Shown piece after piece: positions 1-64,000 of a stretch of 64,000 bases of DNA (within the stretch, counting starts at the first letter, position 1; each line of letters starts with the position of its first letter). The stretch comes from Sulfurospirillum diekertiae (GTDB taxonomy: Bacteria > Campylobacterota > Campylobacteria > Campylobacterales > Sulfurospirillaceae). A program made the translations under genes and the position numbers. Under the pieces are notes generated by a model, which worked only from the letters and a program-made list of their open reading frames with translations, made no database searches and was not told the DNA's origin. The stretch is from assembly GCF_011769985.2 (NCBI RefSeq), contig NZ_CP039734.2, forward strand, positions 2,542,001-2,606,000, written 5' to 3'.

Positions 1-1
1 T

Positions 2-454
2 ATGCATGATATTGGGAAAATAGCTATCCCCGATCATATTCTAAATAAACCAGGAAAACATACCAGTGACGAGTTCAAAGTAATGCAAACTCACGCACAA
101 ATTGGTTATGAAATCCTAAAAAACTCAAATAGACCTATTTTAAAAACAGCAGCTATTGTGGCAGCACAGCATCATGAAAAATGGAATGGGAGTGGATACC
201 CAAATGGTTTAAGCGGTGATAATATTCATATTTACGGAAGAATTACTGCTGTTGCAGATGTCTTTGATGCACTAGGAAGTGATAGAATTTATAAACAAGC
301 ATGGGGTGATGAAAGCATATTTGCCCTATTAAAAGAAGAAAGCGGTAAGCATTTTGACCCAAAGCTAATAGAGATCTTTTTTAACCATTTAAATGAATTT
401 CTATCTATTAGAAATTCCTTAAAAGATTGTATGAATCATCACAATTCCATATAA
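2..454 (+). CDS. HD-GYP domain protein, C-terminal part (cut by window edge)
   Basis: This is the C-terminal half of an HD-GYP cyclic-di-GMP phosphodiesterase-type domain. The visible frame opens with HDIGK, which supplies the His-Asp metal ligands, and continues with the ILxKPG and MxxH segments. The signature HHEKWNGSGYP follows at about residues 58-68, then RITAVADVFDAL. The usual Asp before GSGYP is Asn here. The true start lies left of base 1, so the Met at base 2 is an internal residue and any sensory or receiver domain is out of view. It stops at TAA (452-454). The family hydrolyses c-di-GMP; activity of this copy is inferred. Confidence 0.85.
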   Translation: MHDIGKIAIPDHILNKPGKHTSDEFKVMQTHAQIGYEILKNSNRPILKTAAIVAAQHHEKWNGSGYPNGLSGDNIHIYGRITAVADVFDALGSDRIYKQAWGDESIFALLKEESGKHFDPKLIEIFFNHLNEFLSIRNSLKDCMNHHNSI

Positions 455-509
455 AAAGGCTTTATCCTATGATGTTTTTCAAAAAATATAAGGTACCACA
501 GGTGTATCA

Positions 510-1466
510 ATGAATATTTTTAAATTTTTGTTATGTTTATGCCTGTGCACCTCAATATCATTTGGTTCAATCTTTAATTTTTCAAAAGACAGCCAATATG
601 TTACGTTGAAAGAATTAAAAAAAAATGGTCCATCAGCTATAGAAATTTATGTGTCGCTACTCAAGCTTGAGATTATGAGAGCCGCACAAAAAAAGCATAA
701 AAAAGAAACATTTGCATTAGCTTTAAAATTAAATCATGAAATAAAACAAGTACTAGAGGAAGAATTAACACCTAATATCACTCAAGAAACATTAGATCAA
801 CTCAAAAATGAATGGAAAATTTCTGCTTCCAAAGACCAGAAATTGTTGGCAAAGACATTGTTTCGATCTAACAATGCTAGCTTGTTTCATGCTCCTAAGA
901 ATAAAAAAGATATTTTTTGGATAGCGGATTATATGAAATTTCCAATTTATGATATCGCACGGAGTTCTCAATTTTCAGCAGAAACCAAGCAAAAACAATT
1001 CATGTCTAGTCCGGTTCTAAGTTATAATAATATACTGCAAGATCGTAAGGAGCAGACAGAAAACGCTCTTTTAGCTAAATATAACACCAATTTTACAACA
1101 TTAAGCCAAATTGCGACTGTAATGTACAATAGAAATTCTTTTATGGATGAATTTTTTGTAATGTATTTATCATTTTTATATACGGTGGTTAATCAATTCC
1201 CCATTTTTTTATCTATTATCATAATATTATGGTTAACCCCATTGGTAAATAAATTAAATGGATCAGGTGATACAACAGTGGCGATAAAGTTCAATAGATT
1301 TATCATAAATATGTTATTCGCAATACTCGGACTAATTGTGATAATTTTTTCTTTGATGGCTTTAGGCGATATTTATGAGAGTTCTTGTCACTATATTTGT
1401 AGGAATTATCTTAGCCCCATTACTATTATTTTCTTTTTTATTTGGATTAAGTTTTTCAACAGATAG
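510..1466 (+). CDS. Unknown membrane protein with signal peptide
   Basis: I do not recognise this 318-residue protein. It starts with a hydrophobic leader (about residues 4-20, FKFLLCLCLCTSISFG). A soluble lysine-rich stretch of about 190 residues follows, then two or three C-terminal hydrophobic helices (about 225-245, 262-287 and the last 15 residues). It overlaps the next reading frame (ATG 1375) by 92 bp. The tail after about residue 287 may be spurious, with the real product continuing in the other frame after an indel. It is first in a run of four or five unknown membrane genes in the same direction. The start is the only early ATG, with a weak AGGTG upstream. Confidence 0.55.
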   Translation: MNIFKFLLCLCLCTSISFGSIFNFSKDSQYVTLKELKKNGPSAIEIYVSLLKLEIMRAAQKKHKKETFALALKLNHEIKQVLEEELTPNITQETLDQLKNEWKISASKDQKLLAKTLFRSNNASLFHAPKNKKDIFWIADYMKFPIYDIARSSQFSAETKQKQFMSSPVLSYNNILQDRKEQTENALLAKYNTNFTTLSQIATVMYNRNSFMDEFFVMYLSFLYTVVNQFPIFLSIIIILWLTPLVNKLNGSGDTTVAIKFNRFIINMLFAILGLIVIIFSLMALGDIYESSCHYICRNYLSPITIIFFFIWIKFFNR

Positions 1467-1782
1467 TTTTATCTTTTTTGAAGATTCTTCTATTGGCGTT
1501 ATTATCACAGAAATAATTCGATATAAATTAATTGAAATGGGACTTGATATTGAGCTAAATCATGAGCTTTTGTGGTTTTGTATTAAGCTTTTCGTGCTTC
1601 TTGTAACATCTAATAAAATATACTTTGCAATTTCGATGATTGCTAATTATTTTAGTGGAATAAGAAGATATAAACATTTTTTTGCTACAGGTGGGGTCTT
1701 TTCACTCTTTATTATTATGTATATATCTGATTCCAAACATCTCGTTGCGTTATTTGAAATCTGTAAAAGGTATTTTGTATGA
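1375..1782 (+). CDS. Unknown multi-helix membrane protein
   Basis: This 135-residue protein is mostly hydrophobic. It has a strong N-terminal helix (about 2-24) and two more near residues 68-88 and 103-118. The ATG at 1375 sits inside the end of the preceding frame, directly after an in-frame TAG (1363-1365), so the frames cannot simply be joined at this point. The stop (TGA 1780-1782) overlaps an ATG at 1779 in the pattern ATGA, typical of coupled translation into the next gene. No known family is recognised. An alternative is that this is the C-terminal part of the previous gene displaced by an indel. Confidence 0.5.
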   Translation: MRVLVTIFVGIILAPLLLFSFLFGLSFSTDSFIFFEDSSIGVIITEIIRYKLIEMGLDIELNHELLWFCIKLFVLLVTSNKIYFAISMIANYFSGIRRYKHFFATGGVFSLFIIMYISDSKHLVALFEICKRYFV

Positions 1783-1919
1783 GTCTCATTTTTCTCTATT
1801 TAGGTGTAGTATTTTATATTTTTATATTTGATGTCGAAATTGAATACCTCTTTTTTGTATACATATTTGACAGCCTTGGTTATTTCTCCTTTAAAAAATA
1901 TCAAAGTGAGCAATTTTAA
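1779..1919 (+). CDS. Short ORF, probable N-terminus of the next membrane gene
   Basis: This 46-codon frame begins at an ATG that overlaps the upstream stop (ATGA). It encodes a hydrophobic segment (SLIFLYLGVVFYIFIFD) followed by a short polar part, and ends at TAA 1917-1919 right after a TTTT run. The neighbouring frame continues with matching membrane-protein character. The likely native gene is therefore 1779-2433, split by a single-base indel near 1905-1917. It could instead be a separate small protein. Confidence 0.4.
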   Translation: MSLIFLYLGVVFYIFIFDVEIEYLFFVYIFDSLGYFSFKKYQSEQF

Positions 1920-2433
1920 CTTCAAAGAGATAGAAAGTCATTTTCTACACATTTTGCTATTCAGTGCACTTTTTTTATTTTTATATGGATTTCAAATGTT
2001 GTATTATGAGAACTTCCAGATCAATCGACTTTTATTTCATTTTAACTCTGATATCGTGCCGGATATTTTGGAAAATACAATTTCTTTTTATAAAGAATGG
2101 ACTCCAAAACTTTTTGATAATTCATTGATTGACCTTATCTGTACTGTTATTTTCAATCTTTTTTTGATAGTTATAAAAATAATAGGATTAGTTATTGCTA
2201 TTCCTATTGTTGTGTGTTCAATCATATACATGATTTTTATTGGAGGGTTTATAGCATTAATTAATTCTATAATTGCTGTTATTATTATTGCCTTAATGCT
2301 CTACCCAATTATTTTTGCTAATAAAAACATTATGAATATTGTTGATAAAGACGAGTTGAAATATGGACAGTTTTTGAAAAATTATATTGAAATTAGTAAA
2401 ATTATCTTATTTTTTATCTTTGTTGCTATATAA
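1831..2433 (+). CDS. Unknown polytopic membrane protein, probably frameshifted at its start
   Basis: This frame of about 200 residues has hydrophobic helices near residues 38-58, 100-125, 127-160 and at the C-terminus (IILFFIFVAI). The nominal start (TTG 1828/ATG 1831) has no ribosome binding site, and the preceding bases read better in another frame from ATG 1779. The listed start is therefore likely an artefact of a frameshift near 1914. It ends 27 bp before the next gene. Function is unknown. Confidence 0.5.
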   Translation: MSKLNTSFLYTYLTALVISPLKNIKVSNFNFKEIESHFLHILLFSALFLFLYGFQMLYYENFQINRLLFHFNSDIVPDILENTISFYKEWTPKLFDNSLIDLICTVIFNLFLIVIKIIGLVIAIPIVVCSIIYMIFIGGFIALINSIIAVIIIALMLYPIIFANKNIMNIVDKDELKYGQFLKNYIEISKIILFFIFVAI

Positions 2434-2460
2434 AAATTTATTTTGGTGGAAAGGGTTTGC

Positions 2461-4050
2461 ATGGAACATCCAAACTTATTACAATCGATTGTTGTTAAAG
2501 AAAATTTTACTCCAGATAAGTTTTTATTTATTAATCCATCTTTGTTTACAAAAGAAAAAGACCAAAAAATGCTTATGAAAAGCATCAGTAGCCTTGATCA
2601 TGTTGGCTGGGAAGATGTGGTTTTATTCATTACAGCAAATAGTAGTTCAAAAAATGTTTCTGTTATTTTAACTGAAGAAGGAATACACACAAGCAATGGC
2701 GGGTTTTTAGCATTTTCAGAGATTGAAAGTGTAAGATCTTCATGGTTTTTTAAAACTATAACTTTTAATGGTAAAACTTACAGTTTACAACAACTTAGTG
2801 CCTCCAATGTAGTACTCTTAGCTTCCATTATTAAAAAATATATTGATGCAAAATCTTCAGCCCTTGATATTAATATAGACCAACAAGAACTTATCAATAA
2901 AGCGAAGGAGTTTAATCAGCATAAAATGCCATTATGGAAAATCCTATTGTTTTTGATGATTTTTGTTCCAATAGGAATGGGGATTTTTGGTGTAATTAAA
3001 GATAAATACCATCAAGAAGAGTTAGCTAATGAACGAATACAAAAAGAACAAGCTATCAAAAAACAAAAAATAGACATACTTGAAAAAAAGCTTGAAGCAT
3101 CTGTTGAAATGCAAACCTTACTTGAATACAAACAGCTTAAAACACTTTCAACATTATACTGGATTATTGATGAAGATAGTGAACTTAAAAAAAGTATTGA
3201 CATATACAAAGCCAAACAAGACTTCACGCATGAGGAGGATAATACCTTTTTCTTTGGACTTTTTGGTAAAAAAATTAATCGCCCTATACCAAAATATGGA
3301 TATATCTTTGTTTACGATGATAAGATGATTTATAACAAGAATACGTATGCGGTCAAAAAAGAAGAATTACAAAACTTTGCGAACATTGTTTTTGATCACA
3401 CCAAGCAAGTTAGTCTTTCAAAGTTTTTAGATTCTACCTCTGTTAACATTACTAAATTGGAAAAAGAAATTCACAAAGTGCCTGAGAGCAATTCCAATGA
3501 ATTTAAACAAATTTATGCTTCTTCATCGTATCTAGGGTTGATTCAAAGTATTAAAGATCGCATAGAAAAAAACTTTATAGAACGTTTTATATCCTCACTC
3601 AATTCTACGGATATTTTGTGCATAGCGGCAGTATTATTTCTTCTATTTTCATGGAGATCTGAGGTTAGAAAAATAAGATCAAATCCTTTAGGGTATATTG
3701 CAAATATGTTTAATCCTTTTTCATCAAGGAGTGCTAAACCTACCGCCAATTCTTCTAATTATCAAGAAAAGAAAGAAGCTCCTAAACAAGAAACAGTTAC
3801 TAAAGAAGAATCCGCTGTAAAAGATAGGGAAGCTAATTTTAAATGCCACAAAGATTATGGATATGATTATTTTTATGTTGATTGGGATAAAAAAGAGTGG
3901 TATTCTCACAATAGCTGGAGCGGTCATTGCAATGATTATGAGGGGAAATTTTCAAGTGAAGCTGATCTTAAGGTGAAAATTGCAAAATACATGAGCAAAA
4001 TCGACGAATTTTTCTTTGAAAATCCTGGAAAATGGAATTGTAAACTATAA
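2461..4050 (+). CDS. Unknown membrane-anchored protein with N-terminal PH-like region and coiled coil
   Basis: The ATG at 2461 is chosen because GGAAAGGG lies 5-13 bp upstream; a longer frame exists from a TTG at 2443. The first ~145 residues contain a stretch (VILTEEGIHTSNGGFLAFSE) reminiscent of bacterial PH-like domains. A transmembrane helix follows (WKILLFLMIFVPIGMGIFGVI, about 158-180), then a Glu/Lys-rich coiled coil (about 185-225) and a soluble region. A second helix (ILCIAAVLFLLFSW, about 384-398) leads to a linker rich in Glu and Lys. The tail of about 75 residues carries three Cys and many Trp/Tyr. It closes the membrane-gene run. No function is assigned. Confidence 0.65.
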   Translation: MEHPNLLQSIVVKENFTPDKFLFINPSLFTKEKDQKMLMKSISSLDHVGWEDVVLFITANSSSKNVSVILTEEGIHTSNGGFLAFSEIESVRSSWFFKTITFNGKTYSLQQLSASNVVLLASIIKKYIDAKSSALDINIDQQELINKAKEFNQHKMPLWKILLFLMIFVPIGMGIFGVIKDKYHQEELANERIQKEQAIKKQKIDILEKKLEASVEMQTLLEYKQLKTLSTLYWIIDEDSELKKSIDIYKAKQDFTHEEDNTFFFGLFGKKINRPIPKYGYIFVYDDKMIYNKNTYAVKKEELQNFANIVFDHTKQVSLSKFLDSTSVNITKLEKEIHKVPESNSNEFKQIYASSSYLGLIQSIKDRIEKNFIERFISSLNSTDILCIAAVLFLLFSWRSEVRKIRSNPLGYIANMFNPFSSRSAKPTANSSNYQEKKEAPKQETVTKEESAVKDREANFKCHKDYGYDYFYVDWDKKEWYSHNSWSGHCNDYEGKFSSEADLKVKIAKYMSKIDEFFFENPGKWNCKL

Positions 4051-4219
4051 GTTAGTCAATTATCATAATTTAAAAGAATTCTAGAGTATGTACCACTACT
4101 AGATAATTAAACGATAAAGTCATCTTTGGTGATGGTAAACTCATTTTTTCATAACACTGAGCCGTAAAAACTAATAAAATATTTAGGTCACTTAGATTTG
4201 TTTTGTTTATAGCTCTACT

Positions 4220-4227
4220 CTTATATA
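4220..4227. repeat. 8-bp target-site duplication, left copy
   Basis: CTTATATA directly outside the left inverted repeat matches CTTATATA at 5563-5570. Eight base pairs is the usual duplication length for IS256-family elements. Confidence 0.85.
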
Positions 4228-4253
4228 GGGAGCGTTAGAAATTCCGTGTCAAC
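4228..4253 (+). repeat. IS left terminal inverted repeat (26 bp)
   Basis: It begins GGGAGCGTTA and ends CGTGTCAAC. It pairs with the reverse complement of 5537-5562 with mismatches at positions 2, 5, 11, 13 and 17. Confidence 0.85.
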
Positions 4254-4280
4254 TTGGTAAAATAATATCAAGGATTGACA

Positions 4281-5499
4281 ATGGAAGAACAAATCGGGTT
4301 TGATTTCAATGAGATATTGGAACAATACAGAAGAGGTAAGAGACTTACAGGCAAAGATGGGCTTTTGGCTCCACTTATTAAACAACTCACAGAAGCAGCA
4401 CTTGAGGCAGAGGTTGAATCACATATTGCCAATGATGTTTTAAGTGGTAATCGCAATCGAAAAAATAGTGTCAATAAAAAGACCATTAAAGGGACAAGTG
4501 ACGGATCATTTGAGCTTGAAACTCCAAGAGATCGAAATGGTACATTTGAACCCCAAATAGTTAAAAAACATCAAACAACTATTTCAGATGAGATCGAAGA
4601 AAAAATACTTTCAATGTATGGTCTTGGAATGAGCTATACAGATATATCATCTCACATTGAATATTTATCAGGTGTCAATTTCAACAGCAACCATCAGTGC
4701 CATTACCGATAAAATCATTGACAAAGTGAAATAATGGCAAGCTCGTCCACTAGATAGTATGTATCCCTTTGTGTGGCTTGATGCCATACACTATAAAATC
4801 AAAGATGGTGGGAAACATATCTCTAAAGCAGTTTATAACATCCTAGGTGTTGGGATGGATGGCAAAAAGGAGATACTTGGACTCTATCTATCAGAAAACG
4901 AAGGAGCCAATTTTTGGCTCTCTGTATTGACTGATTTGAACAACCGAGGTCTTAAAGATATACTCATCGCTTCAGTTGATGGATTAAAAGGCTTCCCAGA
5001 AGCCATTAAAACCATTTTTCCAAAAACAGAAGTGCAACTGTGTATTATCCATCAAATACGCAATTCAATGCGTTATGTAGCTTCTAAAAACCATAAAGAA
5101 TTTATGAAAGATCTTAAATGTATTTATCAAGCGACAACCAAAGAATTAGCAGAAGATGAACTTGTAAAATTAGATGAAAAATGGGGTAAAAAATATCCTA
5201 TCGTGATTCAATCTTGGCAGAATAAGTGGGAAAATTTATCGGTTTATTTTAAATACCCTCCTGAGATTCGAAAAGTCATATACACCACCAATATCATTGA
5301 ATCTGTACATCGCCAATTTCGCAAACTCACCAAAACAAAAGATGCTTTTCCTAATGAAAATTCACTTTTGAAATTACTCTATATGGGTATTAAAAATGCT
5401 GAGAAAAAATGGACTATGCCTGTGTGGAATTGGAGTTTAACCCTTTTCTAACTGGCTATATTCTTTGAGGGTAGATTGGATAATGAACTTAAAATTTAA
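4281..5499 (+). pseudogene. IS256-family transposase, inactivated
   Basis: The start is ATG 4281 with AAGGA 6 bp upstream. Three lesions are visible. The frame shifts near 4675-4680, where the expected STATISAITDKI segment moves one frame over. An in-frame TAA at 4732-4734 lies just before WQARPLD. A second TAA at 5449-5451 lies before LAIFFEGRLD, which runs to 5499. The conserved blocks are otherwise preserved: VWLDAIHYK with the first catalytic Asp, SEGANFW, DGLKGFPEAI with the second Asp, CIIHQIRNS, and the NIIESVHRQFRK segment with the catalytic Glu. It is clearly transposase and non-functional as read. Confidence 0.92.
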
Positions 5500-5536
5500 G
5501 TTTGGCTGTGATAGGATTTCTCCTATCAGATTTTAT

Positions 5537-5562
5537 GTTGACACGAAATATTTAACGGTCTC
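5537..5562 (-). repeat. IS right terminal inverted repeat (26 bp)
   Basis: The reverse complement begins GAGACCGTTAAATATTTCGT and ends GTCAAC. It is the partner of 4228-4253. Confidence 0.85.
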
Positions 5563-5570
5563 CTTATATA
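5563..5570. repeat. 8-bp target-site duplication, right copy
   Basis: CTTATATA matches the copy at 4220-4227 and defines the outer edge of the element. Confidence 0.85.
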
Positions 5571-5732
5571 AAAATATTTTGCAAATTTTTTAGTCCATAT
5601 TTTTATATCATCATCTTTTTTGCCTCCATCTGTCCATTTCAAGCTTCTAATGTTCACAGCCCTGCTTATATATAAAGTATACACATTGTATATATACTTT
5701 AACTCATAAGTGGGGAAATACGAAAAGATACT

Positions 5733-6860
5733 TTACAAAACGATTCTATAACCTACATTTCTCCCAGCAGTTCCTTCAATCTGCTCGATACACCCAAACT
5801 CCAATAAATCTACAATATCTCGTGATGCTGTTGTTGAAGCAGTATCGGTAATACTCATGTATTTCTTCTTACTCAAATTCCCTTTGAAATTCTCTATGCC
5901 TATATCTAAAATAAAGTTTAACACTTTGATCTGTCTAGCATTAAGTGGTTGATCTCTATGTTTATCCCAAAATTTCGTTTTAAAAACAATATGATTAAGC
6001 CTGCCTTTTGCATCAAGGAGTGCTTGATAAAGCGTATTTAAAAACCATTCACACCAAAAAGTAATATCAAGATGATTATCCACCTTTTTAATATACCCAG
6101 TTGTGTATTCAAGTGCAGAATAGTAAGCTTTTTTATTCTCATTAATGGCACTTGACATAGAGTAGAGTCTTGAGATTTTAGAGTTTTCAATATTGGATAA
6201 CACTAAATCAGTAATAGCCCTTGTGATTCTTCCATTACCATCATCAAAGGGATGAATAATAACAAACCATAGATGAGCAATACTGGCTTTGATAAGGCTT
6301 GGTTTTTCAGTATTAAACCATTCTAAAAAGCGTTGCATCTCTTTGTCTAAAGCTTGCCGTGGTGGTGCTTCATAATAGACAACTTCTCGTCCAATTGCAC
6401 CACCTACAATTAGCATGGTCTCTTCACCCCTAAAGGTCGCTGTATTAATCTTACGTAATCCACTATATCCTTTAGGAAACAGTGCATTATGCCAGCCAAA
6501 GAGTCTCTCCAATGTTAAATCTTTATCATAGTTCGTATTGGCATCAATCAGAATTGCAACGAGATTATCTGTTGAATCAATAATCTTCTTATCATCGATC
6601 TCTTTCAATCCAAATTTCTTAGCAATAGAAGCTTTGACACTATCACGATTAAGTATTTCTCCTTCGATGGCAGCAGTACTTAGTGTTTCATTTAGCAAAG
6701 CATCACATTGTCTTTGAAGAATGGTATCTTTACTCATTGTTTGCGTAAGAGCAAGAAGATAGCCTTGCTCCATAGAGATCTTTTGAAGTAACTGTTCTAG
6801 CCTCTCAAAATTGTAAGTAAAATGTGGATAATTATTGTATTGCCAAATCCATCGTTTCAT
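5733..6860 (-). CDS. Fic-domain AMP-transferase (class II, self-inhibited)
   Basis: Fic proteins transfer AMP (or another nucleotide part) from a nucleotide to a protein side chain. This 375-residue protein has the Fic core motif HPFDDGNGR at residues 203-211 with catalytic His203. An inhibitory motif of the S/T-xxx-E-G type lies upstream at residues 62-67 (TAAIEG), placing it in the class with the inhibitory helix N-terminal to the core. The aromatic N-terminus (WIWQYNNYPHFTY) matches the N-terminal domain common in these proteins. The last ~75 residues look like a winged helix (ARQIKVLNFILD, SITDTASTTASRDIVDLLE). It is a single gene on the minus strand between the IS and an ATPase gene. Confidence 0.9.
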   Translation of the reverse strand: MKRWIWQYNNYPHFTYNFERLEQLLQKISMEQGYLLALTQTMSKDTILQRQCDALLNETLSTAAIEGEILNRDSVKASIAKKFGLKEIDDKKIIDSTDNLVAILIDANTNYDKDLTLERLFGWHNALFPKGYSGLRKINTATFRGEETMLIVGGAIGREVVYYEAPPRQALDKEMQRFLEWFNTEKPSLIKASIAHLWFVIIHPFDDGNGRITRAITDLVLSNIENSKISRLYSMSSAINENKKAYYSALEYTTGYIKKVDNHLDITFWCEWFLNTLYQALLDAKGRLNHIVFKTKFWDKHRDQPLNARQIKVLNFILDIGIENFKGNLSKKKYMSITDTASTTASRDIVDLLEFGCIEQIEGTAGRNVGYRIVL

Positions 6861-6875
6861 AGTTGTATTCCAAAG

Positions 6876-6919
6876 TGGTTTGATTAGATGGTATAATCAT
6901 ACCATAAATGGTTCGATTA
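6876..6919. promoter_or_regulatory. Repeated 11-mers and inverted repeat upstream of fic
   Basis: The fic start (6860) is preceded by TGGTTTGATTA (6876-6886), the inverted repeat TGGTAT-AATC-ATACCA (6889-6904), and TGGTTCGATTA (6909-6919). The three units share TGGT....AT. They are placed where an operator would lie. Binding by the winged-helix tail of the Fic protein itself is a guess. Confidence 0.45.
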
Positions 6920-6965
6920 TTTATATTTAATCGTTTCCTTATAAACCTCTTTTTTTTCATATTAA

Positions 6966-8207
6966 CTAATATAAAAATCCAAAGAGCCATAATGGGATTT
7001 TGTACCCAATGCCTATTTCTAAATCATCACTCACAACATAAGAATCAGGGGTGTCTTTAATTTGACTAAAACCCTTCTTTTTACCACCCACTTCAAATGT
7101 ATATTTCTCCTCACAGTAAAAATCTCCACTTTTACCAGCAAAGATACCATCATCACTAAGGCTTCGTTTGATTTTATAATAATTGTCTACTTGATTTACA
7201 AAGAAAGTTTCTCTCAAATTCCCAATATCTGGCTCTTTCGTGTACATTAAATTTGGATTGGCTAGATAAATCTTTTCTGGTTTATCAATAGACTTCATGG
7301 CTAAAGCGTTTCGCATCAAAAGCTTAATAAGCCCTGCGTCATCTAGTTTTGAAAGATACTCTTTTAATGTTCTATCATCGGTGATATCTGCTGCTTTTTT
7401 CATATCACTCATATTGGGTTCAAACGGTACGCTTTTGATAATAATAGAAAGTAAGGTTTTGATTTTTTTAATACTAGTGCCATTGAGTTTTGGATAGACA
7501 TAGAGTAGGTCACTCTCAATGGAGACATTGATATTCTGTTGAAGTGTTTGTAAGAAAAGCGTTGTATTGGGCATTGATAAATAGTAAGGATAATAACCGT
7601 ATTTGAGATAATTTTTAAACAAAGGGATAATCTTATGCTCTTTTTGTTCAATCTGTTTTTTAATCTCTGTTGCTAACTCTACATGCTTTTCTAAAACATC
7701 TTGTAACCTATATGGGCTAAATTCAAAACCATAGTGCAATTCTAAAAATTCTCGAAAGCTCATTCCCACCATTGTATAGACGATAGCTCGTCTGCTGAGA
7801 TCATGGCTACCTTGATTGATTTGTAAAGCCGAACTTCCTGTAGCAATAATTTTAAGTTCACCAAAACGGTCATAAATATTTTTAAGCTCTGCTGACCAAG
7901 AGTTATATTTGTGAATCTCATCAAAGCATAGTAGCTTTCCACCATTTAAAACAAACTCTTCTGCAATCTCTGTCATGCTAAATTGGGCGGTGTTTTGAAT
8001 ATCATCGAGGTTAACATACAAAGCTTCATGCTCTTTATAATACAAGCTCATATATTGTGCTATGGTCGTTGTTTTACCAATACCTCTTGCTCCAACAATA
8101 ATAGAAAGCCTATGTTCTAATGGCTGTGTTGTTAAAAAATAACGCTTATATACTTGGTTATTGAGTGCTATAAATTCACGACTTTTAATAAATAGTTCTT
8201 CTAACAT
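6966..8207 (-). CDS. AAA-type ATPase with DUF4143-like C-terminus
   Basis: This 413-residue protein has a Walker A motif GARGIGKTT (residues 39-47), a Walker B motif LLCFDE (92-97) and a sensor-like IIATGSSAL (120-127). This is the AAA_14 plus DUF4143 layout common in AT-rich accessory DNA. The C-terminal half contains helical segments and a nuclease-like beta stretch, YKIKRSLSDDGIFAGKSGDFYCEEKYTFEVGG. The family has no settled function. Its position between fic and a tRNA-derived att-like site fits island cargo. Confidence 0.85.
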   Translation of the reverse strand: MLEELFIKSREFIALNNQVYKRYFLTTQPLEHRLSIIVGARGIGKTTTIAQYMSLYYKEHEALYVNLDDIQNTAQFSMTEIAEEFVLNGGKLLCFDEIHKYNSWSAELKNIYDRFGELKIIATGSSALQINQGSHDLSRRAIVYTMVGMSFREFLELHYGFEFSPYRLQDVLEKHVELATEIKKQIEQKEHKIIPLFKNYLKYGYYPYYLSMPNTTLFLQTLQQNINVSIESDLLYVYPKLNGTSIKKIKTLLSIIIKSVPFEPNMSDMKKAADITDDRTLKEYLSKLDDAGLIKLLMRNALAMKSIDKPEKIYLANPNLMYTKEPDIGNLRETFFVNQVDNYYKIKRSLSDDGIFAGKSGDFYCEEKYTFEVGGKKKGFSQIKDTPDSYVVSDDLEIGIGYKIPLWLFGFLY

Positions 8208-8220
8208 AACTTATCCTCAT

Positions 8221-8232
8221 GTTTTATAAAAC
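8221..8232. promoter_or_regulatory. 12-bp perfect palindrome upstream of the ATPase gene
   Basis: GTTTTATAAAAC lies 14 bp upstream of the ATG on the minus strand. A TATAAT-like hexamer follows further upstream (reverse complement of 8234-8239), and GAGGA precedes the start. It is a plausible operator. Confidence 0.4.
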
Positions 8233-8423
8233 AATTATACATCAAATTTATATGTAACACAATACATATAAATAACTTCTAAATTATCTCTCTCTCTTTT
8301 TCTTCCAACAACCATCGCAATAATAATTACGATAATTTCATTTTTTCATTTAGTTAAGATAGAGAGATATTTATTTATAAATATCTTCTTATTAAGTTTA
8401 GTATAGTTTATAAGAGAATAGGT

Positions 8424-8517
8424 GCTAACCCACTGCTTACTTACTGCTAACAATCTTATAAGCATCTATTTTAAGGGCTTTTCTTCACTGCTTACATGAT
8501 GTCAACACACTGCTATA
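8424..8517. repeat. 11-bp phased degenerate direct repeats
   Basis: The core GCTWAC/GCTATA occurs at 8424, 8435, 8446, 8490 and 8512, with flanks of the form CACTGCTWACA. The spacings 11, 11, 44 and 22 are all multiples of 11, so the copies face one side of the helix. No open reading frame covers them. Confidence 0.55.
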
Positions 8518-8592
8518 AAATTTATGTGTGTTTCTTTGTCTATGTTTTTGAGGTTAAAAAATTAAATTTATGAGGTATAAAAAGATAGAGAT

Positions 8593-8623
8593 TTTAGTGC
8601 CTAAATGGTGCCTTTTTAGTGTA
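8593..8623. repeat. Short direct repeats around GTGCC next to the att-like site
   Basis: TTTAGTGCC (8593), AAATGGTGCC (8603) and TTTTTAGTG (8613) follow each other at 10-bp steps about 60-90 bp from the tRNA fragment. They resemble arm-type integrase sites by position only. The rest of the 8208-8971 gap holds no gene I can support. Confidence 0.3.
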
Positions 8624-8682
8624 TTTTAATAGACGCTAATGATGATGAAGATGCCTATTTTAGGACATTAACGGTTACTAAA

Positions 8683-8710
8683 AAGAATTCGAGTCTCTTT
8701 ATCCGCACCA
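8683..8710 (+). other. tRNA 3'-end fragment, probable island attachment site
   Basis: The bases read as T-stem AAGAA, T-loop TTCGAGT, T-stem CTCTT, acceptor strand TATCCGC, discriminator A and CCA. One T-stem pair (A-C) is mismatched. No matching 5' half (GCGGATA start) exists upstream, so this is not a full tRNA gene. Such 3' fragments are left where an integrase inserted an island into a tRNA gene. Its orientation predicts the intact tRNA and the integrase to the left, outside the window. Confidence 0.6.
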
Positions 8711-8885
8711 TCCCTTTATTAGGGGCTTTCAAACAAATTAAAATCTTCAAATTTTTTTACTCGTTAGCCATAAATTACTAAAATAATTAAATATCCGTGT
8801 ATGTTAAAAAGCTTATATGCCTAGAAATAAACTTCATTTAACATTAGATGCCTCATTCCATTAAAGTTAGTTAACATTTCATTGA

Positions 8886-8926
8886 TATAATACCGTCACA
8901 GATACCAAACCTTTATTTTCGTTTGG
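8886..8926 (+). promoter_or_regulatory. Putative promoter and operator of the mdt-like operon
   Basis: TATAAT (8886-8891) is followed by the inverted repeat CCAAAC-N10-GTTTGG (8905-8926), 45 bp before the mdtA start. No good -35 hexamer is seen. The repeat sits where it would block early transcription or fold in the leader RNA. Confidence 0.4.
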
Positions 8927-8971
8927 CAAAAGCGTGTCAAAGACTCTTTATTTTACAAAAAGGTCAATTTT

Positions 8972-10195
8972 ATGTCATTTTCCACTCCTTCAGAAACCAT
9001 CAAAAATCAAAAATCATCTCTCAAAAAATGGGCTCTCGTCCTCATCATAGGCACTCTTATTGGCATAGCAAGTTATTTTACTGTTTTTAAAAGTCAACCT
9101 AGCACAAGCAATGATCCTAGAAAAGCCTTTGCTACACGAGCGATGTCCGTTTCAACGGCTCCTGTTCAGCAAGGTGCTATTAAAATCTTTTTTCAGGGTC
9201 TTGGAACCGTCATTCCTTTGTCCAATGTCGTTGTTAAAAGTCGTGTGGATGGGCAATTAATGGATATTTTATTCACCGAAGGACAAATGGTTAAACAAGG
9301 CGATGTTCTTGCAAAAATTGATGCAAGAAGCTTTGAAGTACAGCTCAAACAAGCGCAAGGGCAACTGTTGAAAGACCAAGCGCTCCTTGAAAATGCACTG
9401 ATTGATTTAAAGCGTTATGAAGTGCTTTTGCAGCAAGATTCTATCTCCAAGCAAGTTTTAGACACCCAAACAGCCCTCGTGCATCAATACCAAGGGACGA
9501 TAAAAGTAGACGAAGCCTCCATCGACAGCGCTAAACTGCAACTAGACTACAGCACGATTACAGCACCTACGAGCGGACGAATAGGTCTTCGCTTGGTCGA
9601 TAAAGGCAATATGATCCACGCCTCCGATACCACAGGCTTAGCGGTGATTGCGCAAATCAATCCGATTTCAGCCACCTTTACCTTACCCGAAGACAAAGTT
9701 CCTGCCATCACCCAAGCTTTACACGACACGAAAACACTTGAAGTTGAAGCGTACGATCGAAGTGACTCCATACTCATCGCCAAAGGGCACCTTGCCAGTA
9801 TGGACAATCAAATCGATACCGCAACAGGCACACTCAAATTCAAAGCAGAATTTGATAACACTGAGAACAAGCTCTTCCCCAATCAATTTGTTAACATTCA
9901 TCTTTTAGTTACAACGAAGCAAAATGCACTGTATGTTCCCAGTGCAGCCATACAACACGGCTCGCAAGGTAATTTTGTTTACCGTGTCAAAGAAGATCAA
10001 ACGGTGAGTGTGCAACAGGTTAAAATAAGCTCTACCCAAAATGGCAATTCGATCATTGAAGAGGGCTTAAACCTGAGCGACATCGTTGTAGTCGATGGTG
10101 TGGATAAATTGCGTGAAGGAAGCAAAGTTGACATGAACGCCACGAAAGAAACGCCTTCAAAAGCTTCTCGTACTAAAAACGATACGCAAAAATGA
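8972..10195 (+). CDS. mdtA: RND efflux periplasmic adaptor, MdtA-like
   Basis: This membrane fusion protein would link the inner-membrane RND pumps encoded next to the outer membrane factor at the operon's end. It has an N-terminal membrane anchor (about residues 19-37) and a lipoyl-type half motif ([26 protein letters not shown]). A coiled-coil hairpin (about 115-180) leads to [16 protein letters not shown]. The region [21 protein letters not shown] and the stretch [13 protein letters not shown] closely follow E. coli MdtA as remembered. The start has AAAAGG upstream, and the stop overlaps the next start (ATGA). Confidence 0.9.
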
Positions 10196-13100
10196 ACCCT
10201 TCTCGCATCTTTATTTTAAGGCCTATCGCAACATCGTTGGTGATGCTTGCTCTCTTATTAGCAGGCAGTATCGGCTATCGCATGCTCTCATTATCGGCAT
10301 TGCCTGAAGTTGATTACCCGACCATTCAAGTCGTCACGCTTTACCCAGGGGCGAGTCCTGATGTCATCACCTCTTCGATTACGGCTCCATTAGAGAGACA
10401 ATTTGGGCAAATGCCAGGACTCAATCAAATGTTATCCACCAGTTCGGGCGGGTCTTCTATTATTACGTTGCAGTTTGATCTCAAATTGGCCTTAGACGTT
10501 GCCGAACAAGAGGTTCAAGCGGCCATCAATGCCGCTACATCTATGTTGCCAACCGATCTGCCCACGCCTCCTATTTACAACAAAGTCAATCCTGCGGATA
10601 CGCCCATTTTAACCCTTGCCGTGACTTCTAAAACCATGCCACTGCCTGTGGTACAAAATTTGGTCGATACGCGTATTGCTCAAAAAATTTCACAATTAAG
10701 CGGTGTGGGGTTAGTCAGTTTAAGTGGAGGACAAAAACCCGCTGTTCGTATCCAAGTTAACCCCAAAGCGTTATCCTCTTATGGCATCTCTTTGGAGACG
10801 CTACGAACCATCGTCACTAGTGCTAATGTCAACCAAGCTAAAGGCGGATTTGACGGTCCTAAAAACGCCTCGACCATCGATGCTAATGATCAACTGAAAT
10901 CTGCCAAAGAGTATGAAAATATTATTATCGCCTACACAAACGGCAGAGCTATTCGCCTTACCGACGTTGCAACCGTCATTGATGACGCTGAAAATGTACG
11001 TTTGGCGGCATGGAAAAATACCACACCTGCTATTTTGATCAATATTCAACGCCAACCTGGCTCCAACGTGATCGAAGTCGTCGATCGTGTCAAAAAACTT
11101 CTCCCTCAACTGCAAGAATCCTTACCCAATGCGGTGGAAGTTTCACTGCTCACGGACCGTACGACAACCATTCGTGCTTCGGTTCAAGATGTCAAACAGG
11201 AGCTCATCTTAGCGGTTATTTTGGTGGTGATGGTCATCTTTGTTTTTTTACGCAATATCCCTGCGACGTTAATTCCAAGCGTTGCCGTACCCCTTTCATT
11301 GGTCGGAACATTTGGGGCAATGTACCTTTTGGGCTTTAGCTTGAACAATTTAACGCTGATGGCGCTGACGATTGCCACAGGATTTGTTGTCGATGATGCT
11401 ATTGTCATGATTGAAAATATCGCACGGTACATTGAAGAGGGAGAAAATCCCTTGGATGCAGCGCTCAAAGGCTCGAAACAGATTGGATTTACCATCATCT
11501 CTTTAACCATCTCACTTTTGGCGGTTTTAATTCCACTTGTTTTTATGCAAGATGTCGTTGGAAGACTGTTTCGTGAATTTGCCATCACCTTGGCTGTTGC
11601 TATTTTGATTTCAGCATTTATTTCCTTAACATTGACACCGATGATGAGCGCTAAATTGTTGGGTAAAAAACCGATGAATGAGCAGGGTAAATTTTACCGT
11701 TACAGTGGCGCTATCATTGATGCGATGATTCAAGGCTATGCCAAGATGCTCACATGGGTTCTTGATCGTCAAAAAATGATACTCACCATTGCTGTGTTAA
11801 CCATGTTTTTAAATGCCTTGTTGTACGTGTACATTCCCAAAGGATTTTTTCCCGTCCAAGATACGGGTGCTATTCAAGGGATCACCGAAGCACCACAAGC
11901 CATTTCCTTTAGCGCTATGGCACAAAAACAGTGTGAGCTTGCCGATAAAATCTTAGAAAATCCCGATATCGAGAGTATTTCCTCTTTTATCGGCGTTGAT
12001 GGTGTGAATACCACACTCAATAGTGGACGCATTCTCATCAACCTTAAGCCCCATGATCAACGTCAACACAATGCGCAAGAGATCATTCAAGCACTTCAAA
12101 CGAAGCTTCATGATGTAGAGGGCATTACGCTTTACATGCAACCCATTCAAGACTTGAGCCTTGAAGATAGGGTGAGTCGAACTCAATACCAATTTACCTT
12201 AGAGAGTGCCAATGCCAAAGACCTTGAGACATGGACACCCAAAATTATCGAAGCGCTCCATCAGCTTCCACAATTAAGAGATGTTGCAAGCGATCAACAA
12301 GATCAAGGACTTCAAATCTACGTCGATATTGACCGCTCGACCGCAAGTCGTTTGGGCATTAGTGTTGCGACCATCGATGCGGCACTCTACAATGCGTTCG
12401 GACAACGTTTAATCTCAACCATTTACACACAAACCAGCCAATATCGCGTTATTTTGGAAGTAGAACCTCGGTATCAAATGGGACCTGGTGCGCTTGAAAA
12501 CCTTTACGTCACGAGTAGCACGGGGGTGAGCATTCCACTCAGTGCTATCGCCCATACCAGCGAGCGCCAAACGCCTTTAGTCATCAATCATCTGGATCAA
12601 TTTCCGACCACAACCATTTCATTTAACCTTGCACCCAACGCCTCTTTGGGCGATGCAACAGAGGCGATCCAACATCAAAAAGATACGCTTGGGTTACCCC
12701 CTAGTATGGAATTACGCTTTCAAGGAGCGGCGGCGGCATTTCAAAAATCACTGACCAATACGTTACTTCTTATTCTTGCAGCCATTGTGACTATGTATAT
12801 TGTTTTAGGTGTTCTATACGAAAGTTATATCCATCCTCTTACCATTCTTTCAACACTTCCTTCTGCGGGGGTGGGAGCTCTTTTGATGCTCTTATTTACC
12901 AAAAATGATCTGGACATTATCGCCATTATTGGTATTATTTTATTAATTGGTATCGTTAAAAAGAATGCCATTATGATGATTGATTTTGCCCTTGAAGCAG
13001 AACGTCATCAAGGACAATCACCACGAAATGCCATCTATCAAGCCTGTTTATTGCGTTTTCGTCCTATTTTAATGACCACCTTAGCCGCACTTTTTTCAGC

Positions 13101-13275
13101 GATTCCCTTGATGGTCGGAACAGGCGTTGGCTCTGAATTAAGACATCCATTAGGGCTTGTAATGGTGGGAGGATTGCTCGTAAGCCAAGTGTTAACCCTG
13201 TTCACGACACCCGTCATTTATCTCTTTTTTGATCGTTTGGCTACGCGATTCAAATCTTTACATGTAAAGCATTAG
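10192..13275 (+). CDS. mdtB: RND multidrug efflux permease, MdtB-like
   Basis: This 1027-residue inner-membrane proton-driven pump subunit is of normal RND length. Diagnostic blocks include [31 protein letters not shown]-type text near residues 60-75, [14 protein letters not shown] with the proton-relay Asp pair near residue 401, and [14 protein letters not shown] near residue 921 with the TM10 Lys. The sequence follows E. coli MdtB more closely than AcrB. MdtB and MdtC work as a heterotrimer, which fits two adjacent non-identical pumps. A TTTACATGTAAA palindrome forms part of the last codons (Leu-His-Val-Lys). Confidence 0.93.
13257..13268. repeat. TTTACATGTAAA palindrome, copy 1 (inside mdtB end)
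   Basis: This is a full 12-mer in the context AAATC-/-GCAT, read as Leu-His-Val-Lys three codons before the mdtB stop. It is the first copy in the window. Confidence 0.9.
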
Positions 13276-13277
13276 CC

Positions 13278-16200
13278 ATGCATCTCAGCGCCCCTTTCAT
13301 CGCAAGACATGTCGCAACAACACTGTTAACGATTGGTATTGTTTTAGCAGGCGCCCTTGCGTTTGGCTTGTTGCCCGTTTCTCCTTTACCACAAGTGGCT
13401 TTCCCGACGATTTCTGTCTCGGCCTCTTTACCAGGTGCAAGCCCTGAAACGATGGCAGCGACGGTCGCAACGCCTCTAGAGCGTAGTCTTGGGCGTATCG
13501 CTGGGGTAACGGAGATGACCTCATCCAGTTCGATGGGGTCTACTCGCGTCACCTTGCAATTTGATTTGGATCGCGACATTAACGGTGCGGCACGCGATGT
13601 TCAAGCGGCCATTAATGCCTCTTTATCGCTTTTACCTACAGGTATGCTCAGCAATCCAACGTACCGAAAAGTCAATCCTGCCGACGCTCCGATATTGATC
13701 CTCTCCATGACATCTGACACCCTGACACAAGCGCAAATGTATGATGCGGCTTCAACCATTTTAGCGCAAAAACTTTCACAGGTTGAGGGTATCGGACAAG
13801 TCATTGTAGGAGGTAGTTCTCTGCCTGCGGTACGGGTTGAAATCAATCCCTCAAGCCTCAACCATTACGGCATTAGTTTTGAAACACTACGTACAAGCAT
13901 CAACGCAACCAACGCCAATCGCCCCAAAGGCACGGTGGAAGACGCTGAACACCATTGGCAAATAGGGGCAAACGATCAAGCCAAAAAAGCCGCAGATTAT
14001 AGGCCTCTTATCGTTTCGTATCACAATGGAGCACCCGTTTTACTCCAAGATGTTGCAACCGTGATCGATTCCAACCAAGATTTGCACAATGCAGGCTCGG
14101 CAAACGGTAAACCTTCGGTTCTACTCATCTTATTTCGCCAGCCCGATGCCAATATTATCCAAACGGTCGATGCAGTCGTAGAGTCACTGCCATGGCTCTC
14201 CTCATCCATTCCTCAAGGAATCGACTTAAAAATTGCAATGGATAGAACGCCCACCATTCGTGCATCACTTCATGAAGTCGAGCGAACGCTTATTATTTCT
14301 CTTTTTCTTGTGATTGCCGTTGTCTTTTTATTTTTGCGTAATTGGCGTGCGGCGTTAATCCCCAGTGTTGCAGTACCCGCTTCGCTGATAGGGACATTTG
14401 CCATCATGTACTTGCTTGGCTACAGCCTTGATAACCTCTCCTTGATGGCCTTGACCATCGCCACAGGATTTGTCGTGGATGATGCTATCGTTGTTTTGGA
14501 AAACATCTCCAAAAAGATGGAACAAGGCTTGAGTGCTTTTGAAGCAGCCCTTGCGGGGAGTAAAGAGGTTGGCTTTACCGTCTTATCGATGAGCTTATCG
14601 TTGATTGCAGTTTTCTTACCCATTTTACTGATGGGAGGCATTATAGGGCGTCTGTTTAGAGAATTTGCAATCGTACTCTCCATTGCCATTATCATTTCAC
14701 TAATTGTTTCACTGACAACAACACCGATGATGTGTGCCTATTTACTCAAAGCTCCCGAAAAAAAACAGGGTCGGGTAGCTGAGCTCAACGAAAGAGTGTT
14801 TACCAAAATTTTAAACGCGTATGAGCGCTCTTTGGCATGGGCGATTCGCCACTCAAAGTTGATGCTCGCCCTCTTTTTTACGACGATTGGCATTACCATT
14901 GCTTTATACATCATCATTCCTAAAGGGTTTTTCCCTCAACAAGATACGGGACGGATTATAGGGGGAATTCAAGCGGATCAATCTATCTCGTTTCAAGCCA
15001 TGTCTCAAAAACTGAGTACGTTTGTCTCCATTGTCAAAGCCGATCCTGCCATTGAAAATGTCATTGCCTACACAGGAGGACAACAGGCCAATAGTGGGCG
15101 AATGTTCATTAGTCTCAAGCCTTTGTCGGAACGTAAAATTTCGGCCGATAAAGTTATTGCGAGACTGAGAGGTAAACTAGCCCACGTTCCAGGTGCCAAT
15201 CTGTTTTTAGTTCCCGTACAAGATATCCGAATCGGAGGAAGGCAATCAAATGCACAATACGAATACACCCTTCAATCCGATGACTTAAGCACTTTACGCG
15301 AATGGGAGCCCATCGTTCGTAAAACATTGATGCAACTTCCCCAAATTATCGATGTGAGCAGTGACCAAGAGATTAAAGGCTCCCAAACAAAACTGGTAAT
15401 CAACCGTGATGCGGCCTCAAGACTGGGCATTACCGCAAGTATGATTGATGCCGTTTTAAACGATTCTTTTGGACAACGCACAATCTCGACCATCTATAAT
15501 CCTCTGAACCAATATCGTGTGGTGTTGGAGGTCGATCCCAAATTTTCGCAGTATCCTAACGCCTTAGATTCGGTCTATATCATTACCAGTGATGGCTCAC
15601 AAGTACCCTTATCAGCTTTTAGTCATTATGAGCCTTCACTCACCTCTTTGGGGGTTAACCACCAAGGACAATTTGCCGCCGCAACACTCTCGTTCAATCT
15701 TCCCCTTGGCGTTTCGCTCTCTGAAGCCTCCGATGCAATCACTTCTGCGGTTGAAAAATTGAATTTACCCGTTTCAATTCACGGAAGTTTTCAAGGTAGC
15801 GCCAATGCCTTTAAAGCGTCCCTTCAGAGCCAACCGCTGTTAATCTTAGCTGCCATTTTAACGGTTTACATCGTACTGGGTATTTTGTATGAAAGCTATA
15901 TTCACCCACTTACCATTCTTTCTACTCTGCCTTCTGCGGGCGTGGGTGCCCTGCTCGCCCTCATGGCCTTTCATACGGAATTTAATATCATCGCGCTTAT
16001 AGGTGTCATTTTACTCATCGGTATCGTCAAAAAAAATGCCATTATGATGATCGACTTTGCCATTGCTGCGCAAAGAAATGAAGGACTATCCGCAAGTAAT
16101 GCTATTCAAAAAGCGTGTAGTTTGCGTTTTAGACCTATTATGATGACGACAATGGCAGCCCTTTTAGGCGCGATCCCTTTAGCCATAGGATTTGGAGATG

Positions 16201-16343
16201 GGGCAGAATTACGCCAAGGGCTCGGTATTTCTATTGTAGGAGGCTTGATTTTAAGCCAATTATTGACGTTATATACGACACCCGTCATTTATCTGTACGG
16301 TGAAAAAATTCGTTCGAAATTTTCCAAGACACCTCAACCATGA
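13278..16343 (+). CDS. mdtC: RND multidrug efflux permease, MdtC-like
   Basis: This is the second RND subunit of the operon (1021 residues), starting 2 bp after mdtB. The proton-relay pair is in [14 protein letters not shown] near residue 400 and the TM10 Lys is in [14 protein letters not shown] near residue 917. The N-terminus [19 protein letters not shown] and the block [21 protein letters not shown] resemble MdtC. It differs clearly from its neighbour, so the pair is not a recent duplication. Substrates are unknown; in E. coli MdtBC exports bile salts and novobiocin. Confidence 0.93.
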
Positions 16344-16357
16344 AAGGTTCATTGATT

Positions 16358-17761
16358 ATGCGATACTCACTTTTATCCATACTGCTTATCACCAATACAC
16401 TCTTTATAGGGTGTGCTCAGCAAAATACACCTTCTGTACCAACAGATGTTGCTATTCCACAAGCTTACCATGAAGAGGGAAATTGGAAAAAAGCAACGCC
16501 GAATGACAATGCGGTTCGAGGAGCGTGGTGGGAGATGTATCACGATGCAGAATTGAGTACTTTAATGGAAGAGTTATCGCACTTCAATCCATCCATTAGC
16601 AAGTACCAAGCCTTATACAAACAAGCTTTAGCGGTTATGGAGTCTTCACAAGCATCCCTATTCCCAACCTTGAGTGTTGGAGCAAACGTCACAAGATCTC
16701 AAACCTCTGCGGGGAGTAATTCAACGAACAAACAAAGACGCTCAACCGATTATAAACTCCCACTTCAAGCATCATGGACACCTGATATTTGGGGAGATAC
16801 GCATCGTTTAGTGGATGCCTATTCCCTCAGTGCGGAAGCGAGTTTGAACGATTTGGAAGCCGCAAAGCTTTCAGCACAAACACTTTTGGCACAAAATTAT
16901 TTCCAGTTGCGAAACGTGGATGCACAAGAGGCATTTTTACAACAAACACTTGAAGCCTACGAGCGATCCCTTCAGATTACCCAAAATCAATACCATGCAG
17001 GCATCGTAACCAAAAAAGATGTCATCACAGCGCAAGCCCAGATAAAAAGTGTTGAAGCGCAAACAATTGATCTGCATGCGCAGAGGCAACAGTTAGAACA
17101 TGCCATTGCCGCATTAATCGGCAAAACGCCTTCAGAATTTTCAATACACGCTAATCCAAAGCTGCCTATTGTTCTGCCCGATATTCCTTATTCTTTACCT
17201 TCGGAACTTTTGGAGCGACGACCCGATATCGCGGCTGCGGAACGTAGGATGAAACAAGCCAATCTTCAAGTCGGTATTGCGCAAGATGCATGGTTTCCAA
17301 CTTTTAATCTGACCGCTTCAAGTGGTTATGAAAGTAACGTACTTTCTTCGTTGATTTCCAAACCAAACCTTATCTGGGCAATCGGTGGAGCACTGTCTCA
17401 AACTGTTTTTGATGGAGGTGCGCGTGAGGCAACTTTGAAGCAAATGCAAGGTGCTTATGAAGCCAATATTGCGACGTATCGACAAAGTATCTTAACCGCT
17501 TTTCAACAGGTTGAAGATGCCCTTGCTACCCTTGAAACACTTTCAAGAGAAGTAAAAGTACAACACGAAGCCGTTGACTTGGCGCAGCAAGCATTTGATT
17601 TCAATATGTATCAGTATCGACAAGGTATTGTGAACTATACGAGTGTTGTTGTAGCGCAAACATCGCTTTTAAGCAATCAAATCACCGTTCTTAACCTTCA
17701 AAATAGACAACTTCTGGCGACCATCTCATTGATCTCTGCCTTAGGAGGTAATTTTCAATAA
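16358..17761 (+). CDS. Outer membrane efflux lipoprotein, NodT/OprM type
   Basis: This TolC-family channel would complete the MdtABC tripartite pump. The start ATG 16358 gives a compact lipoprotein signal (MRYSLLSILLITNTLFIGC) with GAAAGG about 12 bp upstream. An earlier ATG at 16340 overlaps the mdtC stop (ATGA) and would add six residues. Family features include the paired helical repeats, SELLERRPDIAAAERRM near residue 285, and SQTVFDGGARE in the second repeat. E. coli mdt uses the distant TolC, so this operon carries its own exit duct. Confidence 0.9.
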   Translation: MRYSLLSILLITNTLFIGCAQQNTPSVPTDVAIPQAYHEEGNWKKATPNDNAVRGAWWEMYHDAELSTLMEELSHFNPSISKYQALYKQALAVMESSQASLFPTLSVGANVTRSQTSAGSNSTNKQRRSTDYKLPLQASWTPDIWGDTHRLVDAYSLSAEASLNDLEAAKLSAQTLLAQNYFQLRNVDAQEAFLQQTLEAYERSLQITQNQYHAGIVTKKDVITAQAQIKSVEAQTIDLHAQRQQLEHAIAALIGKTPSEFSIHANPKLPIVLPDIPYSLPSELLERRPDIAAAERRMKQANLQVGIAQDAWFPTFNLTASSGYESNVLSSLISKPNLIWAIGGALSQTVFDGGAREATLKQMQGAYEANIATYRQSILTAFQQVEDALATLETLSREVKVQHEAVDLAQQAFDFNMYQYRQGIVNYTSVVVAQTSLLSNQITVLNLQNRQLLATISLISALGGNFQ

Positions 17762-17904
17762 TAAACATTAAAAAGTGTTCATTTTGAATTCATCTAAATC
17801 TTCTACTATATCATCAAAGATTCTTGTTAAAAAGAACGTGACAATAACTCATTAACGTTTATGTTAAGATCAATTTTTTGAGCATGATTTTTGGGGAGTA
17901 TGAT

Positions 17905-18285
17905 GTGAATTGGAATCAACTAAAACGTTTTGTTATGAGTGGTGGTGGAGCGACACTCCTTCATCTTTCCAGCATGACTTTGTTAGTCTGGTTAGGTGCC
18001 AATGCCATTTTTGCAACTGCTTTTGGAATGGTATTAGGGGCTGTGGTTAACTACATTTTCCAATACTATTATACGTTTGATTCCAATACGCAACACCACA
18101 CATCGATTTTCAAATACTGCATGAGCGTCGCCCTATCGTTTGCAAGCAATATGCTTCTTTTTACACTCTTCTATACGCTCTTGCATTTCAATGCGTTTGT
18201 ATCGCAGTTCCTGACATCCGCACTCGTGGCAATACAAAATTATTGCATTTATAAAAAATTTGTTTTTCTAAGGAATGTACAATGA
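17905..18285 (+). CDS. GtrA-family membrane protein (lipid-linked sugar flippase type)
   Basis: The GTG at 17905 is chosen because GGGGAG ends 6 bp upstream; a longer frame with poor signals runs from TTG 17878. The protein (~126 residues) has four membrane helices and the GtrA hallmarks LKRFVMSGGGATLLHL at the start and NYIFQYYYTFD near residue 50. GtrA proteins are thought to move undecaprenyl-phosphate-linked sugars across the inner membrane. It overlaps the GtrB-type gene by 4 bp, so the two are probably co-translated. Confidence 0.85.
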   Translation: MNWNQLKRFVMSGGGATLLHLSSMTLLVWLGANAIFATAFGMVLGAVVNYIFQYYYTFDSNTQHHTSIFKYCMSVALSFASNMLLFTLFYTLLHFNAFVSQFLTSALVAIQNYCIYKKFVFLRNVQ

Positions 18286-19229
18286 ACCTTCCTTTAGTCA
18301 GCATTGTGATTTCTTTATACAATGAAGAGGGTAATCTTGTGAAATTATTTGAAGAACTTTTCAAAGTAGAAATCGCTCTTCAAGAAGTGGCTACTTTTGA
18401 ATACATGTGTGTCAACGATGGCAGTACCGATGCAACACTTCAAACGCTTGAAACACTAACCAAAACCTATCCCAATATCCAAATTTATAACTTGTATCGA
18501 AACTTTGGACATGAAGTTGCAATGAGCGCTGGTATGGATAATGCGCGAGGAGATTGTGTTATTTTTATGGATGGTGATTTACAACATCCTCCTTATTTAG
18601 TGGAGGAGATGGTACATTCGTGGCTCAATGGTCATCAAGTCATCTTAACCAAGAAAATAAGCAATGATGCCGAAAAATCTTACATGTATACCTATTTATC
18701 AAAAATATTTTATTGGATACTTGACAAGCTTTCTGATATTAAAGTCCCAAAAAATTATCCAGATTTTAGACTACTCAGTCGTAAACATATTGATACGCTC
18801 AAAACCATGAATGAAAACGATAGGATGTTTAGAGGGTTACTCAATTATATTGGGTATGCAAACTGTAAAGTTCTCGAATTTGAGGTTCCTAAACGTTTTT
18901 CAGGACACACCAAATACAATTTTAAAAAATCGTTTGGACTAGCGATTGATAGTATCATGCAATTTTCCATTAAGCCATTGCGTTTTGCCATCTATATCGG
19001 CGTACTGACCGCTTTTATCTCAACAATGTTAGGTGCATATACTTTTTTTGATTATATGTTATTTGATGTGAAACGCACAGGCTATGCCACAACGCTGATT
19101 GTGACTATTTTTATGAATTCAATTCAACTTGTTGTGTTAGGCATTATTGGCGAGTACATTGGAAAAATTCATCTTGAAGTGAAAAAACGACCCCTTTATT
19201 TTGGAGAATTAGTTGAACATCATCATTAA
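18282..19229 (+). CDS. GtrB/DPM1-type polyprenyl-phosphate glycosyltransferase (GT2)
   Basis: This enzyme should place a sugar from a nucleotide donor onto undecaprenyl phosphate at the inner face of the membrane. The N-terminal GT-A domain shows VSIVISLYNEEGN, VNDGSTDATL and the metal-binding MDGDLQHPP (near residue 97). Two C-terminal helices (about 233-255 and 266-290) anchor it. Length (315 aa) and layout match GtrB, ArnC and FlmF1/2. It overlaps the following TTG start by 17 bp. Confidence 0.9.
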   Translation: MNLPLVSIVISLYNEEGNLVKLFEELFKVEIALQEVATFEYMCVNDGSTDATLQTLETLTKTYPNIQIYNLYRNFGHEVAMSAGMDNARGDCVIFMDGDLQHPPYLVEEMVHSWLNGHQVILTKKISNDAEKSYMYTYLSKIFYWILDKLSDIKVPKNYPDFRLLSRKHIDTLKTMNENDRMFRGLLNYIGYANCKVLEFEVPKRFSGHTKYNFKKSFGLAIDSIMQFSIKPLRFAIYIGVLTAFISTMLGAYTFFDYMLFDVKRTGYATTLIVTIFMNSIQLVVLGIIGEYIGKIHLEVKKRPLYFGELVEHHH

Positions 19230-20118
19230 TGCCGACGATTTTGCCAATTCTATGGCGATGAGTGAAACAATCTGTCGTTGTTTTGATGAAGGCATGCTCA
19301 CATCAACCAGCATGATGATCAATACCCCTTATGTCGAAGATGCATTCGAAAAAATACGTCAAAGACCCTCTTTAAGAGTCTCTTTGCATCTAAATATTGC
19401 TGAGGGAAAACCGCTTGCAGATACCAAAGAAATAGCCTATTTGGTGGATGAAAAAGGATTTTTTTGCAAACGCTATGAAACGATACTCACACATTACTAT
19501 TTTGGCAATGTGATGCAAAAAAAGATCATCAAATCAGCGATCAAAGCTGAATATGCCGCTCAAATTACACGCTATGCAACATTACTAGGAACTGAGACGA
19601 TTCATCTTGACTCCCATCAGCACTATCATACAATACCCTTTATCAGCGATATATTGATCGAATTATCGCAAGAATTACCCTACCAAATAACGTATGTTCG
19701 TGTGCCGAAAGAGCCTTTTTTTCTTGAACTTTCTTCTTTTCGCGATCTAAAAAATTATTGCGGTCTTAATATCATTAAACATTTTTTGCTCAATCTGTTT
19801 TCACATCAGCTAGCACGAAAACTTAAAGCACATCACATTACATGTAATACCTCTTTTATTGGTGTTCTGTTTACGGGAAACATGACCCTTGCTTCCATTC
19901 AAAAAGCATTGCAAAAATGTCATCAAGAGGATTTGATTGAGATTTTACTGCATCCTGGATTTTTAGCAGAGGCTGAAGCCACAAAATGGTCAGAATCACC
20001 CTTTAAAACCTTTTATACCCATCCTCATCGAAAAGAAGAGATGGAAATTTTACTAAGTCCTATATTTAAAACATTCATACAAAGCATCGCTGGGAATCAT
20101 TATGCAAAACACATTTAA
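19213..20118 (+). CDS. YdjC/ChbG-family deacetylase (NaxD/HpnK type)
   Basis: The TTG start at 19213 is supported by GGAG 6 bp upstream, and the reading frame opens immediately into the catalytic NADDFANS motif. The second metal-site region is HLDSHQHYH near residues 137-145, and SLHLNIAEGKPL lies near residue 57. The family removes N-acetyl groups from sugars. The Francisella member NaxD deacetylates undecaprenyl-phosphate-N-acetylgalactosamine. Its place directly after a GtrB-type enzyme and before an ArnT-type transferase suggests a carrier-linked amino sugar as substrate (inference). Confidence 0.85.
   Translation: MNIIINADDFANSMAMSETICRCFDEGMLTSTSMMINTPYVEDAFEKIRQRPSLRVSLHLNIAEGKPLADTKEIAYLVDEKGFFCKRYETILTHYYFGNVMQKKIIKSAIKAEYAAQITRYATLLGTETIHLDSHQHYHTIPFISDILIELSQELPYQITYVRVPKEPFFLELSSFRDLKNYCGLNIIKHFLLNLFSHQLARKLKAHHITCNTSFIGVLFTGNMTLASIQKALQKCHQEDLIEILLHPGFLAEAEATKWSESPFKTFYTHPHRKEEMEILLSPIFKTFIQSIAGNHYAKHI
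19837..19848. repeat. TTACATGTAA core copy 2 (inside deacetylase)
   Basis: The flanks are A/T (ATTACATGTAAT). It is read as Ile-Thr-Cys-Asn, not in the common Leu-His-Val frame. Confidence 0.8.
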
Positions 20119-21562
20119 AAACCTCATTCTGGCATTATTCTCTCTTGTAGGTGCTCGTCTTATTGTGATGTATTATTTTCCTTTAACAGACAGTACCGAA
20201 GCACGTTATGCCAATACCGCCCTGATGATGGCAAAGCTCAACGATTGGATTAGCCCTTATTATGATTATGGTGTCCCTTTTTGGGGAAAGCCGCCCTTGT
20301 CTTTTTGGGCAGAAGCACTCTCCTATAAGTTTTTAGGCATCAGCGATTTTGCGCCACGCCTGCCTTCCTTGTTCATAAGTTTAGTAACCGCTTGGCTGAT
20401 GTATCACTTTGTCAAAACATTAACAAACACAAAAAGTGCCTTATGGTCCGTTATCATCTATTTTGGTATGCTCCTTTCATTTCAACTGAGTGGCGCTGTA
20501 TTGACAGACCCTTTTTTAGCATTTAGTACCACCTTGTCCTTGGTCGCTTTTATGCTGTTTACCCTCAAAGGAAAGCGTTCATGGGAATATCTTTTTTTTA
20601 TTGGGTTAGGATTGGGGCTTCTTGCCAAAGGACCTTTGGCTTTGGTCATTGTAGGAGGAATTCTTTTTTTATGGATGTTCCCTTCCATTAAAACACGTTT
20701 TGCACAGCTAAGGCAACTTCCTTGGATAAAAGGTACGCTTTTAATGGTGTGCATTAGCCTTCCTTGGTATATTATTGCAGAAATGAAGACACCTGGATTT
20801 TTGAATTATTTTATCATTGGAGAGCATTTTGGTCGCTTTTTAGATGCTGGATGGCATGGCGATAAATACGGCTATGTTCACAAAAATCCACACGGTGCTA
20901 TTTGGTTGATGTGGTTGGCGGCATCTTTACCATGGGGGTTGAGTGCTTTCTTTTTTGGCTATCAAAGTCTTCATCAGCACACTCAAAAAGAGGTGTTTTT
21001 TAAGCTCTTTAAAAATCCTATTTTGTGTTTACTGATCATTTGGGCGCTCTTTTTAGTCCTGTTTTTTACATTGGCAAGTAATGTCATTTGGACCTATATC
21101 TTGCCATCACTCCCTGCTTTTGCCATTCTTCTAGCCCTACTGTTAAATCAAAATGAAGGCAGTTTGATTCAAAAATATTCTAAAGTGATCGCTTTTAACA
21201 TCTATCTTGTACCCGTTGTATCATTGATTGGGTTGGTGATTGTCGCGTGGTTTCCAAACCTTGTGATGAGCGAAAAATATCTTATTGCTTCTTACCGCCA
21301 TCATACTTCTTCACAAGAGCCTATTTACTTTTTAGAAAAGAAATCTTTTTCCTCCATGTATTACATGAATGAACCGATCCAAACAACTTCTCTTGAAGCA
21401 TTTAATGATCTCAATCTCTCCAATGAATCGCATTATTTTGTTGTTGTGAACAAAGGAGATGAAAAGCATATTACCCAACAAATAGACTTACATAAAGTTT
21501 ATAGTAGCAAGAGCTATGTTCTCTATGAAGTAAAAAATACTTTTTTGAATATAGAAAAATAA
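20102..21562 (+). CDS. ArnT-like glycosyltransferase (GT83, lipid A amino-sugar transfer)
   Basis: This polytopic protein of 486 residues belongs to the PMT/ArnT group. The first periplasmic loop carries DSTEARYANTALMM and VPFWGKPPLSFWAEA, hallmarks of undecaprenyl-phosphate-sugar:lipid A transferases. A WHGDKYGYVHKNPHG loop follows near residue 255. About ten hydrophobic helices lie before a short C-terminal periplasmic part. It overlaps the deacetylase by 17 bp. It would move the deacetylated sugar from the carrier to lipid A at the outer face; the exact sugar cannot be read. Confidence 0.85.
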   Translation: MQNTFKNLILALFSLVGARLIVMYYFPLTDSTEARYANTALMMAKLNDWISPYYDYGVPFWGKPPLSFWAEALSYKFLGISDFAPRLPSLFISLVTAWLMYHFVKTLTNTKSALWSVIIYFGMLLSFQLSGAVLTDPFLAFSTTLSLVAFMLFTLKGKRSWEYLFFIGLGLGLLAKGPLALVIVGGILFLWMFPSIKTRFAQLRQLPWIKGTLLMVCISLPWYIIAEMKTPGFLNYFIIGEHFGRFLDAGWHGDKYGYVHKNPHGAIWLMWLAASLPWGLSAFFFGYQSLHQHTQKEVFFKLFKNPILCLLIIWALFLVLFFTLASNVIWTYILPSLPAFAILLALLLNQNEGSLIQKYSKVIAFNIYLVPVVSLIGLVIVAWFPNLVMSEKYLIASYRHHTSSQEPIYFLEKKSFSSMYYMNEPIQTTSLEAFNDLNLSNESHYFVVVNKGDEKHITQQIDLHKVYSSKSYVLYEVKNTFLNIEK

Positions 21563-21599
21563 AAACTTAAAATAATGAAAATATGAAGAAAAGTGAGCG

Positions 21600-22175
21600 A
21601 TGATGATTTTAAATATAGAAGAATTAAATTTAACATGGTTTCAGAGTATCAATGCTTCGGCTAATGCTCCAGAATTAGTTGTGAATAGTGCAAAATTTTT
21701 TGCGGAATATGTACTTTATGCGCTTCCTCTTTTTTTTATATTTCTTTGGTTTTTTGGCACTAAAGCTCAAAAAGAGATTGTTCTTAAATCACTCTTGGTC
21801 ATCTTCATTTCACTGTGTATTGGGCAGCTCATTATCATGTTCTTTCCGCATCCACGACCTTTTATGATGGGGGTTGGAAGAACATTGATTGTCCATGCGC
21901 CAAACGCTTCATTCCCCAGTCATCATATGATATTTTTTAGTGCTGTATTCATCAGTCATTTTTTGGCAAAAAACTATAAAATTAGCCTGATTTTTTTTAT
22001 TTTAACGCTTCTTGTCGCTTGGTCTAGGATTTATTTGGGTGTTCATTTCCCCTTCGATATGATCGGAGCATTTTGTATAGTGATGTGTGTTGCACTGTTG
22101 CTTGAGCTTTTTTGGAAACGAATCAGAAGCATTATCATGAATTCTTTGATACTTTATAAGCACACCCAAAAGTAA
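21600..22175 (+). CDS. PAP2-family membrane phosphatase
   Basis: This 191-residue protein has five or six helices and the acid-phosphatase motifs FPHPRP (C1), PSHH (C2) and SRIYLGVHFPFD (C3, catalytic His). The C1 motif lacks the usual leading Lys. Members act as undecaprenyl-pyrophosphate phosphatases or lipid A phosphatases (LpxE/LpxF). Its position 37 bp after the ArnT-like gene suggests a link to lipid A or carrier recycling. Confidence 0.85.
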   Translation: MMILNIEELNLTWFQSINASANAPELVVNSAKFFAEYVLYALPLFFIFLWFFGTKAQKEIVLKSLLVIFISLCIGQLIIMFFPHPRPFMMGVGRTLIVHAPNASFPSHHMIFFSAVFISHFLAKNYKISLIFFILTLLVAWSRIYLGVHFPFDMIGAFCIVMCVALLLELFWKRIRSIIMNSLILYKHTQK

Positions 22176-22345
22176 TATAAAAGACTCTATTTACCTTCAT
22201 TCAATATTTGCAGAATCAGACAATGAAAATGGTCAATTATGCTATCCAACATAAGGTATTTAGATTTATACTATCGAATAGATTGGATTATCTACGTGTG
22301 AAGCATCATTTGCTTTCAACTCTTGTTACGAAAAAGGAGATAGAA

Positions 22346-23392
22346 ATGAAAATGGATACATTTAGATTGGCTGACAAGCTCCCCTCTGAACTTAATCGCC
22401 GTGGTTTTTTAAAAAACAGTGCTGTTGTACTTGGCGCTATTACAGTATGTAATTTAGGAGGTCTAGAAGAGGCTCCTGCGGCACCTAATGAAAAGGCACA
22501 AGTTTATTTTACTGATGATATTAGTGTCAACGGGCTACTCAAAATTTATGCCAAAGTCAACCAAAACATAACGGGTAAAACGGCAATAAAACTCCACTCT
22601 GGTGAACCACATGGTCCAAATTTACTACCCATTGAGCTTATCACAGGATTACAAGCTACCATTCCAAACAGCACCATTGTTGAATGCAATGTTCTTTATG
22701 AAAGCCCTAGGCAACATACCCAGAGCCATCTGGAAACACTTAAAATTAATGGATTTGATTTTTGTCCTGTTGATATTATGGATGCTGAAGGAGATGCAAT
22801 ACTTCCTATATTTGGTACGAAAGAACTGCTTGCGAAATGGGAAGACTCCCCTAAGCGTCCTTTTGAAGATGGAACACATCTTAGCGAAATAGCCGTAGGT
22901 AAAAACCTGTTAAATTATGATTCACTTTTAGTCTATACACACTTTAAAGGGCATACGATGGGTGGTTTTGGCGGGTCTTTGAAAAATATTGCTATCGGTT
23001 GCGCATCGGGACAAGTGGGGAAGCTCCAAATCCATGAAAAAGGATGGAAAGGTGGAAAATTATTTTTAGAACGTATGGTAGAAGCAGGTAAAGGTATTAG
23101 CGATCATTTTGGCCCACGTATCACTTATATTAATGTGTTAAAAAATATATCTGTCGATTGTGATTGCGATGCACATGGCAAAAAACCTACCTGTAGGGAT
23201 ATCGGTATTGTCGCTTCAACTGATATTCTTGCTATTGATAAGGCTTCGATAGATCTTGTCTACGCACTACCTCAAACAGAACTCAAAGATATTAAAGAAC
23301 GTATTGAAACGCGTAATGGTCTACATCAACTTGAATACATGAAATTGCTTAGGATGGGGAAAGAGCATTATGATCTTATCAATCTTGGATAA
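22346..23392 (+). CDS. DUF362-domain protein with Tat signal
   Basis: The start ATG 22346 follows AAAAAGGAG by about 6 bp and puts a twin-arginine signal (NRRGFLKN, then a hydrophobic stretch) near residue 19. A longer frame from TTG 22208 would bury it. The mature part of about 310 residues has the DUF362 pattern, including THFKGHTMGGFGGSLKN and the Cys cluster DCDCDAHGKKPTC, which could bind a metal or Fe-S centre. Tat export implies folding with a cofactor in the cytoplasm. No reaction is assigned. Confidence 0.8.
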   Translation: MKMDTFRLADKLPSELNRRGFLKNSAVVLGAITVCNLGGLEEAPAAPNEKAQVYFTDDISVNGLLKIYAKVNQNITGKTAIKLHSGEPHGPNLLPIELITGLQATIPNSTIVECNVLYESPRQHTQSHLETLKINGFDFCPVDIMDAEGDAILPIFGTKELLAKWEDSPKRPFEDGTHLSEIAVGKNLLNYDSLLVYTHFKGHTMGGFGGSLKNIAIGCASGQVGKLQIHEKGWKGGKLFLERMVEAGKGISDHFGPRITYINVLKNISVDCDCDAHGKKPTCRDIGIVASTDILAIDKASIDLVYALPQTELKDIKERIETRNGLHQLEYMKLLRMGKEHYDLINLG

Positions 23393-23415
23393 ACAATACC
23401 ATCGAGGAGAGGCTG

Positions 23416-23904
23416 ATGCAAAAAATTTATCTTGCAGGTCCTGAAGTTTTTTTACCCAATGCTACTGAAGTTGGCAAAGCACATAAGCACCTGTGTCAGC
23501 AGTATGGTTATGAAGGACTTTTCCCACTTGATAACACTATTTCAGGAAATACCCCCAAGAAGATAGCAGAAGCAATTCGTCAGGCCAATGAAGCAATGAT
23601 ACGTACATGTGACATCGTTATTGCCAATCTCTCCCCATTCAGAGGGCCAGAACCAGACAGTGGCACGGTTTGGGAAGTAGGTTTTGCGCAAGGACTAGGT
23701 AAAAAAGTTATAGCCTATTCTACAGACCTTCGCACCCATAAAGAAAAAACTCAATCCATCCTCAACTTAGGAAATGCAAACTATGATGCTTTGGGTATGG
23801 CAATTGAAGATTTTGGACTGACGCACAATCTCATGTTTTCACCTATCGTCATTGCAAATAGCTTTGAAGCTTCTCTTCAATACCTTGCACAAAATGGCTT
23901 ATAA
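23416..23904 (+). CDS. Nucleoside 2-deoxyribosyltransferase
   Basis: The enzyme swaps bases on 2'-deoxyribosides (or hydrolyses them) in nucleotide salvage. The 162-residue length, the N-terminal KIYLAGPEVF and the block NLSPFRGPEPDSGTVWEVGFAQGLGK with the catalytic Glu (near residue 93) are typical. It lies 23 bp after the DUF362 gene with GAGGAG before the ATG. A functional tie to its neighbour is not evident. Confidence 0.88.
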   Translation: MQKIYLAGPEVFLPNATEVGKAHKHLCQQYGYEGLFPLDNTISGNTPKKIAEAIRQANEAMIRTCDIVIANLSPFRGPEPDSGTVWEVGFAQGLGKKVIAYSTDLRTHKEKTQSILNLGNANYDALGMAIEDFGLTHNLMFSPIVIANSFEASLQYLAQNGL

Positions 23905-23985
23905 ATATTTAATCCAATCTAAAAAAAATAGTTAGTTGTCGCTTTGTCTTTGTTGTTAAAGCTAGCTGGTATAGAGTAACTAAAG

Positions 23986-24000
23986 AGATAATTATTATCT
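23986..24000. promoter_or_regulatory. Fur-box-like operator upstream of aldehyde dehydrogenase
   Basis: AGATAAT-T-ATTATCT is a 7-1-7 inverted repeat 30 bp before the ATG. On the other strand it contains GATAATAATTATC, identical to the site at 26427-26441. It matches the TGATAATnATTATCA Fur consensus at 13 of 15 positions. Confidence 0.5.
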
Positions 24001-24030
24001 TTTAACTCTATTATTAAGGAAGGTGCAAAA

Positions 24031-25527
24031 ATGGCATATTCAAGACCTACATACAAACCTCGTTATGAGAACTTTATCGGCGGCGAGTGGGTTGCTCCAC
24101 TTAGCGGTGAATATTTTGACAATCTTTCCCCTGTTGATGGTGAATTTCTAACTAAAATCCCTCGTTCATCTGAAGCAGATGTTGATGCAGCAGTTGCAGC
24201 TGGCGTTAAAGCGTTTGAAACCTATAAACATACCTCCGTTATTGAACGAAGCACATTACTTAACAAAATTGCTGACGCTATCGAAGCCAATTTAGAAGCT
24301 CTTGCTATTGCAGAAACACTCGACAATGGTAAAGCGATTCGTGAAACTCTCAATGCAGACGTTCCTTTAGTTGTGGATCACTTTAGATATTTCGCTTCTG
24401 TTATTCGAGCAGAATCAGGAACCGTTTCAGATTTGGATGAAAACACAATTTCCCAAGAAATTCATGAACCACTCGGTGTTGTTGCGCAAATCATTCCATG
24501 GAACTTCCCACTCTTGATGGCAGCATGGAAAATTGCTCCTGCTATTGCTGCTGGTAATTGCGTTGTTTTGAAACCAGCAAGTGCGACACCAATGTCTATT
24601 TTAATTTTGATGGAAACCATTCAAAATATATTGCCAAAAGGCGTTGTTAACATTATCAATGGTGCAGGTGGAAAGATTGGTAAACACCTTGCAACGCATC
24701 CTGACATCAAAAAAGTAGGCTTTACCGGTGAAACGACGACAGGTCAACTTATCATGCAATACGCTACTGAAAACATCATCCCTTCGACATTGGAACTCGG
24801 TGGTAAATCGCCTAACGTTTTCTTTGAATCTATCATGGCAAAAGACGATGAATTTTTTGACAAAGCGATTGAAGGACTTGTTTTATTTGCCTTTAATAGT
24901 GGTGAAGTCTGCACATGCCCATCACGTGCCCTCATCCAAGAGTCTATTTATGAGCCGTTTATGAAACGTGTTTTAGAGCGTGTAAAAGCAATCACTCAAG
25001 AAAATCCTCTTGATCCAGCAACTAAAATGGGAGCACAAGCTTCTGTCAATCAAAAAGAGAAAATCTTAGATTACATCCGCATTGGTAAAGAAGAAGGTGC
25101 AGAGTGCCTCATCGGTGGTGCAGAATACAAAAACAAAACCTTCCCAAAAGGAAATTACATTCAACCTACTATCTTCAAAGGTCACAACAAAATGCGTATC
25201 TTCCAAGAAGAGATTTTTGGACCCGTACTATGTGTCACAACCTTTAAAGATGAAGCGGAAGCACTTGCCATTGCCAATGACACAATTTATGGTCTAGGCT
25301 CAGGCGTTTGGTCAAGGGATGCGCATCAACTTCATAGCATGTCACGCGGCATTGAAGCGGGACGTGTATGGGTAAACTGCTACCATCTCTACCCATCTCA
25401 TGCCTCTTTTGGTGGTTATAAAAAATCAGGTATCGGACGTGAAACACACATGATGATGCTTAACGCTTATAGACACACCAAAAATATCTTGACATCATTC
25501 AATAAAAATAAACTCGGATTTTTCTAA
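24031..25527 (+). CDS. NAD-dependent aldehyde dehydrogenase (AldB/ExaC type)
   Basis: It oxidises an aldehyde, probably acetaldehyde, to the acid. At 498 residues it has IIPWNFPLLMAAWKIAPAIAAGN, KVGFTGETTTGQ for cofactor binding, TLELGGKSPN with the general-base Glu near residue 257, and the catalytic Cys in FNSGEVCTCPSR near residue 293. The YHLYPSHASFGGYKKSGIGRE tail is characteristic of this subgroup. It is followed by a DUF779 gene, a common pairing. AAGGAAGG lies upstream, and the promoter holds a Fur-like site. Confidence 0.92.
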   Translation: MAYSRPTYKPRYENFIGGEWVAPLSGEYFDNLSPVDGEFLTKIPRSSEADVDAAVAAGVKAFETYKHTSVIERSTLLNKIADAIEANLEALAIAETLDNGKAIRETLNADVPLVVDHFRYFASVIRAESGTVSDLDENTISQEIHEPLGVVAQIIPWNFPLLMAAWKIAPAIAAGNCVVLKPASATPMSILILMETIQNILPKGVVNIINGAGGKIGKHLATHPDIKKVGFTGETTTGQLIMQYATENIIPSTLELGGKSPNVFFESIMAKDDEFFDKAIEGLVLFAFNSGEVCTCPSRALIQESIYEPFMKRVLERVKAITQENPLDPATKMGAQASVNQKEKILDYIRIGKEEGAECLIGGAEYKNKTFPKGNYIQPTIFKGHNKMRIFQEEIFGPVLCVTTFKDEAEALAIANDTIYGLGSGVWSRDAHQLHSMSRGIEAGRVWVNCYHLYPSHASFGGYKKSGIGRETHMMMLNAYRHTKNILTSFNKNKLGFF

Positions 25528-25538
25528 ACCGCAAGAAC

Positions 25539-25569
25539 GCATGGGCTTTTACGCCCATGCACTTTTTTT
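25539..25569 (+). terminator. Rho-independent terminator
   Basis: The stem GCATGGGC/GCCCATGC has a 6-nt loop and is followed by AC then seven T. It sits between aldehyde dehydrogenase and DUF779, so the latter may depend on read-through. Confidence 0.85.
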
Positions 25570-25581
25570 AAAGGAGCCTTC

Positions 25582-25959
25582 ATGACTATTCATCGACTTA
25601 CTGCAACCTCTGAAGCTCTCAAAGTTATCGAAATGCTTAAAAATGAATATGGCGAACTCGTTTTCAACCAAAGTGGTGGCTGTTGCGATGGCACAGCACC
25701 GATGTGTTATGAAAAAAAAGACTTTCATGTTCCCTCACGCAATATTAAAATGGGCGAAGTCGGAGGATGTGAGTTTTTTATCGATAAAGACCAATTCGAA
25801 TACTTTCGTTATTCTCAAATTGTCCTAGATGTGAAAGAAGAAAAAGCCGCTTTTGGAAACTCCTTTTCATTGGAAATTGATGAAGGGTATCAGTTTATTA
25901 CACGTTCGCGTATCTTTAGTGATGAAGAAAACAAACTTTTAGCAGAACAAGAGAAGTGA
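25582..25959 (+). CDS. DUF779 protein
   Basis: This 125-residue protein has the DUF779 core FNQSGGCCDGTAPMCY near residues 29-44 and EVGGCEFFID, giving a conserved Cys set. The family often sits beside AldB-type aldehyde dehydrogenases and has no firm biochemical role. AAAGGAG precedes the ATG by 7 bp. Confidence 0.88.
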   Translation: MTIHRLTATSEALKVIEMLKNEYGELVFNQSGGCCDGTAPMCYEKKDFHVPSRNIKMGEVGGCEFFIDKDQFEYFRYSQIVLDVKEEKAAFGNSFSLEIDEGYQFITRSRIFSDEENKLLAEQEK

Positions 25960-25973
25960 AATTCACTTCTCTT
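25949..25973. terminator. Bidirectional terminator hairpin
   Basis: AAGAGAAGTGA/TCACTTCTCTT, 11 bp with a 3-nt loop, lies between the convergent DUF779 gene and the secreted-protein gene. It overlaps the last DUF779 codons. Confidence 0.7.
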
Positions 25974-25978
25974 ACATG

Positions 25979-26413
25979 TTAGAGTTTATCTTTAAAATCA
26001 ATAGCCGTAACATTGAGATTATTAAGTGTAATGATGGTGATTTGATCCTCTTTTTTAGGAAAATACGCCACATCTTTTTCATTTTCTAAAAGTCCAATAG
26101 CATAAGAATATTTTTTAAATTTTGGTAGCATAAACATACTCATCACCATGCTAGGAACTGCTGTTGCATCCATCAAATAAAGTGCACTGTTCTCGCTTAA
26201 ATAGTTTGGATTTGCTTCCAAAAAGCTCTTTAACAGATCCCCTTGAGCTTTAGTATATGCGATGATAATCTGCTTGGTTTGAGGTGTAATGTCCACCGTT
26301 TTTTCAAACTGGTCTTTAATAACAGGTGCTTGTATTGTCGTACCCTCTTTCAGCGTATCGGCAAAGAGTCCAAACGGTAGAAGAAGCATTACTGCAAAAA
26401 AAAGTTGTTTCAT
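25979..26413 (-). CDS. Secreted protein of unknown function, thioredoxin-fold-like
   Basis: A cleavable signal peptide (MKQLFFAVMLLLPFGLFADT) is followed by about 125 residues. The order of strands, the segment QIIIAYTKAQGDLLKSFLEAN and a later AVPS resemble periplasmic thioredoxin-like YtfJ proteins. No cysteine is present in the mature part, so redox activity is excluded. It has a Fur-like box 14 bp upstream of the start. Confidence 0.6.
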   Translation of the reverse strand: MKQLFFAVMLLLPFGLFADTLKEGTTIQAPVIKDQFEKTVDITPQTKQIIIAYTKAQGDLLKSFLEANPNYLSENSALYLMDATAVPSMVMSMFMLPKFKKYSYAIGLLENEKDVAYFPKKEDQITIITLNNLNVTAIDFKDKL

Positions 26414-26426
26414 AGAGTTCCTTTAT

Positions 26427-26441
26427 TGATAATAATTATCT
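26427..26441. promoter_or_regulatory. Fur-box-like operator upstream of the secreted protein gene
   Basis: TGATAAT-A-ATTATCT matches the 7-1-7 Fur consensus TGATAATnATTATCA at 14 of 15 positions. It shares 13 identical bases with the site at 23986-24000. Confidence 0.55.
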
Positions 26442-26540
26442 GATTGTATCTTTTCAAAGTAAATAGCAGATTAACAAAAATTGATCAATCTTCTCAATAA
26501 AGTTTCTCAAAAGCATGCTATACTTTTTTAAAAAAGATGT

Positions 26541-26552
26541 TTTACATGTAAA
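26541..26552. repeat. TTTACATGTAAA palindrome, copy 3
   Basis: It lies 10 bp before the dehydrogenase start, next to its ribosome binding site. Confidence 0.9.
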
Positions 26553-26562
26553 AGGAAATTTC

Positions 26563-27483
26563 ATGAAAATTGCTGTTATCACACCCCTCTTTTCTCGCTC
26601 ATCCGAACTCATGAATGAACTTACATTTCATTTTCCAGATGTTAAAAACAACGCCGACAACAGATTGAAAACCAAAAAAGATATCATCGCTTTTTTGCAA
26701 GACATGGATGGTGCCATTGTTGGTCGTGAAGAGATAGACGATGAGATATTAAGCGCTTGTCCAAAACTCACAATACTCTCCCGTTATGGTGTAGGACTGG
26801 ACAATTTAGATCTTGATACAATGAAAAAAAGAGGTGTCAAACTCGGTTGGAGTGGTGGAACAAACAGTAACTCAGTTGCAGAAATTACTTTGAGTCTCAT
26901 GCTCTCGCTCATTCGAAACTTACACATAGCCACAACACTTCTTAAACAGCATGTTTGGAAAGTTAACGGAGGCAGCGAGCTCACAGGAAAAACCATTGGC
27001 CTTTTTGGCTTTGGCAACATTGCAAAGCGTGTCATAGAGCTTTTAGCCCCTTTTCACTGTACCATTTTGGTCTTTAATCGTACTCAAAATGAAGCAGAAG
27101 CCCAAAAATATGGCATTACCTTTGCCAGTAAAGAACGCATCTTAGAAGAAGCAGACATCATCTCCATTCATCTGCCACTTACATCGGAGAGTAAAAATCT
27201 CTTCTCAACAGCCGAATTTAAAGCGATGAAAAAGAGTGCGTTTATTATCAACACAGCCCGTGGCGGTATCATCGATGAAGAAGCCCTCAAAGTGGCACTC
27301 AAAGGTGGTGAAATTGCAGGCGCTGGTCTGGAAGCTTTTTTGGTTGAACCAACACAAGATTGGGAACTGATCGATCTACCGAACCTTGTCTGTACTCCCC
27401 ATCTTGGTGGTAACTCAAAAGAGAGTATCTTGGCGATGGGATATAGCTGTATTGAGCATCTTAAAGCTCATTTTACACATTAA
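26563..27483 (+). CDS. D-isomer 2-hydroxyacid dehydrogenase (SerA-like)
   Basis: It reduces or oxidises a 2-hydroxy acid with NAD(H). The start ATG 26563 follows AAGGAAA; the upstream extension to 26515 only translates the palindrome. The NAD fold is GLFGFGNIAKRVIELL near residue 147. Catalytic residues are the Arg in NTARGGIID, the Glu in GLEAFLVEP and the His in CTPHLGGNS. At 306 residues it lacks the regulatory C-terminal domain of long SerA proteins. Substrate unknown; 3-phosphoglycerate is one option. Confidence 0.88.
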   Translation: MKIAVITPLFSRSSELMNELTFHFPDVKNNADNRLKTKKDIIAFLQDMDGAIVGREEIDDEILSACPKLTILSRYGVGLDNLDLDTMKKRGVKLGWSGGTNSNSVAEITLSLMLSLIRNLHIATTLLKQHVWKVNGGSELTGKTIGLFGFGNIAKRVIELLAPFHCTILVFNRTQNEAEAQKYGITFASKERILEEADIISIHLPLTSESKNLFSTAEFKAMKKSAFIINTARGGIIDEEALKVALKGGEIAGAGLEAFLVEPTQDWELIDLPNLVCTPHLGGNSKESILAMGYSCIEHLKAHFTH

Positions 27484-27546
27484 GTGTCACCAAAATTTTA
27501 TTATTTTCAGGTACAATAAAACCGATTTTACATTGATAGGGAAGTT

Positions 27547-28806
27547 ATGGAAGAGTCATCATTTAGTCTCGTTGAAAAAACCATTGAGAAATTTTTTGAA
27601 AATTTTGAGCCAAAAGAGTATTTATATCTGGATGTGTTATACCGTTTTGAAGAAGAAAATATTGAAGAGGTTCTTACCAACGCGCGCAGTTGTAAACTAC
27701 CTAAAAAATACCATTCATACAAAGACCTTTTACAGGAACAAATCGCTAAAAAACTCTCTTTAACGAACAATGATCTCTTTTTATATACAGAAAATGTGAT
27801 TTACGTCAAACGATTTTTTCAAGTAGAAACACCTGCGGATGGACCCGATAGAAGAGCATGTGGTATTCCTCCTGAAATGTTGCAAGAGTATAAAAAACGT
27901 TTTTTCCCAAATGATGAGTACAAAGCACGAATGTTGGAACTTCTCACTTTTGCACTTGATAGCACACTGAATATTAAAAAAATAAACCCATCCGAATTTC
28001 GCGCTCTTTTTATCCCTGTCTTTGTGAACATCTCCGACATTGTTGTAATCGAGTCCAGTGAACTTGAAGATTTGCGGGAAATTCGGGGACTAAGCTACTT
28101 TTTACTGCGCGAGATGTTTGAAAAAATGATGCTCAGCATCGCTGAAATTATTTTATTTCACTTTTCAAATCAAGAGAAAAAAGCTATTGAATTTCTCAGT
28201 CACTATGGCATTCATGAGACCATTGATGCCAAAGGCAATCATTACAAACCAAACCCTATTTTAGATGAAAGCAATCGCGCATGGAATATGACAACCATTC
28301 GCTCGACGATGATTCAACATAAAAAATCCAAACAAACACTTTACGATAAACGAAACGATATTATCGCCATTAAAAAGAAACTCAACACATACCGAAATGA
28401 ACATAAAGAACTTACAAAACATCTCTATAAAGAACATAAAGAGTATGAGAAAGTAGAAGAGAAATTAGATCATATCCATCAAACACTTGATAGACTCGAA
28501 TATACCGATGCTAAAGAGGTCAAGTTTTTAGAAAATGGCGAAGAAAAGCTCTATGAGCGTAAACCCTTGATCACCCATCTTTTCAAGAGCGAAGATTTAC
28601 TGCTAAACCAAAAAGCTCAGCTTCATAAATCAACCAAAGAGCTAGAGCTTACCCTTTCAAATAAACAAAAAGAGATTTACGTGTGGGAAAAGAAACTGGC
28701 GGAAAGTGAAAGTGCCCTTAAAAATCTTGAATCCCACGGACACCCCATTGACTCACAGTATGAGAGAATTCAGCGAGCATTGGCTAAAACTCTCTCACAG
28801 AGGTAA
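27547..28806 (+). CDS. Unknown cytoplasmic protein with long coiled coil
   Basis: This 419-residue protein has no recognised family. The N-terminal ~235 residues are mixed and globular, with a DRRACGIPPEMLQEYKKRF stretch. From about residue 260 the chain is Lys/Glu-rich and predicted coiled coil with few breaks. No signal peptide or membrane helix is visible. It stands alone, 63 bp after the dehydrogenase, with GGGAAG upstream of the ATG. Confidence 0.7.
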   Translation: MEESSFSLVEKTIEKFFENFEPKEYLYLDVLYRFEEENIEEVLTNARSCKLPKKYHSYKDLLQEQIAKKLSLTNNDLFLYTENVIYVKRFFQVETPADGPDRRACGIPPEMLQEYKKRFFPNDEYKARMLELLTFALDSTLNIKKINPSEFRALFIPVFVNISDIVVIESSELEDLREIRGLSYFLLREMFEKMMLSIAEIILFHFSNQEKKAIEFLSHYGIHETIDAKGNHYKPNPILDESNRAWNMTTIRSTMIQHKKSKQTLYDKRNDIIAIKKKLNTYRNEHKELTKHLYKEHKEYEKVEEKLDHIHQTLDRLEYTDAKEVKFLENGEEKLYERKPLITHLFKSEDLLLNQKAQLHKSTKELELTLSNKQKEIYVWEKKLAESESALKNLESHGHPIDSQYERIQRALAKTLSQR

Positions 28807-28809
28807 TAC

Positions 28810-29031
28810 TTAAGCGTTGAGCTTCTCTTTGATCTTTTCAAAAGCCTCTTCGTCGATCTCTCCGCGTGCAAAACGCTTACGGGCGATCTCTAACGCTTCA
28901 TCTTCCTTCTCGCGATGATGGCAAGACGATCTACCACCTCGCATCACCATAAAAAACACTAAAAGCATAATGGGAAATACAATCATCCACGGCATAAAAA
29001 ACCCGTGCCCCATCCATTCATATCCATACAT
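28810..29031 (-). CDS. Small SHOCT-domain membrane protein
   Basis: In 73 residues it has an N-terminal Met/Phe-rich membrane helix (about 9-30), a basic and His-containing linker and a C-terminal SHOCT motif (ALEIARKRFARGEIDEEAFEKIKEKL). Such proteins are common near metal-resistance genes, and here it is divergent from a metal sensor. Function is not established. It ends 4 bp from the convergent coiled-coil gene. Confidence 0.85.
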   Translation of the reverse strand: MYGYEWMGHGFFMPWMIVFPIMLLVFFMVMRGGRSSCHHREKEDEALEIARKRFARGEIDEEAFEKIKEKLNA

Positions 29032-29121
29032 GGTGACTCCTTTGAATCAAGTTATCGTATTGTAATCTTTTTGTGTGAACAACATGTTAACTCTTTCAAT
29101 TTTTTCACAGAGTTATTAAAC

Positions 29122-29144
29122 TATAATATCCTACCCCATAGGAT
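29122..29144 (+). promoter_or_regulatory. Promoter and CsoR/RcnR-type operator
   Basis: TATAAT (29122-29127) runs into the inverted repeat ATCCTA-CCCCA-TAGGAT (29128-29144). A C-tract flanked by AT-rich inverted arms is the operator style of the CsoR/RcnR family. It lies 11 bp before the sensor start, so autoregulation is likely. Confidence 0.65.
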
Positions 29145-29154
29145 AGGATACATC

Positions 29155-29424
29155 ATGTTGCAACATCTTTCACACGAAGATATACTCAAACGCCTTAAAA
29201 GAGCTGATGGACACCTTAAAAGTATTATGACAATGATCGAGAAAGAACGCAACTGCTCTGAGATAGCCCAACAACTCCATGCAGTAGAAAAAGCCATCTC
29301 AAATGCTAAAAAATTACTCATACACGACCACATCGACCATTGTCTTGATAGCGCTGCAAAAGATGGCTCGCTCAGTTCTGATGATGTTATCCAAGAGTTT
29401 AAACAAATAACAAAATACTTATAA
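29155..29424 (+). CDS. CsoR/RcnR-family metal-responsive repressor
   Basis: In 89 residues it is the all-helical DUF156 fold. The start ATG 29155 lies just after the operator; an upstream frame extension to 29005 is not supported. Cys34, His59 and Cys63 have the exact 25/4 spacing of the Cys-His-Cys site found in CsoR and in the nickel sensor InrS. Canonical RcnR has His at the last position. His20 is also present. It lies 12 bp before an rcnA-type nickel/cobalt exporter, so nickel or cobalt is the likely signal. Confidence 0.88.
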   Translation: MLQHLSHEDILKRLKRADGHLKSIMTMIEKERNCSEIAQQLHAVEKAISNAKKLLIHDHIDHCLDSAAKDGSLSSDDVIQEFKQITKYL

Positions 29425-29436
29425 ATAAGGAAATAA

Positions 29437-30295
29437 ATGACCGACATCGCTTCAATCATTCAAAGTAGTTCAGGCAACGCGTGGCTTTTTCTGCCTAGTG
29501 CCATTCTTCTTGGCGCACTGCACGGCTTAGAGCCCGGACACTCCAAAACAATGATGGCGGCGTTCATCATCGCCATTAAAGGAACGGTGAAACAGTCCAT
29601 CATGCTGGGCATTGCGGCAACGCTTTCGCATACAGCGGTGGTTTGGGCTATCGCGCTTTTGGGTATGTATTTTGGTGCTCGCTTTGCAACCGAAGCAGTA
29701 GAGCCGTACCTTGAAATTGTTTCGGGCTGTCTCATGGTAGGCATTGCACTCTGGACACTTTGGCAAACACGCAAAAATGAACGTGCCTGCTTCACAACAC
29801 ATGAACATGACGACGACCATCATCATTCGCATGAGCATGGTCATGACCACGATGAGCATCATCATCATGAGCATCACCACAGCACAGAAGAGATCATCTT
29901 TGAAGAGCTTGGAAGTTGCAGTGACCCGCATGAGCTTGCACACGCCAAAGATATTAAAAAGCGTTTTTCAAACAAAGAGGTCACCAATGGACAGATCTTA
30001 CTTTTTGGATTAACGGGTGGACTTATCCCCTGCCCTGCGTCGATCACGGTGCTTCTCATCTGTCTACAACTCAAACAGTTTACACTCGGTGTTGCGCTTG
30101 TGTTAGCCTTTAGCATTGGTCTTTGCACTTACGTTGGTAGCATCAGGTGTCATCGCCGCGTTGAGTATGCGCCATCTCTCAAAAAGATGGAATGGCTTTG
30201 GGGAATTTGCCAAAAAAGCGCCTTATTTCTCAGGCGGCCTTATTTTGCTTGTGGGCTTGTATATTGGGTATCAAGGCTTGCACCATTTTTTCTAA
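29437..30295 (+). pseudogene. rcnA: NicO/RcnA-family nickel-cobalt exporter, frameshifted
   Basis: The N-terminal ~225 residues are a normal RcnA-like exporter: LLGALHGLEPGHSKTMM with the HX4D-type motif, then a His/Asp-rich metal loop (about residues 122-148), then GLTGGLIPCPASITVLL. At about 30121-30127 an extra T (GGTCTTTGCAC) shifts the frame. Removing it restores a C-terminus ending GYQGLHHFF with TAA at 30293-30295. As written, translation runs to a stop at 30310-30312 inside a TTTACATGTAAA palindrome and loses the last helices. It is a real mutation or a homopolymer error. Confidence 0.85.
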
Positions 30296-30301
30296 GGGAT
30301 C

Positions 30302-30313
30302 TTTACATGTAAA
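30302..30313. repeat. TTTACATGTAAA palindrome, copy 4
   Basis: It lies 6 bp after the restored rcnA stop and supplies the TAA used by the shifted frame. Confidence 0.9.
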
Positions 30314-30337
30314 GTATTTCATGTCGAGTTATTTACT

Positions 30338-30407
30338 TGATTAATAAATAGGCAAATAGCGTTTTTATTCACATCAAAATATTTCAAAATTGATTATTTA
30401 TTAATCA
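30338..30407. repeat. 13-bp inverted repeat pair upstream of a chemoreceptor gene
   Basis: TGATTAATAAATA (30338-30350) recurs inverted at 30395-30407, 44 bp apart and 73 bp before the MCP start. It may be a regulator site. Confidence 0.35.
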
Positions 30408-30479
30408 GCCAAGGATGACCTAGCATTTATTTCTCCTGTAAAATAGGGTGTATATTTGAAATTTTACAAAGGATCTTTA

Positions 30480-32114
30480 ATGTTTAAGTCCATCACCATA
30501 AAACTGCGGCTTTGGGGTATTGCGATTGTCTTTATCTCAGGCTCATTTTTATTTGCATTTTTTGCCTATACAACCATTCATGAAGTTAAAATCAATGGTA
30601 AACTTTACAATGAAATTATCCTCGCCAAAGATTTGGTTGCTGACATTTTACCGCCACCTGAATATATTATTGAAACGCGTCTGGTTAGCTTAGAGATGTT
30701 ACGCACCGAGAACAGCGCTGAACTTGCCACTTTTATCGCAAAAATCAAAACATTAAAGCAAGAATACGAAGAAAGACATGCCTTTTGGGTCAAAAACCTT
30801 CACCATGAGAAAATAAAACCACTGATGGTTGAAAAAGCGTATGCTCCAGCGATGCGCTATTTCACACTTTTGGAGACAGAGTTTATCCCTGCTGTGCAAG
30901 CAGGAGACTTTAAACAAGCATCTCTCTTAGCCTCTGGAAAACTGAAAGATGCCTATGTAGAACATCGAAATATTGTTGATCAAATTGTTGTGTTAGCCAA
31001 TGAATATGCCAGTGCCAATGAGACCAATGCCAGTGATCTTTTGCGCAATGAAAGTATCATGCTTAGTTTTATATTCGCGTTTATCTTTCTTGCGACCATT
31101 ACTTTAATTTATCTCTCCATTAAAGTTATTTTGCACCGTATTAAAGCCATTTCCTTCTTAGCTCAAGAGTTCCAACAAGGCAACCTTCTTTACCAAGTGA
31201 CCTTAGATGGAAACGATGAAATTTCAAATGCTACCGACAACTTTAACCATTCCATTGCCAAAATGCAGAGCATTATGCACAATGTCAAAGAGGCTTCTGA
31301 AAAAAATGCCCTCACGGCTGCAGAGCTTAGTCAAACGTCCCATACGATTGGCATGCATATTGAAGATAATGCCAAAGAGATCAATCTCAATCAAGTAGAA
31401 TTACTCAAACTTGAAGAGGTCATAGAAGCAACAACAGAGCAATCTGTCATGATGGTTCAAGAGATTGATAATGCGAACACCATGTTGCAAGAAGCAAAAA
31501 CTAAAATCAGTCGCATGGAAGCGGACATCCAACAAAGTTCAGAATCCGAAAATGCCCTTGCTGGCGACTTAGAGAGGCTTTCACAAGAGACGGAACAAGT
31601 ACAATCCATCTTAACCATGATTAGCGATATTGCCGATCAAACCAATCTTTTAGCGCTCAATGCCGCCATCGAAGCGGCGCGTGCGGGTGAACATGGGCGT
31701 GGATTTGCCGTGGTAGCCGATGAAGTACGAAAACTCGCAGAACGAACCCAAAAAAGCTTACTGGAAATCAACGCAACAATTCAGGTCATCGTCCAGTCAA
31801 TCAATAGTGTCAGCGAAAAGATGAGCGTCAATGCTCGTTTTATTCAAGAGAGCTCAGAATCTTCTAAAACTGTTCAAAAGGTCATTACCTTAACAGTCGA
31901 TACGATGTCAAAAGCGAAAGCGAAAGTCGAAGTCACTGCCAATAATTCTACACAGATCAAACTTGGCATCCACAATATCTTAGCACTCTTTGAAAAGATC
32001 AATACTTCTGCTGCCTCAAATGTTGTAAGCATCGAACAAATCGCTGCAACTTCGCATGATCTTGATGCCATGAGTGAAGCACTCAACGCTCAACTCAAAC
32101 AGTTTAAAGCATAA
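30480..32114 (+). CDS. Methyl-accepting chemotaxis protein (4HB-type sensor)
   Basis: It is a transmembrane chemoreceptor signalling to CheA/CheW. The ATG 30480 follows AAAGGA; a TTG at 30456 would lengthen it without a site. Two helices (about 10-31 and 190-212) enclose a helical-bundle periplasmic domain. HAMP follows, then the signalling hairpin with [20 protein letters not shown] at the tip and [22 protein letters not shown] after it. The 544-residue length is normal. No CheB/R-docking pentapeptide is seen at the C-terminus. Confidence 0.92.
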
Positions 32115-32126
32115 GAAAATGAAACG

Positions 32127-32152
32127 GAGCTACCAACCTACGGTAGCTCTTT
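32127..32152. terminator. Terminator between convergent MCP and tex genes
   Basis: GAGCTACC/GGTAGCTC with a 7-nt loop and a following TTT lies 12 bp after the MCP stop. It overlaps the tex stop codon. Confidence 0.7.
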
Positions 32153-34255
32153 AAGACTAAGACTCACTTTGCCTTTTTCTTTATCCACTTCAAGGACGCG
32201 AATACGTGTGAGTTGTTGGTTGATGCTGAGCACTTCCAAAGGATGAGCGATGCGTTTGTCGCTCATTTGCGAGATATGAATGAGTCCGTCGTTTTTAAGC
32301 CCAATGTCCACAAATGCGCCAAAATCAGCAATGTTTCGCACCACGCCTGAAACAATCGAACCCTCACTCAGCTCGCTGATGTCGGTCAAATCCGAACGAA
32401 AGGCAATCGGTGGCAAGCTCTCTCGTGGGTCAAACCCTGGTTTTAAAAGCTCGGCAATGATGTCTTGAAGCGTTGCTTCGCCAATGCCCTGCTCTAGCGC
32501 TAAAGTGATAATCTGCTCTTTGGAAAGTGTTGCCAAATCAGCACGCGCCAAAAGCTTTTGCGCAATGGCATAACTCTCAGGGTGAACGCCTGTGTTATCA
32601 AGAACACTTTTCCCCTCACGAATACGAAAAAACCCCGCACACTGCTCGTACGCTTTCGCCCCTAAACCTTTTACATGTAAAAGTTCAGACTTACATGTAA
32701 ACGCCCCTTTACTCTCACGGTGCTCGACTATGGCTTTGGCAAGTTTTGCACCAACGCCTGCCACATAGGAGAGTAGCGAGATAGAAGCGCTGTTGGGATC
32801 AACGCCGATGCGATTGACTAAATCTTCGATCACTTCATTCAATTTTTTCTCGAGCTGTTTTTGATCGACATCGTGTTGGTACTGACCAATGCCAAGCGAT
32901 TTTGGGTCGATCTTGACGAGTGCTGCCATCGGGTCACGCAGGCGTTGTGCGATGGAGATCGCTCCGCGAATCGTCACGTCAAGGTTCGGGTACTCTTCGG
33001 TGGCAATTTTAGAAGCGGAATAAATAGAAGCACCCGCTTCGGAGACCACGGTATAGGCAAGGTTCAATCCCTCTTCGCGGTTTAGACGTGCAAAAAACTC
33101 TTGGCTTTCGCGCGAGCCCGTCCCATTACCAATCGCCACGGCGGTGATGCGATACTTCTGAGTAAACTCTTTGATGACCTTAGCAGACTTTTCATAGTCG
33201 CTTTGCGGCGGGGTTGGATAGATGACGGCGTGCGTCATGTACGTACCATGTTCATCGACAACCGCGAGTTTACACCCCGTGCGGTACGCGGGGTCAACGC
33301 CTAAAATCACGCGCTTGGTCACAGGCGGTGTGTTGAGCAGTTGTGAGAGGTTTTTACCAAAGGTGGCAATCGCCTGTGTGTCAGCTTTTTCTTTAATAAG
33401 CGCATGAATTTCCCGCTCTAACGAAGGAAACAGAAGCCTTTTAAACCCATCCAAATAGGCTTCCAAAAGATAGCTTTTGGAACTTTTCGCATTGCGTGGA
33501 ATGCGGTAACGCTCTATCGCACTCTCCACCCTTTCCATGTCATGCAATATCTTTACATGTAACTCTTTTTCCGCAACACCTCGCATCATTGCAAGGTAAC
33601 GGTGTGAGGGAATGGAGGCGATTTTCTCGGCTTTGCCTGCGAGCTTGGCGTAAAGTCCATCAGGCTTGAGCGTTTTACTCGCTTTGATCTCAAATGAAGC
33701 GTAGTCATGCAGTTGCGCTCTCCAATACTCACGCTCTTTCGCATCATCACTATAACGCTCCGCGATGATGTCCTGCGCCCCTATGATTGCTTCTTTCACG
33801 CTTTTAACCGTGTCATTCACAAAACTCTGCGCCCTCTTTTCAAACGCTTCGAGTTCTAACTCTGCCCTCTCCAAAACATCCGCCAATGGCGTAAGCCCTG
33901 CCGCAATCGCAAGCGCCGCACGGGTGTTTTTCTTCTCTTTGTACGGTCGGTAAATATCTTCCAATGCTTGTAAACTCTCCGCCTTTTCAACAGCATTTTT
34001 CACCGCATCGCTCAACTTGGCTTTTTCAGCAATCAGCCGTAAAATCTCCTCTTTGCGATCGTGCAATTTTTTCGCATACGCATAAATGTTTTCAAACTCA
34101 CGTAACTGCTCATCGCTCGCACCACCCGTCATCTCCTTGCGGTATCTTGCGATAAACGGAATGGTCGAGCCTTCATCTAACAGCTTTAAAATGTTGATAA
34201 TATTTTCTTTGGCAATGCCAGTTTTTTGCACTAAAATGGGAATAAGTGGATTCAT
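32138..34255 (-). CDS. tex: Tex-family RNA-binding transcription accessory protein
   Basis: This 705-residue protein has the full Tex plan. It comprises an N-terminal helical domain (LLDEGSTIPFIARYRKEMTGG), a YqgF-like RNase H fold (VILGVDPAYRTGCKLAVVD near residue 315), helix-hairpin-helix repeats (LLSYVAGVGAKLAKAIVEHRE) and a C-terminal S1 domain (VSGVVRNIADFGAFVDIGLKNDGLIH). It binds nucleic acid and affects transcription in other bacteria. Three copies of the TTACATGTAA palindrome lie within the gene and another just upstream. Confidence 0.95.
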   Translation of the reverse strand: MNPLIPILVQKTGIAKENIINILKLLDEGSTIPFIARYRKEMTGGASDEQLREFENIYAYAKKLHDRKEEILRLIAEKAKLSDAVKNAVEKAESLQALEDIYRPYKEKKNTRAALAIAAGLTPLADVLERAELELEAFEKRAQSFVNDTVKSVKEAIIGAQDIIAERYSDDAKEREYWRAQLHDYASFEIKASKTLKPDGLYAKLAGKAEKIASIPSHRYLAMMRGVAEKELHVKILHDMERVESAIERYRIPRNAKSSKSYLLEAYLDGFKRLLFPSLEREIHALIKEKADTQAIATFGKNLSQLLNTPPVTKRVILGVDPAYRTGCKLAVVDEHGTYMTHAVIYPTPPQSDYEKSAKVIKEFTQKYRITAVAIGNGTGSRESQEFFARLNREEGLNLAYTVVSEAGASIYSASKIATEEYPNLDVTIRGAISIAQRLRDPMAALVKIDPKSLGIGQYQHDVDQKQLEKKLNEVIEDLVNRIGVDPNSASISLLSYVAGVGAKLAKAIVEHRESKGAFTCKSELLHVKGLGAKAYEQCAGFFRIREGKSVLDNTGVHPESYAIAQKLLARADLATLSKEQIITLALEQGIGEATLQDIIAELLKPGFDPRESLPPIAFRSDLTDISELSEGSIVSGVVRNIADFGAFVDIGLKNDGLIHISQMSDKRIAHPLEVLSINQQLTRIRVLEVDKEKGKVSLSLKELP
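32670..32700. repeat. TTACATGTAA palindromes, copies 5 and 6 (inside tex)
   Basis: A full 12-mer at 32670-32681 is read Leu-His-Val-Lys. A 10-mer core at 32691-32700 is read in another frame (Phe-Thr-Cys-Lys). Centre-to-centre distance is 20 bp, so the two use different frames of one gene. Confidence 0.85.
33552..33563. repeat. TTACATGTAA palindrome, copy 7 (inside tex)
   Basis: TTTACATGTAAC is read Leu-His-Val-Lys on the minus strand. Confidence 0.85.
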
Positions 34256-34274
34256 AATTTCTGCTTTCCTAGGT

Positions 34275-34286
34275 TTTACATGTAAA
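34275..34286. repeat. TTTACATGTAAA palindrome, copy 8
   Basis: It lies 19 bp upstream of the tex start. Confidence 0.9.
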
Positions 34287-34354
34287 GATTTTTTGGAGAG
34301 GTATTTTAGCGGAAAAGAAGTATGAATAAGTAGAAATGGCTTTTTATAATTATC

Positions 34355-34975
34355 CTACCCTAAAATAGATACCATATCTTTTTCATAGTTTTTATAAGTC
34401 GTCCAGTCCAATAATCTAATAATTTCAAGTGATTTATTTTTGGGTGGCTTGGATAATAAAAAATCTGAGCCATAAGCAATTTCCAAATTTTTGAAACAGT
34501 CTATTATTGGTTGCTGAAAAATCCCTTCCTCAAAATGTAATGTTTGATTTCTACCTTCCCAAATTACATTTTTGAGTGTTTCTGCTCCAAAAGTTTTGTG
34601 CCCATTAGGTGCTAAATGTTTATACTTACCATGTACAAAAGAAATCCCTTGTTTTGTAATTTGCAATAATGCACCGCATAGAGCTCGAATCGAAAAATCT
34701 TTATTTTGAATGCTTATAGATAATACATGAATTTGACTTTTCAAAATATCAACACCTTTCTTTGATTCAGCCATTTTTATAAAAGCATCTTGTACCTGTA
34801 AATCACAAAAATCATCATTAAAATCTTTAAATTCAAATTCTTTTTGATAATGCTGAAATTGACTTTCTTTTGCTGATAGTTCGCTTTTAAAAGTATCGAG
34901 ACTATGTATTTCATCAAAAATTAAATTTATTAAAATTTCGACACTATATTTTGTATTTATTATGTATGCATGCAT
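34355..34975 (-). CDS. Unknown protein with HEPN-like RxxxxH motif
   Basis: This 206-residue soluble protein, predicted mostly helical, has no family I can name. Near residue 140 it has WEGRNQTLHFEEG, containing Arg-x4-His followed by Phe-Glu, which resembles the catalytic motif of HEPN nucleases and HEPN-like proteins. The C-terminal EIIRLLDWTTYKNYEKDM is also distinctive. Base composition is more AT-rich than tex. It stands alone, and its start is at an ATG in a repeated ATGCATGCAT stretch. Confidence 0.6.
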   Translation of the reverse strand: MHAYIINTKYSVEILINLIFDEIHSLDTFKSELSAKESQFQHYQKEFEFKDFNDDFCDLQVQDAFIKMAESKKGVDILKSQIHVLSISIQNKDFSIRALCGALLQITKQGISFVHGKYKHLAPNGHKTFGAETLKNVIWEGRNQTLHFEEGIFQQPIIDCFKNLEIAYGSDFLLSKPPKNKSLEIIRLLDWTTYKNYEKDMVSILG

Positions 34976-35022
34976 TACGTATTTTTCCCTTCTTTAATAA
35001 ATGTAAATGCAGCTAGACTACT

Positions 35023-35034
35023 TTTACATGTAAA
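35023..35034. repeat. TTTACATGTAAA palindrome, copy 9
   Basis: It lies in the 98-bp gap between two minus-strand genes, 39 bp after the stop of the upstream one. Confidence 0.9.
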
Positions 35035-35073
35035 GCTAATTATACTTCATCCCAAGCCATGCAAACTAGAAAA

Positions 35074-35631
35074 TCATCTCTTCATTGCATTGTCATCCAC
35101 TGCCAACGGAGCTCTTCGTACCACGAAGCCTGTTGGGGTTTTATAGATTTCAAAGACTTGATTAAGTGTGATTTCTTGGTAGACGGAGCTTCCATATTCA
35201 ATGTCGACAAAGGGGTTCCATCCCAGCAGGGTGAAACGATCTAATAAGGTGTTTTCGCCAAGATCGTATGAGAGGTTTTGATGGCTGTTTTGGTCTTCAC
35301 TCTTTTTATAACGCCCTTCAAAGCGCTCTAAAACATAGCGTGAGTCCAGTTTTAAAAGATTGGACCAGTATTTCATTTTCATAAATTTAGCATCGATGCG
35401 CCACTGTTCACCATAGATCTTAAAATCGCCAACCACTTTGCCATTTTCACCATTCAAATGCGCGACATGAAAACCACTGCTATCGTAGGGTTTTGTAAAG
35501 TAAACCGTTGCGACGAGTGTCTCTTGCGTGAGGGCGGTATAGGTCCATGAAAACATCACCACCAAAACAGCATTTAACACAAGACTTGCGAGGATCAGCC
35601 CAAAAGAGATTCGCATCAAAAATCGTCTCAT
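35074..35631 (-). CDS. Unknown membrane-anchored protein
   Basis: This protein has 185 residues with one N-terminal helix (about 7-30) and a periplasmic-looking remainder rich in beta-type segments (GFHVAHLNGENGKVVGDFKIYGEQWRIDAKFMK). The sequence MKYWSNLLKLDSRYVLERFEGRY and the ending TPTGFVVRRAPL are memorable but not assigned to a named family here. It is similar in outline to proteins called hypothetical in related genomes. The 262-bp gap to the next gene shows no clear feature. Confidence 0.7.
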   Translation of the reverse strand: MRRFLMRISFGLILASLVLNAVLVVMFSWTYTALTQETLVATVYFTKPYDSSGFHVAHLNGENGKVVGDFKIYGEQWRIDAKFMKMKYWSNLLKLDSRYVLERFEGRYKKSEDQNSHQNLSYDLGENTLLDRFTLLGWNPFVDIEYGSSVYQEITLNQVFEIYKTPTGFVVRRAPLAVDDNAMKR

Positions 35632-35894
35632 TTTTTCTCCCTTAGCACGTTTATCTTTCCTCTATCATAACTCAATTATTCCATACAATGCTAAAAATTA
35701 TGCTCGCTCTGAACCCTACGATAAACTTTTCTACTTGATTTCCAACGAAAAAAGTTTATTGATAGCTCTCTTTATTATTTTAATTTTACGTCATAAAATT
35801 ACTCATAAATTATAAGATGATGTAATAGTTTGGTAATTTCCACTCAGTATCATTGCATAAAAAATTGCACGATTGAGTCAAATAAAGGAACAAT

Positions 35895-37793
35895 ATGCAT
35901 CTCGGATTTAAGCAAAAAATCATTGTATCAGCAGGCCTATTTTTAGGAGCATCTCTCTTTATTTTTGGAATGTTAAGTTTTATCAATCTTAAACAAGACC
36001 TACGGCAAGAGATAGAACAGACGCAATTAGCCAAAGCACATGCGTTAAAACTGGAGATTGATTCGTGGTTTGATGCTCAAAAACTCGTCCTAGAGACAAC
36101 CGCGGAAGACATTGCCCACTTGCCAGAATTTACAGATGTTACGATGAAACCTTATCTCCAAACAGCGTTTAAAAAGACTAAAGCTGCCGTAGCATACATG
36201 GGTGTAGAAGAGAGTGGTTTGATGATCTACAGTGACCAAACGAAACAAAAAGAGGGGTATGATCCTAGAAAACGACCGTGGTACATCAAGGCAAAAGCGG
36301 AAGGAAAATCTGTCGTCACCGATGTTTACACCGATGCCACCACAGGACAACCCACCATTTCTATCGCCACGCCTGTATTTGTGAATGGTGTATTCACAGG
36401 TGTTGTTTCCAATGATGTTTATTTAACCCAAGTGATTGAGAAAATTAATACAAAAAAATTTGAAGGTGGGTATGCCTTTGCAACCGATGCTATGGGAAAA
36501 AGAAATGTTCATCCTGATCCAAAATTAATTGGGAAAGTGCTGTATGACGCCAATGAGTCGCTTAAGCATCTTGAGCTTCTTGTCAAAAATAGCCCTGAAG
36601 GCATTTATGACTATCAAGCAAGCGACGGAAAAGATAAAGTATTAGTTTTCAATAAGCTAGAAAATAGCTGGATTATTTTTGTGACCATAGACAAAGACGT
36701 TGCTTTCAAAGCTATCGATCACATGTTCATCACGTTAACTATCTCTGGAAATATCCTGCTTGGGCTTTCACTGATTCTGTTGTGGTTCATTCTCAATACG
36801 CAGTTTAAACCTTTGGAGAGACTCAATGATGTCATCAAAAACCTTTCTAGCAATGATGGTGATTTGACACAACGCCTTACGATACATTCAAGAGATGAGT
36901 TAGGCAAGATGAGTCAAAACATCAATCTCTTCATCGATAAAATTCATACCATCATTACAACGGCAAAAACAAACAGTGCGGAAAACGCTTCCGTGGCACA
37001 TGAACTCTCTATCTCTGCGATTGATGTGGGGAGACGTGCTGAAGAAGAGGCGCTTATCGTAACTAAAACCACCACAGAAGCTACTTCATTAAAAGCCTAT
37101 TTGAGAGAATCTAGGCATAGTGCAGAAAGCTCTAAAAATGAATTACATGAGGTCACACAAAGCCTTAAAAAAGTCGAAGAAAACGTTTCTAACCTCTCAA
37201 GTCTTCTTCAAAATACCGCCCACAACGAAATCGAACTTGCGAACAAACTCACTCTTGTGAGTGATATACCAATGAAGTGAAAAACGTCCTTAATGTCATC
37301 AATGACATCGCCGATCAAACCAATCTCCTCGCACTCAATGCCGCCATTGAAGCAGCAAGGGCAGGAGAACATGGAAGAGGATTTGCAGTCGTTGCGGATG
37401 AAGTACGCAAACTAGCTGAGCGTACGCAAAAATCCTTGGTCGAGATCAATGCGACCATCAATGTTGTCACACAATCCATCAATGGTGTCAGTGTTGAGAT
37501 GAATACCAACTCTGAAAATATCACTAAAATCTCTGGCATTTCCATCAATGTCCAGTCCAATGTTTCAGAAGTGGCAACCGTTCTTGCACGTACCATCACC
37601 AACACGCAAAAAACCGTTCAAGATTATATCGATACGTCCAAATCAGATTGATGCCATTACCAAAGATATCGAAGCAATTAGTACATTGACCCATACCAAT
37701 ACACGTAGTGTCGAAGAGATCGCGGGAGCGAGTGAGCACCTTCATGAACTCACGGAAACACTCAATCATGAATTGTCGAAGTTTAAATCGTAG
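35895..37793 (+). pseudogene. Cache-domain methyl-accepting chemotaxis protein, two frame breaks
   Basis: The first 455 residues are intact: TM1 (about 12-32), a dCache sensor (VAYMGVEESGLMIYSDQTK, PRKRPWYIKAKAEGKSVVTDVYTDATTGQPTISIATPV), TM2 (about 278-300) and HAMP. Near 37262-37266 two extra bases (GATATACC for GATACC) break the frame just before [20 protein letters not shown]. Near 37643-37650 one extra base breaks it again before [13 protein letters not shown]. The net change is +3, so removing three bases restores a single ~632-residue receptor ending at TAG 37791-37793. It is non-functional as read, or an assembly fault. Confidence 0.88.
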
Positions 37794-37841
37794 TTTTTTT
37801 AGGGGCAACCAAGTAGTTGCCCACACACGATTTATATATAC

Positions 37842-38936
37842 TTAACGCGATTTCCGTCTAAAAAATACCATAGCTACACTCATAGAAATAATGCCTAATC
37901 CAAACATAGGCGCAATCAGTGGCCATGCAACGCTCCATGTGATATTTTTTAAGAAAACCCCTTTGATCAGAATAAGGTAGTATTTAAGGGGAATGAACTC
38001 GGTCAACGGTTGAAGCCATAAAGGCATATTTTCCACAGGTGTCGCAAAGCCTGAGAGTAAAAACGAAGGAAGTAAAAAGACAAATGCCCCTAAAATAGCT
38101 TGCTGTTGAGTATTGCAGATTGCCGAGATAAACAAACCAACTCCTGATATGGAAAATAAAAAGACAACCACACTGGCATAAAGAATGGCTAAAGAGCCCA
38201 TAAGTGGGACACCAAAAAAATAAATGGCAGACAGTAAGATTAAGGTTGATTCAAAAATGCTGATCACTAAGGCAGGGATGAGTTTACCTAAAAGAATTTC
38301 AAAAGGGCGCAACGGTGAGACCAAGATCTGATCAAATGTGCCAAGTTCTCGCTCTCTGGCAATGGAAAGCGATGTTAAAAGCATGGCAACCACCATCGTG
38401 ATGGAGCCAAAAAGGTTGGGGACAATCCACCAAAAATTGCTGATATTGGGATTGTATAAAAATCGAGTGTTGATCGTGACATTGAGTGTTACATGTAATT
38501 GGGCGAGAAAAAATGTCTGCACAATGCTACTGATATAACCCTCCGCGATTTGTGCTGTATTGGAACGCCTACCATCTAACAATAACTGCACCGTTGCTTT
38601 TTCATTTTGTATTTGTTTGCTAAAGCCTTGAGGTATGACAAGAACAGCTAAAACTTTTTGGGTATTGAGAAGTTCTGCCACGTCATGCTCACTCTTAATC
38701 TGCACAAGGTTTTTAATGTACGAAGAGCCTTTAAAGTCTTGAATCAGAGCTTGACTTGCCTGTGAGCCATCGTGATCAAACACCGCTAAATCAATATTTT
38801 TTACCTCCAATGTCGCGGCAAAAGAAAATATTAACACTTGTATTAAAGGTGGTACGATCACCACAAAAAGACTTTTTTTGTCATTTTTTATGGCTAACGC
38901 TTCTTTACGAATGAGGGCCCATAACCGTGTAATCAT
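37842..38936 (-). CDS. ybhR: ABC-2 type transporter permease, YbhR-like
   Basis: This is the last gene of the ybhGFSR-like operon. The 364-residue permease has an N-terminal helix, a large periplasmic domain (VAELLNTQKVLAVLVIPQGFSKQI) and five C-terminal helices, with the ABC-2 signature ARERELGTFDQILVSPLRPFEILLGKLIPAL. E. coli YbhFSR exports drugs and acts in Na+/H+ transport. A TTACATGTAA core sits in the gene. Confidence 0.88.
   Translation of the reverse strand: MITRLWALIRKEALAIKNDKKSLFVVIVPPLIQVLIFSFAATLEVKNIDLAVFDHDGSQASQALIQDFKGSSYIKNLVQIKSEHDVAELLNTQKVLAVLVIPQGFSKQIQNEKATVQLLLDGRRSNTAQIAEGYISSIVQTFFLAQLHVTLNVTINTRFLYNPNISNFWWIVPNLFGSITMVVAMLLTSLSIARERELGTFDQILVSPLRPFEILLGKLIPALVISIFESTLILLSAIYFFGVPLMGSLAILYASVVVFLFSISGVGLFISAICNTQQQAILGAFVFLLPSFLLSGFATPVENMPLWLQPLTEFIPLKYYLILIKGVFLKNITWSVAWPLIAPMFGLGIISMSVAMVFFRRKSR
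38489..38498. repeat. TTACATGTAA core, copy 10 (inside ybhR)
   Basis: The flanks are G/T. It is read Leu-His-Val-Thr on the minus strand. Confidence 0.8.
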
Positions 38937-40024
38937 TCCAATCCCTTTTTACTTTTCTTGACAACCAGTAAGAAAAAGAAAAGCCCGACAAGAAACATAC
39001 ACACCATGTCTTTGATAAAAATAGAAGGTATATCTCCCACAAGAAAAATTGTCTGCAAGGACTCAACAAAATAACGCGCAGGAATGATGTGTGTAAAAAT
39101 TTGCAACCAGTAAGGCATATTGTTGATCTCAAATAAAAAACCCGATAATAAAAATGCCGGTAGATAGCCTGCAACGATTGAAACTTGTGCAGCAACAAAT
39201 TGGTTTTTTGCAACCGTGGAAATCAGTAAGCCAATGCTAAGCGAAGGAAAAAGGTAAAAAGCACTTAAAAGAAATAAGATCCAGATACTGCCTTCAAAAG
39301 GAATCTCATACCAAAAATAAGCCACACCAAAACAGAGCACCATCGAGCCCATACCTAAACAAAAATACGGTATTAATTTGCCTAGTATAATCTCCATCAT
39401 CGAAGCGGGTGTTGCCATCAATGCTTCCATTGTACCTCGTTCCCACTCACGCGCGATCACCAAAGCTGTCAGCAAAGTACCGATCAATATCATGATAACC
39501 GCGATGGAGCCTGGAAGTAAAAAATAACGACTCGAAAGTGGTGGATTGAACCAATAGCGTGGAATAACACTAATACCTGCTGAGGGCATTATTCCTTCTT
39601 GTACCGCCCATTTTTGGATAATCTTCGAGGCATAATTTTGAATTAAACCTCCTGTGTTAGGCTCTGTCGCATCGATTAAAAGTTGTATCGCGTAGGTATT
39701 ATTTTTTCCAAAATTACCAGAGACTTCCATCACGCCCTTAAGATGGCCATCTTGAAGTGATTGGATTAATTTTTGTTTATCATACTGTATTGATGTGTCG
39801 AAAAAAGGCGATCCAACAAAAGAAGTTACTAGTTCATGAGCCTCTTTCGTATTACTTTTAGGAAATATCCCCAAAGGAATATGTTTCGCATCTAATGAAA
39901 CAGCATATCCCATCAAAAAAAGTAAAATAAGGGGCAAGATAATAGCAATTAAAATGGCGCTTGGATCACGTATGATTTGAAGGCTTTCTTTGATCAAAAG
40001 GGCAACAAGACGTTTACTTTTCAT
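38933..40024 (-). CDS. ybhS: ABC-2 type transporter permease, YbhS-like
   Basis: A second permease of 363 residues, overlapping ybhR by 4 bp. It has the same fold: an N-terminal helix (ILIAIILPLILLFLMGYAVSLD), a periplasmic domain, then AREWERGTMEALMATPASMMEIILGKLIPY and further helices. Together with ybhR it would form the membrane channel, presumably as a heterodimer. Confidence 0.88.
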   Translation of the reverse strand: MKSKRLVALLIKESLQIIRDPSAILIAIILPLILLFLMGYAVSLDAKHIPLGIFPKSNTKEAHELVTSFVGSPFFDTSIQYDKQKLIQSLQDGHLKGVMEVSGNFGKNNTYAIQLLIDATEPNTGGLIQNYASKIIQKWAVQEGIMPSAGISVIPRYWFNPPLSSRYFLLPGSIAVIMILIGTLLTALVIAREWERGTMEALMATPASMMEIILGKLIPYFCLGMGSMVLCFGVAYFWYEIPFEGSIWILFLLSAFYLFPSLSIGLLISTVAKNQFVAAQVSIVAGYLPAFLLSGFLFEINNMPYWLQIFTHIIPARYFVESLQTIFLVGDIPSIFIKDMVCMFLVGLFFFLLVVKKSKKGLE

Positions 40025-41726
40025 CTATAAGCCTTTGATCATATGCTTGTATCAGATGAATAAAAGCCTCTTCCATTGTCGCATTCAAAGAGACAAGATG
40101 TTTAAGCTCATCGGGTGTTCCCGAAGCAATGGCTTTGCCTTTATAAATCAACATAATCCGATCACAATACTCTGCTTCATCCATAAAATGCGTGCTCACC
40201 ATCACTGAAACACCTTTTTTGACAATGCCGTTGATGTGTGTCCAAAACTCTTTGCGAGTGATGGGATCAACTCCGCTGGTCGGTTCATCTAAGAACAGAA
40301 CCAAAGGCTCATGCATTAAGGCACACGAAAGCGCTAAACGCTGTTTAATGCCTAGAGGTAAGAGATCTGCTTGGGTTTGAAGATGCGGTTTGAATTCAAA
40401 TGTTTGAATGATATCTTTTATTTTTTGCGCGCATTTTTGACCAGATAAGCCATACACGCCTGCAAAAAAATCTAAGTTATCTTGAACACTTAAACTCCCG
40501 TATAATGAAAATTTTTGTGCCATATAGCCTATATGTGTTCGCGCATTTGCCCCAGCAACATAGAGGTCTTCACCCATCACTTTCGCAGTACCTTGTGTTG
40601 GAACAAGCAATCCGCAAAGCATTTTAAAAGTGGTTGATTTTCCAGCACCATTAGGTCCTAAAAAGCCAAATATTTCCCCTCGTCCAATTTCAAAATCAAT
40701 ATGATCTGTTGCTGTAAAATTACCAAATTTTTTGGTTAAATTCTTGGCTTCTATCAGAAGCGAATGGCTCATTGGAGTCGTAGCCATTTTTGTAGCTAAG
40801 AGTGATTCAGGTTCGGTTTTAACTCCCAATAAACGGACAAAAGCATCTTCAAAGGTGGGATCACACACCACCGCTTTTGCTTTGGCATCATAGGCATGTA
40901 ACGCATCAAAGGGGAAAGAGGCATTTTCTTTCAGGTTAACGCGTATCGCTTCACCCACTAACACTGCGTCCATGACGTCTTCTAAATGCAACAACGCCGT
41001 TAAGAGTGCTCGCTTATCACTGTTTATGTTTTCAATACGGTACACATAGCCAATCAACGGCGCTTTCATAATTGTAGGCGTGCCTTGGTACAAGGCATTA
41101 CCTTCATTGAGCAATATCACAGAATCACATTTATCGGCTTCATCTAAATACGATGTGCCCCACAAAACTGCAATATCTTCTTTCAGAAGACTCTGAATCA
41201 TTTCCCAAAGATTTTTACGCGAAATTGGGTCAACCCCAACACCTGGTTCATCTAACAGTAACAGTTTTGGTTTTTTAATCAACGCGCAGGCTAGACCTAG
41301 TTTTTGCTTCATCCCGCCTGAAAGCGCTCCTGCCTTACGTGTATAAAAAGCCGAAAGATCGGTAAAATCTAAGAGCTCTTTGATGCGTTTTGTAGGTTCT
41401 TCAACGTCTTGCAAAGCCGCATAAAGTCGCATATTTTCTGCGACACTCAAGTCTTCATACAAACCAAATTTTTGAGGCATATAACCAATTTGCTGTAAAA
41501 AGTCACTTTGAGAGCAAGGCATGGTCGTACCTAAAATTTCCAACGATCCACTACTGGATTTTAACAACCCTGCTAAGATACGAATCAGTGTTGTTTTTCC
41601 AGCACCATCAGGTCCCACCAGCCCTGTAATCTTTCCGCTCTCGATATTAAAATTTAACGCATCAAAAGCTGGTTTCTGACTATTTGCAAATGTTTTAGAG
41701 AGGTTTTGAGCCGTTACAATCGTCAT
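40014..41726 (-). CDS. ybhF: Tandem ABC ATPase, YbhF-like
   Basis: One chain of about 570 residues carries two ATPase domains. The first has GPDGAGKTT, LSGGMKQKLGLA and LLLLDEPGVGVDP. The second has GPNGAGKST, a degenerate signature (LLPLGIKQRLALS, LxxGxKQ instead of LSGGQ) and LFLDEPTSGVDP. This matches E. coli YbhF in order and length. The ATG 41726 overlaps the ybhG end and matches the family start; a frame extension reaches 41747. Confidence 0.9.
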   Translation of the reverse strand: MTIVTAQNLSKTFANSQKPAFDALNFNIESGKITGLVGPDGAGKTTLIRILAGLLKSSSGSLEILGTTMPCSQSDFLQQIGYMPQKFGLYEDLSVAENMRLYAALQDVEEPTKRIKELLDFTDLSAFYTRKAGALSGGMKQKLGLACALIKKPKLLLLDEPGVGVDPISRKNLWEMIQSLLKEDIAVLWGTSYLDEADKCDSVILLNEGNALYQGTPTIMKAPLIGYVYRIENINSDKRALLTALLHLEDVMDAVLVGEAIRVNLKENASFPFDALHAYDAKAKAVVCDPTFEDAFVRLLGVKTEPESLLATKMATTPMSHSLLIEAKNLTKKFGNFTATDHIDFEIGRGEIFGFLGPNGAGKSTTFKMLCGLLVPTQGTAKVMGEDLYVAGANARTHIGYMAQKFSLYGSLSVQDNLDFFAGVYGLSGQKCAQKIKDIIQTFEFKPHLQTQADLLPLGIKQRLALSCALMHEPLVLFLDEPTSGVDPITRKEFWTHINGIVKKGVSVMVSTHFMDEAEYCDRIMLIYKGKAIASGTPDELKHLVSLNATMEEAFIHLIQAYDQRLIDEK

Positions 41727-41728
41727 GG

Positions 41729-42709
41729 TTACTGATCTTTTTGACATGTAATCGTAACAGGCATTCCTTGTTTGAGATGTGAATCAGGCTCTGCAATAAT
41801 GACGCGAAAACGATACACAAGATCGGGACGAAGCTGTGTTGTTTCAATATTTTTAGGGGTAAACTCCGCAACAGGAGAGATAAATCCAATGTGACCTTCA
41901 TACGGTTTTTTGCGTGAGTCAACATACACAAGCATCTTTTCACCTTGCGTGATTGAGCCAAGGTCTGGTTCATCAACATAGGCTTGAACCCAATATTCAT
42001 CTTCTAACGCGATTTGTAAGATACTCTGCCCAGCAGACACAATCGAAGAAGGCTCTTTGTGACGAGCAAGGATAGTTCCTTTGATTGGTGCATAAATCGT
42101 CGCATCTTTAATGTCGTATTCAAGGCTTTTGGCTTTAGCTTCAAGTGCCAATACTTTGGCTTTTTGCACCTCAACATCTTCTACTTGATACCCACTTTGA
42201 AGGAGTGCATAATTGCTCTTTGCTTTATCGTATGTGGCTTTTGCTTTATCGTATTGTGTCTTTGCTGCGATATAGTCTTGCTCTGTTGTAGCATCCAAAT
42301 CAAACAGTTTTTTTTGTCTATTATAGATATCTTGTACCCCTAAAAATGCTGCATAGCTTTCTTGCACACTGGCTTGTGCTTGAGCAATATCTTCTGTACG
42401 ATACCCTTTCATCAGCCTCTTTAGAGTTGCCTTTTCAGCTATGATTTGCGCATTGATATTTTCCAATTCATACCGCAATGATGTAGTATCTAGCGTAACA
42501 AGCATTTCACCTTTTTCGATAGACTGACCTTCATCTTTTGCAATTGTTTCAATCTTGCCAAGAAAACGAAACGCCAGATCTTGTGTACGATTTTCGATGT
42601 TTCCGTAAAAATGTAGTGTCTTATCCAATACTTTGACATAGTTCTGATAATAGTACCATCCACCACTTCCTAAAAGTGCCAATGTAATCACTATTGCTAT
42701 CTTCTTCAT
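41729..42709 (-). CDS. ybhG: HlyD-family adaptor, YbhG-like
   Basis: This 326-residue periplasmic adaptor has an N-terminal anchor (about 4-22), a lipoyl half (GKIETIAKDEGQSIEKGEMLVTLD), a long coiled-coil hairpin (about 75-185) and the second half (YAPIKGTILARHKEPSSIVSAGQ). The C-terminus (GFISPVAEFTPKNIET, RPDLVYRFRVI) follows YbhG closely. It would bridge the YbhFSR pump to an outer membrane channel. Confidence 0.9.
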   Translation of the reverse strand: MKKIAIVITLALLGSGGWYYYQNYVKVLDKTLHFYGNIENRTQDLAFRFLGKIETIAKDEGQSIEKGEMLVTLDTTSLRYELENINAQIIAEKATLKRLMKGYRTEDIAQAQASVQESYAAFLGVQDIYNRQKKLFDLDATTEQDYIAAKTQYDKAKATYDKAKSNYALLQSGYQVEDVEVQKAKVLALEAKAKSLEYDIKDATIYAPIKGTILARHKEPSSIVSAGQSILQIALEDEYWVQAYVDEPDLGSITQGEKMLVYVDSRKKPYEGHIGFISPVAEFTPKNIETTQLRPDLVYRFRVIIAEPDSHLKQGMPVTITCQKDQ

Positions 42710-42711
42710 CG

Positions 42712-43398
42712 CTATTTCCTTTGTCTGCTCAACTCTTGTAAGACATACTCTGTATTTTCTAAAATTGTACGAATAATAATTTCCATGTTTGTATCCACAT
42801 CTTCCCCTAAAAAAGGGATACGCTGTGAAATGGTACTTTGTTGAACACTAAATACGATGATCGAGCCAAGAAGGGCATGAGTGCGTGCTTTTACTTCGAT
42901 GGTAGCACTATCTTGGTGCATGATATGCGCCACCAAGCTATCTAATGTATTCAGCATTGGCTCAAGTCCCTTGGTGTAGAGAAGCTCAAAACCATTGGAA
43001 GGTGTCATCTGCTCACGTATTAAAATACGATGCAGATAATTATTGGTTTTCAGTTTACCAAGTATCGTTCGAGCCAATGTTTCGATAAGATATTTTACCC
43101 ACATTATATAAAATGCATCAGAAGGTATTGATGTTTTGAGCGCTGTTTCATAGGCAAGTGTAAACGCACTGTATTTTTCAGCCATGAGTTCTGTAATGTT
43201 GGTCACAACAGCAAGATACAATGCTTCTTTACTTCCATAATAATAGTGAATTGAAGCAATATTGACCCCTGCTTCTTTGGCAGGCTCTCGGATAGAAACA
43301 TCTTCTGGAGAACGCTCTCCAAAAAGACGATAAGCCGTTTCTAAGATCTTTGCTTTGGATTGGTTGATTGTTTTTGCTTTGCTAGGAATCTTGAACAC
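42712..43398 (-). CDS. cecR: TetR-family regulator, CecR-like
   Basis: In 228 residues it has an N-terminal helix-turn-helix (EDVSIREPAKEAGVNIASIHYYYGSKEALYLAVV, about 35-68) and the long C-terminal ligand domain of the CecR (YbiH) group. It is the first gene of the operon, 2 bp before ybhG, and in E. coli CecR controls ybhGFSR. A palindrome CAAACGTTTG lies 57 bp upstream of its start and is the likely operator. Confidence 0.88.
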   Translation of the reverse strand: MFKIPSKAKTINQSKAKILETAYRLFGERSPEDVSIREPAKEAGVNIASIHYYYGSKEALYLAVVTNITELMAEKYSAFTLAYETALKTSIPSDAFYIMWVKYLIETLARTILGKLKTNNYLHRILIREQMTPSNGFELLYTKGLEPMLNTLDSLVAHIMHQDSATIEVKARTHALLGSIIVFSVQQSTISQRIPFLGEDVDTNMEIIIRTILENTEYVLQELSRQRK

Positions 43399-43454
43399 TG
43401 TCTTCCTTTATGAAATATATGGGTCAAATGCTATCACAAAACAGATGTTTATGT

Positions 43455-43464
43455 CAAACGTTTG
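43455..43464. promoter_or_regulatory. Putative TetR/CecR operator
   Basis: CAAACGTTTG is a perfect 10-bp palindrome in the promoter region of the cecR-ybhGFSR operon. TetR-family sites of this form are common. Confidence 0.5.
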
Positions 43465-43485
43465 TTTTAATTTTAATGGTGACTC

Positions 43486-43497
43486 TTTACATGTAAA
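43486..43497. repeat. TTTACATGTAAA palindrome, copy 11
   Basis: It lies between the nitroreductase terminator and the cecR promoter. Confidence 0.9.
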
Positions 43498-43527
43498 AGA
43501 AGAGAAAAGGAATGCCTTGGCATTCCT
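43498..43527 (-). terminator. Rho-independent terminator of the nitroreductase gene
   Basis: GGAATGCC-TT-GGCATTCC (43509-43526) is followed on the minus strand by TTTTCTCTTCTTTT, which runs into the palindrome at 43486. Confidence 0.75.
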
Positions 43528-43539
43528 CTGTTTGAAAGG

Positions 43540-44295
43540 CTATTCATCCTTAAACGCAAACCCTTGTGCCATTAAAACTTTACCTGTCTTTCGGTAGTAA
43601 ATACTCGAATACGCATTTGAGGTAATCTCTGCGTAAGTAGGCATTGAACCGCTTCCTGTCGCATCTCTGAAAACTTTAAAGGTCTTATTATATTCCAATA
43701 CCCCTTTTTTCACTTTTTCACTATCGTAGGTATCTTGCATTGCGAAGCTCTCAAGTGCAACACGTGGTTTCAAAGGAGCATTTTTGGCTTCTTTGGTTGG
43801 AACACCGATGGTACACCCTACCGCTAAGAACGTTTTGGGAGGAAGGTTGAAAAGTTTTATCATCGTGTCAGAATTTTCACGCACCGCACCAATCGATGTC
43901 GTGCCATACCCCAATGCTTCAGCAGCGACTTGAAGCTGAATAAGCATAATGCCCGCATCCACAGCCCCAACCATAATGCCCTCTGCACTCTGCTCAATGA
44001 CATGTTTTTTGCCCATACTCTCAGTAATCATATTGGTGCGATTAAAGTCGATGACAATGCCGACAAAAACATCGGCTGTGGCAATGTGCGCTTGATGGTT
44101 GCACAACTCGGAAATCTCTTTGAGCTTGGCTTTATCACGTGTGTAAACAAGGCTTATTTGTTGCGCGTTAATGGAAGTTGGAGCACGTTGCGCTGTTTTA
44201 AAGATCAGCGCTAAGTTCTCATCGCTGATCACTTCACCGGTGAATTGACGGATTGATTTTCGATTTTGCAGTTGTTTGATGGTTGGATTTTCCAT
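43540..44295 (-). CDS. NADPH-dependent nitroreductase (NfsA/FRP type)
   Basis: This FMN-binding oxidoreductase of 251 residues has the N-terminal NRKSIRQFTGEVISDENLALIF and RAPTSINAQQISLVY (FMN contacts). The mid-part AAEALGYGTTSIGAVREN and the long C-terminal excursion are typical of the NfsA/FRP group. It reduces nitro compounds, quinones or flavins. It shares a transcription unit with the small monooxygenase-like gene 9 bp upstream. Confidence 0.88.
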   Translation of the reverse strand: MENPTIKQLQNRKSIRQFTGEVISDENLALIFKTAQRAPTSINAQQISLVYTRDKAKLKEISELCNHQAHIATADVFVGIVIDFNRTNMITESMGKKHVIEQSAEGIMVGAVDAGIMLIQLQVAAEALGYGTTSIGAVRENSDTMIKLFNLPPKTFLAVGCTIGVPTKEAKNAPLKPRVALESFAMQDTYDSEKVKKGVLEYNKTFKVFRDATGSGSMPTYAEITSNAYSSIYYRKTGKVLMAQGFAFKDE

Positions 44296-44304
44296 GGTTT
44301 TTTC

Positions 44305-44598
44305 CTATAAAATTTTTTCTAATTTTTGGAGCGTCATACTCTCAACCCGCTCACCCATAAAGGCTTTGTAAGCAGTAAAATGCGCTTTTTCCATATGCTC
44401 CGCCAAAAGCGTTTCATTCTCCCACGTCTCTATAAAAACATAGGTATTTTTTTTCTCTCTGTCTTTGTGAACATCGTATTGTAAACAGCCCTTATCGTTT
44501 TGATGGGTTGCCTGATGCAAAGCCGTTAAAGCTTCTAGCACACCCTCATTTTTGCCATCTTTTAAAACGACTGTTGCAATTAAAACGATTTTTTTCAT
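44305..44598 (-). CDS. Antibiotic biosynthesis monooxygenase-fold protein (YgiN-like)
   Basis: This 97-residue ABM-domain protein has the ferredoxin-like fold pattern, with GCLQYDVHKDREKKNTYVFIETWENETLLAEHMEKAHFTAY. YgiN-type members act on quinols. Pairing with a nitroreductase suggests a shared role in quinone redox handling (inference). Confidence 0.85.
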   Translation of the reverse strand: MKKIVLIATVVLKDGKNEGVLEALTALHQATHQNDKGCLQYDVHKDREKKNTYVFIETWENETLLAEHMEKAHFTAYKAFMGERVESMTLQKLEKIL

Positions 44599-44734
44599 AG
44601 GTTCTCTTTTAGATTAAGTTCTTACTGAAGTATAAGAATCATGTACTTAAGTTACCCTTACAGTATTTTTATAATGTAAAGGAAAAAATAAGACAAAATT
44701 GATTTGTGGAATATTTGTTTGTGGAAAGAAGAAG

Positions 44735-44746
44735 TTTACATGTAAA
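44735..44746. repeat. TTTACATGTAAA palindrome, copy 12
   Basis: It sits 9 bp from the hairpin that follows the lysine-rich small gene. Confidence 0.9.
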
Positions 44747-44754
44747 GCATTATG

Positions 44755-44784
44755 GCAAGAGGGACGATTAACGCTCCCTCTTGC
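44755..44784. terminator. Strong hairpin downstream of the small lysine-rich gene
   Basis: GCAAGAGGGA/TCCCTCTTGC has a 10-nt loop. No T-run follows on the minus strand, so termination is likely only by position. Confidence 0.45.
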
Positions 44785-44799
44785 ATGATACGCTAAGAA

Positions 44800-44895
44800 C
44801 TAAGCTTTTTTCGCTTTTTTCTCTTCGCGTTTCTCTTTTAACGACTTTTCGGGTTTCTTTTTGACTTCTTTTTTCATATCTTTACTTTTTGCCAT
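44800..44895 (-). CDS. 31-residue lysine-rich small protein
   Basis: The frame starts MAKSKDMKKEVKKKPEKS and ends KKAKKA with TAG. More than 40% of residues are Lys. AAGGAG lies 6 bp before the ATG on the minus strand, the best such site in the area, and a hairpin follows 15 bp after the stop. The protein is too basic to be membrane-bound; nucleic-acid or ribosome binding is possible. Similar short Lys-rich proteins occur in relatives as I remember, without known function. Confidence 0.7.
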   Translation of the reverse strand: MAKSKDMKKEVKKKPEKSLKEKREEKKAKKA

Positions 44896-45033
44896 GCTCT
44901 CTCCTTTTTTGAAGTTGGTTACTACTTCTGAATTGTATAAGAGTTGGGCTTAAAGTAGACACTCCCTTCTTGCTTACGATCTTAAGCTCGCATACTATAA
45001 AATAATTCTATTTATCGCGGACAAGGAAGCATT

Positions 45034-46134
45034 TTGGAAAATAACAAACACCATCTCATCGCCGAATATGAAAAAGAGCTCAAGCAATATGAGAATTTTA
45101 GTGACAAAATGGATATTTTACTCAAAGAACTCCTCGACCAAGAGAAAATTTCCTATCACTCCATTGAAAACAGAGTCAAAGAAAAAAGCAGTTTAGCTAA
45201 AAAAATTGATGGTAAAAACAAGTACCAAAACTTGGACGAGATCACCGATATTGTGGGCTGTCGCATCATCAGTTACTTTGAAATCGATGTGGAGAAGATT
45301 GTCAATCTTATCTTTAAAGAGTTCAAAATAGACGAAGTCAATTCCATCGACAAAAAGAAAATTCTTGACCCTGATCGCTTCGGCTACCTCTCGTATCACA
45401 TCATCTGCTCCATCAACGATGAAAGGGCGCAGCTTCGAGAGTATAAAAACTACAAAAAGCTCAAATTTGAGATCCAAGTGCGAACCATTCTCCAACATGC
45501 GTGGGCGGAAATAGAACACGACATCGGCTACAAGTCCAACATCGCTGTTCCAAGGGAGTTTCGCCGAAAATTCTCACGCATTGCAAGCATCCTTGAAATT
45601 GCCGACGATGAATTTAGCAGGCTCAAACTTGACATCCACAACTATGTTGAAACCATCTCCAAACAAGGCTTTGAAAACATCGATATTAACGCCGAAAGTC
45701 TCAAACTTTTCATCGAGCAATCGTATGACTTGGAAGAAATCGAAGCTTACATTATCGAAAAACTAGAACTCAAAACAGTTGCTTTTTCAGAACAGATGCA
45801 GTCTGCCAATATCAGCCTTTTTTTGAACATTATCAATACATTTACGACATTTAAAGAGATATTGGAGATTCAAAACTCTCTTCAAAAACACAAAGAGCTG
45901 ATTAAAAAATTCATCGTCAAATGGGCACACGTGAGAGGAAAATTGCTGGAACGTTTTCGTGAAAATTTTGAGCAAAAAGATGGGTTTATCATAGGCTATG
46001 CTCTCATGATCGAATTTTTGGAAACCAATCACAAAGAGGGACTTGGAGCATTTTTCCCAAGCCTTTCAGCGCCTGAGAAAGCTGAAGCCGTGGCATTGGC
46101 GGTGAAAATTTACCGAGAAATCACGAGCAATTAA
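45034..46134 (+). CDS. RelA/SpoT-domain protein, small alarmone synthetase-like
   Basis: This 366-residue protein has an N-terminal RelA/SpoT nucleotidyltransferase domain: RVKEKSSLAKK (47-57), DEITDIVGCRIIS (68-80), RFGYLSYHII in place of the GYRSIH block, and EIQVRTILQHAWAEIEHD (about 147-164) with the catalytic Glu. The ~170-residue C-terminal helical part is not the TGS-ACT region of long Rel, and no HD hydrolase domain is present. It should make (p)ppGpp or a related nucleotide. The start is TTG with AAGGA upstream. Confidence 0.85.
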   Translation: MENNKHHLIAEYEKELKQYENFSDKMDILLKELLDQEKISYHSIENRVKEKSSLAKKIDGKNKYQNLDEITDIVGCRIISYFEIDVEKIVNLIFKEFKIDEVNSIDKKKILDPDRFGYLSYHIICSINDERAQLREYKNYKKLKFEIQVRTILQHAWAEIEHDIGYKSNIAVPREFRRKFSRIASILEIADDEFSRLKLDIHNYVETISKQGFENIDINAESLKLFIEQSYDLEEIEAYIIEKLELKTVAFSEQMQSANISLFLNIINTFTTFKEILEIQNSLQKHKELIKKFIVKWAHVRGKLLERFRENFEQKDGFIIGYALMIEFLETNHKEGLGAFFPSLSAPEKAEAVALAVKIYREITSN

Positions 46135-46141
46135 GCTGTAC

Positions 46142-46747
46142 ATGATGACTTCTTTACCTATCACGGACAAAATGGACGTATTTGCAGAAAATTTCACAGG
46201 TGTTAATCTGCACAAACAAAAGATCACCAAAGCGGAGTTTGACGACTGCACCTTTGTTTCCTGCGATTTTAGTCAAACCTTTTTCGCTTCATGTCGGTTT
46301 ATCGGCTGTCATTTTGAAAACTGTAATCTTAGTCTTATGAAACTCACCGACACCAAAATGAACGCTGTTGAATTTTCCTCATGCAAAATGATCGGGATTG
46401 ATTGGACGATGGCAAACTGGGAGAGTCTTTTAAGTCCTGAACCACTGCATTTTCGTGACTGCCTTCTGGGTGATAGCAATTTTTTTGGCTTAACCTTGAA
46501 CGGACTTGTGATGAGCGAATGTCGTATCACCGAAGCCGACTTTCAAAACGCAAAACTTGAAAAAGCAGACTTTCGAGGCTCTGACCTCAAAGGCTCACTC
46601 TTTGGCAACACTCACCTGGAATACGCCAACTTCACAGATGCAAGTAACACGACGATTGATCTGCGCACCAACCACCTCAAAGGAGCTATTTTTAGCCGAT
46701 TTGAGGCACTTCAACTGCTTGAATTAATGGGGATTGTGTTGGTGTGA
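46142..46747 (+). CDS. Pentapeptide-repeat protein, Qnr-like
   Basis: In about 200 residues most of the chain fits A(D/N)LxX-type five-residue repeats (CTFVSCDFSQTFFASCRFIGC, ADFQNAKLEKADFRGSDLKG), giving a right-handed beta-helix. An interruption near residues 75-100 (MIGIDWTMANWESLLSPE) and the C-terminal LRTNHLKGAIFSRFEALQLL resemble the organisation of Qnr-type gyrase-protecting proteins. The resistance role is inferred. It starts 8 bp after the RelA/SpoT-domain gene, so the two may be co-transcribed. Confidence 0.85.
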   Translation: MMTSLPITDKMDVFAENFTGVNLHKQKITKAEFDDCTFVSCDFSQTFFASCRFIGCHFENCNLSLMKLTDTKMNAVEFSSCKMIGIDWTMANWESLLSPEPLHFRDCLLGDSNFFGLTLNGLVMSECRITEADFQNAKLEKADFRGSDLKGSLFGNTHLEYANFTDASNTTIDLRTNHLKGAIFSRFEALQLLELMGIVLV

Positions 46748-46757
46748 TAGAGGGTGA

Positions 46758-46779
46758 AAATCTTTACATGTAAAGATTT
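46758..46779. repeat. TTTACATGTAAA palindrome, copy 13, extended to 22 bp
   Basis: Here the symmetry extends five bases each side of the 12-mer, with AATC left and GATT right. It is the longest perfect copy. It lies 11 bp after the pentapeptide-repeat stop. Confidence 0.9.
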
Positions 46780-46883
46780 GAATTAAAATAAAACATAGCG
46801 CCTTCCCTTTATCTTTTTAACTTGTTTTATCAAAATGCATTTGTTATAATAAAAATATAACGTAATTTGATGGAGAAACAAGT

Positions 46884-47432
46884 ATGCAAAAAATTTTAGT
46901 CTCACTTTTATTAGGTTTTTTCTGTAATGCAATCGCATTAGACTCTATCAGTTCAATGCCAACGGAACAAAAAAATGTTATTGACTCTGTCATTAAAGCA
47001 CTTAATTTACCCAGCAATGAAAGTACAAAAAAAATCATCTATGACAAGTTAAATGACTTTTTTGTTCAAAATTGGTCAGCCCATTGGACAACGAACTCTA
47101 CTGGAAGCACTACCAAAATAAAAAATAGCGATACTCAAATTTGTGACGTAACAATTTATAATAATAACCGAGCTGTTAATTGCACGTTTGTTTATTTCAA
47201 AAATGAAAAACAACTTTTTGTTACATTAAAACAATACGTTGAATCTGATTCAAACACAGTTATGAAAATATACAATGAAGCTAAATCCAATCCAAAATAT
47301 GAAATTCAAAATGAAACAGATAATTATGCCTATTTTAAAGAAAAAGGCTATATGTTCTATGATACATTTCATATCAAATCACCTACAGGAATGGTTATTT
47401 ACGAAAGTTCATATTTCTTCGATATAAAATAG
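46884..47432 (+). CDS. Unknown secreted protein
   Basis: A signal peptide (MQKILVSLLLGFFCNAIALD) precedes about 163 residues with two mature Cys (ICDVTIYNNNRAVNCTF), which could form a disulfide. The segment FVQNWSAHWTTNSTGST and a C-terminal YESSYFFDIK are notable. No family is recognised. The composition is more AT-rich than the preceding genes, and it has its own terminator, so it is a single transcription unit. Confidence 0.65.
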   Translation: MQKILVSLLLGFFCNAIALDSISSMPTEQKNVIDSVIKALNLPSNESTKKIIYDKLNDFFVQNWSAHWTTNSTGSTTKIKNSDTQICDVTIYNNNRAVNCTFVYFKNEKQLFVTLKQYVESDSNTVMKIYNEAKSNPKYEIQNETDNYAYFKEKGYMFYDTFHIKSPTGMVIYESSYFFDIK

Positions 47433-47462
47433 GAAAAGTTGGCTCTTCTCCTACTTTTTTTT
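47430..47462 (+). terminator. Rho-independent terminator
   Basis: TAGGAAAAG/CTTCTCCTA has a 6-nt loop and one mismatch and is followed by C and eight T. Confidence 0.8.
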
Positions 47463-47549
47463 AATGCTTCATTTGTTGATATTCGTCAAGGACATAGCGT
47501 GTAATTTATTATATATTTCTAATACAATTCACGTAAAAAGGTTACGATT

Positions 47550-47846
47550 ATGAACAAAATTCTTTTAAGCTTATTCGTTGCTTCCGCATCAACTTTATTT
47601 GCCGTTGATGGTGCTGAAATTTATAAAGCTAAGTGTTTCTCTTGTCATGGAGAAAAAGCATCCAAGGCAGCATTGAACAAATCTCAGATTATTGCTGGAT
47701 GGGATGCAGATAAAATCATCACTTCTGTCAATGGCTATAAAAATGGCGCAGGTGGTGCAATGAAAAATGTTATGAAGCCTATCGCTTCAGGGTTAAATGA
47801 CGATGATTTAAAAGCCGTAGCTACGACTATCGCTTCTTTTAAATAA
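47550..47846 (+). CDS. Small periplasmic class I cytochrome c
   Basis: This protein of 98 residues has a signal peptide (about 1-18) and one haem site, Cys29-Phe-Ser-Cys32-His33. A distal Met is available in the GGAMKNVMKPIASGL segment. It resembles the cytochrome c553-type electron carriers of Campylobacterota. It lies upstream of a Crp/Fnr regulator, separated by a terminator. Confidence 0.9.
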   Translation: MNKILLSLFVASASTLFAVDGAEIYKAKCFSCHGEKASKAALNKSQIIAGWDADKIITSVNGYKNGAGGAMKNVMKPIASGLNDDDLKAVATTIASFK

Positions 47847-47864
47847 TTGTCAATTTGGATATTA

Positions 47865-47898
47865 AAAGAGAAGGCAATCAATATTCCTTCTCTTTATC
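47865..47898 (+). terminator. Rho-independent terminator after cytochrome c
   Basis: AAAGAGAAGG/CCTTCTCTTT, a 10-bp stem with an 11-nt loop, is followed by a short AT-rich tail. Confidence 0.75.
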
Positions 47899-47940
47899 TA
47901 TACATACTCTCAACTATTCTCTTTCAAAAAAAAATATGAA

Positions 47941-48600
47941 ATGCTAAAAATTGAAAATCTTCCTTACTTCTCCCATCTAAACCATCATGAAATTGAAAAA
48001 ATAAAGAAATTTTGCACACTCAAAAAATATATATCTGACGAAATACTCTTTTACGAAGGTGAAACTCCAAAATATCTTTATATCCTTTTAAAAGGTACAC
48101 TCAAAGTGTATCAAACAACAGCCAAATCCAACCATATTTTCATTCTTTTTTTCACACAACCAGGTGAGATAATCGGAGAATTTGCTCTCTATGCTGACAG
48201 TCCTTATCCTAATACTGCGCAATTTGTAACCGAAGGAGAAGTGCTTAAAATAAATTTTTTTCCTATTCAAAAAGAAGTGCTAAATAATCCTATATTAAAT
48301 CTTCATATCATCCAATCTCTCATAAAAAAACAGAGAGCTTTTTTAAATCTCATCCATAATGAAATTAGTATTAATACAGAAGCGAAAGTTATAAAATTTT
48401 TACTCGATAATGAGCAGCTTGTTCAAACACTCAAACAAATTGAAATAGCCGCTATCCTCAATACTACTCCTGAAACACTCTCACGAATGCTTTCAAAATT
48501 GAAATCTTTAGGATTTATCCATATTGATAAAAAGCACACCTTAACTTTACAAAAAAAAGAAGCTCTTCAAACCTATTATCGTACCATTATGCAAAATTGA
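47941..48600 (+). CDS. Crp/Fnr-family transcription regulator
   Basis: It has 219 residues with an N-terminal cyclic-nucleotide-binding-type beta barrel (ILFYEGETPKYLYILLKGTLKVYQ, PGEIIGEFALYADSPYP). A long dimer helix and a C-terminal helix-turn-helix follow (LKQIEIAAILNTTPETLSRMLSKLKSLGFI, about 161-190). The Cys cluster of true Fnr is absent, so it is not an Fe-S oxygen sensor. It may respond to NO or redox like the Nss/Dnr group, and sits between cytochrome c and an export operon. Confidence 0.88.
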   Translation: MLKIENLPYFSHLNHHEIEKIKKFCTLKKYISDEILFYEGETPKYLYILLKGTLKVYQTTAKSNHIFILFFTQPGEIIGEFALYADSPYPNTAQFVTEGEVLKINFFPIQKEVLNNPILNLHIIQSLIKKQRAFLNLIHNEISINTEAKVIKFLLDNEQLVQTLKQIEIAAILNTTPETLSRMLSKLKSLGFIHIDKKHTLTLQKKEALQTYYRTIMQN

Positions 48601-48665
48601 TTCATATCAAGTCAAGGATAAATGGCATGGGGTACAATGCTTTAGATTAAAAGAAAGGAGCGCTT

Positions 48666-49943
48666 ATGATGACACTACTACGAACCGTTATTTTCATCCT
48701 TTTAGCACTGCAAACACTGTTTGCAAAAACACTTTCATTGCAAGAAGCTATTGACGCTACACTCTTATCGCACCCTGATGCTAAACTCGCGCTGTATCAA
48801 TTAAATATGGCTTATGAAACGCTAGGCATCACCAAAGCGGCCACGTATCCAGAGCTGAGCGCTAATGCAGAATATTATCCTACAAAAACACTCGTTTCGC
48901 AAAATAATGGCAGTTTTGTAACACGAGATCATTTCTCAACGCATTTAGATGTGACGATGACTTATACATTATGGGATTTTGGACGTACGCAAAAACGCAT
49001 TGATGCGGCACAGCAAGATACAGAGTCTGCCGTAGCGCTGAATGAAAATGCCAAAGCATTGCTGGGTGAAAAAGTCTGGCAAGCGTACTATTCATTAGCA
49101 TACTTGCAACGTGTGAACACCGCCAATACCCTCTCCCTTGCCTTTTACCAAGCACTGTACGATCAATCGCGTCAAATGAAAAATGTAGGCTTGAAAACCG
49201 AAGCCGATAGCGAACGCTTTTATGCTTCTTTGCTGGACGCCAAAGATATATTGGAAACCAGTCGCAATGAAGAACGCAAATACATCCATTTACTGAGTGT
49301 CTTAACAGGTCTTTTGGAACAAGACATTAAAATTGAAGATGACTTTACGGCACTTTCGCACACCACTTTACCTTCTTTTCCTGATACCCAATGGCGTTCA
49401 ATGCTCAAAGAACATAACGCGGAGCTGGAAGCATTGGGCGCTAAAATCAAACAAAGTCACGCATTATACGAGTCATCCAAAGCAGAAAGCTATGGCACCA
49501 TCATTTCCGCGGGTTCTATAGGCAGCGATACCTCCATCTCTTCTTATTCAAGCAATCAAATTGGCATCAAAGCCTCCATTCCCCTTCTAACAGGAGGAAG
49601 AATTTCGCATCAAATTGAAAAAGACAGAGTTGGTATCTTGGTCTCAGAAGAGGCACTGCGAGCGCGTGAATTAACACTGTGGCAAGAGTTGTATGAAGCT
49701 ATTTTAGATACCAAACGCTTGGATGCGACCATTGAAGCCAAATACATGGCAGCACGTTCTCTCGCCAAAACCGTTGCCATTACCCAAGGTCGTTATAAAG
49801 AGGGATTAGCCACCTACATTGAAGTGCTTGAAGCTCAACGCGCTTACGACAATGCTACCATTGCGCAAAGTGCTGCTATGTTACAAAAAATAGCCTCTTT
49901 AGCACATATCAAAAGACTTATTCCTAAAGGAGTTTCCCTATGA
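48666..49943 (+). CDS. TolC-family outer membrane efflux protein
   Basis: The 425-residue channel has a signal peptide (about 1-20, ending LFAKT) and the two-repeat helical pattern of TolC proteins (SLQEAIDATLLSHPDAKLALYQ; QGRYKEGLATYIEVLEAQRAYDNA). It lacks a lipobox, unlike the NodT-type gene at 16358. It is first in a four-gene export operon and overlaps the adaptor gene by 4 bp. Confidence 0.9.
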   Translation: MMTLLRTVIFILLALQTLFAKTLSLQEAIDATLLSHPDAKLALYQLNMAYETLGITKAATYPELSANAEYYPTKTLVSQNNGSFVTRDHFSTHLDVTMTYTLWDFGRTQKRIDAAQQDTESAVALNENAKALLGEKVWQAYYSLAYLQRVNTANTLSLAFYQALYDQSRQMKNVGLKTEADSERFYASLLDAKDILETSRNEERKYIHLLSVLTGLLEQDIKIEDDFTALSHTTLPSFPDTQWRSMLKEHNAELEALGAKIKQSHALYESSKAESYGTIISAGSIGSDTSISSYSSNQIGIKASIPLLTGGRISHQIEKDRVGILVSEEALRARELTLWQELYEAILDTKRLDATIEAKYMAARSLAKTVAITQGRYKEGLATYIEVLEAQRAYDNATIAQSAAMLQKIASLAHIKRLIPKGVSL

Positions 49944-51088
49944 ACAGGGCATCTATGATGAAAAATATATTGATTTTAGTCGTAATAATGGCTATCGGAA
50001 GCTTTTTTTATTTCAAAGTATATCTGCCGAAGATCACCTTTGCTTCGATCTCACCCATCATCCAAGATGTCAATGAAACAGCTTTTGGAGTCGGAACGGT
50101 TGAAGCAAAAGAGACGATTGTATTAGCGCCTAAAACAACGGCTAAAGTGCTCTCATTGTTTGCCGATCAAGGTGAAACGGTGACAAAAGGAAAACTTCTA
50201 GCGATAATGGACCCTTCGGATCTGCTCGCATCCAAAGAAGAGGCTTCGATGGCAATGAAAAAGAGTCAAATGTCGCTTTTTTCGCAACAAAGTCTTCTGA
50301 AAGAGTTAGAAGCCAAATATCATTTAGCCTACACGACACTGACACGTTACCAACACCTTATCTCAGAAGGATTTGTGGCACAAGCTGAGTTAGATGCGGC
50401 ATTTTCAGCCGAACAAAGTGCTAAGGCTCAAGTGGAAAATGCAACGTGGCAAGTGAACCTTATGCAGGCCGATATCACACGAAATGAAGCTCTTGTGAAA
50501 AGCAGTAACGCCAAAATTGAGGATCTTGCGCTCAAAGCTCCGGAGAATATGGTGGTTCTTTCGCGTGATGCTGAAGTGGGAAGCACGGTTCTTGCGGGCT
50601 CGCCTGTATTTCGACTGATCAATCCATCTTCTATTTGGGTTAAAATCTATATCAATGAACGCCAAAGCGGCGCTTTACATGTAAATGAGTCTGCATCCAT
50701 TACCTTGCGTTCTCATCCTTCAACGCCCTATAGTGGGCATATTGCTCGCATTGGACTGGAGAGTGATAGAACCACCGAAGAGAGAGAAGTCGACATTGCG
50801 TTTGACCAGCCACAGCAACCTCTTTACGTGGGAGAACGCGCGGAAGCTACAATTTCACTGGCGCAGCATACACATGCGTTAACGCTTCCGCTCTTAACAC
50901 TAACAACGCACCAAGGTATCAAAGGTGTTTGGCTTGCCAAGCAAGGGCATGCGCATTTTCAACCACTAACGTTTCACTCTATCAGTGCCGATGGGCTTAT
51001 GATTGTCAAGGAAGGCATAACAGATAAAGACACCATTCTTATACCCGCAGGGCGCGATATCACTGAGGGTATGCGGATTCGCTTATGA
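49940..51088 (+). CDS. HlyD-family periplasmic adaptor
   Basis: In 382 residues it has an N-terminal anchor (about 9-27), lipoyl half motifs (VLSLFADQGETVTKGKLLAIMD; LKAPENMVVLSRDAEVGSTVLAGSPVFRL), a coiled-coil hairpin and C-terminal beta domains. It is the link between the TolC-like channel and the ABC permease downstream. A TTTACATGTAAA palindrome is built into the gene. Confidence 0.9.
   Translation: MNRASMMKNILILVVIMAIGSFFYFKVYLPKITFASISPIIQDVNETAFGVGTVEAKETIVLAPKTTAKVLSLFADQGETVTKGKLLAIMDPSDLLASKEEASMAMKKSQMSLFSQQSLLKELEAKYHLAYTTLTRYQHLISEGFVAQAELDAAFSAEQSAKAQVENATWQVNLMQADITRNEALVKSSNAKIEDLALKAPENMVVLSRDAEVGSTVLAGSPVFRLINPSSIWVKIYINERQSGALHVNESASITLRSHPSTPYSGHIARIGLESDRTTEEREVDIAFDQPQQPLYVGERAEATISLAQHTHALTLPLLTLTTHQGIKGVWLAKQGHAHFQPLTFHSISADGLMIVKEGITDKDTILIPAGRDITEGMRIRL
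50674..50685. repeat. TTTACATGTAAA palindrome, copy 14 (inside adaptor)
   Basis: It is read Leu-His-Val-Asn in the frame of the adaptor gene. Confidence 0.9.
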
Positions 51089-52221
51089 TCAGTTTAGCAC
51101 AACGAGACATTGCCCATTCTCTGGGTAAATTTCTCACAACATCTGCTGGCATTGGGATGCTTTTAGGGGTTGTTTTAATTATGATTGGGGTGTATCGAGG
51201 ATTGGTGGATGATGCCAATATTTTGCTCAAAGATACCCAAGCCAATTTATGGATTGTGCAGCAAGACACTCTAGGACCTTTTGCTGAGAATTCACGTCTA
51301 CATGAAGATATGAAATACCAAATGAAAGTCTTTGCGGGAGTCAAAGATGTTTCAGCGATCACCTTTCAAAATCTTCAACTCTATCGCAACAATCAGCCTA
51401 TCAGAGTTTTTGCTATGGGGTACGATGTTGGCTCTTTTTACATGCCTCATCTTCTCATAGAAGGAAGACCGATTCTTGCAAATCATTTTGAAATGATTGT
51501 TGATAAAAAAACAGGATTTAAACTGCATGATGAGATTGTGATTGGAAGAGATATATTTCACGTTGTGGGCATCACCGAAGATGCAGTCTCTTCCAGCGGC
51601 GATTTGATGGTCTATTTTTCGCTTCCCGATGCACAAAAACTCCAATTTTTATCGAGCAATGAACAAATTCGCAATGACCGTGCCAGAGGCAATAAAGCAA
51701 CCGACACCACAACCATCAATGCGATCATTGCGACCGTGGAAGAAGGAGCTGATCTGAAAGCCATTGCGCAAGAAATCGAACGATGGAAACACGTTAAGGT
51801 GTTTACCCAAGAAGAACAATCCTCGCTCCTCACCAAAAACCTCATCGAACGCTCTGCCAAGCAGATCGGTATGTTTACCGTTATTTTATTGCTCGTAGCT
51901 TCCGTGATTATCTCGCTCATTATTTACACCATGACCATGGGCAAACTCAAAGAAATCGCCATTTTGAAGCTCATCGGTGCTTCAAATGCGGTGATTATTA
52001 AGATGATTGTGCAACAATCGGTTCTTTTAGGCATCTTATCATTCATCGCAGGAACTATTTTCTCACACAGCTTGATGGATTTATTTCCCAAACGTACTAT
52101 TTTGATGAGTGCTGATGCATTCAGTCTTTTGGTGATTGTCATCATCGTAAGTATCCTAGGTTCCCTTTTTGGCGTGCGCTCCGCACTCAAAATCGATCCT
52201 GCTAGCGCCATTGGAGGCTAA
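51085..52221 (+). CDS. FtsX/MacB-type ABC permease (DevC-like)
   Basis: This 378-residue permease has an N-terminal helix (about 18-38), a periplasmic domain of about 210 residues, and three C-terminal helices starting at IGMFTVILLLVASVIISLIIYTMTMGKLKEIAILKLIGAS, the FtsX signature. It overlaps the adaptor by 4 bp and is followed 4 bp later by its ATPase. The layout matches DevBCA-type exporters using a TolC channel. Confidence 0.88.
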   Translation: MISLAQRDIAHSLGKFLTTSAGIGMLLGVVLIMIGVYRGLVDDANILLKDTQANLWIVQQDTLGPFAENSRLHEDMKYQMKVFAGVKDVSAITFQNLQLYRNNQPIRVFAMGYDVGSFYMPHLLIEGRPILANHFEMIVDKKTGFKLHDEIVIGRDIFHVVGITEDAVSSSGDLMVYFSLPDAQKLQFLSSNEQIRNDRARGNKATDTTTINAIIATVEEGADLKAIAQEIERWKHVKVFTQEEQSSLLTKNLIERSAKQIGMFTVILLLVASVIISLIIYTMTMGKLKEIAILKLIGASNAVIIKMIVQQSVLLGILSFIAGTIFSHSLMDLFPKRTILMSADAFSLLVIVIIVSILGSLFGVRSALKIDPASAIGG

Positions 52222-52225
52222 GAAA

Positions 52226-52927
52226 ATGCCATCATCACATTCAAGTGTCATTAAAGTAGAACAACTTTCAAAAACTTATGGAAAAGGCGAAAATGCTGTC
52301 AAGGCGATTAAAGCGTGTTCGTTTGAAATTTTCAGAGGAGAAACCGTTGCGCTTTTGGGACCAAGTGGGTCGGGAAAGACAACACTCATCACCATGATAG
52401 GATGCATCACAGAACCCACGCAAGGGAAGTTATATCTAGATGGTGAACTGATTTTTGATCAACAGTGGTGCATCAACGATACACGGAAATTGCGACGTCA
52501 AAAAATCGGCTTTATCTTTCAATCGCACAATCTCATTCCCTTTTTAAATGTCGAAGAGAACATAACGCTCGTTCCACTGATGAACAAAACCAATCCCAAA
52601 GAAGCGACACTAAAGGCACAAGAACTGTTGGAGTATTTGGGTGTGGGGAACAAACTCACCGCTATGCCTTCACAACTTTCAGGAGGGCAAAGCCAAAGAG
52701 TCGCCATCGCAAGGTCATTAGCCAATAACCCAAAAATTATTTTAGCCGATGAACCAACAGCCGCTTTGGACGGCGAACGTGCTCTCTCGGTCATGCAGTT
52801 ACTTAAAAAGCTTGCCATCGAACAAGACGTTGCCATCTTGGTCGTCACGCATGATGAACGAATGATTCCGTTATTTGACAGAATTATTCGTGTTAATGAT
52901 GGATTTGTGATAGAAGAGACTCAGTAA
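52226..52927 (+). CDS. ABC transporter ATPase (LolD/DevA/MacB type)
   Basis: The start ATG 52226 has GGAGG 8 bp upstream; the frame extension to 52169 overlaps the permease and is not needed. In 233 residues it has Walker A GPSGSGKTT (about 43-51), the signature LSGGQSQRVAIARSLA, Walker B IILADEPTAALD and the switch His in VVTHDERM. It powers the FtsX-type permease. Confidence 0.92.
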   Translation: MPSSHSSVIKVEQLSKTYGKGENAVKAIKACSFEIFRGETVALLGPSGSGKTTLITMIGCITEPTQGKLYLDGELIFDQQWCINDTRKLRRQKIGFIFQSHNLIPFLNVEENITLVPLMNKTNPKEATLKAQELLEYLGVGNKLTAMPSQLSGGQSQRVAIARSLANNPKIILADEPTAALDGERALSVMQLLKKLAIEQDVAILVVTHDERMIPLFDRIIRVNDGFVIEETQ

Positions 52928-52974
52928 ATGTCATAATATTTTTTGACTCTATGCTCTTTTGATCATTTTTTTAT

Positions 52975-52986
52975 TTTACATGTAAA
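52975..52986. repeat. TTTACATGTAAA palindrome, copy 15
   Basis: It is intergenic, 47 bp after the ABC ATPase stop, inside an AT-rich run. Confidence 0.9.
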
Positions 52987-53080
52987 AAATGTTTATAACT
53001 TTAATATTGGGTGACTGAACTTTATATTTACTAAGCTTTTCCTATATTCTAGTATAATCCCCATTATTTTAAGGGAATCC

Positions 53081-53761
53081 ATGCAGACGATTTACGGCGA
53101 TAGAGCAAAATGTTACAGCTGTTACAGACCCAAAAGCTCGTGCATGTGTAGTTCTATTCGACCCATAGAAACACAGACAAGATTCATCGTTTTGATGCAC
53201 CCCAAAGAGTTTAAAAAAACTAAAAACGGTACGGGGCATTTGACGCATCTTTCCTTACCAAACTCTGAGCTTTTTATGGGCATCGATTTTAGTGACAATG
53301 CACGTATTAACGAAATTATCGCAACGCATGAGAGTTTTATTCTCTACCCTTCCAAGCATGCTATCAACCTCAGTCATCATAATCCTCTGGCTGAAAAATC
53401 TTTACATGTAAAGAAGAGGATGGCGATTTTCCTCATTGATTCAACATGGGCGTGTTCGCTGAAAATGATGCGTGAGAGTAAAAATTTACACGCGCTTTCG
53501 CACATCAGTTTTGACGCGACTAAACGTTCGGAGTTTAAAATCAAAGAGCAACCCTTGGAATATTGCCTCTCGACTATTGAGTCAACACTCACGGTGTTAG
53601 AACTACTGAACCAGTGGCAGATCGAAACGATAGCGCAAGAAAAATTAGAAACGTTTCTCACTCCTTTTCACGCGATGATTGACTATCAACTCCATTGCAT
53701 CCAAAATCCTCTGCATCAAGCCGTGAGATTCAAGCCCAAGAAAATTTTAACTGCGCTATAA
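53081..53761 (+). CDS. DTW-domain tRNA-uridine aminocarboxypropyltransferase-like protein
   Basis: DTW enzymes (TapT/YfiP group) use S-adenosylmethionine to add the acp group to uridine in tRNA. This 226-residue protein has an N-terminal Cys set (CYSCYRPKSSCMC), FIVLMHPKEFKKTKNGTGHL and the DTW-type motif DSTWACSLKMM near residue 124. It stands alone after AAGGGA. A full palindrome copy encodes Leu-His-Val-Lys in the middle, a poorly conserved loop by position. Confidence 0.85.
   Translation: MQTIYGDRAKCYSCYRPKSSCMCSSIRPIETQTRFIVLMHPKEFKKTKNGTGHLTHLSLPNSELFMGIDFSDNARINEIIATHESFILYPSKHAINLSHHNPLAEKSLHVKKRMAIFLIDSTWACSLKMMRESKNLHALSHISFDATKRSEFKIKEQPLEYCLSTIESTLTVLELLNQWQIETIAQEKLETFLTPFHAMIDYQLHCIQNPLHQAVRFKPKKILTAL
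53401..53412. repeat. TTTACATGTAAA palindrome, copy 16 (inside DTW gene)
   Basis: The context is AAATC-/-GAAG. It is read Leu-His-Val-Lys. Confidence 0.9.
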
Positions 53762-53786
53762 TTTTTAAAAAATAGAAGGATATTTT

Positions 53787-54872
53787 TTGCACAAAATTAT
53801 TCCCTTTTTTATGGTTTTACTACTCAGTACACTCCCTCTTCAAGCGATGCCAGACGATGCTATTTTAAAAAAGATGATAGGGCGAATGCTCGTTGTTGGC
53901 TTTGATGACGCAACCATTGACGCGCAAAGTACCATCGTCAAAGAGCTGCAAAACTATGAACTGGGTGGGGTTATTTTATTTGACAGATTTTACCGAGACA
54001 GAGAACGTACAAAAAACATTAGCTCTCCTGCACAGCTGAGAGAACTCACCAAACAACTTAAACATTACGCCACAAAACCGCTTCTCATCTCCATCGACCA
54101 AGAGGGTGGCAGGGTTGCAAGACTCAAAGCGCGTGATGGCTTTAAAGAGACTCCTTCAGCATTTGCACTTTCTAAAATGTCGCTCGAACAGACCAAAGAG
54201 GTTTATACACATATGGCAGAAATGCTCAAAGAGCATGGTATCAACTGTGATTTTGGACCGGTGGTGGATTTGGCGTTGAACCCAGAAAACAGAGTCATCT
54301 ATAAACTAGAACGCTCATACGGAAAAGAGAGTGAAACGGTTGCCCAATATGCCACTGTGTTTATTGATGCGCTAAGGGGAAAGGGCGTTATCAGCGTGCT
54401 CAAACATTTTCCAGGGCATGGCTCTTCCTTAGGTGACTCGCACGAAGGTTTTGTTGATGTGACCCAAACATGGAGCGAAAAAGAGCTAGAGCCGTACCAA
54501 AAGCTCATCGACGCGAACAGTGTCTCCATGATTATGTCCGCTCATGTCTATAACGCCAAACTTGATGACACTTACCCCGCAACACTCTCTTATGCCATCA
54601 ACACTCAGCTTTTGCGTAAGAAAATGCACTACACGGGCGTGCTCATTAGCGATGATTTGCAGATGGAAGCGATTGCAAAGTATTACACGCTTAAAGACAC
54701 CGTGACCTTAGCGATTAATTCGGGCATCGACATGCTTCTCTTTGGTAACCAACTTTCAAAGACGAAAACCGATGAGATCGTCGAAACCATTTTAGCACAA
54801 GTCAAAAACGGTGCTATTCCGCTTGAGCGTATCATACAAGCCAATGAACGCATTGCGAACTTAACGTTCTAA
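53787..54872 (+). CDS. Glycoside hydrolase family 3, NagZ-like beta-N-acetylhexosaminidase
   Basis: The TTG start at 53787 has AGAAGGA upstream and gives a signal peptide (HKIIPFFMVLLLSTLPLQA). The enzyme has LLISIDQEGGRVARLK, the KHFPGHGSSLGDSHEG loop (near residue 206) with the acid/base His, and ISDDLQMEAI with the nucleophile Asp. It would cut N-acetylglucosamine from cell-wall pieces. The signal peptide implies periplasmic action, whereas E. coli NagZ is cytoplasmic. Confidence 0.9.
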   Translation: MHKIIPFFMVLLLSTLPLQAMPDDAILKKMIGRMLVVGFDDATIDAQSTIVKELQNYELGGVILFDRFYRDRERTKNISSPAQLRELTKQLKHYATKPLLISIDQEGGRVARLKARDGFKETPSAFALSKMSLEQTKEVYTHMAEMLKEHGINCDFGPVVDLALNPENRVIYKLERSYGKESETVAQYATVFIDALRGKGVISVLKHFPGHGSSLGDSHEGFVDVTQTWSEKELEPYQKLIDANSVSMIMSAHVYNAKLDDTYPATLSYAINTQLLRKKMHYTGVLISDDLQMEAIAKYYTLKDTVTLAINSGIDMLLFGNQLSKTKTDEIVETILAQVKNGAIPLERIIQANERIANLTF

Positions 54873-54879
54873 AAATAAT

Positions 54880-54891
54880 TTTACATGTAAG
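54880..54891. repeat. TTACATGTAA palindrome, copy 17
   Basis: TTTACATGTAAG lies between stop and start, 7 bp after the GH3 gene. Its end overlaps the likely ribosome binding site (AAGGA) of the next gene. Confidence 0.85.
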
Positions 54892-54898
54892 GACAACC

Positions 54899-56374
54899 AT
54901 GCACTATCTCAAACACTTAAGCCTACTACTCCTTTTGAGCTTTTTGGTAGGCTGTGCCCCCACGCCAAATCTGCCACATAGCGATGATGAGGGCGCAACC
55001 TCAGCACTGTATGAACGCTCTTTTGAGACACATGTTCCCAATGTTGCCATGCTCAACCTTTTTTTCACCCAAATGCCCAAAGGTGGCGACTTACACCACC
55101 ACTATACGGGCTCTATTTATGCCGAAACCTACCTTGAATGGGTGAAAAACAAGGGGTGGTTTATTGACTCCTGTAGCTTTAAAATACTCAAAGCCAAAGG
55201 CAATGAACCCTGCAAAACGCTCAGCGTGGATGAACTCATCGCCAATGATACGCTCTATCGCAAACTGCTCATGATCTGGTCAGACAAAGACTTCGACAAC
55301 CACAGCCATGAGCAACTCCCGCCCGATAGCAACTTTTTCAATACCTTTGGCTATTTTTCACCCATCTCTGACCAATATATGGATGTGGGGCTGAACATCA
55401 TCAAAGAGCGCGCACTCAGCGAAAATGTCTCCTACATCGAAACCATGCTCTCACGTGTAGGTGTCAACAGTGCTGAATTTTTCAACGCCGAAGAAACCAA
55501 AAATATCAATGCCGCCCTTCGCCATGCCACCACCCAAGAAGAAGTTAACGCTCTGTTAGATCGCATCAGTACGGTTTATGCACAAAACCAAGCCTTTAGC
55601 GAAAAAGTGCACCATTTTGTTAGCGAAGTAGAACACCGTCATGAAGGTATCGACACGGAAAATTTTACGATGCGCTTTCAAACCTATGCGGTCAGAGTGC
55701 TCGAACCACTGCAAGTCTATACCGACTTGCTTGCAGGGTACAAGGCCGTTCTTAGTTCTCCGCTTATCGTGGGCGTGAACATCGTAGCACCCGAGAACAA
55801 CACAGTGGCAATCAACGACTACACACTTCATATGCGCATGTTTAACTACCTCGCAAATCACTACCCACAAGTGCCTCACTCCCTTCACGCGGGAGAACTG
55901 ACCATCGGTATGGTCGAGCCTAAAGAGCTTCTCTTTCACATCACCCAAGCGCGAAAAATAGCAGGAGCAGATCGCATTGGGCATGGTGTTGACATTGCCT
56001 ATGAAAAAGAGTCACTCTCGCTTCTAAAAGAGCTCAAAGAGCATGCCGCCATCGAGATCAACCTCTCGAGCAATGAGTTCATCTTAGGCGTTGCAGGCAG
56101 AGAACACCCCTACTCCCTTTATGCCGCTTATGGTGTACCTATCGTTATCTCAACGGATGATTCAGGTGTCTCACGAGACAACTTGGCACATGAGTATGTC
56201 TTGCTTGCCAGCCGTTATCACCCAAGCTATACGACAATCAAAACCTATGTCTACAACAGCATCGACTATTCGTTTTTGACACCTGCGGAGAAAGCAAAAG
56301 TAAAAATGCAACTGGATAAAAAATTTGAAGTGTTTGAAAAAGAGATGAGTGCGTTAGCAAAGCATTTAAAATAG
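54899..56374 (+). CDS. Adenosine-deaminase-family lipoprotein
   Basis: The N-terminus LLLLSFLVGC is a lipobox, so this 491-residue deaminase is membrane-anchored outside the cytoplasm. Zinc and catalytic motifs of the ADA family are present: GGDLHHHYTGS (near residue 62), SLHAGE, GADRIGHGVDI and STDDSGVSRDNL. The extra length over bacterial ADA resembles secreted ADGF-type proteins. It lies 26 bp after the GH3 gene and is probably co-transcribed; both could salvage extracytoplasmic material. Confidence 0.88.
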   Translation: MHYLKHLSLLLLLSFLVGCAPTPNLPHSDDEGATSALYERSFETHVPNVAMLNLFFTQMPKGGDLHHHYTGSIYAETYLEWVKNKGWFIDSCSFKILKAKGNEPCKTLSVDELIANDTLYRKLLMIWSDKDFDNHSHEQLPPDSNFFNTFGYFSPISDQYMDVGLNIIKERALSENVSYIETMLSRVGVNSAEFFNAEETKNINAALRHATTQEEVNALLDRISTVYAQNQAFSEKVHHFVSEVEHRHEGIDTENFTMRFQTYAVRVLEPLQVYTDLLAGYKAVLSSPLIVGVNIVAPENNTVAINDYTLHMRMFNYLANHYPQVPHSLHAGELTIGMVEPKELLFHITQARKIAGADRIGHGVDIAYEKESLSLLKELKEHAAIEINLSSNEFILGVAGREHPYSLYAAYGVPIVISTDDSGVSRDNLAHEYVLLASRYHPSYTTIKTYVYNSIDYSFLTPAEKAKVKMQLDKKFEVFEKEMSALAKHLK

Positions 56375-56387
56375 AGGTTATTTTTTA

Positions 56388-56423
56388 AAAGAGACAAAGC
56401 TAGAAATTTGGCTTTGTCTCTTT
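56388..56423. terminator. 13-bp hairpin between convergent genes
   Basis: AAAGAGACAAAGC/GCTTTGTCTCTTT has a 10-nt loop. The right arm runs into a TTTACATGTAAA palindrome. Confidence 0.75.
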
Positions 56424-56432
56424 ACATGTAAA
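56421..56432. repeat. TTTACATGTAAA palindrome, copy 18
   Basis: It overlaps the last bases of the terminator stem, 3 bp from the LysE-family stop. Confidence 0.9.
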
Positions 56433-56435
56433 AGC

Positions 56436-57065
56436 TTACCCAAACGCCAACCAGACACCCACACCGAGCATCAATGTGCCTGCAATGCGGTTCATCAGTC
56501 TGACGTTATTGCTTTTTTGCAGAAACTTACGCATCGTACTGCCGCCACTCGCGTAGATAATCAAACAAATCAATTCAAGCACTAAAATAATGGCTAAAAG
56601 TACCGACACCTGAGGAATAAGTGGTTTGCTTTGGTTGATAAAGGGCGGTAGAAGTGCGATGAAAAACGCCCACCCTTTGGGATTAGCAATGGCTGTCACG
56701 AAACCTTGTGTCGCTAAAGAGGTCGCAGAGATCGTGGCAGAACATTCGGTTTTAGAAAGTGCCATTTTGCCACGATTGAGCCAAAGTTGTAACCCCAAAT
56801 AACCTAAGTAAAGTCCACCCGCGTACTTAAAAATCGTAAAAATATCAGGATGGTTGATCATAATCGCCGCAACACCAATGACCGAAGAGAGTGCGACTAT
56901 CGCCACACCAACCAGTTCACCCGCCATCATGTAAAACGTGCGCTTAAGCCCAATGCTCATACCCAAACTCATCGCAAGTGTCATACACATGCCTGGAGTG
57001 ACCGAGACAAAAAAGAAAGTGGGAAGAAAAAGCGCCATAATCGAAAAATCAACTGCAGAAGCCAC
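56436..57065 (-). CDS. LysE/RhtB-family exporter
   Basis: The 209-residue protein has six helices and the LysE signature FVSVTPGMCMTLAMSLGMSIGLKRT near residues 19-43, with GGLYLGYLGLQLW later. The family exports amino acids or related small molecules; the substrate is not predictable. It is a single gene on the minus strand. Confidence 0.9.
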   Translation of the reverse strand: MASAVDFSIMALFLPTFFFVSVTPGMCMTLAMSLGMSIGLKRTFYMMAGELVGVAIVALSSVIGVAAIMINHPDIFTIFKYAGGLYLGYLGLQLWLNRGKMALSKTECSATISATSLATQGFVTAIANPKGWAFFIALLPPFINQSKPLIPQVSVLLAIILVLELICLIIYASGGSTMRKFLQKSNNVRLMNRIAGTLMLGVGVWLAFG

Positions 57066-57197
57066 GACAAATCCTTTAAAATAAAGAGGAATTATACCCC
57101 ATGTTTTCTTTCTAAAAAAGTGTGGTTAGTTTTAAAGTATTTCATTTAATTTCAAGAAAGTTTCGTAGAATAAACAAAAACATGAAAAGGCTAACTC

Positions 57198-57863
57198 ATG
57201 ACCGTATCGGAAGCACTTAAAATGCGAAAATCCACACGCGCTTTTTTACCCAAAGAGGTTTCACCAACACTCATCGAAGCGATTTTAAACGATGCCAAAC
57301 ACGCACCCTCAGGTGTCAACATGCAACCGTGGCATGTGTGTGTGCTCAGTGGAGAAAAAAAACGCACGCTGGAAACCAAAGTCATCGAAGCCTTTGAACA
57401 TGGGCACACCGAGGTTATGGACTACGCTTACTATCCGTCCACATGGGAAGAGCCTTATAAAAGCAGGCGTAAAGAGACAGGGCTTTTGATGTACTCTACA
57501 CTGGGCATTAGCAAAGAAGACAAAGAGAGACAAAAAGAGCAATGGAAGCTCAATTACCGCGCATTTGACGCTCCTGCTGTGCTTTACTTTTTTATCGATG
57601 CGCGTTTGGAAAAAGGCTCGTACCTCGACTATGGTATGTTTTTGCAGTCCATTATGCTAAGTGCCACCGAAAAAGGGTTAGCCACCTGTCCCCAAGCCGC
57701 TTTGGCTGAATTTCCAAGCATTGTGAAACACGAGCTTGACACCCCAGAAAACATGCTTCTGCTCTGCGGTATGGCATTGGGCTATGAAGATACAAGCGCC
57801 CTCATCAACAGCTACCGAACACCTCGCATTAGCTTTGAGGAGTTTGTCACCTTTTATTCGTGA
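57198..57863 (+). CDS. Nitroreductase-family oxidoreductase
   Basis: This 221-residue FMN protein has MRKSTRAFLPKEVSPTLIEAIL and KHAPSGVNMQPWHVCVLSG for flavin binding, and ATEKGLATCPQAALAEFP near the C-terminal third. It is a different subgroup from the NfsA-type gene at 43540. Its 3' end overlaps the convergent acetyltransferase gene by 17 bp. Confidence 0.9.
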   Translation: MTVSEALKMRKSTRAFLPKEVSPTLIEAILNDAKHAPSGVNMQPWHVCVLSGEKKRTLETKVIEAFEHGHTEVMDYAYYPSTWEEPYKSRRKETGLLMYSTLGISKEDKERQKEQWKLNYRAFDAPAVLYFFIDARLEKGSYLDYGMFLQSIMLSATEKGLATCPQAALAEFPSIVKHELDTPENMLLLCGMALGYEDTSALINSYRTPRISFEEFVTFYS

Positions 57864-58416
57864 GCGCTTTGGCTGTGTCGTAAACCAGTTCATAATAGTG
57901 ATTGTTATTGAACGAAAACTCTTGGATCACTTCGAGTCCAATTTTTTTCGTGTGCGCTGCGTAGGAGCGCGTGTTGATTTTGTTAATAAACGTCACTAAA
58001 ATGGGGTACTTTTTTGCCATCTGTTCCCTTGCAAAATCAAAGATCGCTTCAAGCACACCACTGCCTCGCATGCTTTTATCGACGCAAACAGGTCCATATT
58101 GGTAAGAGTTTTCAGGCGTTATTTTTTGCCCTAAATATTCAAGATTTACTAAGTCATCCATCATGTATGCAAAAATCGGCCATGAGGCTAAAAACTGCCA
58201 CGAAGCAGACATCACGTACGCCACGACTTCGCTCTCATGAATGGCGATGAAAAGCCCCTGCTCTTCGTTGATGAGTTTAGTGAGCTCCGCTTTAGTGAGA
58301 GCGGTGGTGACGAAACCATCTTTTTTATCTTCTTCTTGAATTGTACTGATCTGATACTTCGCGTGAAGCTTTAAAACGTTGTCGATGTCACTGAGTTCGG
58401 CTATTTTGAGCTGCAT
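57847..58416 (-). CDS. GNAT-family acetyltransferase
   Basis: This 189-residue protein has a GNAT fold order: an N-terminal sensing part, a beta segment GLFIAIHESEVVAYVMSASW, then YGPVCVDKSMRGSGVLEAIFDFAREQMAKK, the acetyl-CoA loop in a degenerate form, and a conserved TRSYAAHTKKIGLEVI. The substrate is unknown. Confidence 0.8.
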   Translation of the reverse strand: MQLKIAELSDIDNVLKLHAKYQISTIQEEDKKDGFVTTALTKAELTKLINEEQGLFIAIHESEVVAYVMSASWQFLASWPIFAYMMDDLVNLEYLGQKITPENSYQYGPVCVDKSMRGSGVLEAIFDFAREQMAKKYPILVTFINKINTRSYAAHTKKIGLEVIQEFSFNNNHYYELVYDTAKALTNKR

Positions 58417-58522
58417 ATCTTCTCCTTATTATCTCTCCATCATGGGCATGAGTATAACGCAAAGCGTCCTTGGACACAATCCAAAAATTGCTTTCTTTTG
58501 AAGAGACGCCACTGAAAAAATC

Positions 58523-58534
58523 TTTACATGTAAA
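58523..58534. repeat. TTTACATGTAAA palindrome, copy 19
   Basis: It lies 16 bp before the start of the next acetyltransferase gene. It would be translated only if a false upstream start were used. Confidence 0.9.
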
Positions 58535-58550
58535 ATGCTACAATAGGCGT

Positions 58551-59021
58551 ATGAAAATCACGATTACCCCTTACACAGACGAGAATGCTACGGAAGTAAC
58601 TGACCTGCATCATGCGTCCATACATGCGATTGACCCAACGATTTATTCACGCGAACAGCAAGAAGCATGGGCACACACACCACCCAATTATCTGTATTGG
58701 GCAAAAAGACTCGCCCTTAAAAAACCGTTTTTGGCGATGGTGGAAGGACACATTGCCGGCTTTATAGAGCTTGAGGCCGATGGGCACATCGACTGTGCGT
58801 ACACGCATCCTTTCTTTCAACAGTGCGGTGTGATGGCAAAACTGTATGACCATATCGAATCACTCGCGCATCAAAATACAATGCCTCGCCTTTATGTGGA
58901 AGCTTCCAAGCTTATCAAACCTTTTTTTGAAAAACGAGGTTTTACAACACTCCAACGCAATGAAATCAAGCGAAATGGGCAGATACTGGTAAACTATTCA
59001 ATGGAAAAAACGCTAAACTGA
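58551..59021 (+). CDS. GNAT-family N-acetyltransferase
   Basis: The ATG 58551 (MKITITPYTDEN) is the natural N-terminus; the frame extension to 58470 only reads through the palindrome. The 156-residue protein has FLAMVEGHIAGFIELEADGHIDCAYTHPFFQQCGVMAKLYDHIE, the core GNAT strands and CoA loop, and RLYVEASKLIKPFFEKRGF. This resembles YafP/ElaA-like small acetyltransferases. Confidence 0.85.
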   Translation: MKITITPYTDENATEVTDLHHASIHAIDPTIYSREQQEAWAHTPPNYLYWAKRLALKKPFLAMVEGHIAGFIELEADGHIDCAYTHPFFQQCGVMAKLYDHIESLAHQNTMPRLYVEASKLIKPFFEKRGFTTLQRNEIKRNGQILVNYSMEKTLN

Positions 59022-59024
59022 ATC

Positions 59025-59036
59025 TTTACATGTAAA
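59025..59036. repeat. TTTACATGTAAA palindrome, copy 20
   Basis: It begins 4 bp after the stop of the acetyltransferase gene, within a GAATC...ATTC frame. Confidence 0.9.
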
Positions 59037-59121
59037 TTCGTTCTAACCTTATTTTTTCTTGACCCTCTTACTTCTTCGTAATATAATAATCCCAACGCTA
59101 TTATCTAAAAAAGGATGAATT

Positions 59122-59625
59122 ATGTATTTAATATTGGTTGCAAGTCTCAATGAAAATATGAAGTTAGCCCACACCATTGAAAAAAGCCTAGAAACGATGG
59201 GAATTCAAAGTCAAATCATCAATTTAGTCGATCTTGACATAACGCTTTACGATAGCGCAAAAGAGCTCAACGATGGCATTCCAAGCAAGATCGTTGCACT
59301 CTCAGAACAGATGAAAAACGCCTCAGGGTACATCATTGTATCGCCCGAGTACAACTACTCCATTCCACCGTCCCTCACCAATGTCATCGCGTGGTTATCC
59401 CGAAGCGGTGAAAATTTTAGAGAACTCTTCACCCTCAAATACGTTCAACTTGCCACCCACTCAGGAAGTGGCGGCAATGACGTCTGTAATGCGATGCGTT
59501 CACAGTTCTCCAAACTCGGAGCCATCGTTGCGCCTAGAGAGATTGTAGCAACGTATGATAAAAAAGTCGAAGAAGGAAGTTTAAAGAGAATCTTGACACA
59601 GTTTGTGGGGATTTCACAAAAGTAG
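59122..59625 (+). CDS. NADPH-dependent FMN reductase
   Basis: In 167 residues it has the flavodoxin-like fold of the SsuE/YieF/ArsH group. SPEYNYSIPPSLTNVIAWLSR is the diagnostic FMN-contact block near residue 73, and the later LATHSGSGGND fits. It reduces free flavin or quinones. AAAAGGA precedes the ATG. It stands alone. Confidence 0.9.
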   Translation: MYLILVASLNENMKLAHTIEKSLETMGIQSQIINLVDLDITLYDSAKELNDGIPSKIVALSEQMKNASGYIIVSPEYNYSIPPSLTNVIAWLSRSGENFRELFTLKYVQLATHSGSGGNDVCNAMRSQFSKLGAIVAPREIVATYDKKVEEGSLKRILTQFVGISQK

Positions 59626-59659
59626 TAGTACTTTTAGATAGCAAAAGAAAGGGTAAATT

Positions 59660-59671
59660 TTTACATGTAAA
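59660..59671. repeat. TTTACATGTAAA palindrome, copy 21
   Basis: It lies 34 bp after the FMN reductase stop and 45 bp before the marR promoter. Confidence 0.9.
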
Positions 59672-59715
59672 GTTGCCCTTATTTTCCTATTGTTATTTCA
59701 TTGACTTATCAATAC

Positions 59716-59749
59716 TTGTCTTGACAATTAAATAGTTGCTCGTTATAAT
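59716..59749 (+). promoter_or_regulatory. Consensus sigma-70 promoter with overlapping inverted repeat
   Basis: TTGACA (59721-59726) and TATAAT (59744-59749) are exactly 17 bp apart, a perfect consensus. The inverted repeat TTGTC-TT-GACAA (59716-59727) covers the -35 and is a likely MarR operator. The marR ATG is 18 bp downstream. Confidence 0.8.
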
Positions 59750-59767
59750 GCATCGAAAGGAGTAACC

Positions 59768-60205
59768 ATGAACTTTGATATGGACAATTCTTTAGGATTT
59801 ATTCTTAACAAAACCGCCCTCTTTTCCAAAGCGCATTTCAATAATCTTATCAAACCGTACGATATTTCGCCCGAACAGTGGTCGCTCATTTTTCGCGTTG
59901 TCGAACGAAGCGGTCTGACGCAAAAAGAGCTTTCCGATTCGACCTACAAAGATCAAGCCAATATCACGAGAAGCATCGACCGTTTGGAGCAAAAAGGATT
60001 ATTGAAACGTATCGAACACCCGAGTGACCGCAGGTCTTTTCAACTGATTCCCACGCAAGAAGCGCTCACGCTTGTAGAGCAGATCGTGCCGCTTTCTCAA
60101 GCATTTAACCAACGCCTCAGCAAAGGTTTGAGTGAAGAAGAGGCACAAACGCTCATCACATTACTCAAAAAAGTGCATCATAATTTAGAAGGAGAACCAT
60201 GTTAA
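59768..60205 (+). CDS. MarR-family transcription regulator
   Basis: In 145 residues it has the winged-helix fold: LTQKELSDSTYKDQANITRSIDRLEQKGLLKRIEHPSDRRSFQLIPT (about 52-98) with the DRR wing. It starts 18 bp after a consensus promoter overlapped by an inverted repeat, so it probably controls itself and the dehydrogenase gene that it overlaps by 7 bp. The ligand is unknown. Confidence 0.92.
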   Translation: MNFDMDNSLGFILNKTALFSKAHFNNLIKPYDISPEQWSLIFRVVERSGLTQKELSDSTYKDQANITRSIDRLEQKGLLKRIEHPSDRRSFQLIPTQEALTLVEQIVPLSQAFNQRLSKGLSEEEAQTLITLLKKVHHNLEGEPC

Positions 60206-60909
60206 CCCATAAAACTGTTTTAATCACCGGAGCAAACGGCGGACTAGGCACCGCATTGCTCAAAGAAGCTCTAGCTCACAATGCCAAAAAAGTCTACGCA
60301 TGCGTACGTGACCCACAAAAGGCCGAGGCGCTTACAACACTTGATCCACGCATTGAAGTGCTCCCGCTTGTCACCACCGATCTCTCAAGCGTTCAGCATC
60401 TCGCATCGGTTGTAGGTACCATTGATATTTTGATCAATAATGCCGGCGTTAACAGCGAAAAGCGGATTTTAGAGCCGTGCATGAGCGACTTTGAAACCAA
60501 TGTTTTTGGAACACTGAACATGTGTCGTACATTTGAAACCAAAATCGCACATCAAGGCGCCATCATCAATATCAGTTCCATTTTGGCACTGGTTAATTTA
60601 CCCGTCATGGGACTTTACTGTGCCTCTAAAAGCGCGCTTCATTCGACCACACAAGCCTTGCGAGCAGAGTTTGCCCTCAAACACATCGACGTTTACGAAA
60701 TTTTTCCAGGACCCATGGATACCAAAATGACACAAAACCAAGTGTTCGATAAAGCCGACACCAAAGATGTCGCACAGGAAATTTGGGCAGGCTACAAAGC
60801 AAAAACATTTGAAATCTATCCCGACGCTGCCGCCAAAGGCATGAAAGAAGGACTTCTTCACGCTCCCAAAGCCATCATCGCCGAATGCGCTAAATCAATT
60901 TTAGGCTAA
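60199..60909 (+). CDS. Short-chain dehydrogenase/reductase
   Basis: This 236-residue classical SDR has LITGANGGLGTALLKEA (TGxxxGxG, residues ~10-17), NNAGV, INISSILAL with the catalytic Ser, and YCASKSALHS with the Tyr-x3-Lys pair. The substrate is not predictable. Overlap with the MarR gene suggests that the repressor senses a substrate of this enzyme (inference). Confidence 0.9.
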   Translation: MLTHKTVLITGANGGLGTALLKEALAHNAKKVYACVRDPQKAEALTTLDPRIEVLPLVTTDLSSVQHLASVVGTIDILINNAGVNSEKRILEPCMSDFETNVFGTLNMCRTFETKIAHQGAIINISSILALVNLPVMGLYCASKSALHSTTQALRAEFALKHIDVYEIFPGPMDTKMTQNQVFDKADTKDVAQEIWAGYKAKTFEIYPDAAAKGMKEGLLHAPKAIIAECAKSILG

Positions 60910-60910
60910 G

Positions 60911-60922
60911 TTTACATGTAAA
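60911..60922. repeat. TTTACATGTAAA palindrome, copy 22
   Basis: It begins one base after the dehydrogenase stop codon. Confidence 0.9.
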
Positions 60923-61026
60923 TATAACAAAAATTAAAAGTTTGGCGCAGACCCCTAAAATCTGCTAAAATCTGATGGAAGAAATTATTGAGAGTGAGTT
61001 AACAAGAAGTTAAAAGGGGATTTTTT

Positions 61027-61482
61027 ATGTTTGATATAGCAACTATTTCAACGGCTTTAGGAAGCGTTAAAACTGCCATTGACATTACCAAACTTTTAAA
61101 AGAAAGCTCGGGAACACTCCAAAAAGCCGAAGTAGACCTCAAATTAGCGGAACTCATTAGCTCTCTTGCCGATCTTAAGATGAAAATGGCAGATATTAAA
61201 GATGCACTTATCGAAAGTGAAAACGAGAAAAAAGAACTCAAAGCGAAATTGGAATTACAAGCCAAGCTTCAATTTGAAATGCCTTACTATTGGTCAATAG
61301 AAGAAGATGGTAAAAAAGATGGACCATTTTGCCAACTCTGTTACGATAAAGAGAAAAAACTTATTCGATTACAAGATGGTAATAATGGAGAATGGAGTTG
61401 CTTAGCTTGTAGAGGTTATTTTAGAGATAAAAATTATGTAGAACCGATCTATTCAACAACATCTGATAGTGGATGGAATTAG
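61027..61482 (+). CDS. Unknown coiled-coil protein with C-terminal zinc ribbon-like motif
   Basis: This 151-residue protein has an N-terminal helical region (residues 1-80) with a strongly charged coiled coil (DLKMKMADIKDALIESENEK). A short C-terminal domain follows with two Cys pairs (FCQLCYDKEKKL and WSCLACRGYFRD), spaced like a zinc ribbon. Similar proteins occur in phage-like and accessory regions, but I assign no role. GGGGA lies upstream of the ATG. Confidence 0.7.
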   Translation: MFDIATISTALGSVKTAIDITKLLKESSGTLQKAEVDLKLAELISSLADLKMKMADIKDALIESENEKKELKAKLELQAKLQFEMPYYWSIEEDGKKDGPFCQLCYDKEKKLIRLQDGNNGEWSCLACRGYFRDKNYVEPIYSTTSDSGWN

Positions 61483-61484
61483 CA

Positions 61485-61516
61485 TTTACATGTAAGGAAA
61501 AATCCTTACATGTAAC
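61485..61516. repeat. Paired TTACATGTAA palindromes, copies 23 and 24
   Basis: TTTACATGTAAG (61485-61496) and CTTACATGTAAC (61505-61516) are 20 bp apart centre to centre, the same spacing as the pair in tex. They occupy most of the gap between convergent genes. Confidence 0.85.
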
Positions 61517-61521
61517 CCCTC

Positions 61522-64000
61522 TCACTCCTCGATTTTCTGCATTCGATAATACAGCACTGGAATCACCAAAAGTGTCAAAATCGCCGAACTCACCACACCG
61601 CCGATCATTGGGGCGGCGATGCGTTGCATGACTTCGCTTCCGACACCGTTTAACCACATAATGGGCAAAAGTCCGCCAAGGATGGCAAAAACGGTCATCA
61701 GTTTAGGGCGAACCCTGAGCACTGCGCCTTCAAAGATGGCTTCTTGCACCGCTTCTTTGGTTTTATGCTTTACATGTAAAAGTGCTTCTTCAAGGTAGAT
61801 GATCATCACGATCGCCGTTTCCACTGCAATGCCAATGAGCGCTAAAAAGCCTACAATGACGGCAATGGAGAGGTTAAAGTTGAGATAATCCACATACAAA
61901 AACCCACCTACAGCGGCAAGTGGCAAGGTCAAAAAGACCAAAAGCGCATTTTTAAACGAGCCTAGCCCTAAATAGATGAGCATAAATGTGACCAAAAGCG
62001 TGAGTGGAAGGATGAATTGCAAGCGCTCCATAGCACTCTCTAGGTACTCGCTCTCCCCCGCCCAACCGATGTAAAAGCCTGTTGGAAGCTCCACGCTCTC
62101 TTTGAGGATTTTGCTCGCTTCCTCTTTATAGGTTTTAGACGAAAAGCCCTCTTTCATGGTAATGTAGATGTAGTTGACTTTCTTGCCCATTTCGGACTTC
62201 AGCTCACTTGCCCCCACATCATAACTAAGATCTACAAAATGTCCAAGGCGTTGAAATCCATACGGTGTTTTGATGGTGAGTTCACTGATGGCACTCAGGT
62301 CTTTACGACTCTCCTCTTCCAACCTTAGTGTGATGGCATAACGCTCAATGCCTTGGTAAAGGGTAGTCACTTTTGAGCCGCCGATGGCACTGTCCACAAA
62401 GTTTAGAACATCATCTTTACTCAACCCATACGCGGCGATATTTTCAGGTTTGAGTGTCATATTGAGGTAGTAGCCACTGTTCGCTTTGTCCGCAAAAACA
62501 CTTTTGGTTCCCTCATAGTTGGCAAGCACACTGGCAATTTTGTTCGCACTATCTTCTAGCGCTTGGTCATTGTCGCCATACAGTTTGATGCCAAGCGGTG
62601 TACGAATGCCAGTAATAAGCATGTCGATACGTCCGCGAATCGGGTATGTCCACGAGTTGACAAGCCCCGTCATTTGAAGCTGTTCGTTCATCTCATCTCT
62701 CAGCTTCTCATACGTCATACCCTCTCTCCACTGTTCTTTGGGCCCCAGCTGTATGATGGTTTCTATCATCGAAAGTGGAGCGGGGTCTGTTGCACTCTCT
62801 GCGCGCCCTGCTTTGGCAAAGGTGCTTTCCACTTCGGGAAAACTCTTGATGATCTCATTGCTTTTTTGCGCGTATTCCTTAGCGAGTTCGATGTTAATGC
62901 CAAAAGGAGTGACGGGCATATACATAAACGTCTGCTCATTCAGAGGTGGCATAAACTCCCAACGCTGTTTCGTAAAGGTATGATACCCCAACACCAAAAA
63001 GCCGATAAAAGCAACTATGGCGATATACCAAAAACGCATATGCAGTTTCAAAAGTGGCGCATAAACCCAGATAAAAAAGCGGTTGAGCGGATTTTTATGT
63101 TCTTCAAGAATTTTGCCTTTGACAAAATAAAGCATCAAAAGCGGAACCAGTGTGATGGAAAGCACCGCGCCAATGAGCATTGCAAAGGTTTTGGTGTACG
63201 CCAACGGCTTAAAGAGCGCACCCTCTTGCCCACTGAGCGTAAAGATAGGTAGAAAACTAACCACGATCAGCAACAGTGCAAAAAAGATCGGGCGTCCGAC
63301 TTGTTTGGATGAAGCAATGATGATGGCTTTGCGCTCTTCCTCGCTTTTAGGCTCTCCGTGCGAAAGCTTTTTATGCACGTTTTCGATCATCACGATACAC
63401 GCATCGACCATCGCACCAATGGCAATGGCAATGCCGCCCAAACTCATGATGTTCGACTCCAACCCAAAAAGCTTCATCGCCAAAAAGGTCAAAGCGATGG
63501 TAAGAGGTAGAACGATAATGACGACTAAAGCGCTTCTAAAATGAAGCAAAAAGAGCATCACAACGGCTAAAACAACGATGCTCTCTTCAAAAAGAGCGCG
63601 CTTAAGGTTGTTGATCGCTTTGGTGATGAGATCGCTCCTATCGTAGGTTGTGACCACTTCCACATCGTTTACATGTAACGATGCCAGCTTCTCTTTGACC
63701 GCTTGAATAACCTTGTACGCATTTTCTTTGTAGCGCACCACGACAACACCGCCAACGACTTCACCCTCACCGTTCAGCTCTGCCATACCACTACGATACG
63801 TTGGCACGATACGAGCATCTGCAATGTCGGAGAGTTTCAGAGGAATGCCATTCACCGTTTTGATGGTGATGCCTGCTATCTCGTCCAAAGAGCGCGCAAA
63901 CCCTCTGGCTTGAACGATCTGCTCAAACCCATTTTCAAGCACGACTCGACCGCCGAGGTCATTGTTGTTTTTGGAAAGTGCATTCATCAGATCATCGATG
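61522..64000 (-). CDS. CusA/CzcA-type heavy-metal RND efflux pump (N-terminus beyond window)
   Basis: About 826 C-terminal residues of a ~1040-residue pump are visible; the frame is open at the right edge. Hallmarks are AIAIGAMVDACIVMIENVHKKL with the proton-relay acidic residues, WEFMPPLNEQTFMYMPVTPFG, KAGRAESATDPAPLSMIETIIQLGP, and IGIAVETAIVMIIYLEEALL. These mark the HME branch, closest to CusA (Cu/Ag) or CzcA (Co/Zn/Cd). Metal choice is not certain. Two palindrome copies are coded in it. Adaptor and channel genes are expected to the right. Confidence 0.9.
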   Translation of the reverse strand, partial: IDDLMNALSKNNNDLGGRVVLENGFEQIVQARGFARSLDEIAGITIKTVNGIPLKLSDIADARIVPTYRSGMAELNGEGEVVGGVVVVRYKENAYKVIQAVKEKLASLHVNDVEVVTTYDRSDLITKAINNLKRALFEESIVVLAVVMLFLLHFRSALVVIIVLPLTIALTFLAMKLFGLESNIMSLGGIAIAIGAMVDACIVMIENVHKKLSHGEPKSEEERKAIIIASSKQVGRPIFFALLLIVVSFLPIFTLSGQEGALFKPLAYTKTFAMLIGAVLSITLVPLLMLYFVKGKILEEHKNPLNRFFIWVYAPLLKLHMRFWYIAIVAFIGFLVLGYHTFTKQRWEFMPPLNEQTFMYMPVTPFGINIELAKEYAQKSNEIIKSFPEVESTFAKAGRAESATDPAPLSMIETIIQLGPKEQWREGMTYEKLRDEMNEQLQMTGLVNSWTYPIRGRIDMLITGIRTPLGIKLYGDNDQALEDSANKIASVLANYEGTKSVFADKANSGYYLNMTLKPENIAAYGLSKDDVLNFVDSAIGGSKVTTLYQGIERYAITLRLEEESRKDLSAISELTIKTPYGFQRLGHFVDLSYDVGASELKSEMGKKVNYIYITMKEGFSSKTYKEEASKILKESVELPTGFYIGWAGESEYLESAMERLQFILPLTLLVTFMLIYLGLGSFKNALLVFLTLPLAAVGGFLYVDYLNFNLSIAVIVGFLALIGIAVETAIVMIIYLEEALLHVKHKTKEAVQEAIFEGAVLRVRPKLMTVFAILGGLLPIMWLNGVGSEVMQRIAAPMIGGVVSSAILTLLVIPVLYYRMQKIEE
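61769..61780. repeat. TTTACATGTAAA palindrome, copy 25 (inside RND pump)
   Basis: It is read Leu-His-Val-Lys in a cytoplasmic loop after a transmembrane helix (IIYLEEALLHVKHKTKEA). Confidence 0.9.
63668..63679. repeat. TTACATGTAA palindrome, copy 26 (inside RND pump)
   Basis: TTTACATGTAAC is read Leu-His-Val-Asn in a periplasmic part of the pump. Confidence 0.85.

Follow-up and report, generated by a model that had tools for sequence, protein, structure and literature searches.

The closest described systems are the islands at tRNA genes collected in Islander, which are defined by an intact tRNA gene, a cognate 3′ fragment downstream in the same orientation and outside conserved protein domains, and a tyrosine integrase gene inside an interval of 2-200 kb. 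Exactly this signature marks 3,919 islands, 3,760 of them with 3′ fragments, and 125 tandem arrays (PMC4383910). In ICEKp1, the integrating element displaces the terminator of the tRNA gene; elements of this type at tRNA-Asn move the terminator to their far end, and their integrase gene is co-directional with the tRNA gene and uses its promoter (PMC13023037). The window analysed here, a 64,000-nt stretch (G000:C1:2542001-2606000) of the two-contig, 2.78-Mb genome of Sulfurospirillum diekertiae, contains the right end of a textbook genomic island of known kind. Nothing essential separates this island from those of Islander, among which the T-stem/T-loop crossover class and tandem arrays are known; its scar can in addition be placed in a genus-wide hotspot with mixed integrase classes. 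It shares with the ICEKp1 type the displacement of the tRNA terminator to the far end. Unlike in that type, its integrase gene is convergent with the tRNA gene, with the stop codon 3 nt from the CCA, and no conjugation genes were recognised: the island ORFs scanned, which included part of the small ones, contain no relaxase or type IV secretion domain, and no conjugation module of the kind that defines an ICE.

The scar was described in an earlier note, made from the letters of the window alone, as a tRNA 3′ end without its 5′ half at 8683-8710. The sequence is as described there, and the exact repeat is slightly shorter, 23 nt at 8688-8710. This repeat, TTCGAGTCTCTTTATCCGCACCA, comprises the T-loop, the 3′ strand of the T-stem, the acceptor strand, the discriminator base and CCA; it is intergenic, and ARAGORN predicted no tRNA in the window. 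Across all 2.78 Mb of the genome, a search for the 19-nt core that tolerated two mismatches found only two copies, both exact and on the same strand: the scar itself and a copy at C1:2529354, inside an intact tRNA-Leu(UAG) gene. Identity between the copies stops at exactly 23 nt, with both the preceding and the following base differing, and none of 100 shuffles of the window yielded the 23-mer. The 23-mer was also absent from the IMG/VR viral contigs, so no viral form is indicated.

The intact tRNA-Leu(UAG) gene (85 nt, G000:C1:2529292-2529376) is the last of a Pro-His-Arg-Arg-Leu array and lies 21.3 kb left of the scar and 12.6 kb left of the window. It starts with GCGGATA, the acceptor 5′ strand that had been predicted for a tRNA left of the window, and ends in the same 23 bases. 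The integrase predicted on the same side is also present, as a tyrosine integrase gene directly beside this tRNA gene. The interval from CCA to CCA, with its left end at C1:2529377, measures 21,334 bp.

A strain labelled as the same species (G065) lacks the right end of the window's island. On the left, its flank matches at 98.8% identity as far as the tRNA CCA; on the right, its flank is 97.9% identical over window positions 8685 to 22183. Between these flanks it carries a different island of 23,157 bp with a 55-nt scar and a different integrase. After both islands were removed in silico, the empty-site joins agreed at 793 of 800 bases. Two congeners (G006 and G012) have empty sites of native type. 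The comparison with a related strain lacking the island, which the earlier note had proposed, thus found the same flanks around another island. The note's main claim, that an element lying to the left had integrated into a tRNA gene, is borne out: the genome has a tRNA ending in the scar sequence, and the first 8.7 kb are not conserved in synteny.

It is therefore practically certain that the 23 bases are the displaced tail of tRNA-Leu(UAG) and mark the right end of a 21.3-kb inserted element. A fortuitous resemblance, or the decay of a tRNA gene without any integration, would fit the missing 5′ half and the negative ARAGORN result, but is extremely improbable given an exact 23-nt identity where shuffles give none and two copies on the same strand and in the right order with an integrase between them; it is refuted by the conspecific strain, in which these flanks surround another island. 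For the displaced tail, the following course of events can be proposed. A mobile element would have carried a 23-nt copy of the tRNA sequence from T-loop to CCA beside its own tyrosine integrase gene, and the integrase would have recombined this core of the circular element with the 3′ end of the chromosomal tRNA-Leu(UAG) gene. Joining of the 5′ part of the host tRNA to the 3′ copy of the element would have restored the tRNA in full. The host's own 23 nt, together with the original terminator, would have been pushed 21.3 kb downstream, to 8688-8737. We infer that the integrase of the island made the junctions.

The integrase gene (L004:880-1911, minus strand) encodes 343 aa with matches to Phage_integrase (E=3.8e-13), Arm-DNA-bind_2 and the phrog_1 integrase (E=5.7e-51), and its catalytic residues R185, K217, R279, H303 and Y313 do not vary when it is aligned with four relatives. 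Elsewhere in the genus, related integrases have the same convergent arrangement beside other tRNA genes. For a profile search of genome contigs, an alignment of five integrases offered no conserved stretch, and the single protein returned only two distant MAG loci (39-41% identity). A 90-aa ORF overlapping the integrase start may encode an excisionase, since it has counterparts beside these distant homologues in two Campylobacterota MAGs. Elsewhere in the same genome, a second integrase with 40% identity (G000:C1:858267-859319, L089) converges on a tRNA-Met gene, for which no distal scar was found within 19 kb. In another congener (L053, G022), an integrase stop codon lies 4 nt from the 3′ end of tRNA-Ala, in the tight convergent arrangement seen in the window's island.

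The G+C content of the island is 0.324, compared with 0.418 in the left flank and 0.407 in the core DNA to the right. Its cargo includes a phage-type HTH regulator, a MASE10-HD signalling protein, a split Mutator transposase, a Fic protein, an AAA_14 ATPase, and a type I specificity subunit with a truncated methylase gene (hsdM) beside an IS21 pair and a truncated resolvase. Judged from the sequence, the integrase looks intact and the cargo partly decayed. The element may no longer be mobile, because its hsdM, beside an IS21 element, is truncated, its transposase is split and its resolvase is truncated.

Table 1 Features of the window around the tRNA-Leu(UAG) scar (window coordinates)
Position	Strand	Feature	Evidence
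1..8687		Right 8.7 kb of the 21.3-kb strain-specific island	Low G+C (0.324 vs 0.41-0.42); unaligned with G065 except the Fic-ATPase cassette
4275..5451	+	Mutator-family transposase, two frames	Pfam Transposase_mut on the first piece; ORFs 4275-4712 and 4759-5451
5733..6860	-	Fic-domain protein (DUF4172-Fic), cargo	Pfam; PADLOC SoFic E=3e-35; 86-93% DNA identity in other tRNA-Leu islands
6966..8207	-	AAA_14 ATPase, cargo	Pfam; PADLOC PDC-S01; in islands of G011, G014, G016, G065
8463..8687	+	Noncoding right terminus, candidate integrase-binding region	Decayed copy in G014, 76% identical over 246 nt
8592..8612	+	TTTTAGTGCCTAAATGGTGCC, candidate arm-type site	First 14 nt repeated at the left end
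8688..8710	+	23-nt att core spanning T-loop to CCA; displaced tRNA-Leu(UAG) 3′ end at the right edge of the island	Exact copy of the intact tRNA 3′ end
8711..8737	+	Displaced terminator-like hairpin of the tRNA-Leu gene, probably of element-borne type, TCCCTTTATTAGGGGCTTTCAAACAAA	Intact form follows tRNA-Leu or displaced fragments in congeners and G065
8711..23404		Block with RND pump, TolC, GtrA, GT2, YdjC, ArnT-like, PAP2; probable older accretion	Aligned with G065 over 8685-22183 (97.9%) and with G015 over 8849-22186 (87%)
23416..34255		Genus-level core synteny resumes (nucleoside deoxyribosyltransferase-like gene, ALDH, PGDH ... Tex)	Empty-site genomes G006, G012

Across the genus, tRNA-Leu(UAG) is a hotspot where integrases of several classes, scars in tandem and common cargo are found. 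The initial search of 22 congeners revealed displaced fragments of this tRNA in G002, G004, G008, G011, G013, G014 (two fragments), G017, G018, G020, G021 and G022, in addition to those of G065 and of the genome studied here. Scars of 55-58 nt are mostly accompanied by an integrase at the distal end (class A); the window's element (class B) has the 23-nt scar and the integrase at the tRNA. Integrases of class A and class B are about 20% identical. Class-A islands of the congeners and G065 use the same target tRNA as the window's island and share its Fic-ATPase cassette and, in G065, its right flank; they differ in that their scars extend from the anticodon region, their integrase lies distally beside the scar, and a TCCC...AGGG terminator of their own follows the rebuilt tRNA. 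The locus offers a clean system in which several integrase classes use one tRNA target in one genus, and in which two conspecific strains have distinct islands at one and the same base.

The Fic-ATPase cassette (5733-8278) occurs whole or in half, at 86-93% identity, in islands of G002, G008, G011, G014, G016 and G065. Since this cassette at the right end is common to islands using another integrase class, part of the present island may have come from recombination among islands and not from one insertion. A stronger version of this, that the island is a class-A tRNA-Leu island in which a class-B element replaced the integrase and the right end, appears unlikely. In its favour, the cassette adjoins a class-A integrase in G011 and G065, other islands at tRNA-Leu(UAG) have parts of it, and the homology stops sharply at 8276-8280. 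Against it, both ends of the island are of one type, with the 23-nt core, the integrase abutting the tRNA and a 14-nt terminal repeat, and the tRNA is not followed by the TCCC of a class-A left end. It can also be observed that the Fic and AAA_14 cassette recurs with different integrases at the same tRNA and ends at nearly the same base. In G017 (L045, ~13189-13472), there is no gap between a 39-nt tRNA-Leu fragment and a truncated Fic gene, apparently because the DNA from scar to cargo was deleted.

On the left, the terminal repeat of the class-B element, TTTTAGTGCCTAAA, lies 33 nt past the tRNA CCA, within the 3′ end of the integrase gene; on the right, it lies 83-96 nt inside the island. 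Random pairs of 150-nt windows shared 14 nt in only 7 of 20,000 trials. A relic of the right terminus (8463-8710) in G014 is 76% identical, lies 120 nt past a class-A scar, ends in a degenerate tRNA-Leu fragment, and retains the 14-nt repeat except for its last base. The repeat is a candidate arm-type integrase-binding site.

The DNA right of 8711 had been read as native. This holds relative to the island and within the species, as the alignment with G065 shows, but not genus-wide, where the DNA from 8711 to ~23.4 kb is accessory. It is missing at the tRNA-Leu site in other congeners except one (G015), in which window positions 8849-22186 align at the same place with 87% identity. In the two genomes without an insertion (G006, G012), the deoxyribosyltransferase-like core gene follows tRNA-Leu after ~80-95 bp. 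The stretch from 8711 to ~23.4 kb is probably an older accreted element, and 8711 would be its left end because the terminator-like motif found there (see below) probably comes with elements. We treat this step as tentative since no old right-hand scar of the block survives. A somewhat unlikely alternative is that the block is ancestral chromosome lost by other species. Its presence at the same place in both strains of the species and in G015, a G+C content (0.41) equal to that of the core, and the lack of any tRNA-Leu fragment at its right edge all fit such a history. Against this, of 22 congeners, only two have a strong match (E<=1e-60) to the pump fusion-protein gene, namely G015 and G010, the latter at 54% and at another place in the genome; the core gene comes directly after tRNA-Leu in G006 and G012 and after the 55-nt fragment, at a similar distance, in G013 and G002; and the left edge of the block bears the TCCC...AGGG motif of element ends.

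Between the PAP2 gene and the core gene lies a DUF362-like gene (22208-23392). Positions 22187-23404, which contain it, look like a separate recent insertion because the alignments with G065 and with G015 both leave them out; no scar was recognised. With the island boundary placed at 8710/8711, the true left edge of non-island DNA in the window is now fixed, and a blind reading of a 23-nt scar had predicted the island correctly.

The bases following tRNA-Leu or its displaced fragment are TCCCTATTTTAGGGACTTTCAAA or close to it in G065 and about a dozen congeners. In G065 the motif after tRNA-Leu reads CCCTATTTTAGGGACTTT, and in the genome studied here a slightly decayed form starts at 8711. The displaced hairpin folds only slightly better than shuffles, and a candidate terminator downstream of the intact tRNA, inside the end of the integrase gene, folds no better than shuffles. 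Across 23 genomes, 15 of them from the genus, CCCTATTTTAGGSACTTYC was found 14 times when one mismatch was allowed, and controls gave zero. All 14 lie within ~20 nt after a tRNA 3′ end, either an intact Leu-UAG, Leu-GAG, Ser-GCT, Ser-GGA or Phe gene or a displaced fragment. Other motif-bearing tRNA flanks belong to the same tRNAs, in a sample biased towards loci chosen for their integrases and the tRNA-Leu locus. We considered whether tRNA-Leu ancestrally had the TCCC hairpin as its native terminator and rejected this, as other native flanks are found at the empty sites of G006 and G012 and on the outer side of the 55-nt scars in G002, G004, G013, G018 and G020. The genome studied here has a second hotspot (G000:C1:2024851-2039270; L113, L090, L092), where an intact tRNA-Ser(GCT) gene (~2039181-2039270) is accompanied by two displaced 3′ fragments 12.8 and 14.3 kb away, both followed by the CCCTATTTTAGGCACTTTC motif.

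The elements probably bring the motif with them. We tentatively suggest, at a little under even confidence, that tRNA-integrating elements of Sulfurospirillum with different integrases and targets (Leu-UAG, Leu-GAG, Ser-GCT, Ser-GGA and Phe) share a palindromic, terminator-like CCCTATTTTAGGSACTTTC right behind the tRNA 3′ end that they bring. In a short literature search, this shared element-borne motif was the sole part of the locus that we did not find described. If the suggestion is true, CCCTATTTTAGGSACTTTC would act as a spare terminator that travels with the elements and insulates the rebuilt tRNA gene, and this single motif would serve to find element ends, both old and new.

Follow-up and report, generated by a model that had tools for sequence, protein, structure and literature searches.

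A highly iterated CATG-centred palindrome in Sulfurospirillum chromosomes and a solitary methyltransferase as its candidate partner

The DNA uptake sequences of Neisseria (DUS) and Haemophilus (USS) occur in about a thousand perfect copies per genome, with a bias towards the core genome, dialects between relatives, and many copies at gene ends. The highly iterated palindrome HIP1 of cyanobacteria is still unexplained; to our knowledge, no HIP-class element has been described outside cyanobacteria, nor any iterated palindrome in the hosts of the methyltransferases M.HpyAI/hpyIM or M.NlaIII. HIP1 has dialects and replacements between species, its centre is predicted to be recognised by a solitary methyltransferase, and an origin by repair bias has been proposed (Elhai, 2015; PMC4390886). 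In Campylobacter jejuni, only DNA methylated by CtsM is taken up (PMC8468864), and Helicobacter pylori possesses M.HpyAI (HP1208), a CATG enzyme of the alpha class (PMC3936762).

We analysed a stretch of 64,000 nucleotides of Sulfurospirillum diekertiae (GCF_011769985.2, contig NZ_CP039734.2, positions 2,542,001 to 2,606,000; hereafter the window), in which a preliminary description had reported a palindrome with 26 core copies, far above chance and 18 of them full 12-mers, both inside unrelated genes and between genes. All of this was recovered: TTACATGTAA is present 26 times between 13258 and 63678 (Table 1), against 0.09 expected from dinucleotide-preserving shuffles, with 18 copies extending to TTTACATGTAAA, and 12 copies are genic and 14 intergenic. 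The gene identities are backed by Pfam (AcrB-type pump, Tex, ABC-2, HlyD adaptor, DTW, CusA-type). The window's initial ~13 kb is free of HIPs. Positions 1-8207, which are HIP-free, have a G+C content of 29-34%, code for a Mutator-family transposase, a Fic/DUF4172 protein and an AAA_14 ATPase, and are probably a recent acquisition.

Table 1. Copies of the palindrome in the window (window coordinates)
Feature	Position	Strand	Context
HIP copy TTACATGTAA	13258..13267	.	final codons of AcrB-type gene 10192..13275
HIP copy	19838..19847	.	within YdjC-like gene 19213..20118, frame Thr-Cys
HIP copy	26542..26551	.	within ORF 26515..27483 (2-hydroxyacid dehydrogenase); true start may be further downstream
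HIP copy	30303..30312	.	its TAA is the stop codon of NicO-type gene 29437..30312
HIP copy	32671..32680	.	within tex 32138..34255(-); pair member 1, 20 bp spacing
HIP copy	32691..32700	.	within tex; pair member 2
HIP copy	33553..33562	.	within tex
HIP copy	34276..34285	.	intergenic, upstream of tex
HIP copy	35024..35033	.	intergenic
HIP copy	38489..38498	.	within ABC-2 transporter gene 37842..38936(-)
HIP copy	43487..43496	.	intergenic
HIP copy	44736..44745	.	divergent gap
HIP copy, long palindrome AAATCTTTACATGTAAAGATTT	46764..46773	.	intergenic
HIP copy	50675..50684	.	within HlyD/CusB-type adaptor gene 49940..51088
HIP copy	52976..52985	.	intergenic
HIP copy	53402..53411	.	within DTW-domain gene
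HIP copy	54881..54890	.	intergenic, directly past stop codon
HIP copy	56422..56431	.	convergent gap
HIP copy	58524..58533	.	divergent gap; GNAT gene start uncertain
HIP copy	59026..59035	.	directly past stop of GNAT gene
HIP copy	59661..59670	.	intergenic
HIP copy	60912..60921	.	directly past stop codon
HIP copy	61486..61495	.	convergent gap; pair member 1, 20 bp spacing
HIP copy	61506..61515	.	convergent gap; pair member 2
HIP copy	61770..61779	.	within CusA-type (ACR_tran) gene 61522..63987(-)
HIP copy	63669..63678	.	within CusA-type (ACR_tran) gene 61522..63987(-)

The excess is neither close to expectation nor local. In the whole genome of the window (G000; 2,777,717 bp in two contigs, C1 and C2, with a plasmid of 39,868 bp), TTACATGTAA occurs 1220 times against 8 for the reversed-palindrome control, and TTTACATGTAAA 791 times against 1 for the reversed word. 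A third-order Markov model predicts 0.65 copies of TTACATGTAA in 444 kb of this genome, where we counted 168, and the motif ranks top among palindromes of 6, 8, 10 and 12 letters. Among the one-mismatch forms in 444 kb, only CTACATGTAA is clearly raised (23 versus 0.6), a deviation at the outermost letters, while the others are near chance; the pattern differs in the dialect of S. cavolei. As for the extended consensus proposed earlier, it stands as a tendency (T in 79% of copies at the flank, then C in 47%, then C or T) and not as a firm extension. Weak A+T phasing flanks the core, two-fold symmetry extends past it, and the spacing of copies along the chromosome is approximately random. Plasmid DNA contains 3 HIPs in 47.8 kb against 21 expected. 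An apparent depletion of other ACATGT contexts was dropped, as after masking of the HIPs 65 were observed and 56 expected.

By its behaviour, namely its excess, its retention at orthologous places and deviations at the outermost letters, TTACATGTAA is a HIP-class element of the Sulfurospirillum core chromosome. The likeness to HIP1 noted in the preliminary description is borne out: as with HIP1 and the alternate HIPs (GCGATCGC), a short palindrome is in great chromosome-wide excess, mostly as perfect copies, deviates mainly at its outermost letters, is conserved between orthologues, and has dialects or replacements between species around a constant centre, for which a solitary methyltransferase is predicted (here by homology). 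However, the two differ in phylum, in composition (the decamer is A+T-rich, with 20% G+C, whereas HIP1 replacements are G+C-rich), in length (10-12 bp versus 8) and in density (about 440 per Mb versus 1000-2000 for HIP1). Moreover, one-off forms are rare here and common for HIP1, and the predicted methyltransferase is of CATG type instead of HIP1's GATC/CGATCG.

An exact 20-mer search of 84,980 species returned 67 stretches, all from Sulfurospirillum or its Campylobacterales/Epsilonproteobacteria relatives. Counts of TTACATGTAA range from 49 to 1496 within the genus, with most species at 400-1500, from 22 to 733 in genera g2, g3 and g5, and from 6 to 97 in g4. In the order's other families the dodecamer TTTACATGTAAA is no commoner than chance predicts, and the excess of TTACATGTAA/TTTACATGTAAA is confined to one bacterial family. 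Dialects are present within and beyond it. S. cavolei (G021) carries 411 copies of TTACATGTAA plus 311 of TTACATGTCA, and G002 carries 605 and 187, respectively; at 23 of 49 aligned coding sites S. cavolei has TTACATGTC where S. diekertiae reads TTACATGTA, a replacement that may be read as an in-place change of dialect. G024 prefers terminal C or T in TACATGTA; the dialect of G025 is TATCATGATA, with 166 copies genome-wide. In another Campylobacterales family, G082 holds four TATCATGATA in 4 kb at locus L414 and 1549 genome-wide against 7 for the control, and its genus-mate G175 holds 1009 against 1; in these two genomes TATCATGATA is another highly iterated palindrome with a CATG centre, and its density exceeds that of the palindrome in the window. 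CATG is the constant centre in every dialect. In S. diekertiae itself we rejected TATCATGATA (20 copies) as a second dialect, since four of the six copies sampled share one longer flank and so look like a repeated element; these lie on C1 at 21383, 118183, 284698 and 342139, within AGGCGAAAAATATCATGATATTGCCAGTATG, which is probably an insertion element.

Concerning conservation, 136 of 137 alignable copies are intact in G120 (97.5% identity; random decamers, 82%) and 132 of 136 in G015 (92% identity; random decamers, 49%). The HIP codons TTA, CAT and GTA are identical in G015 in 100, 100 and 98.5% of cases, against 79, 85 and 69% for the same codons elsewhere. Perfect copies at orthologous places are retained beyond protein constraint, and are thus kept by a force acting on DNA and not on protein. 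Most gains and losses that separate G000, G120 and G015 are point substitutions (for example CATG to CATA), by which copies are created and lost. In G009, which is poor in HIPs, not one of the 110 aligned copies is present, mostly through ordinary same-length substitutions. Leu-His-Val is found there 36 times against 17 expected, and at 18 of 58 aligned sites this tripeptide persists although its codons are scrambled, possibly as a result of HIP decay. Divergence is flat with distance from HIPs, without gradient and hence without a recombination footprint. Windows in which G000 and G120 diverge by more than 3% contain 0.52 HIP per kb against 0.35 elsewhere, a surplus that is suggestive only.

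Placement relative to genes was assessed in a 380 kb sample of the genome, with genes called by a simple custom script whose individual boundaries may be wrong. There, 101 of 142 copies (71%) are genic, and these read Leu-His-Val (68), Thr-Cys (30) or the third frame (3), the first two being the stop-free frames. Density is 4.0 copies per kb in convergent gaps, about 1.4 in tandem gaps, 0.6 in divergent gaps and 0.29 in genes (convergent versus divergent gaps, sample plus window, p = 2e-5). With the highest intergenic density in convergent and the lowest in divergent gaps, placement follows tolerance and not promoters. The tripeptide Leu-His-Val occurs 88 times in the sample against 17 expected (about fivefold), a surplus due to the palindrome copies, which indicates that a DNA-level force can reshape proteins.

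The best candidate partner, sought on the precedents of HIP1 and CtsM, is an adenine methyltransferase of the D12 class (PF02086), 325-346 residues long and found in S. diekertiae and most HIP-rich relatives; as the search covered this gene family, another gene may match better. In S. diekertiae its gene lies at C1:2481820-2482794 on the minus strand, about 60 kb left of the window, next to a CheY-like protein and other unrelated frames, with no restriction-type gene seen by eye within 1.5 kb on either side. HIP presence tends to follow the enzyme: among Sulfurospirillum genomes at least 90% complete, the fourteen that have it carry 411-1496 decamers, and the five that lack it carry 49, 168, 238, 412 and 934 (one-sided rank test, p = 0.0024, ignoring kinship). 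Kinship was left out because tex yielded a tree of poor resolution and its locus seems to have recombined. G082 and G175 also carry the enzyme. There are exceptions in both directions: G017 (934 decamers) and G026 of genus g5 (567) are HIP-rich without it, and several g4 genomes possess it with few copies of either palindrome tested. In the enzyme tree, a single clade (100/99) unites the fourteen Sulfurospirillum sequences that come from TTACATGTAA-rich genomes, and the enzymes of S. cavolei and G002 fall outside it. The motif is also shared by G032 and G038, whose enzymes are very distant, so that enzyme sequence groups match dialects only in part.

Homologues of the Sulfurospirillum enzyme carry an hpyIM-type name, given in PMC4687069 to an orthologue of H. 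pylori hpyIM, which is CATG-specific. From this name and homology, and from the constant CATG of the dialects, we infer indirectly that the Sulfurospirillum enzyme probably methylates the central CATG. A search of solved structures with the enzyme gave no match. It shares the D12/alpha class with M.HpyAI/hpyIM and M.NlaIII, but differs in that no adjacent restriction gene was seen and that its CATG specificity is predicted. The parallel with CtsM (Cj0208) is one of order and of function: uptake in C. jejuni needs a palindromic site that is marked by a methyltransferase annotated as FokI-like. However, that site, RAATTY, is short and common, with about 28,000 instances (PMC4335053), and is not an iterated palindrome, and the Sulfurospirillum enzyme has only about 33% similarity to the f11 homologues (probably Campylobacter; putative CtsM). 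Relatives of the D12 gene are also found on plasmids, at C2:1692-2600 in S. diekertiae (L365) and on pSDIE1 of ACSTCE (L435, 20001-20978), where the match is in three pieces and the gene looks broken. A ComEC-like protein (PF03772) is encoded in 41 of 44 family genomes, and was rejected as a discriminator since it is present in both HIP-rich and HIP-poor genomes.

We tentatively favour a reading of TTACATGTAA as a methylated mark of self DNA, kept up by drive or selection and with uptake and recombination as its leading function, which is quite possible without being probable. An uptake signal and a methylation target were among the four roles named in the preliminary description; both are viable, and this reading joins them. 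The solitary D12 enzyme would methylate the CATG centre, like its homologue hpyIM/M.HpyAI, and the methylated palindrome would label DNA as self. DNA carrying it would be preferentially taken up and recombined, in a methylation-dependent manner as in C. jejuni; this would spread sites and restore mutated ones, as the uptake sequences of Neisseria and Haemophilus build up, and sites would decay once the enzyme or the reader is lost. We prefer this reading because uptake in C. jejuni depends on methylation, because plasmids have few copies and the initial 13 kb of the window none, and because copy number, core-genome bias, dialects and tolerance-driven placement, all present here, are traits of uptake sequences. 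Gene-end copies are a further likeness to DUS and USS. However, known uptake sequences are non-palindromic and read by pilus-type receptors. Against this reading also speak the ComEC-like protein of HIP-poor G009, the flat divergence around HIPs, the HIP-rich G017 and G026 without the enzyme, the g4 genomes with enzyme and few palindromes, and enzyme groups that do not map simply onto dialects. The papers we retrieved contain no account of natural transformation of Sulfurospirillum. It is possible, though doubtful, that a whole family of palindromes with a fixed CATG centre serves self-recognition through methylation in Campylobacterota. A solitary CATG methyltransferase together with a reader of species-specific flanks would then define own DNA for uptake or recombination; such palindromes would be an epigenetically gated counterpart of uptake sequences, and might explain HIP1.

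The palindrome may instead be a by-product, perhaps functionless, of methylation-directed mismatch repair that favours the strand completing a methylated site, as Elhai proposed for HIP1; we consider this rather unlikely. It would account for single substitutions turning near-matches into sites, for the rarity of mutated copies, and for dialects around a fixed methylation centre with a matching methyltransferase, as for HIP1 (PMC4390886), and it needs no receptor. However, it calls for a MutH-like factor, of which none is known, and for an extra reader, as the palindrome spans 10-12 bp and the predicted methylation site 4 bp; the flat divergence with distance from sites also argues against it.

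A chromosome-organising or nucleoid protein that binds the palindrome as a dimer, with sites selected for chromosome structure, is unlikely. Two-fold symmetry, the flanks beyond the core and the weak A+T phasing would suit such a protein, as would the two exact 20-bp pairs of the window (32671/32691, in tex, and 61486/61506); the tex pair is also kept in S. cavolei, a species in which pairs with this spacing occur. Yet 20-bp pairs are not enriched in the 380 kb sample, spacing is near random, copy numbers in a single genus range from 49 to 1496 depending on the species, and no candidate protein was identified. An operator of a global transcription regulator, also suggested in the preliminary description, would be palindromic and sharply defined, but is very improbable, given that promoter-bearing divergent gaps have the lowest intergenic density (0.6 per kb, convergent 4.0) and that 71% of the sampled copies are genic. 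We give next to no credence to a REP- or MITE-like origin, as a short repeat that is mobile or derived from an insertion, despite the high copy number, as orthologous alignments show same-length in-frame substitutions and no inserted unit exceeding the motif.

In the literature searched, a scope outside which most subscription journals lie, we found neither TTACATGTAA nor any other HIP described for Campylobacterota, and searches for the motif returned chance occurrences only. A second independent HIP case, in many sequenced species with gains, losses and dialects, makes it possible to test, both comparatively and experimentally, how palindrome, methyltransferase and DNA exchange are linked. 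Efficient genetic tools are lacking for dechlorinating Sulfurospirillum (PMC8865925), whose genetic manipulation the palindrome would guide if it is a true uptake mark.

A scan of viral sequences with a 14-mer matched many contigs, as chance predicts for an A+T-rich word. Two viral contigs, L212 and L223, contain three and four CTTTACATGTAAAG, respectively, within a few kb, more than chance would give; these contigs may be phages or pieces of Sulfurospirillum DNA. Finally, tex (window 32138-34255), which is HIP-rich in nearly all species, has only 89% identity to a same-species genome against a mean of 97.5% in the 380 kb sample, and among its orthologues (L096-L117) one copy from another genus clusters inside Sulfurospirillum; this locus seems to recombine between species.
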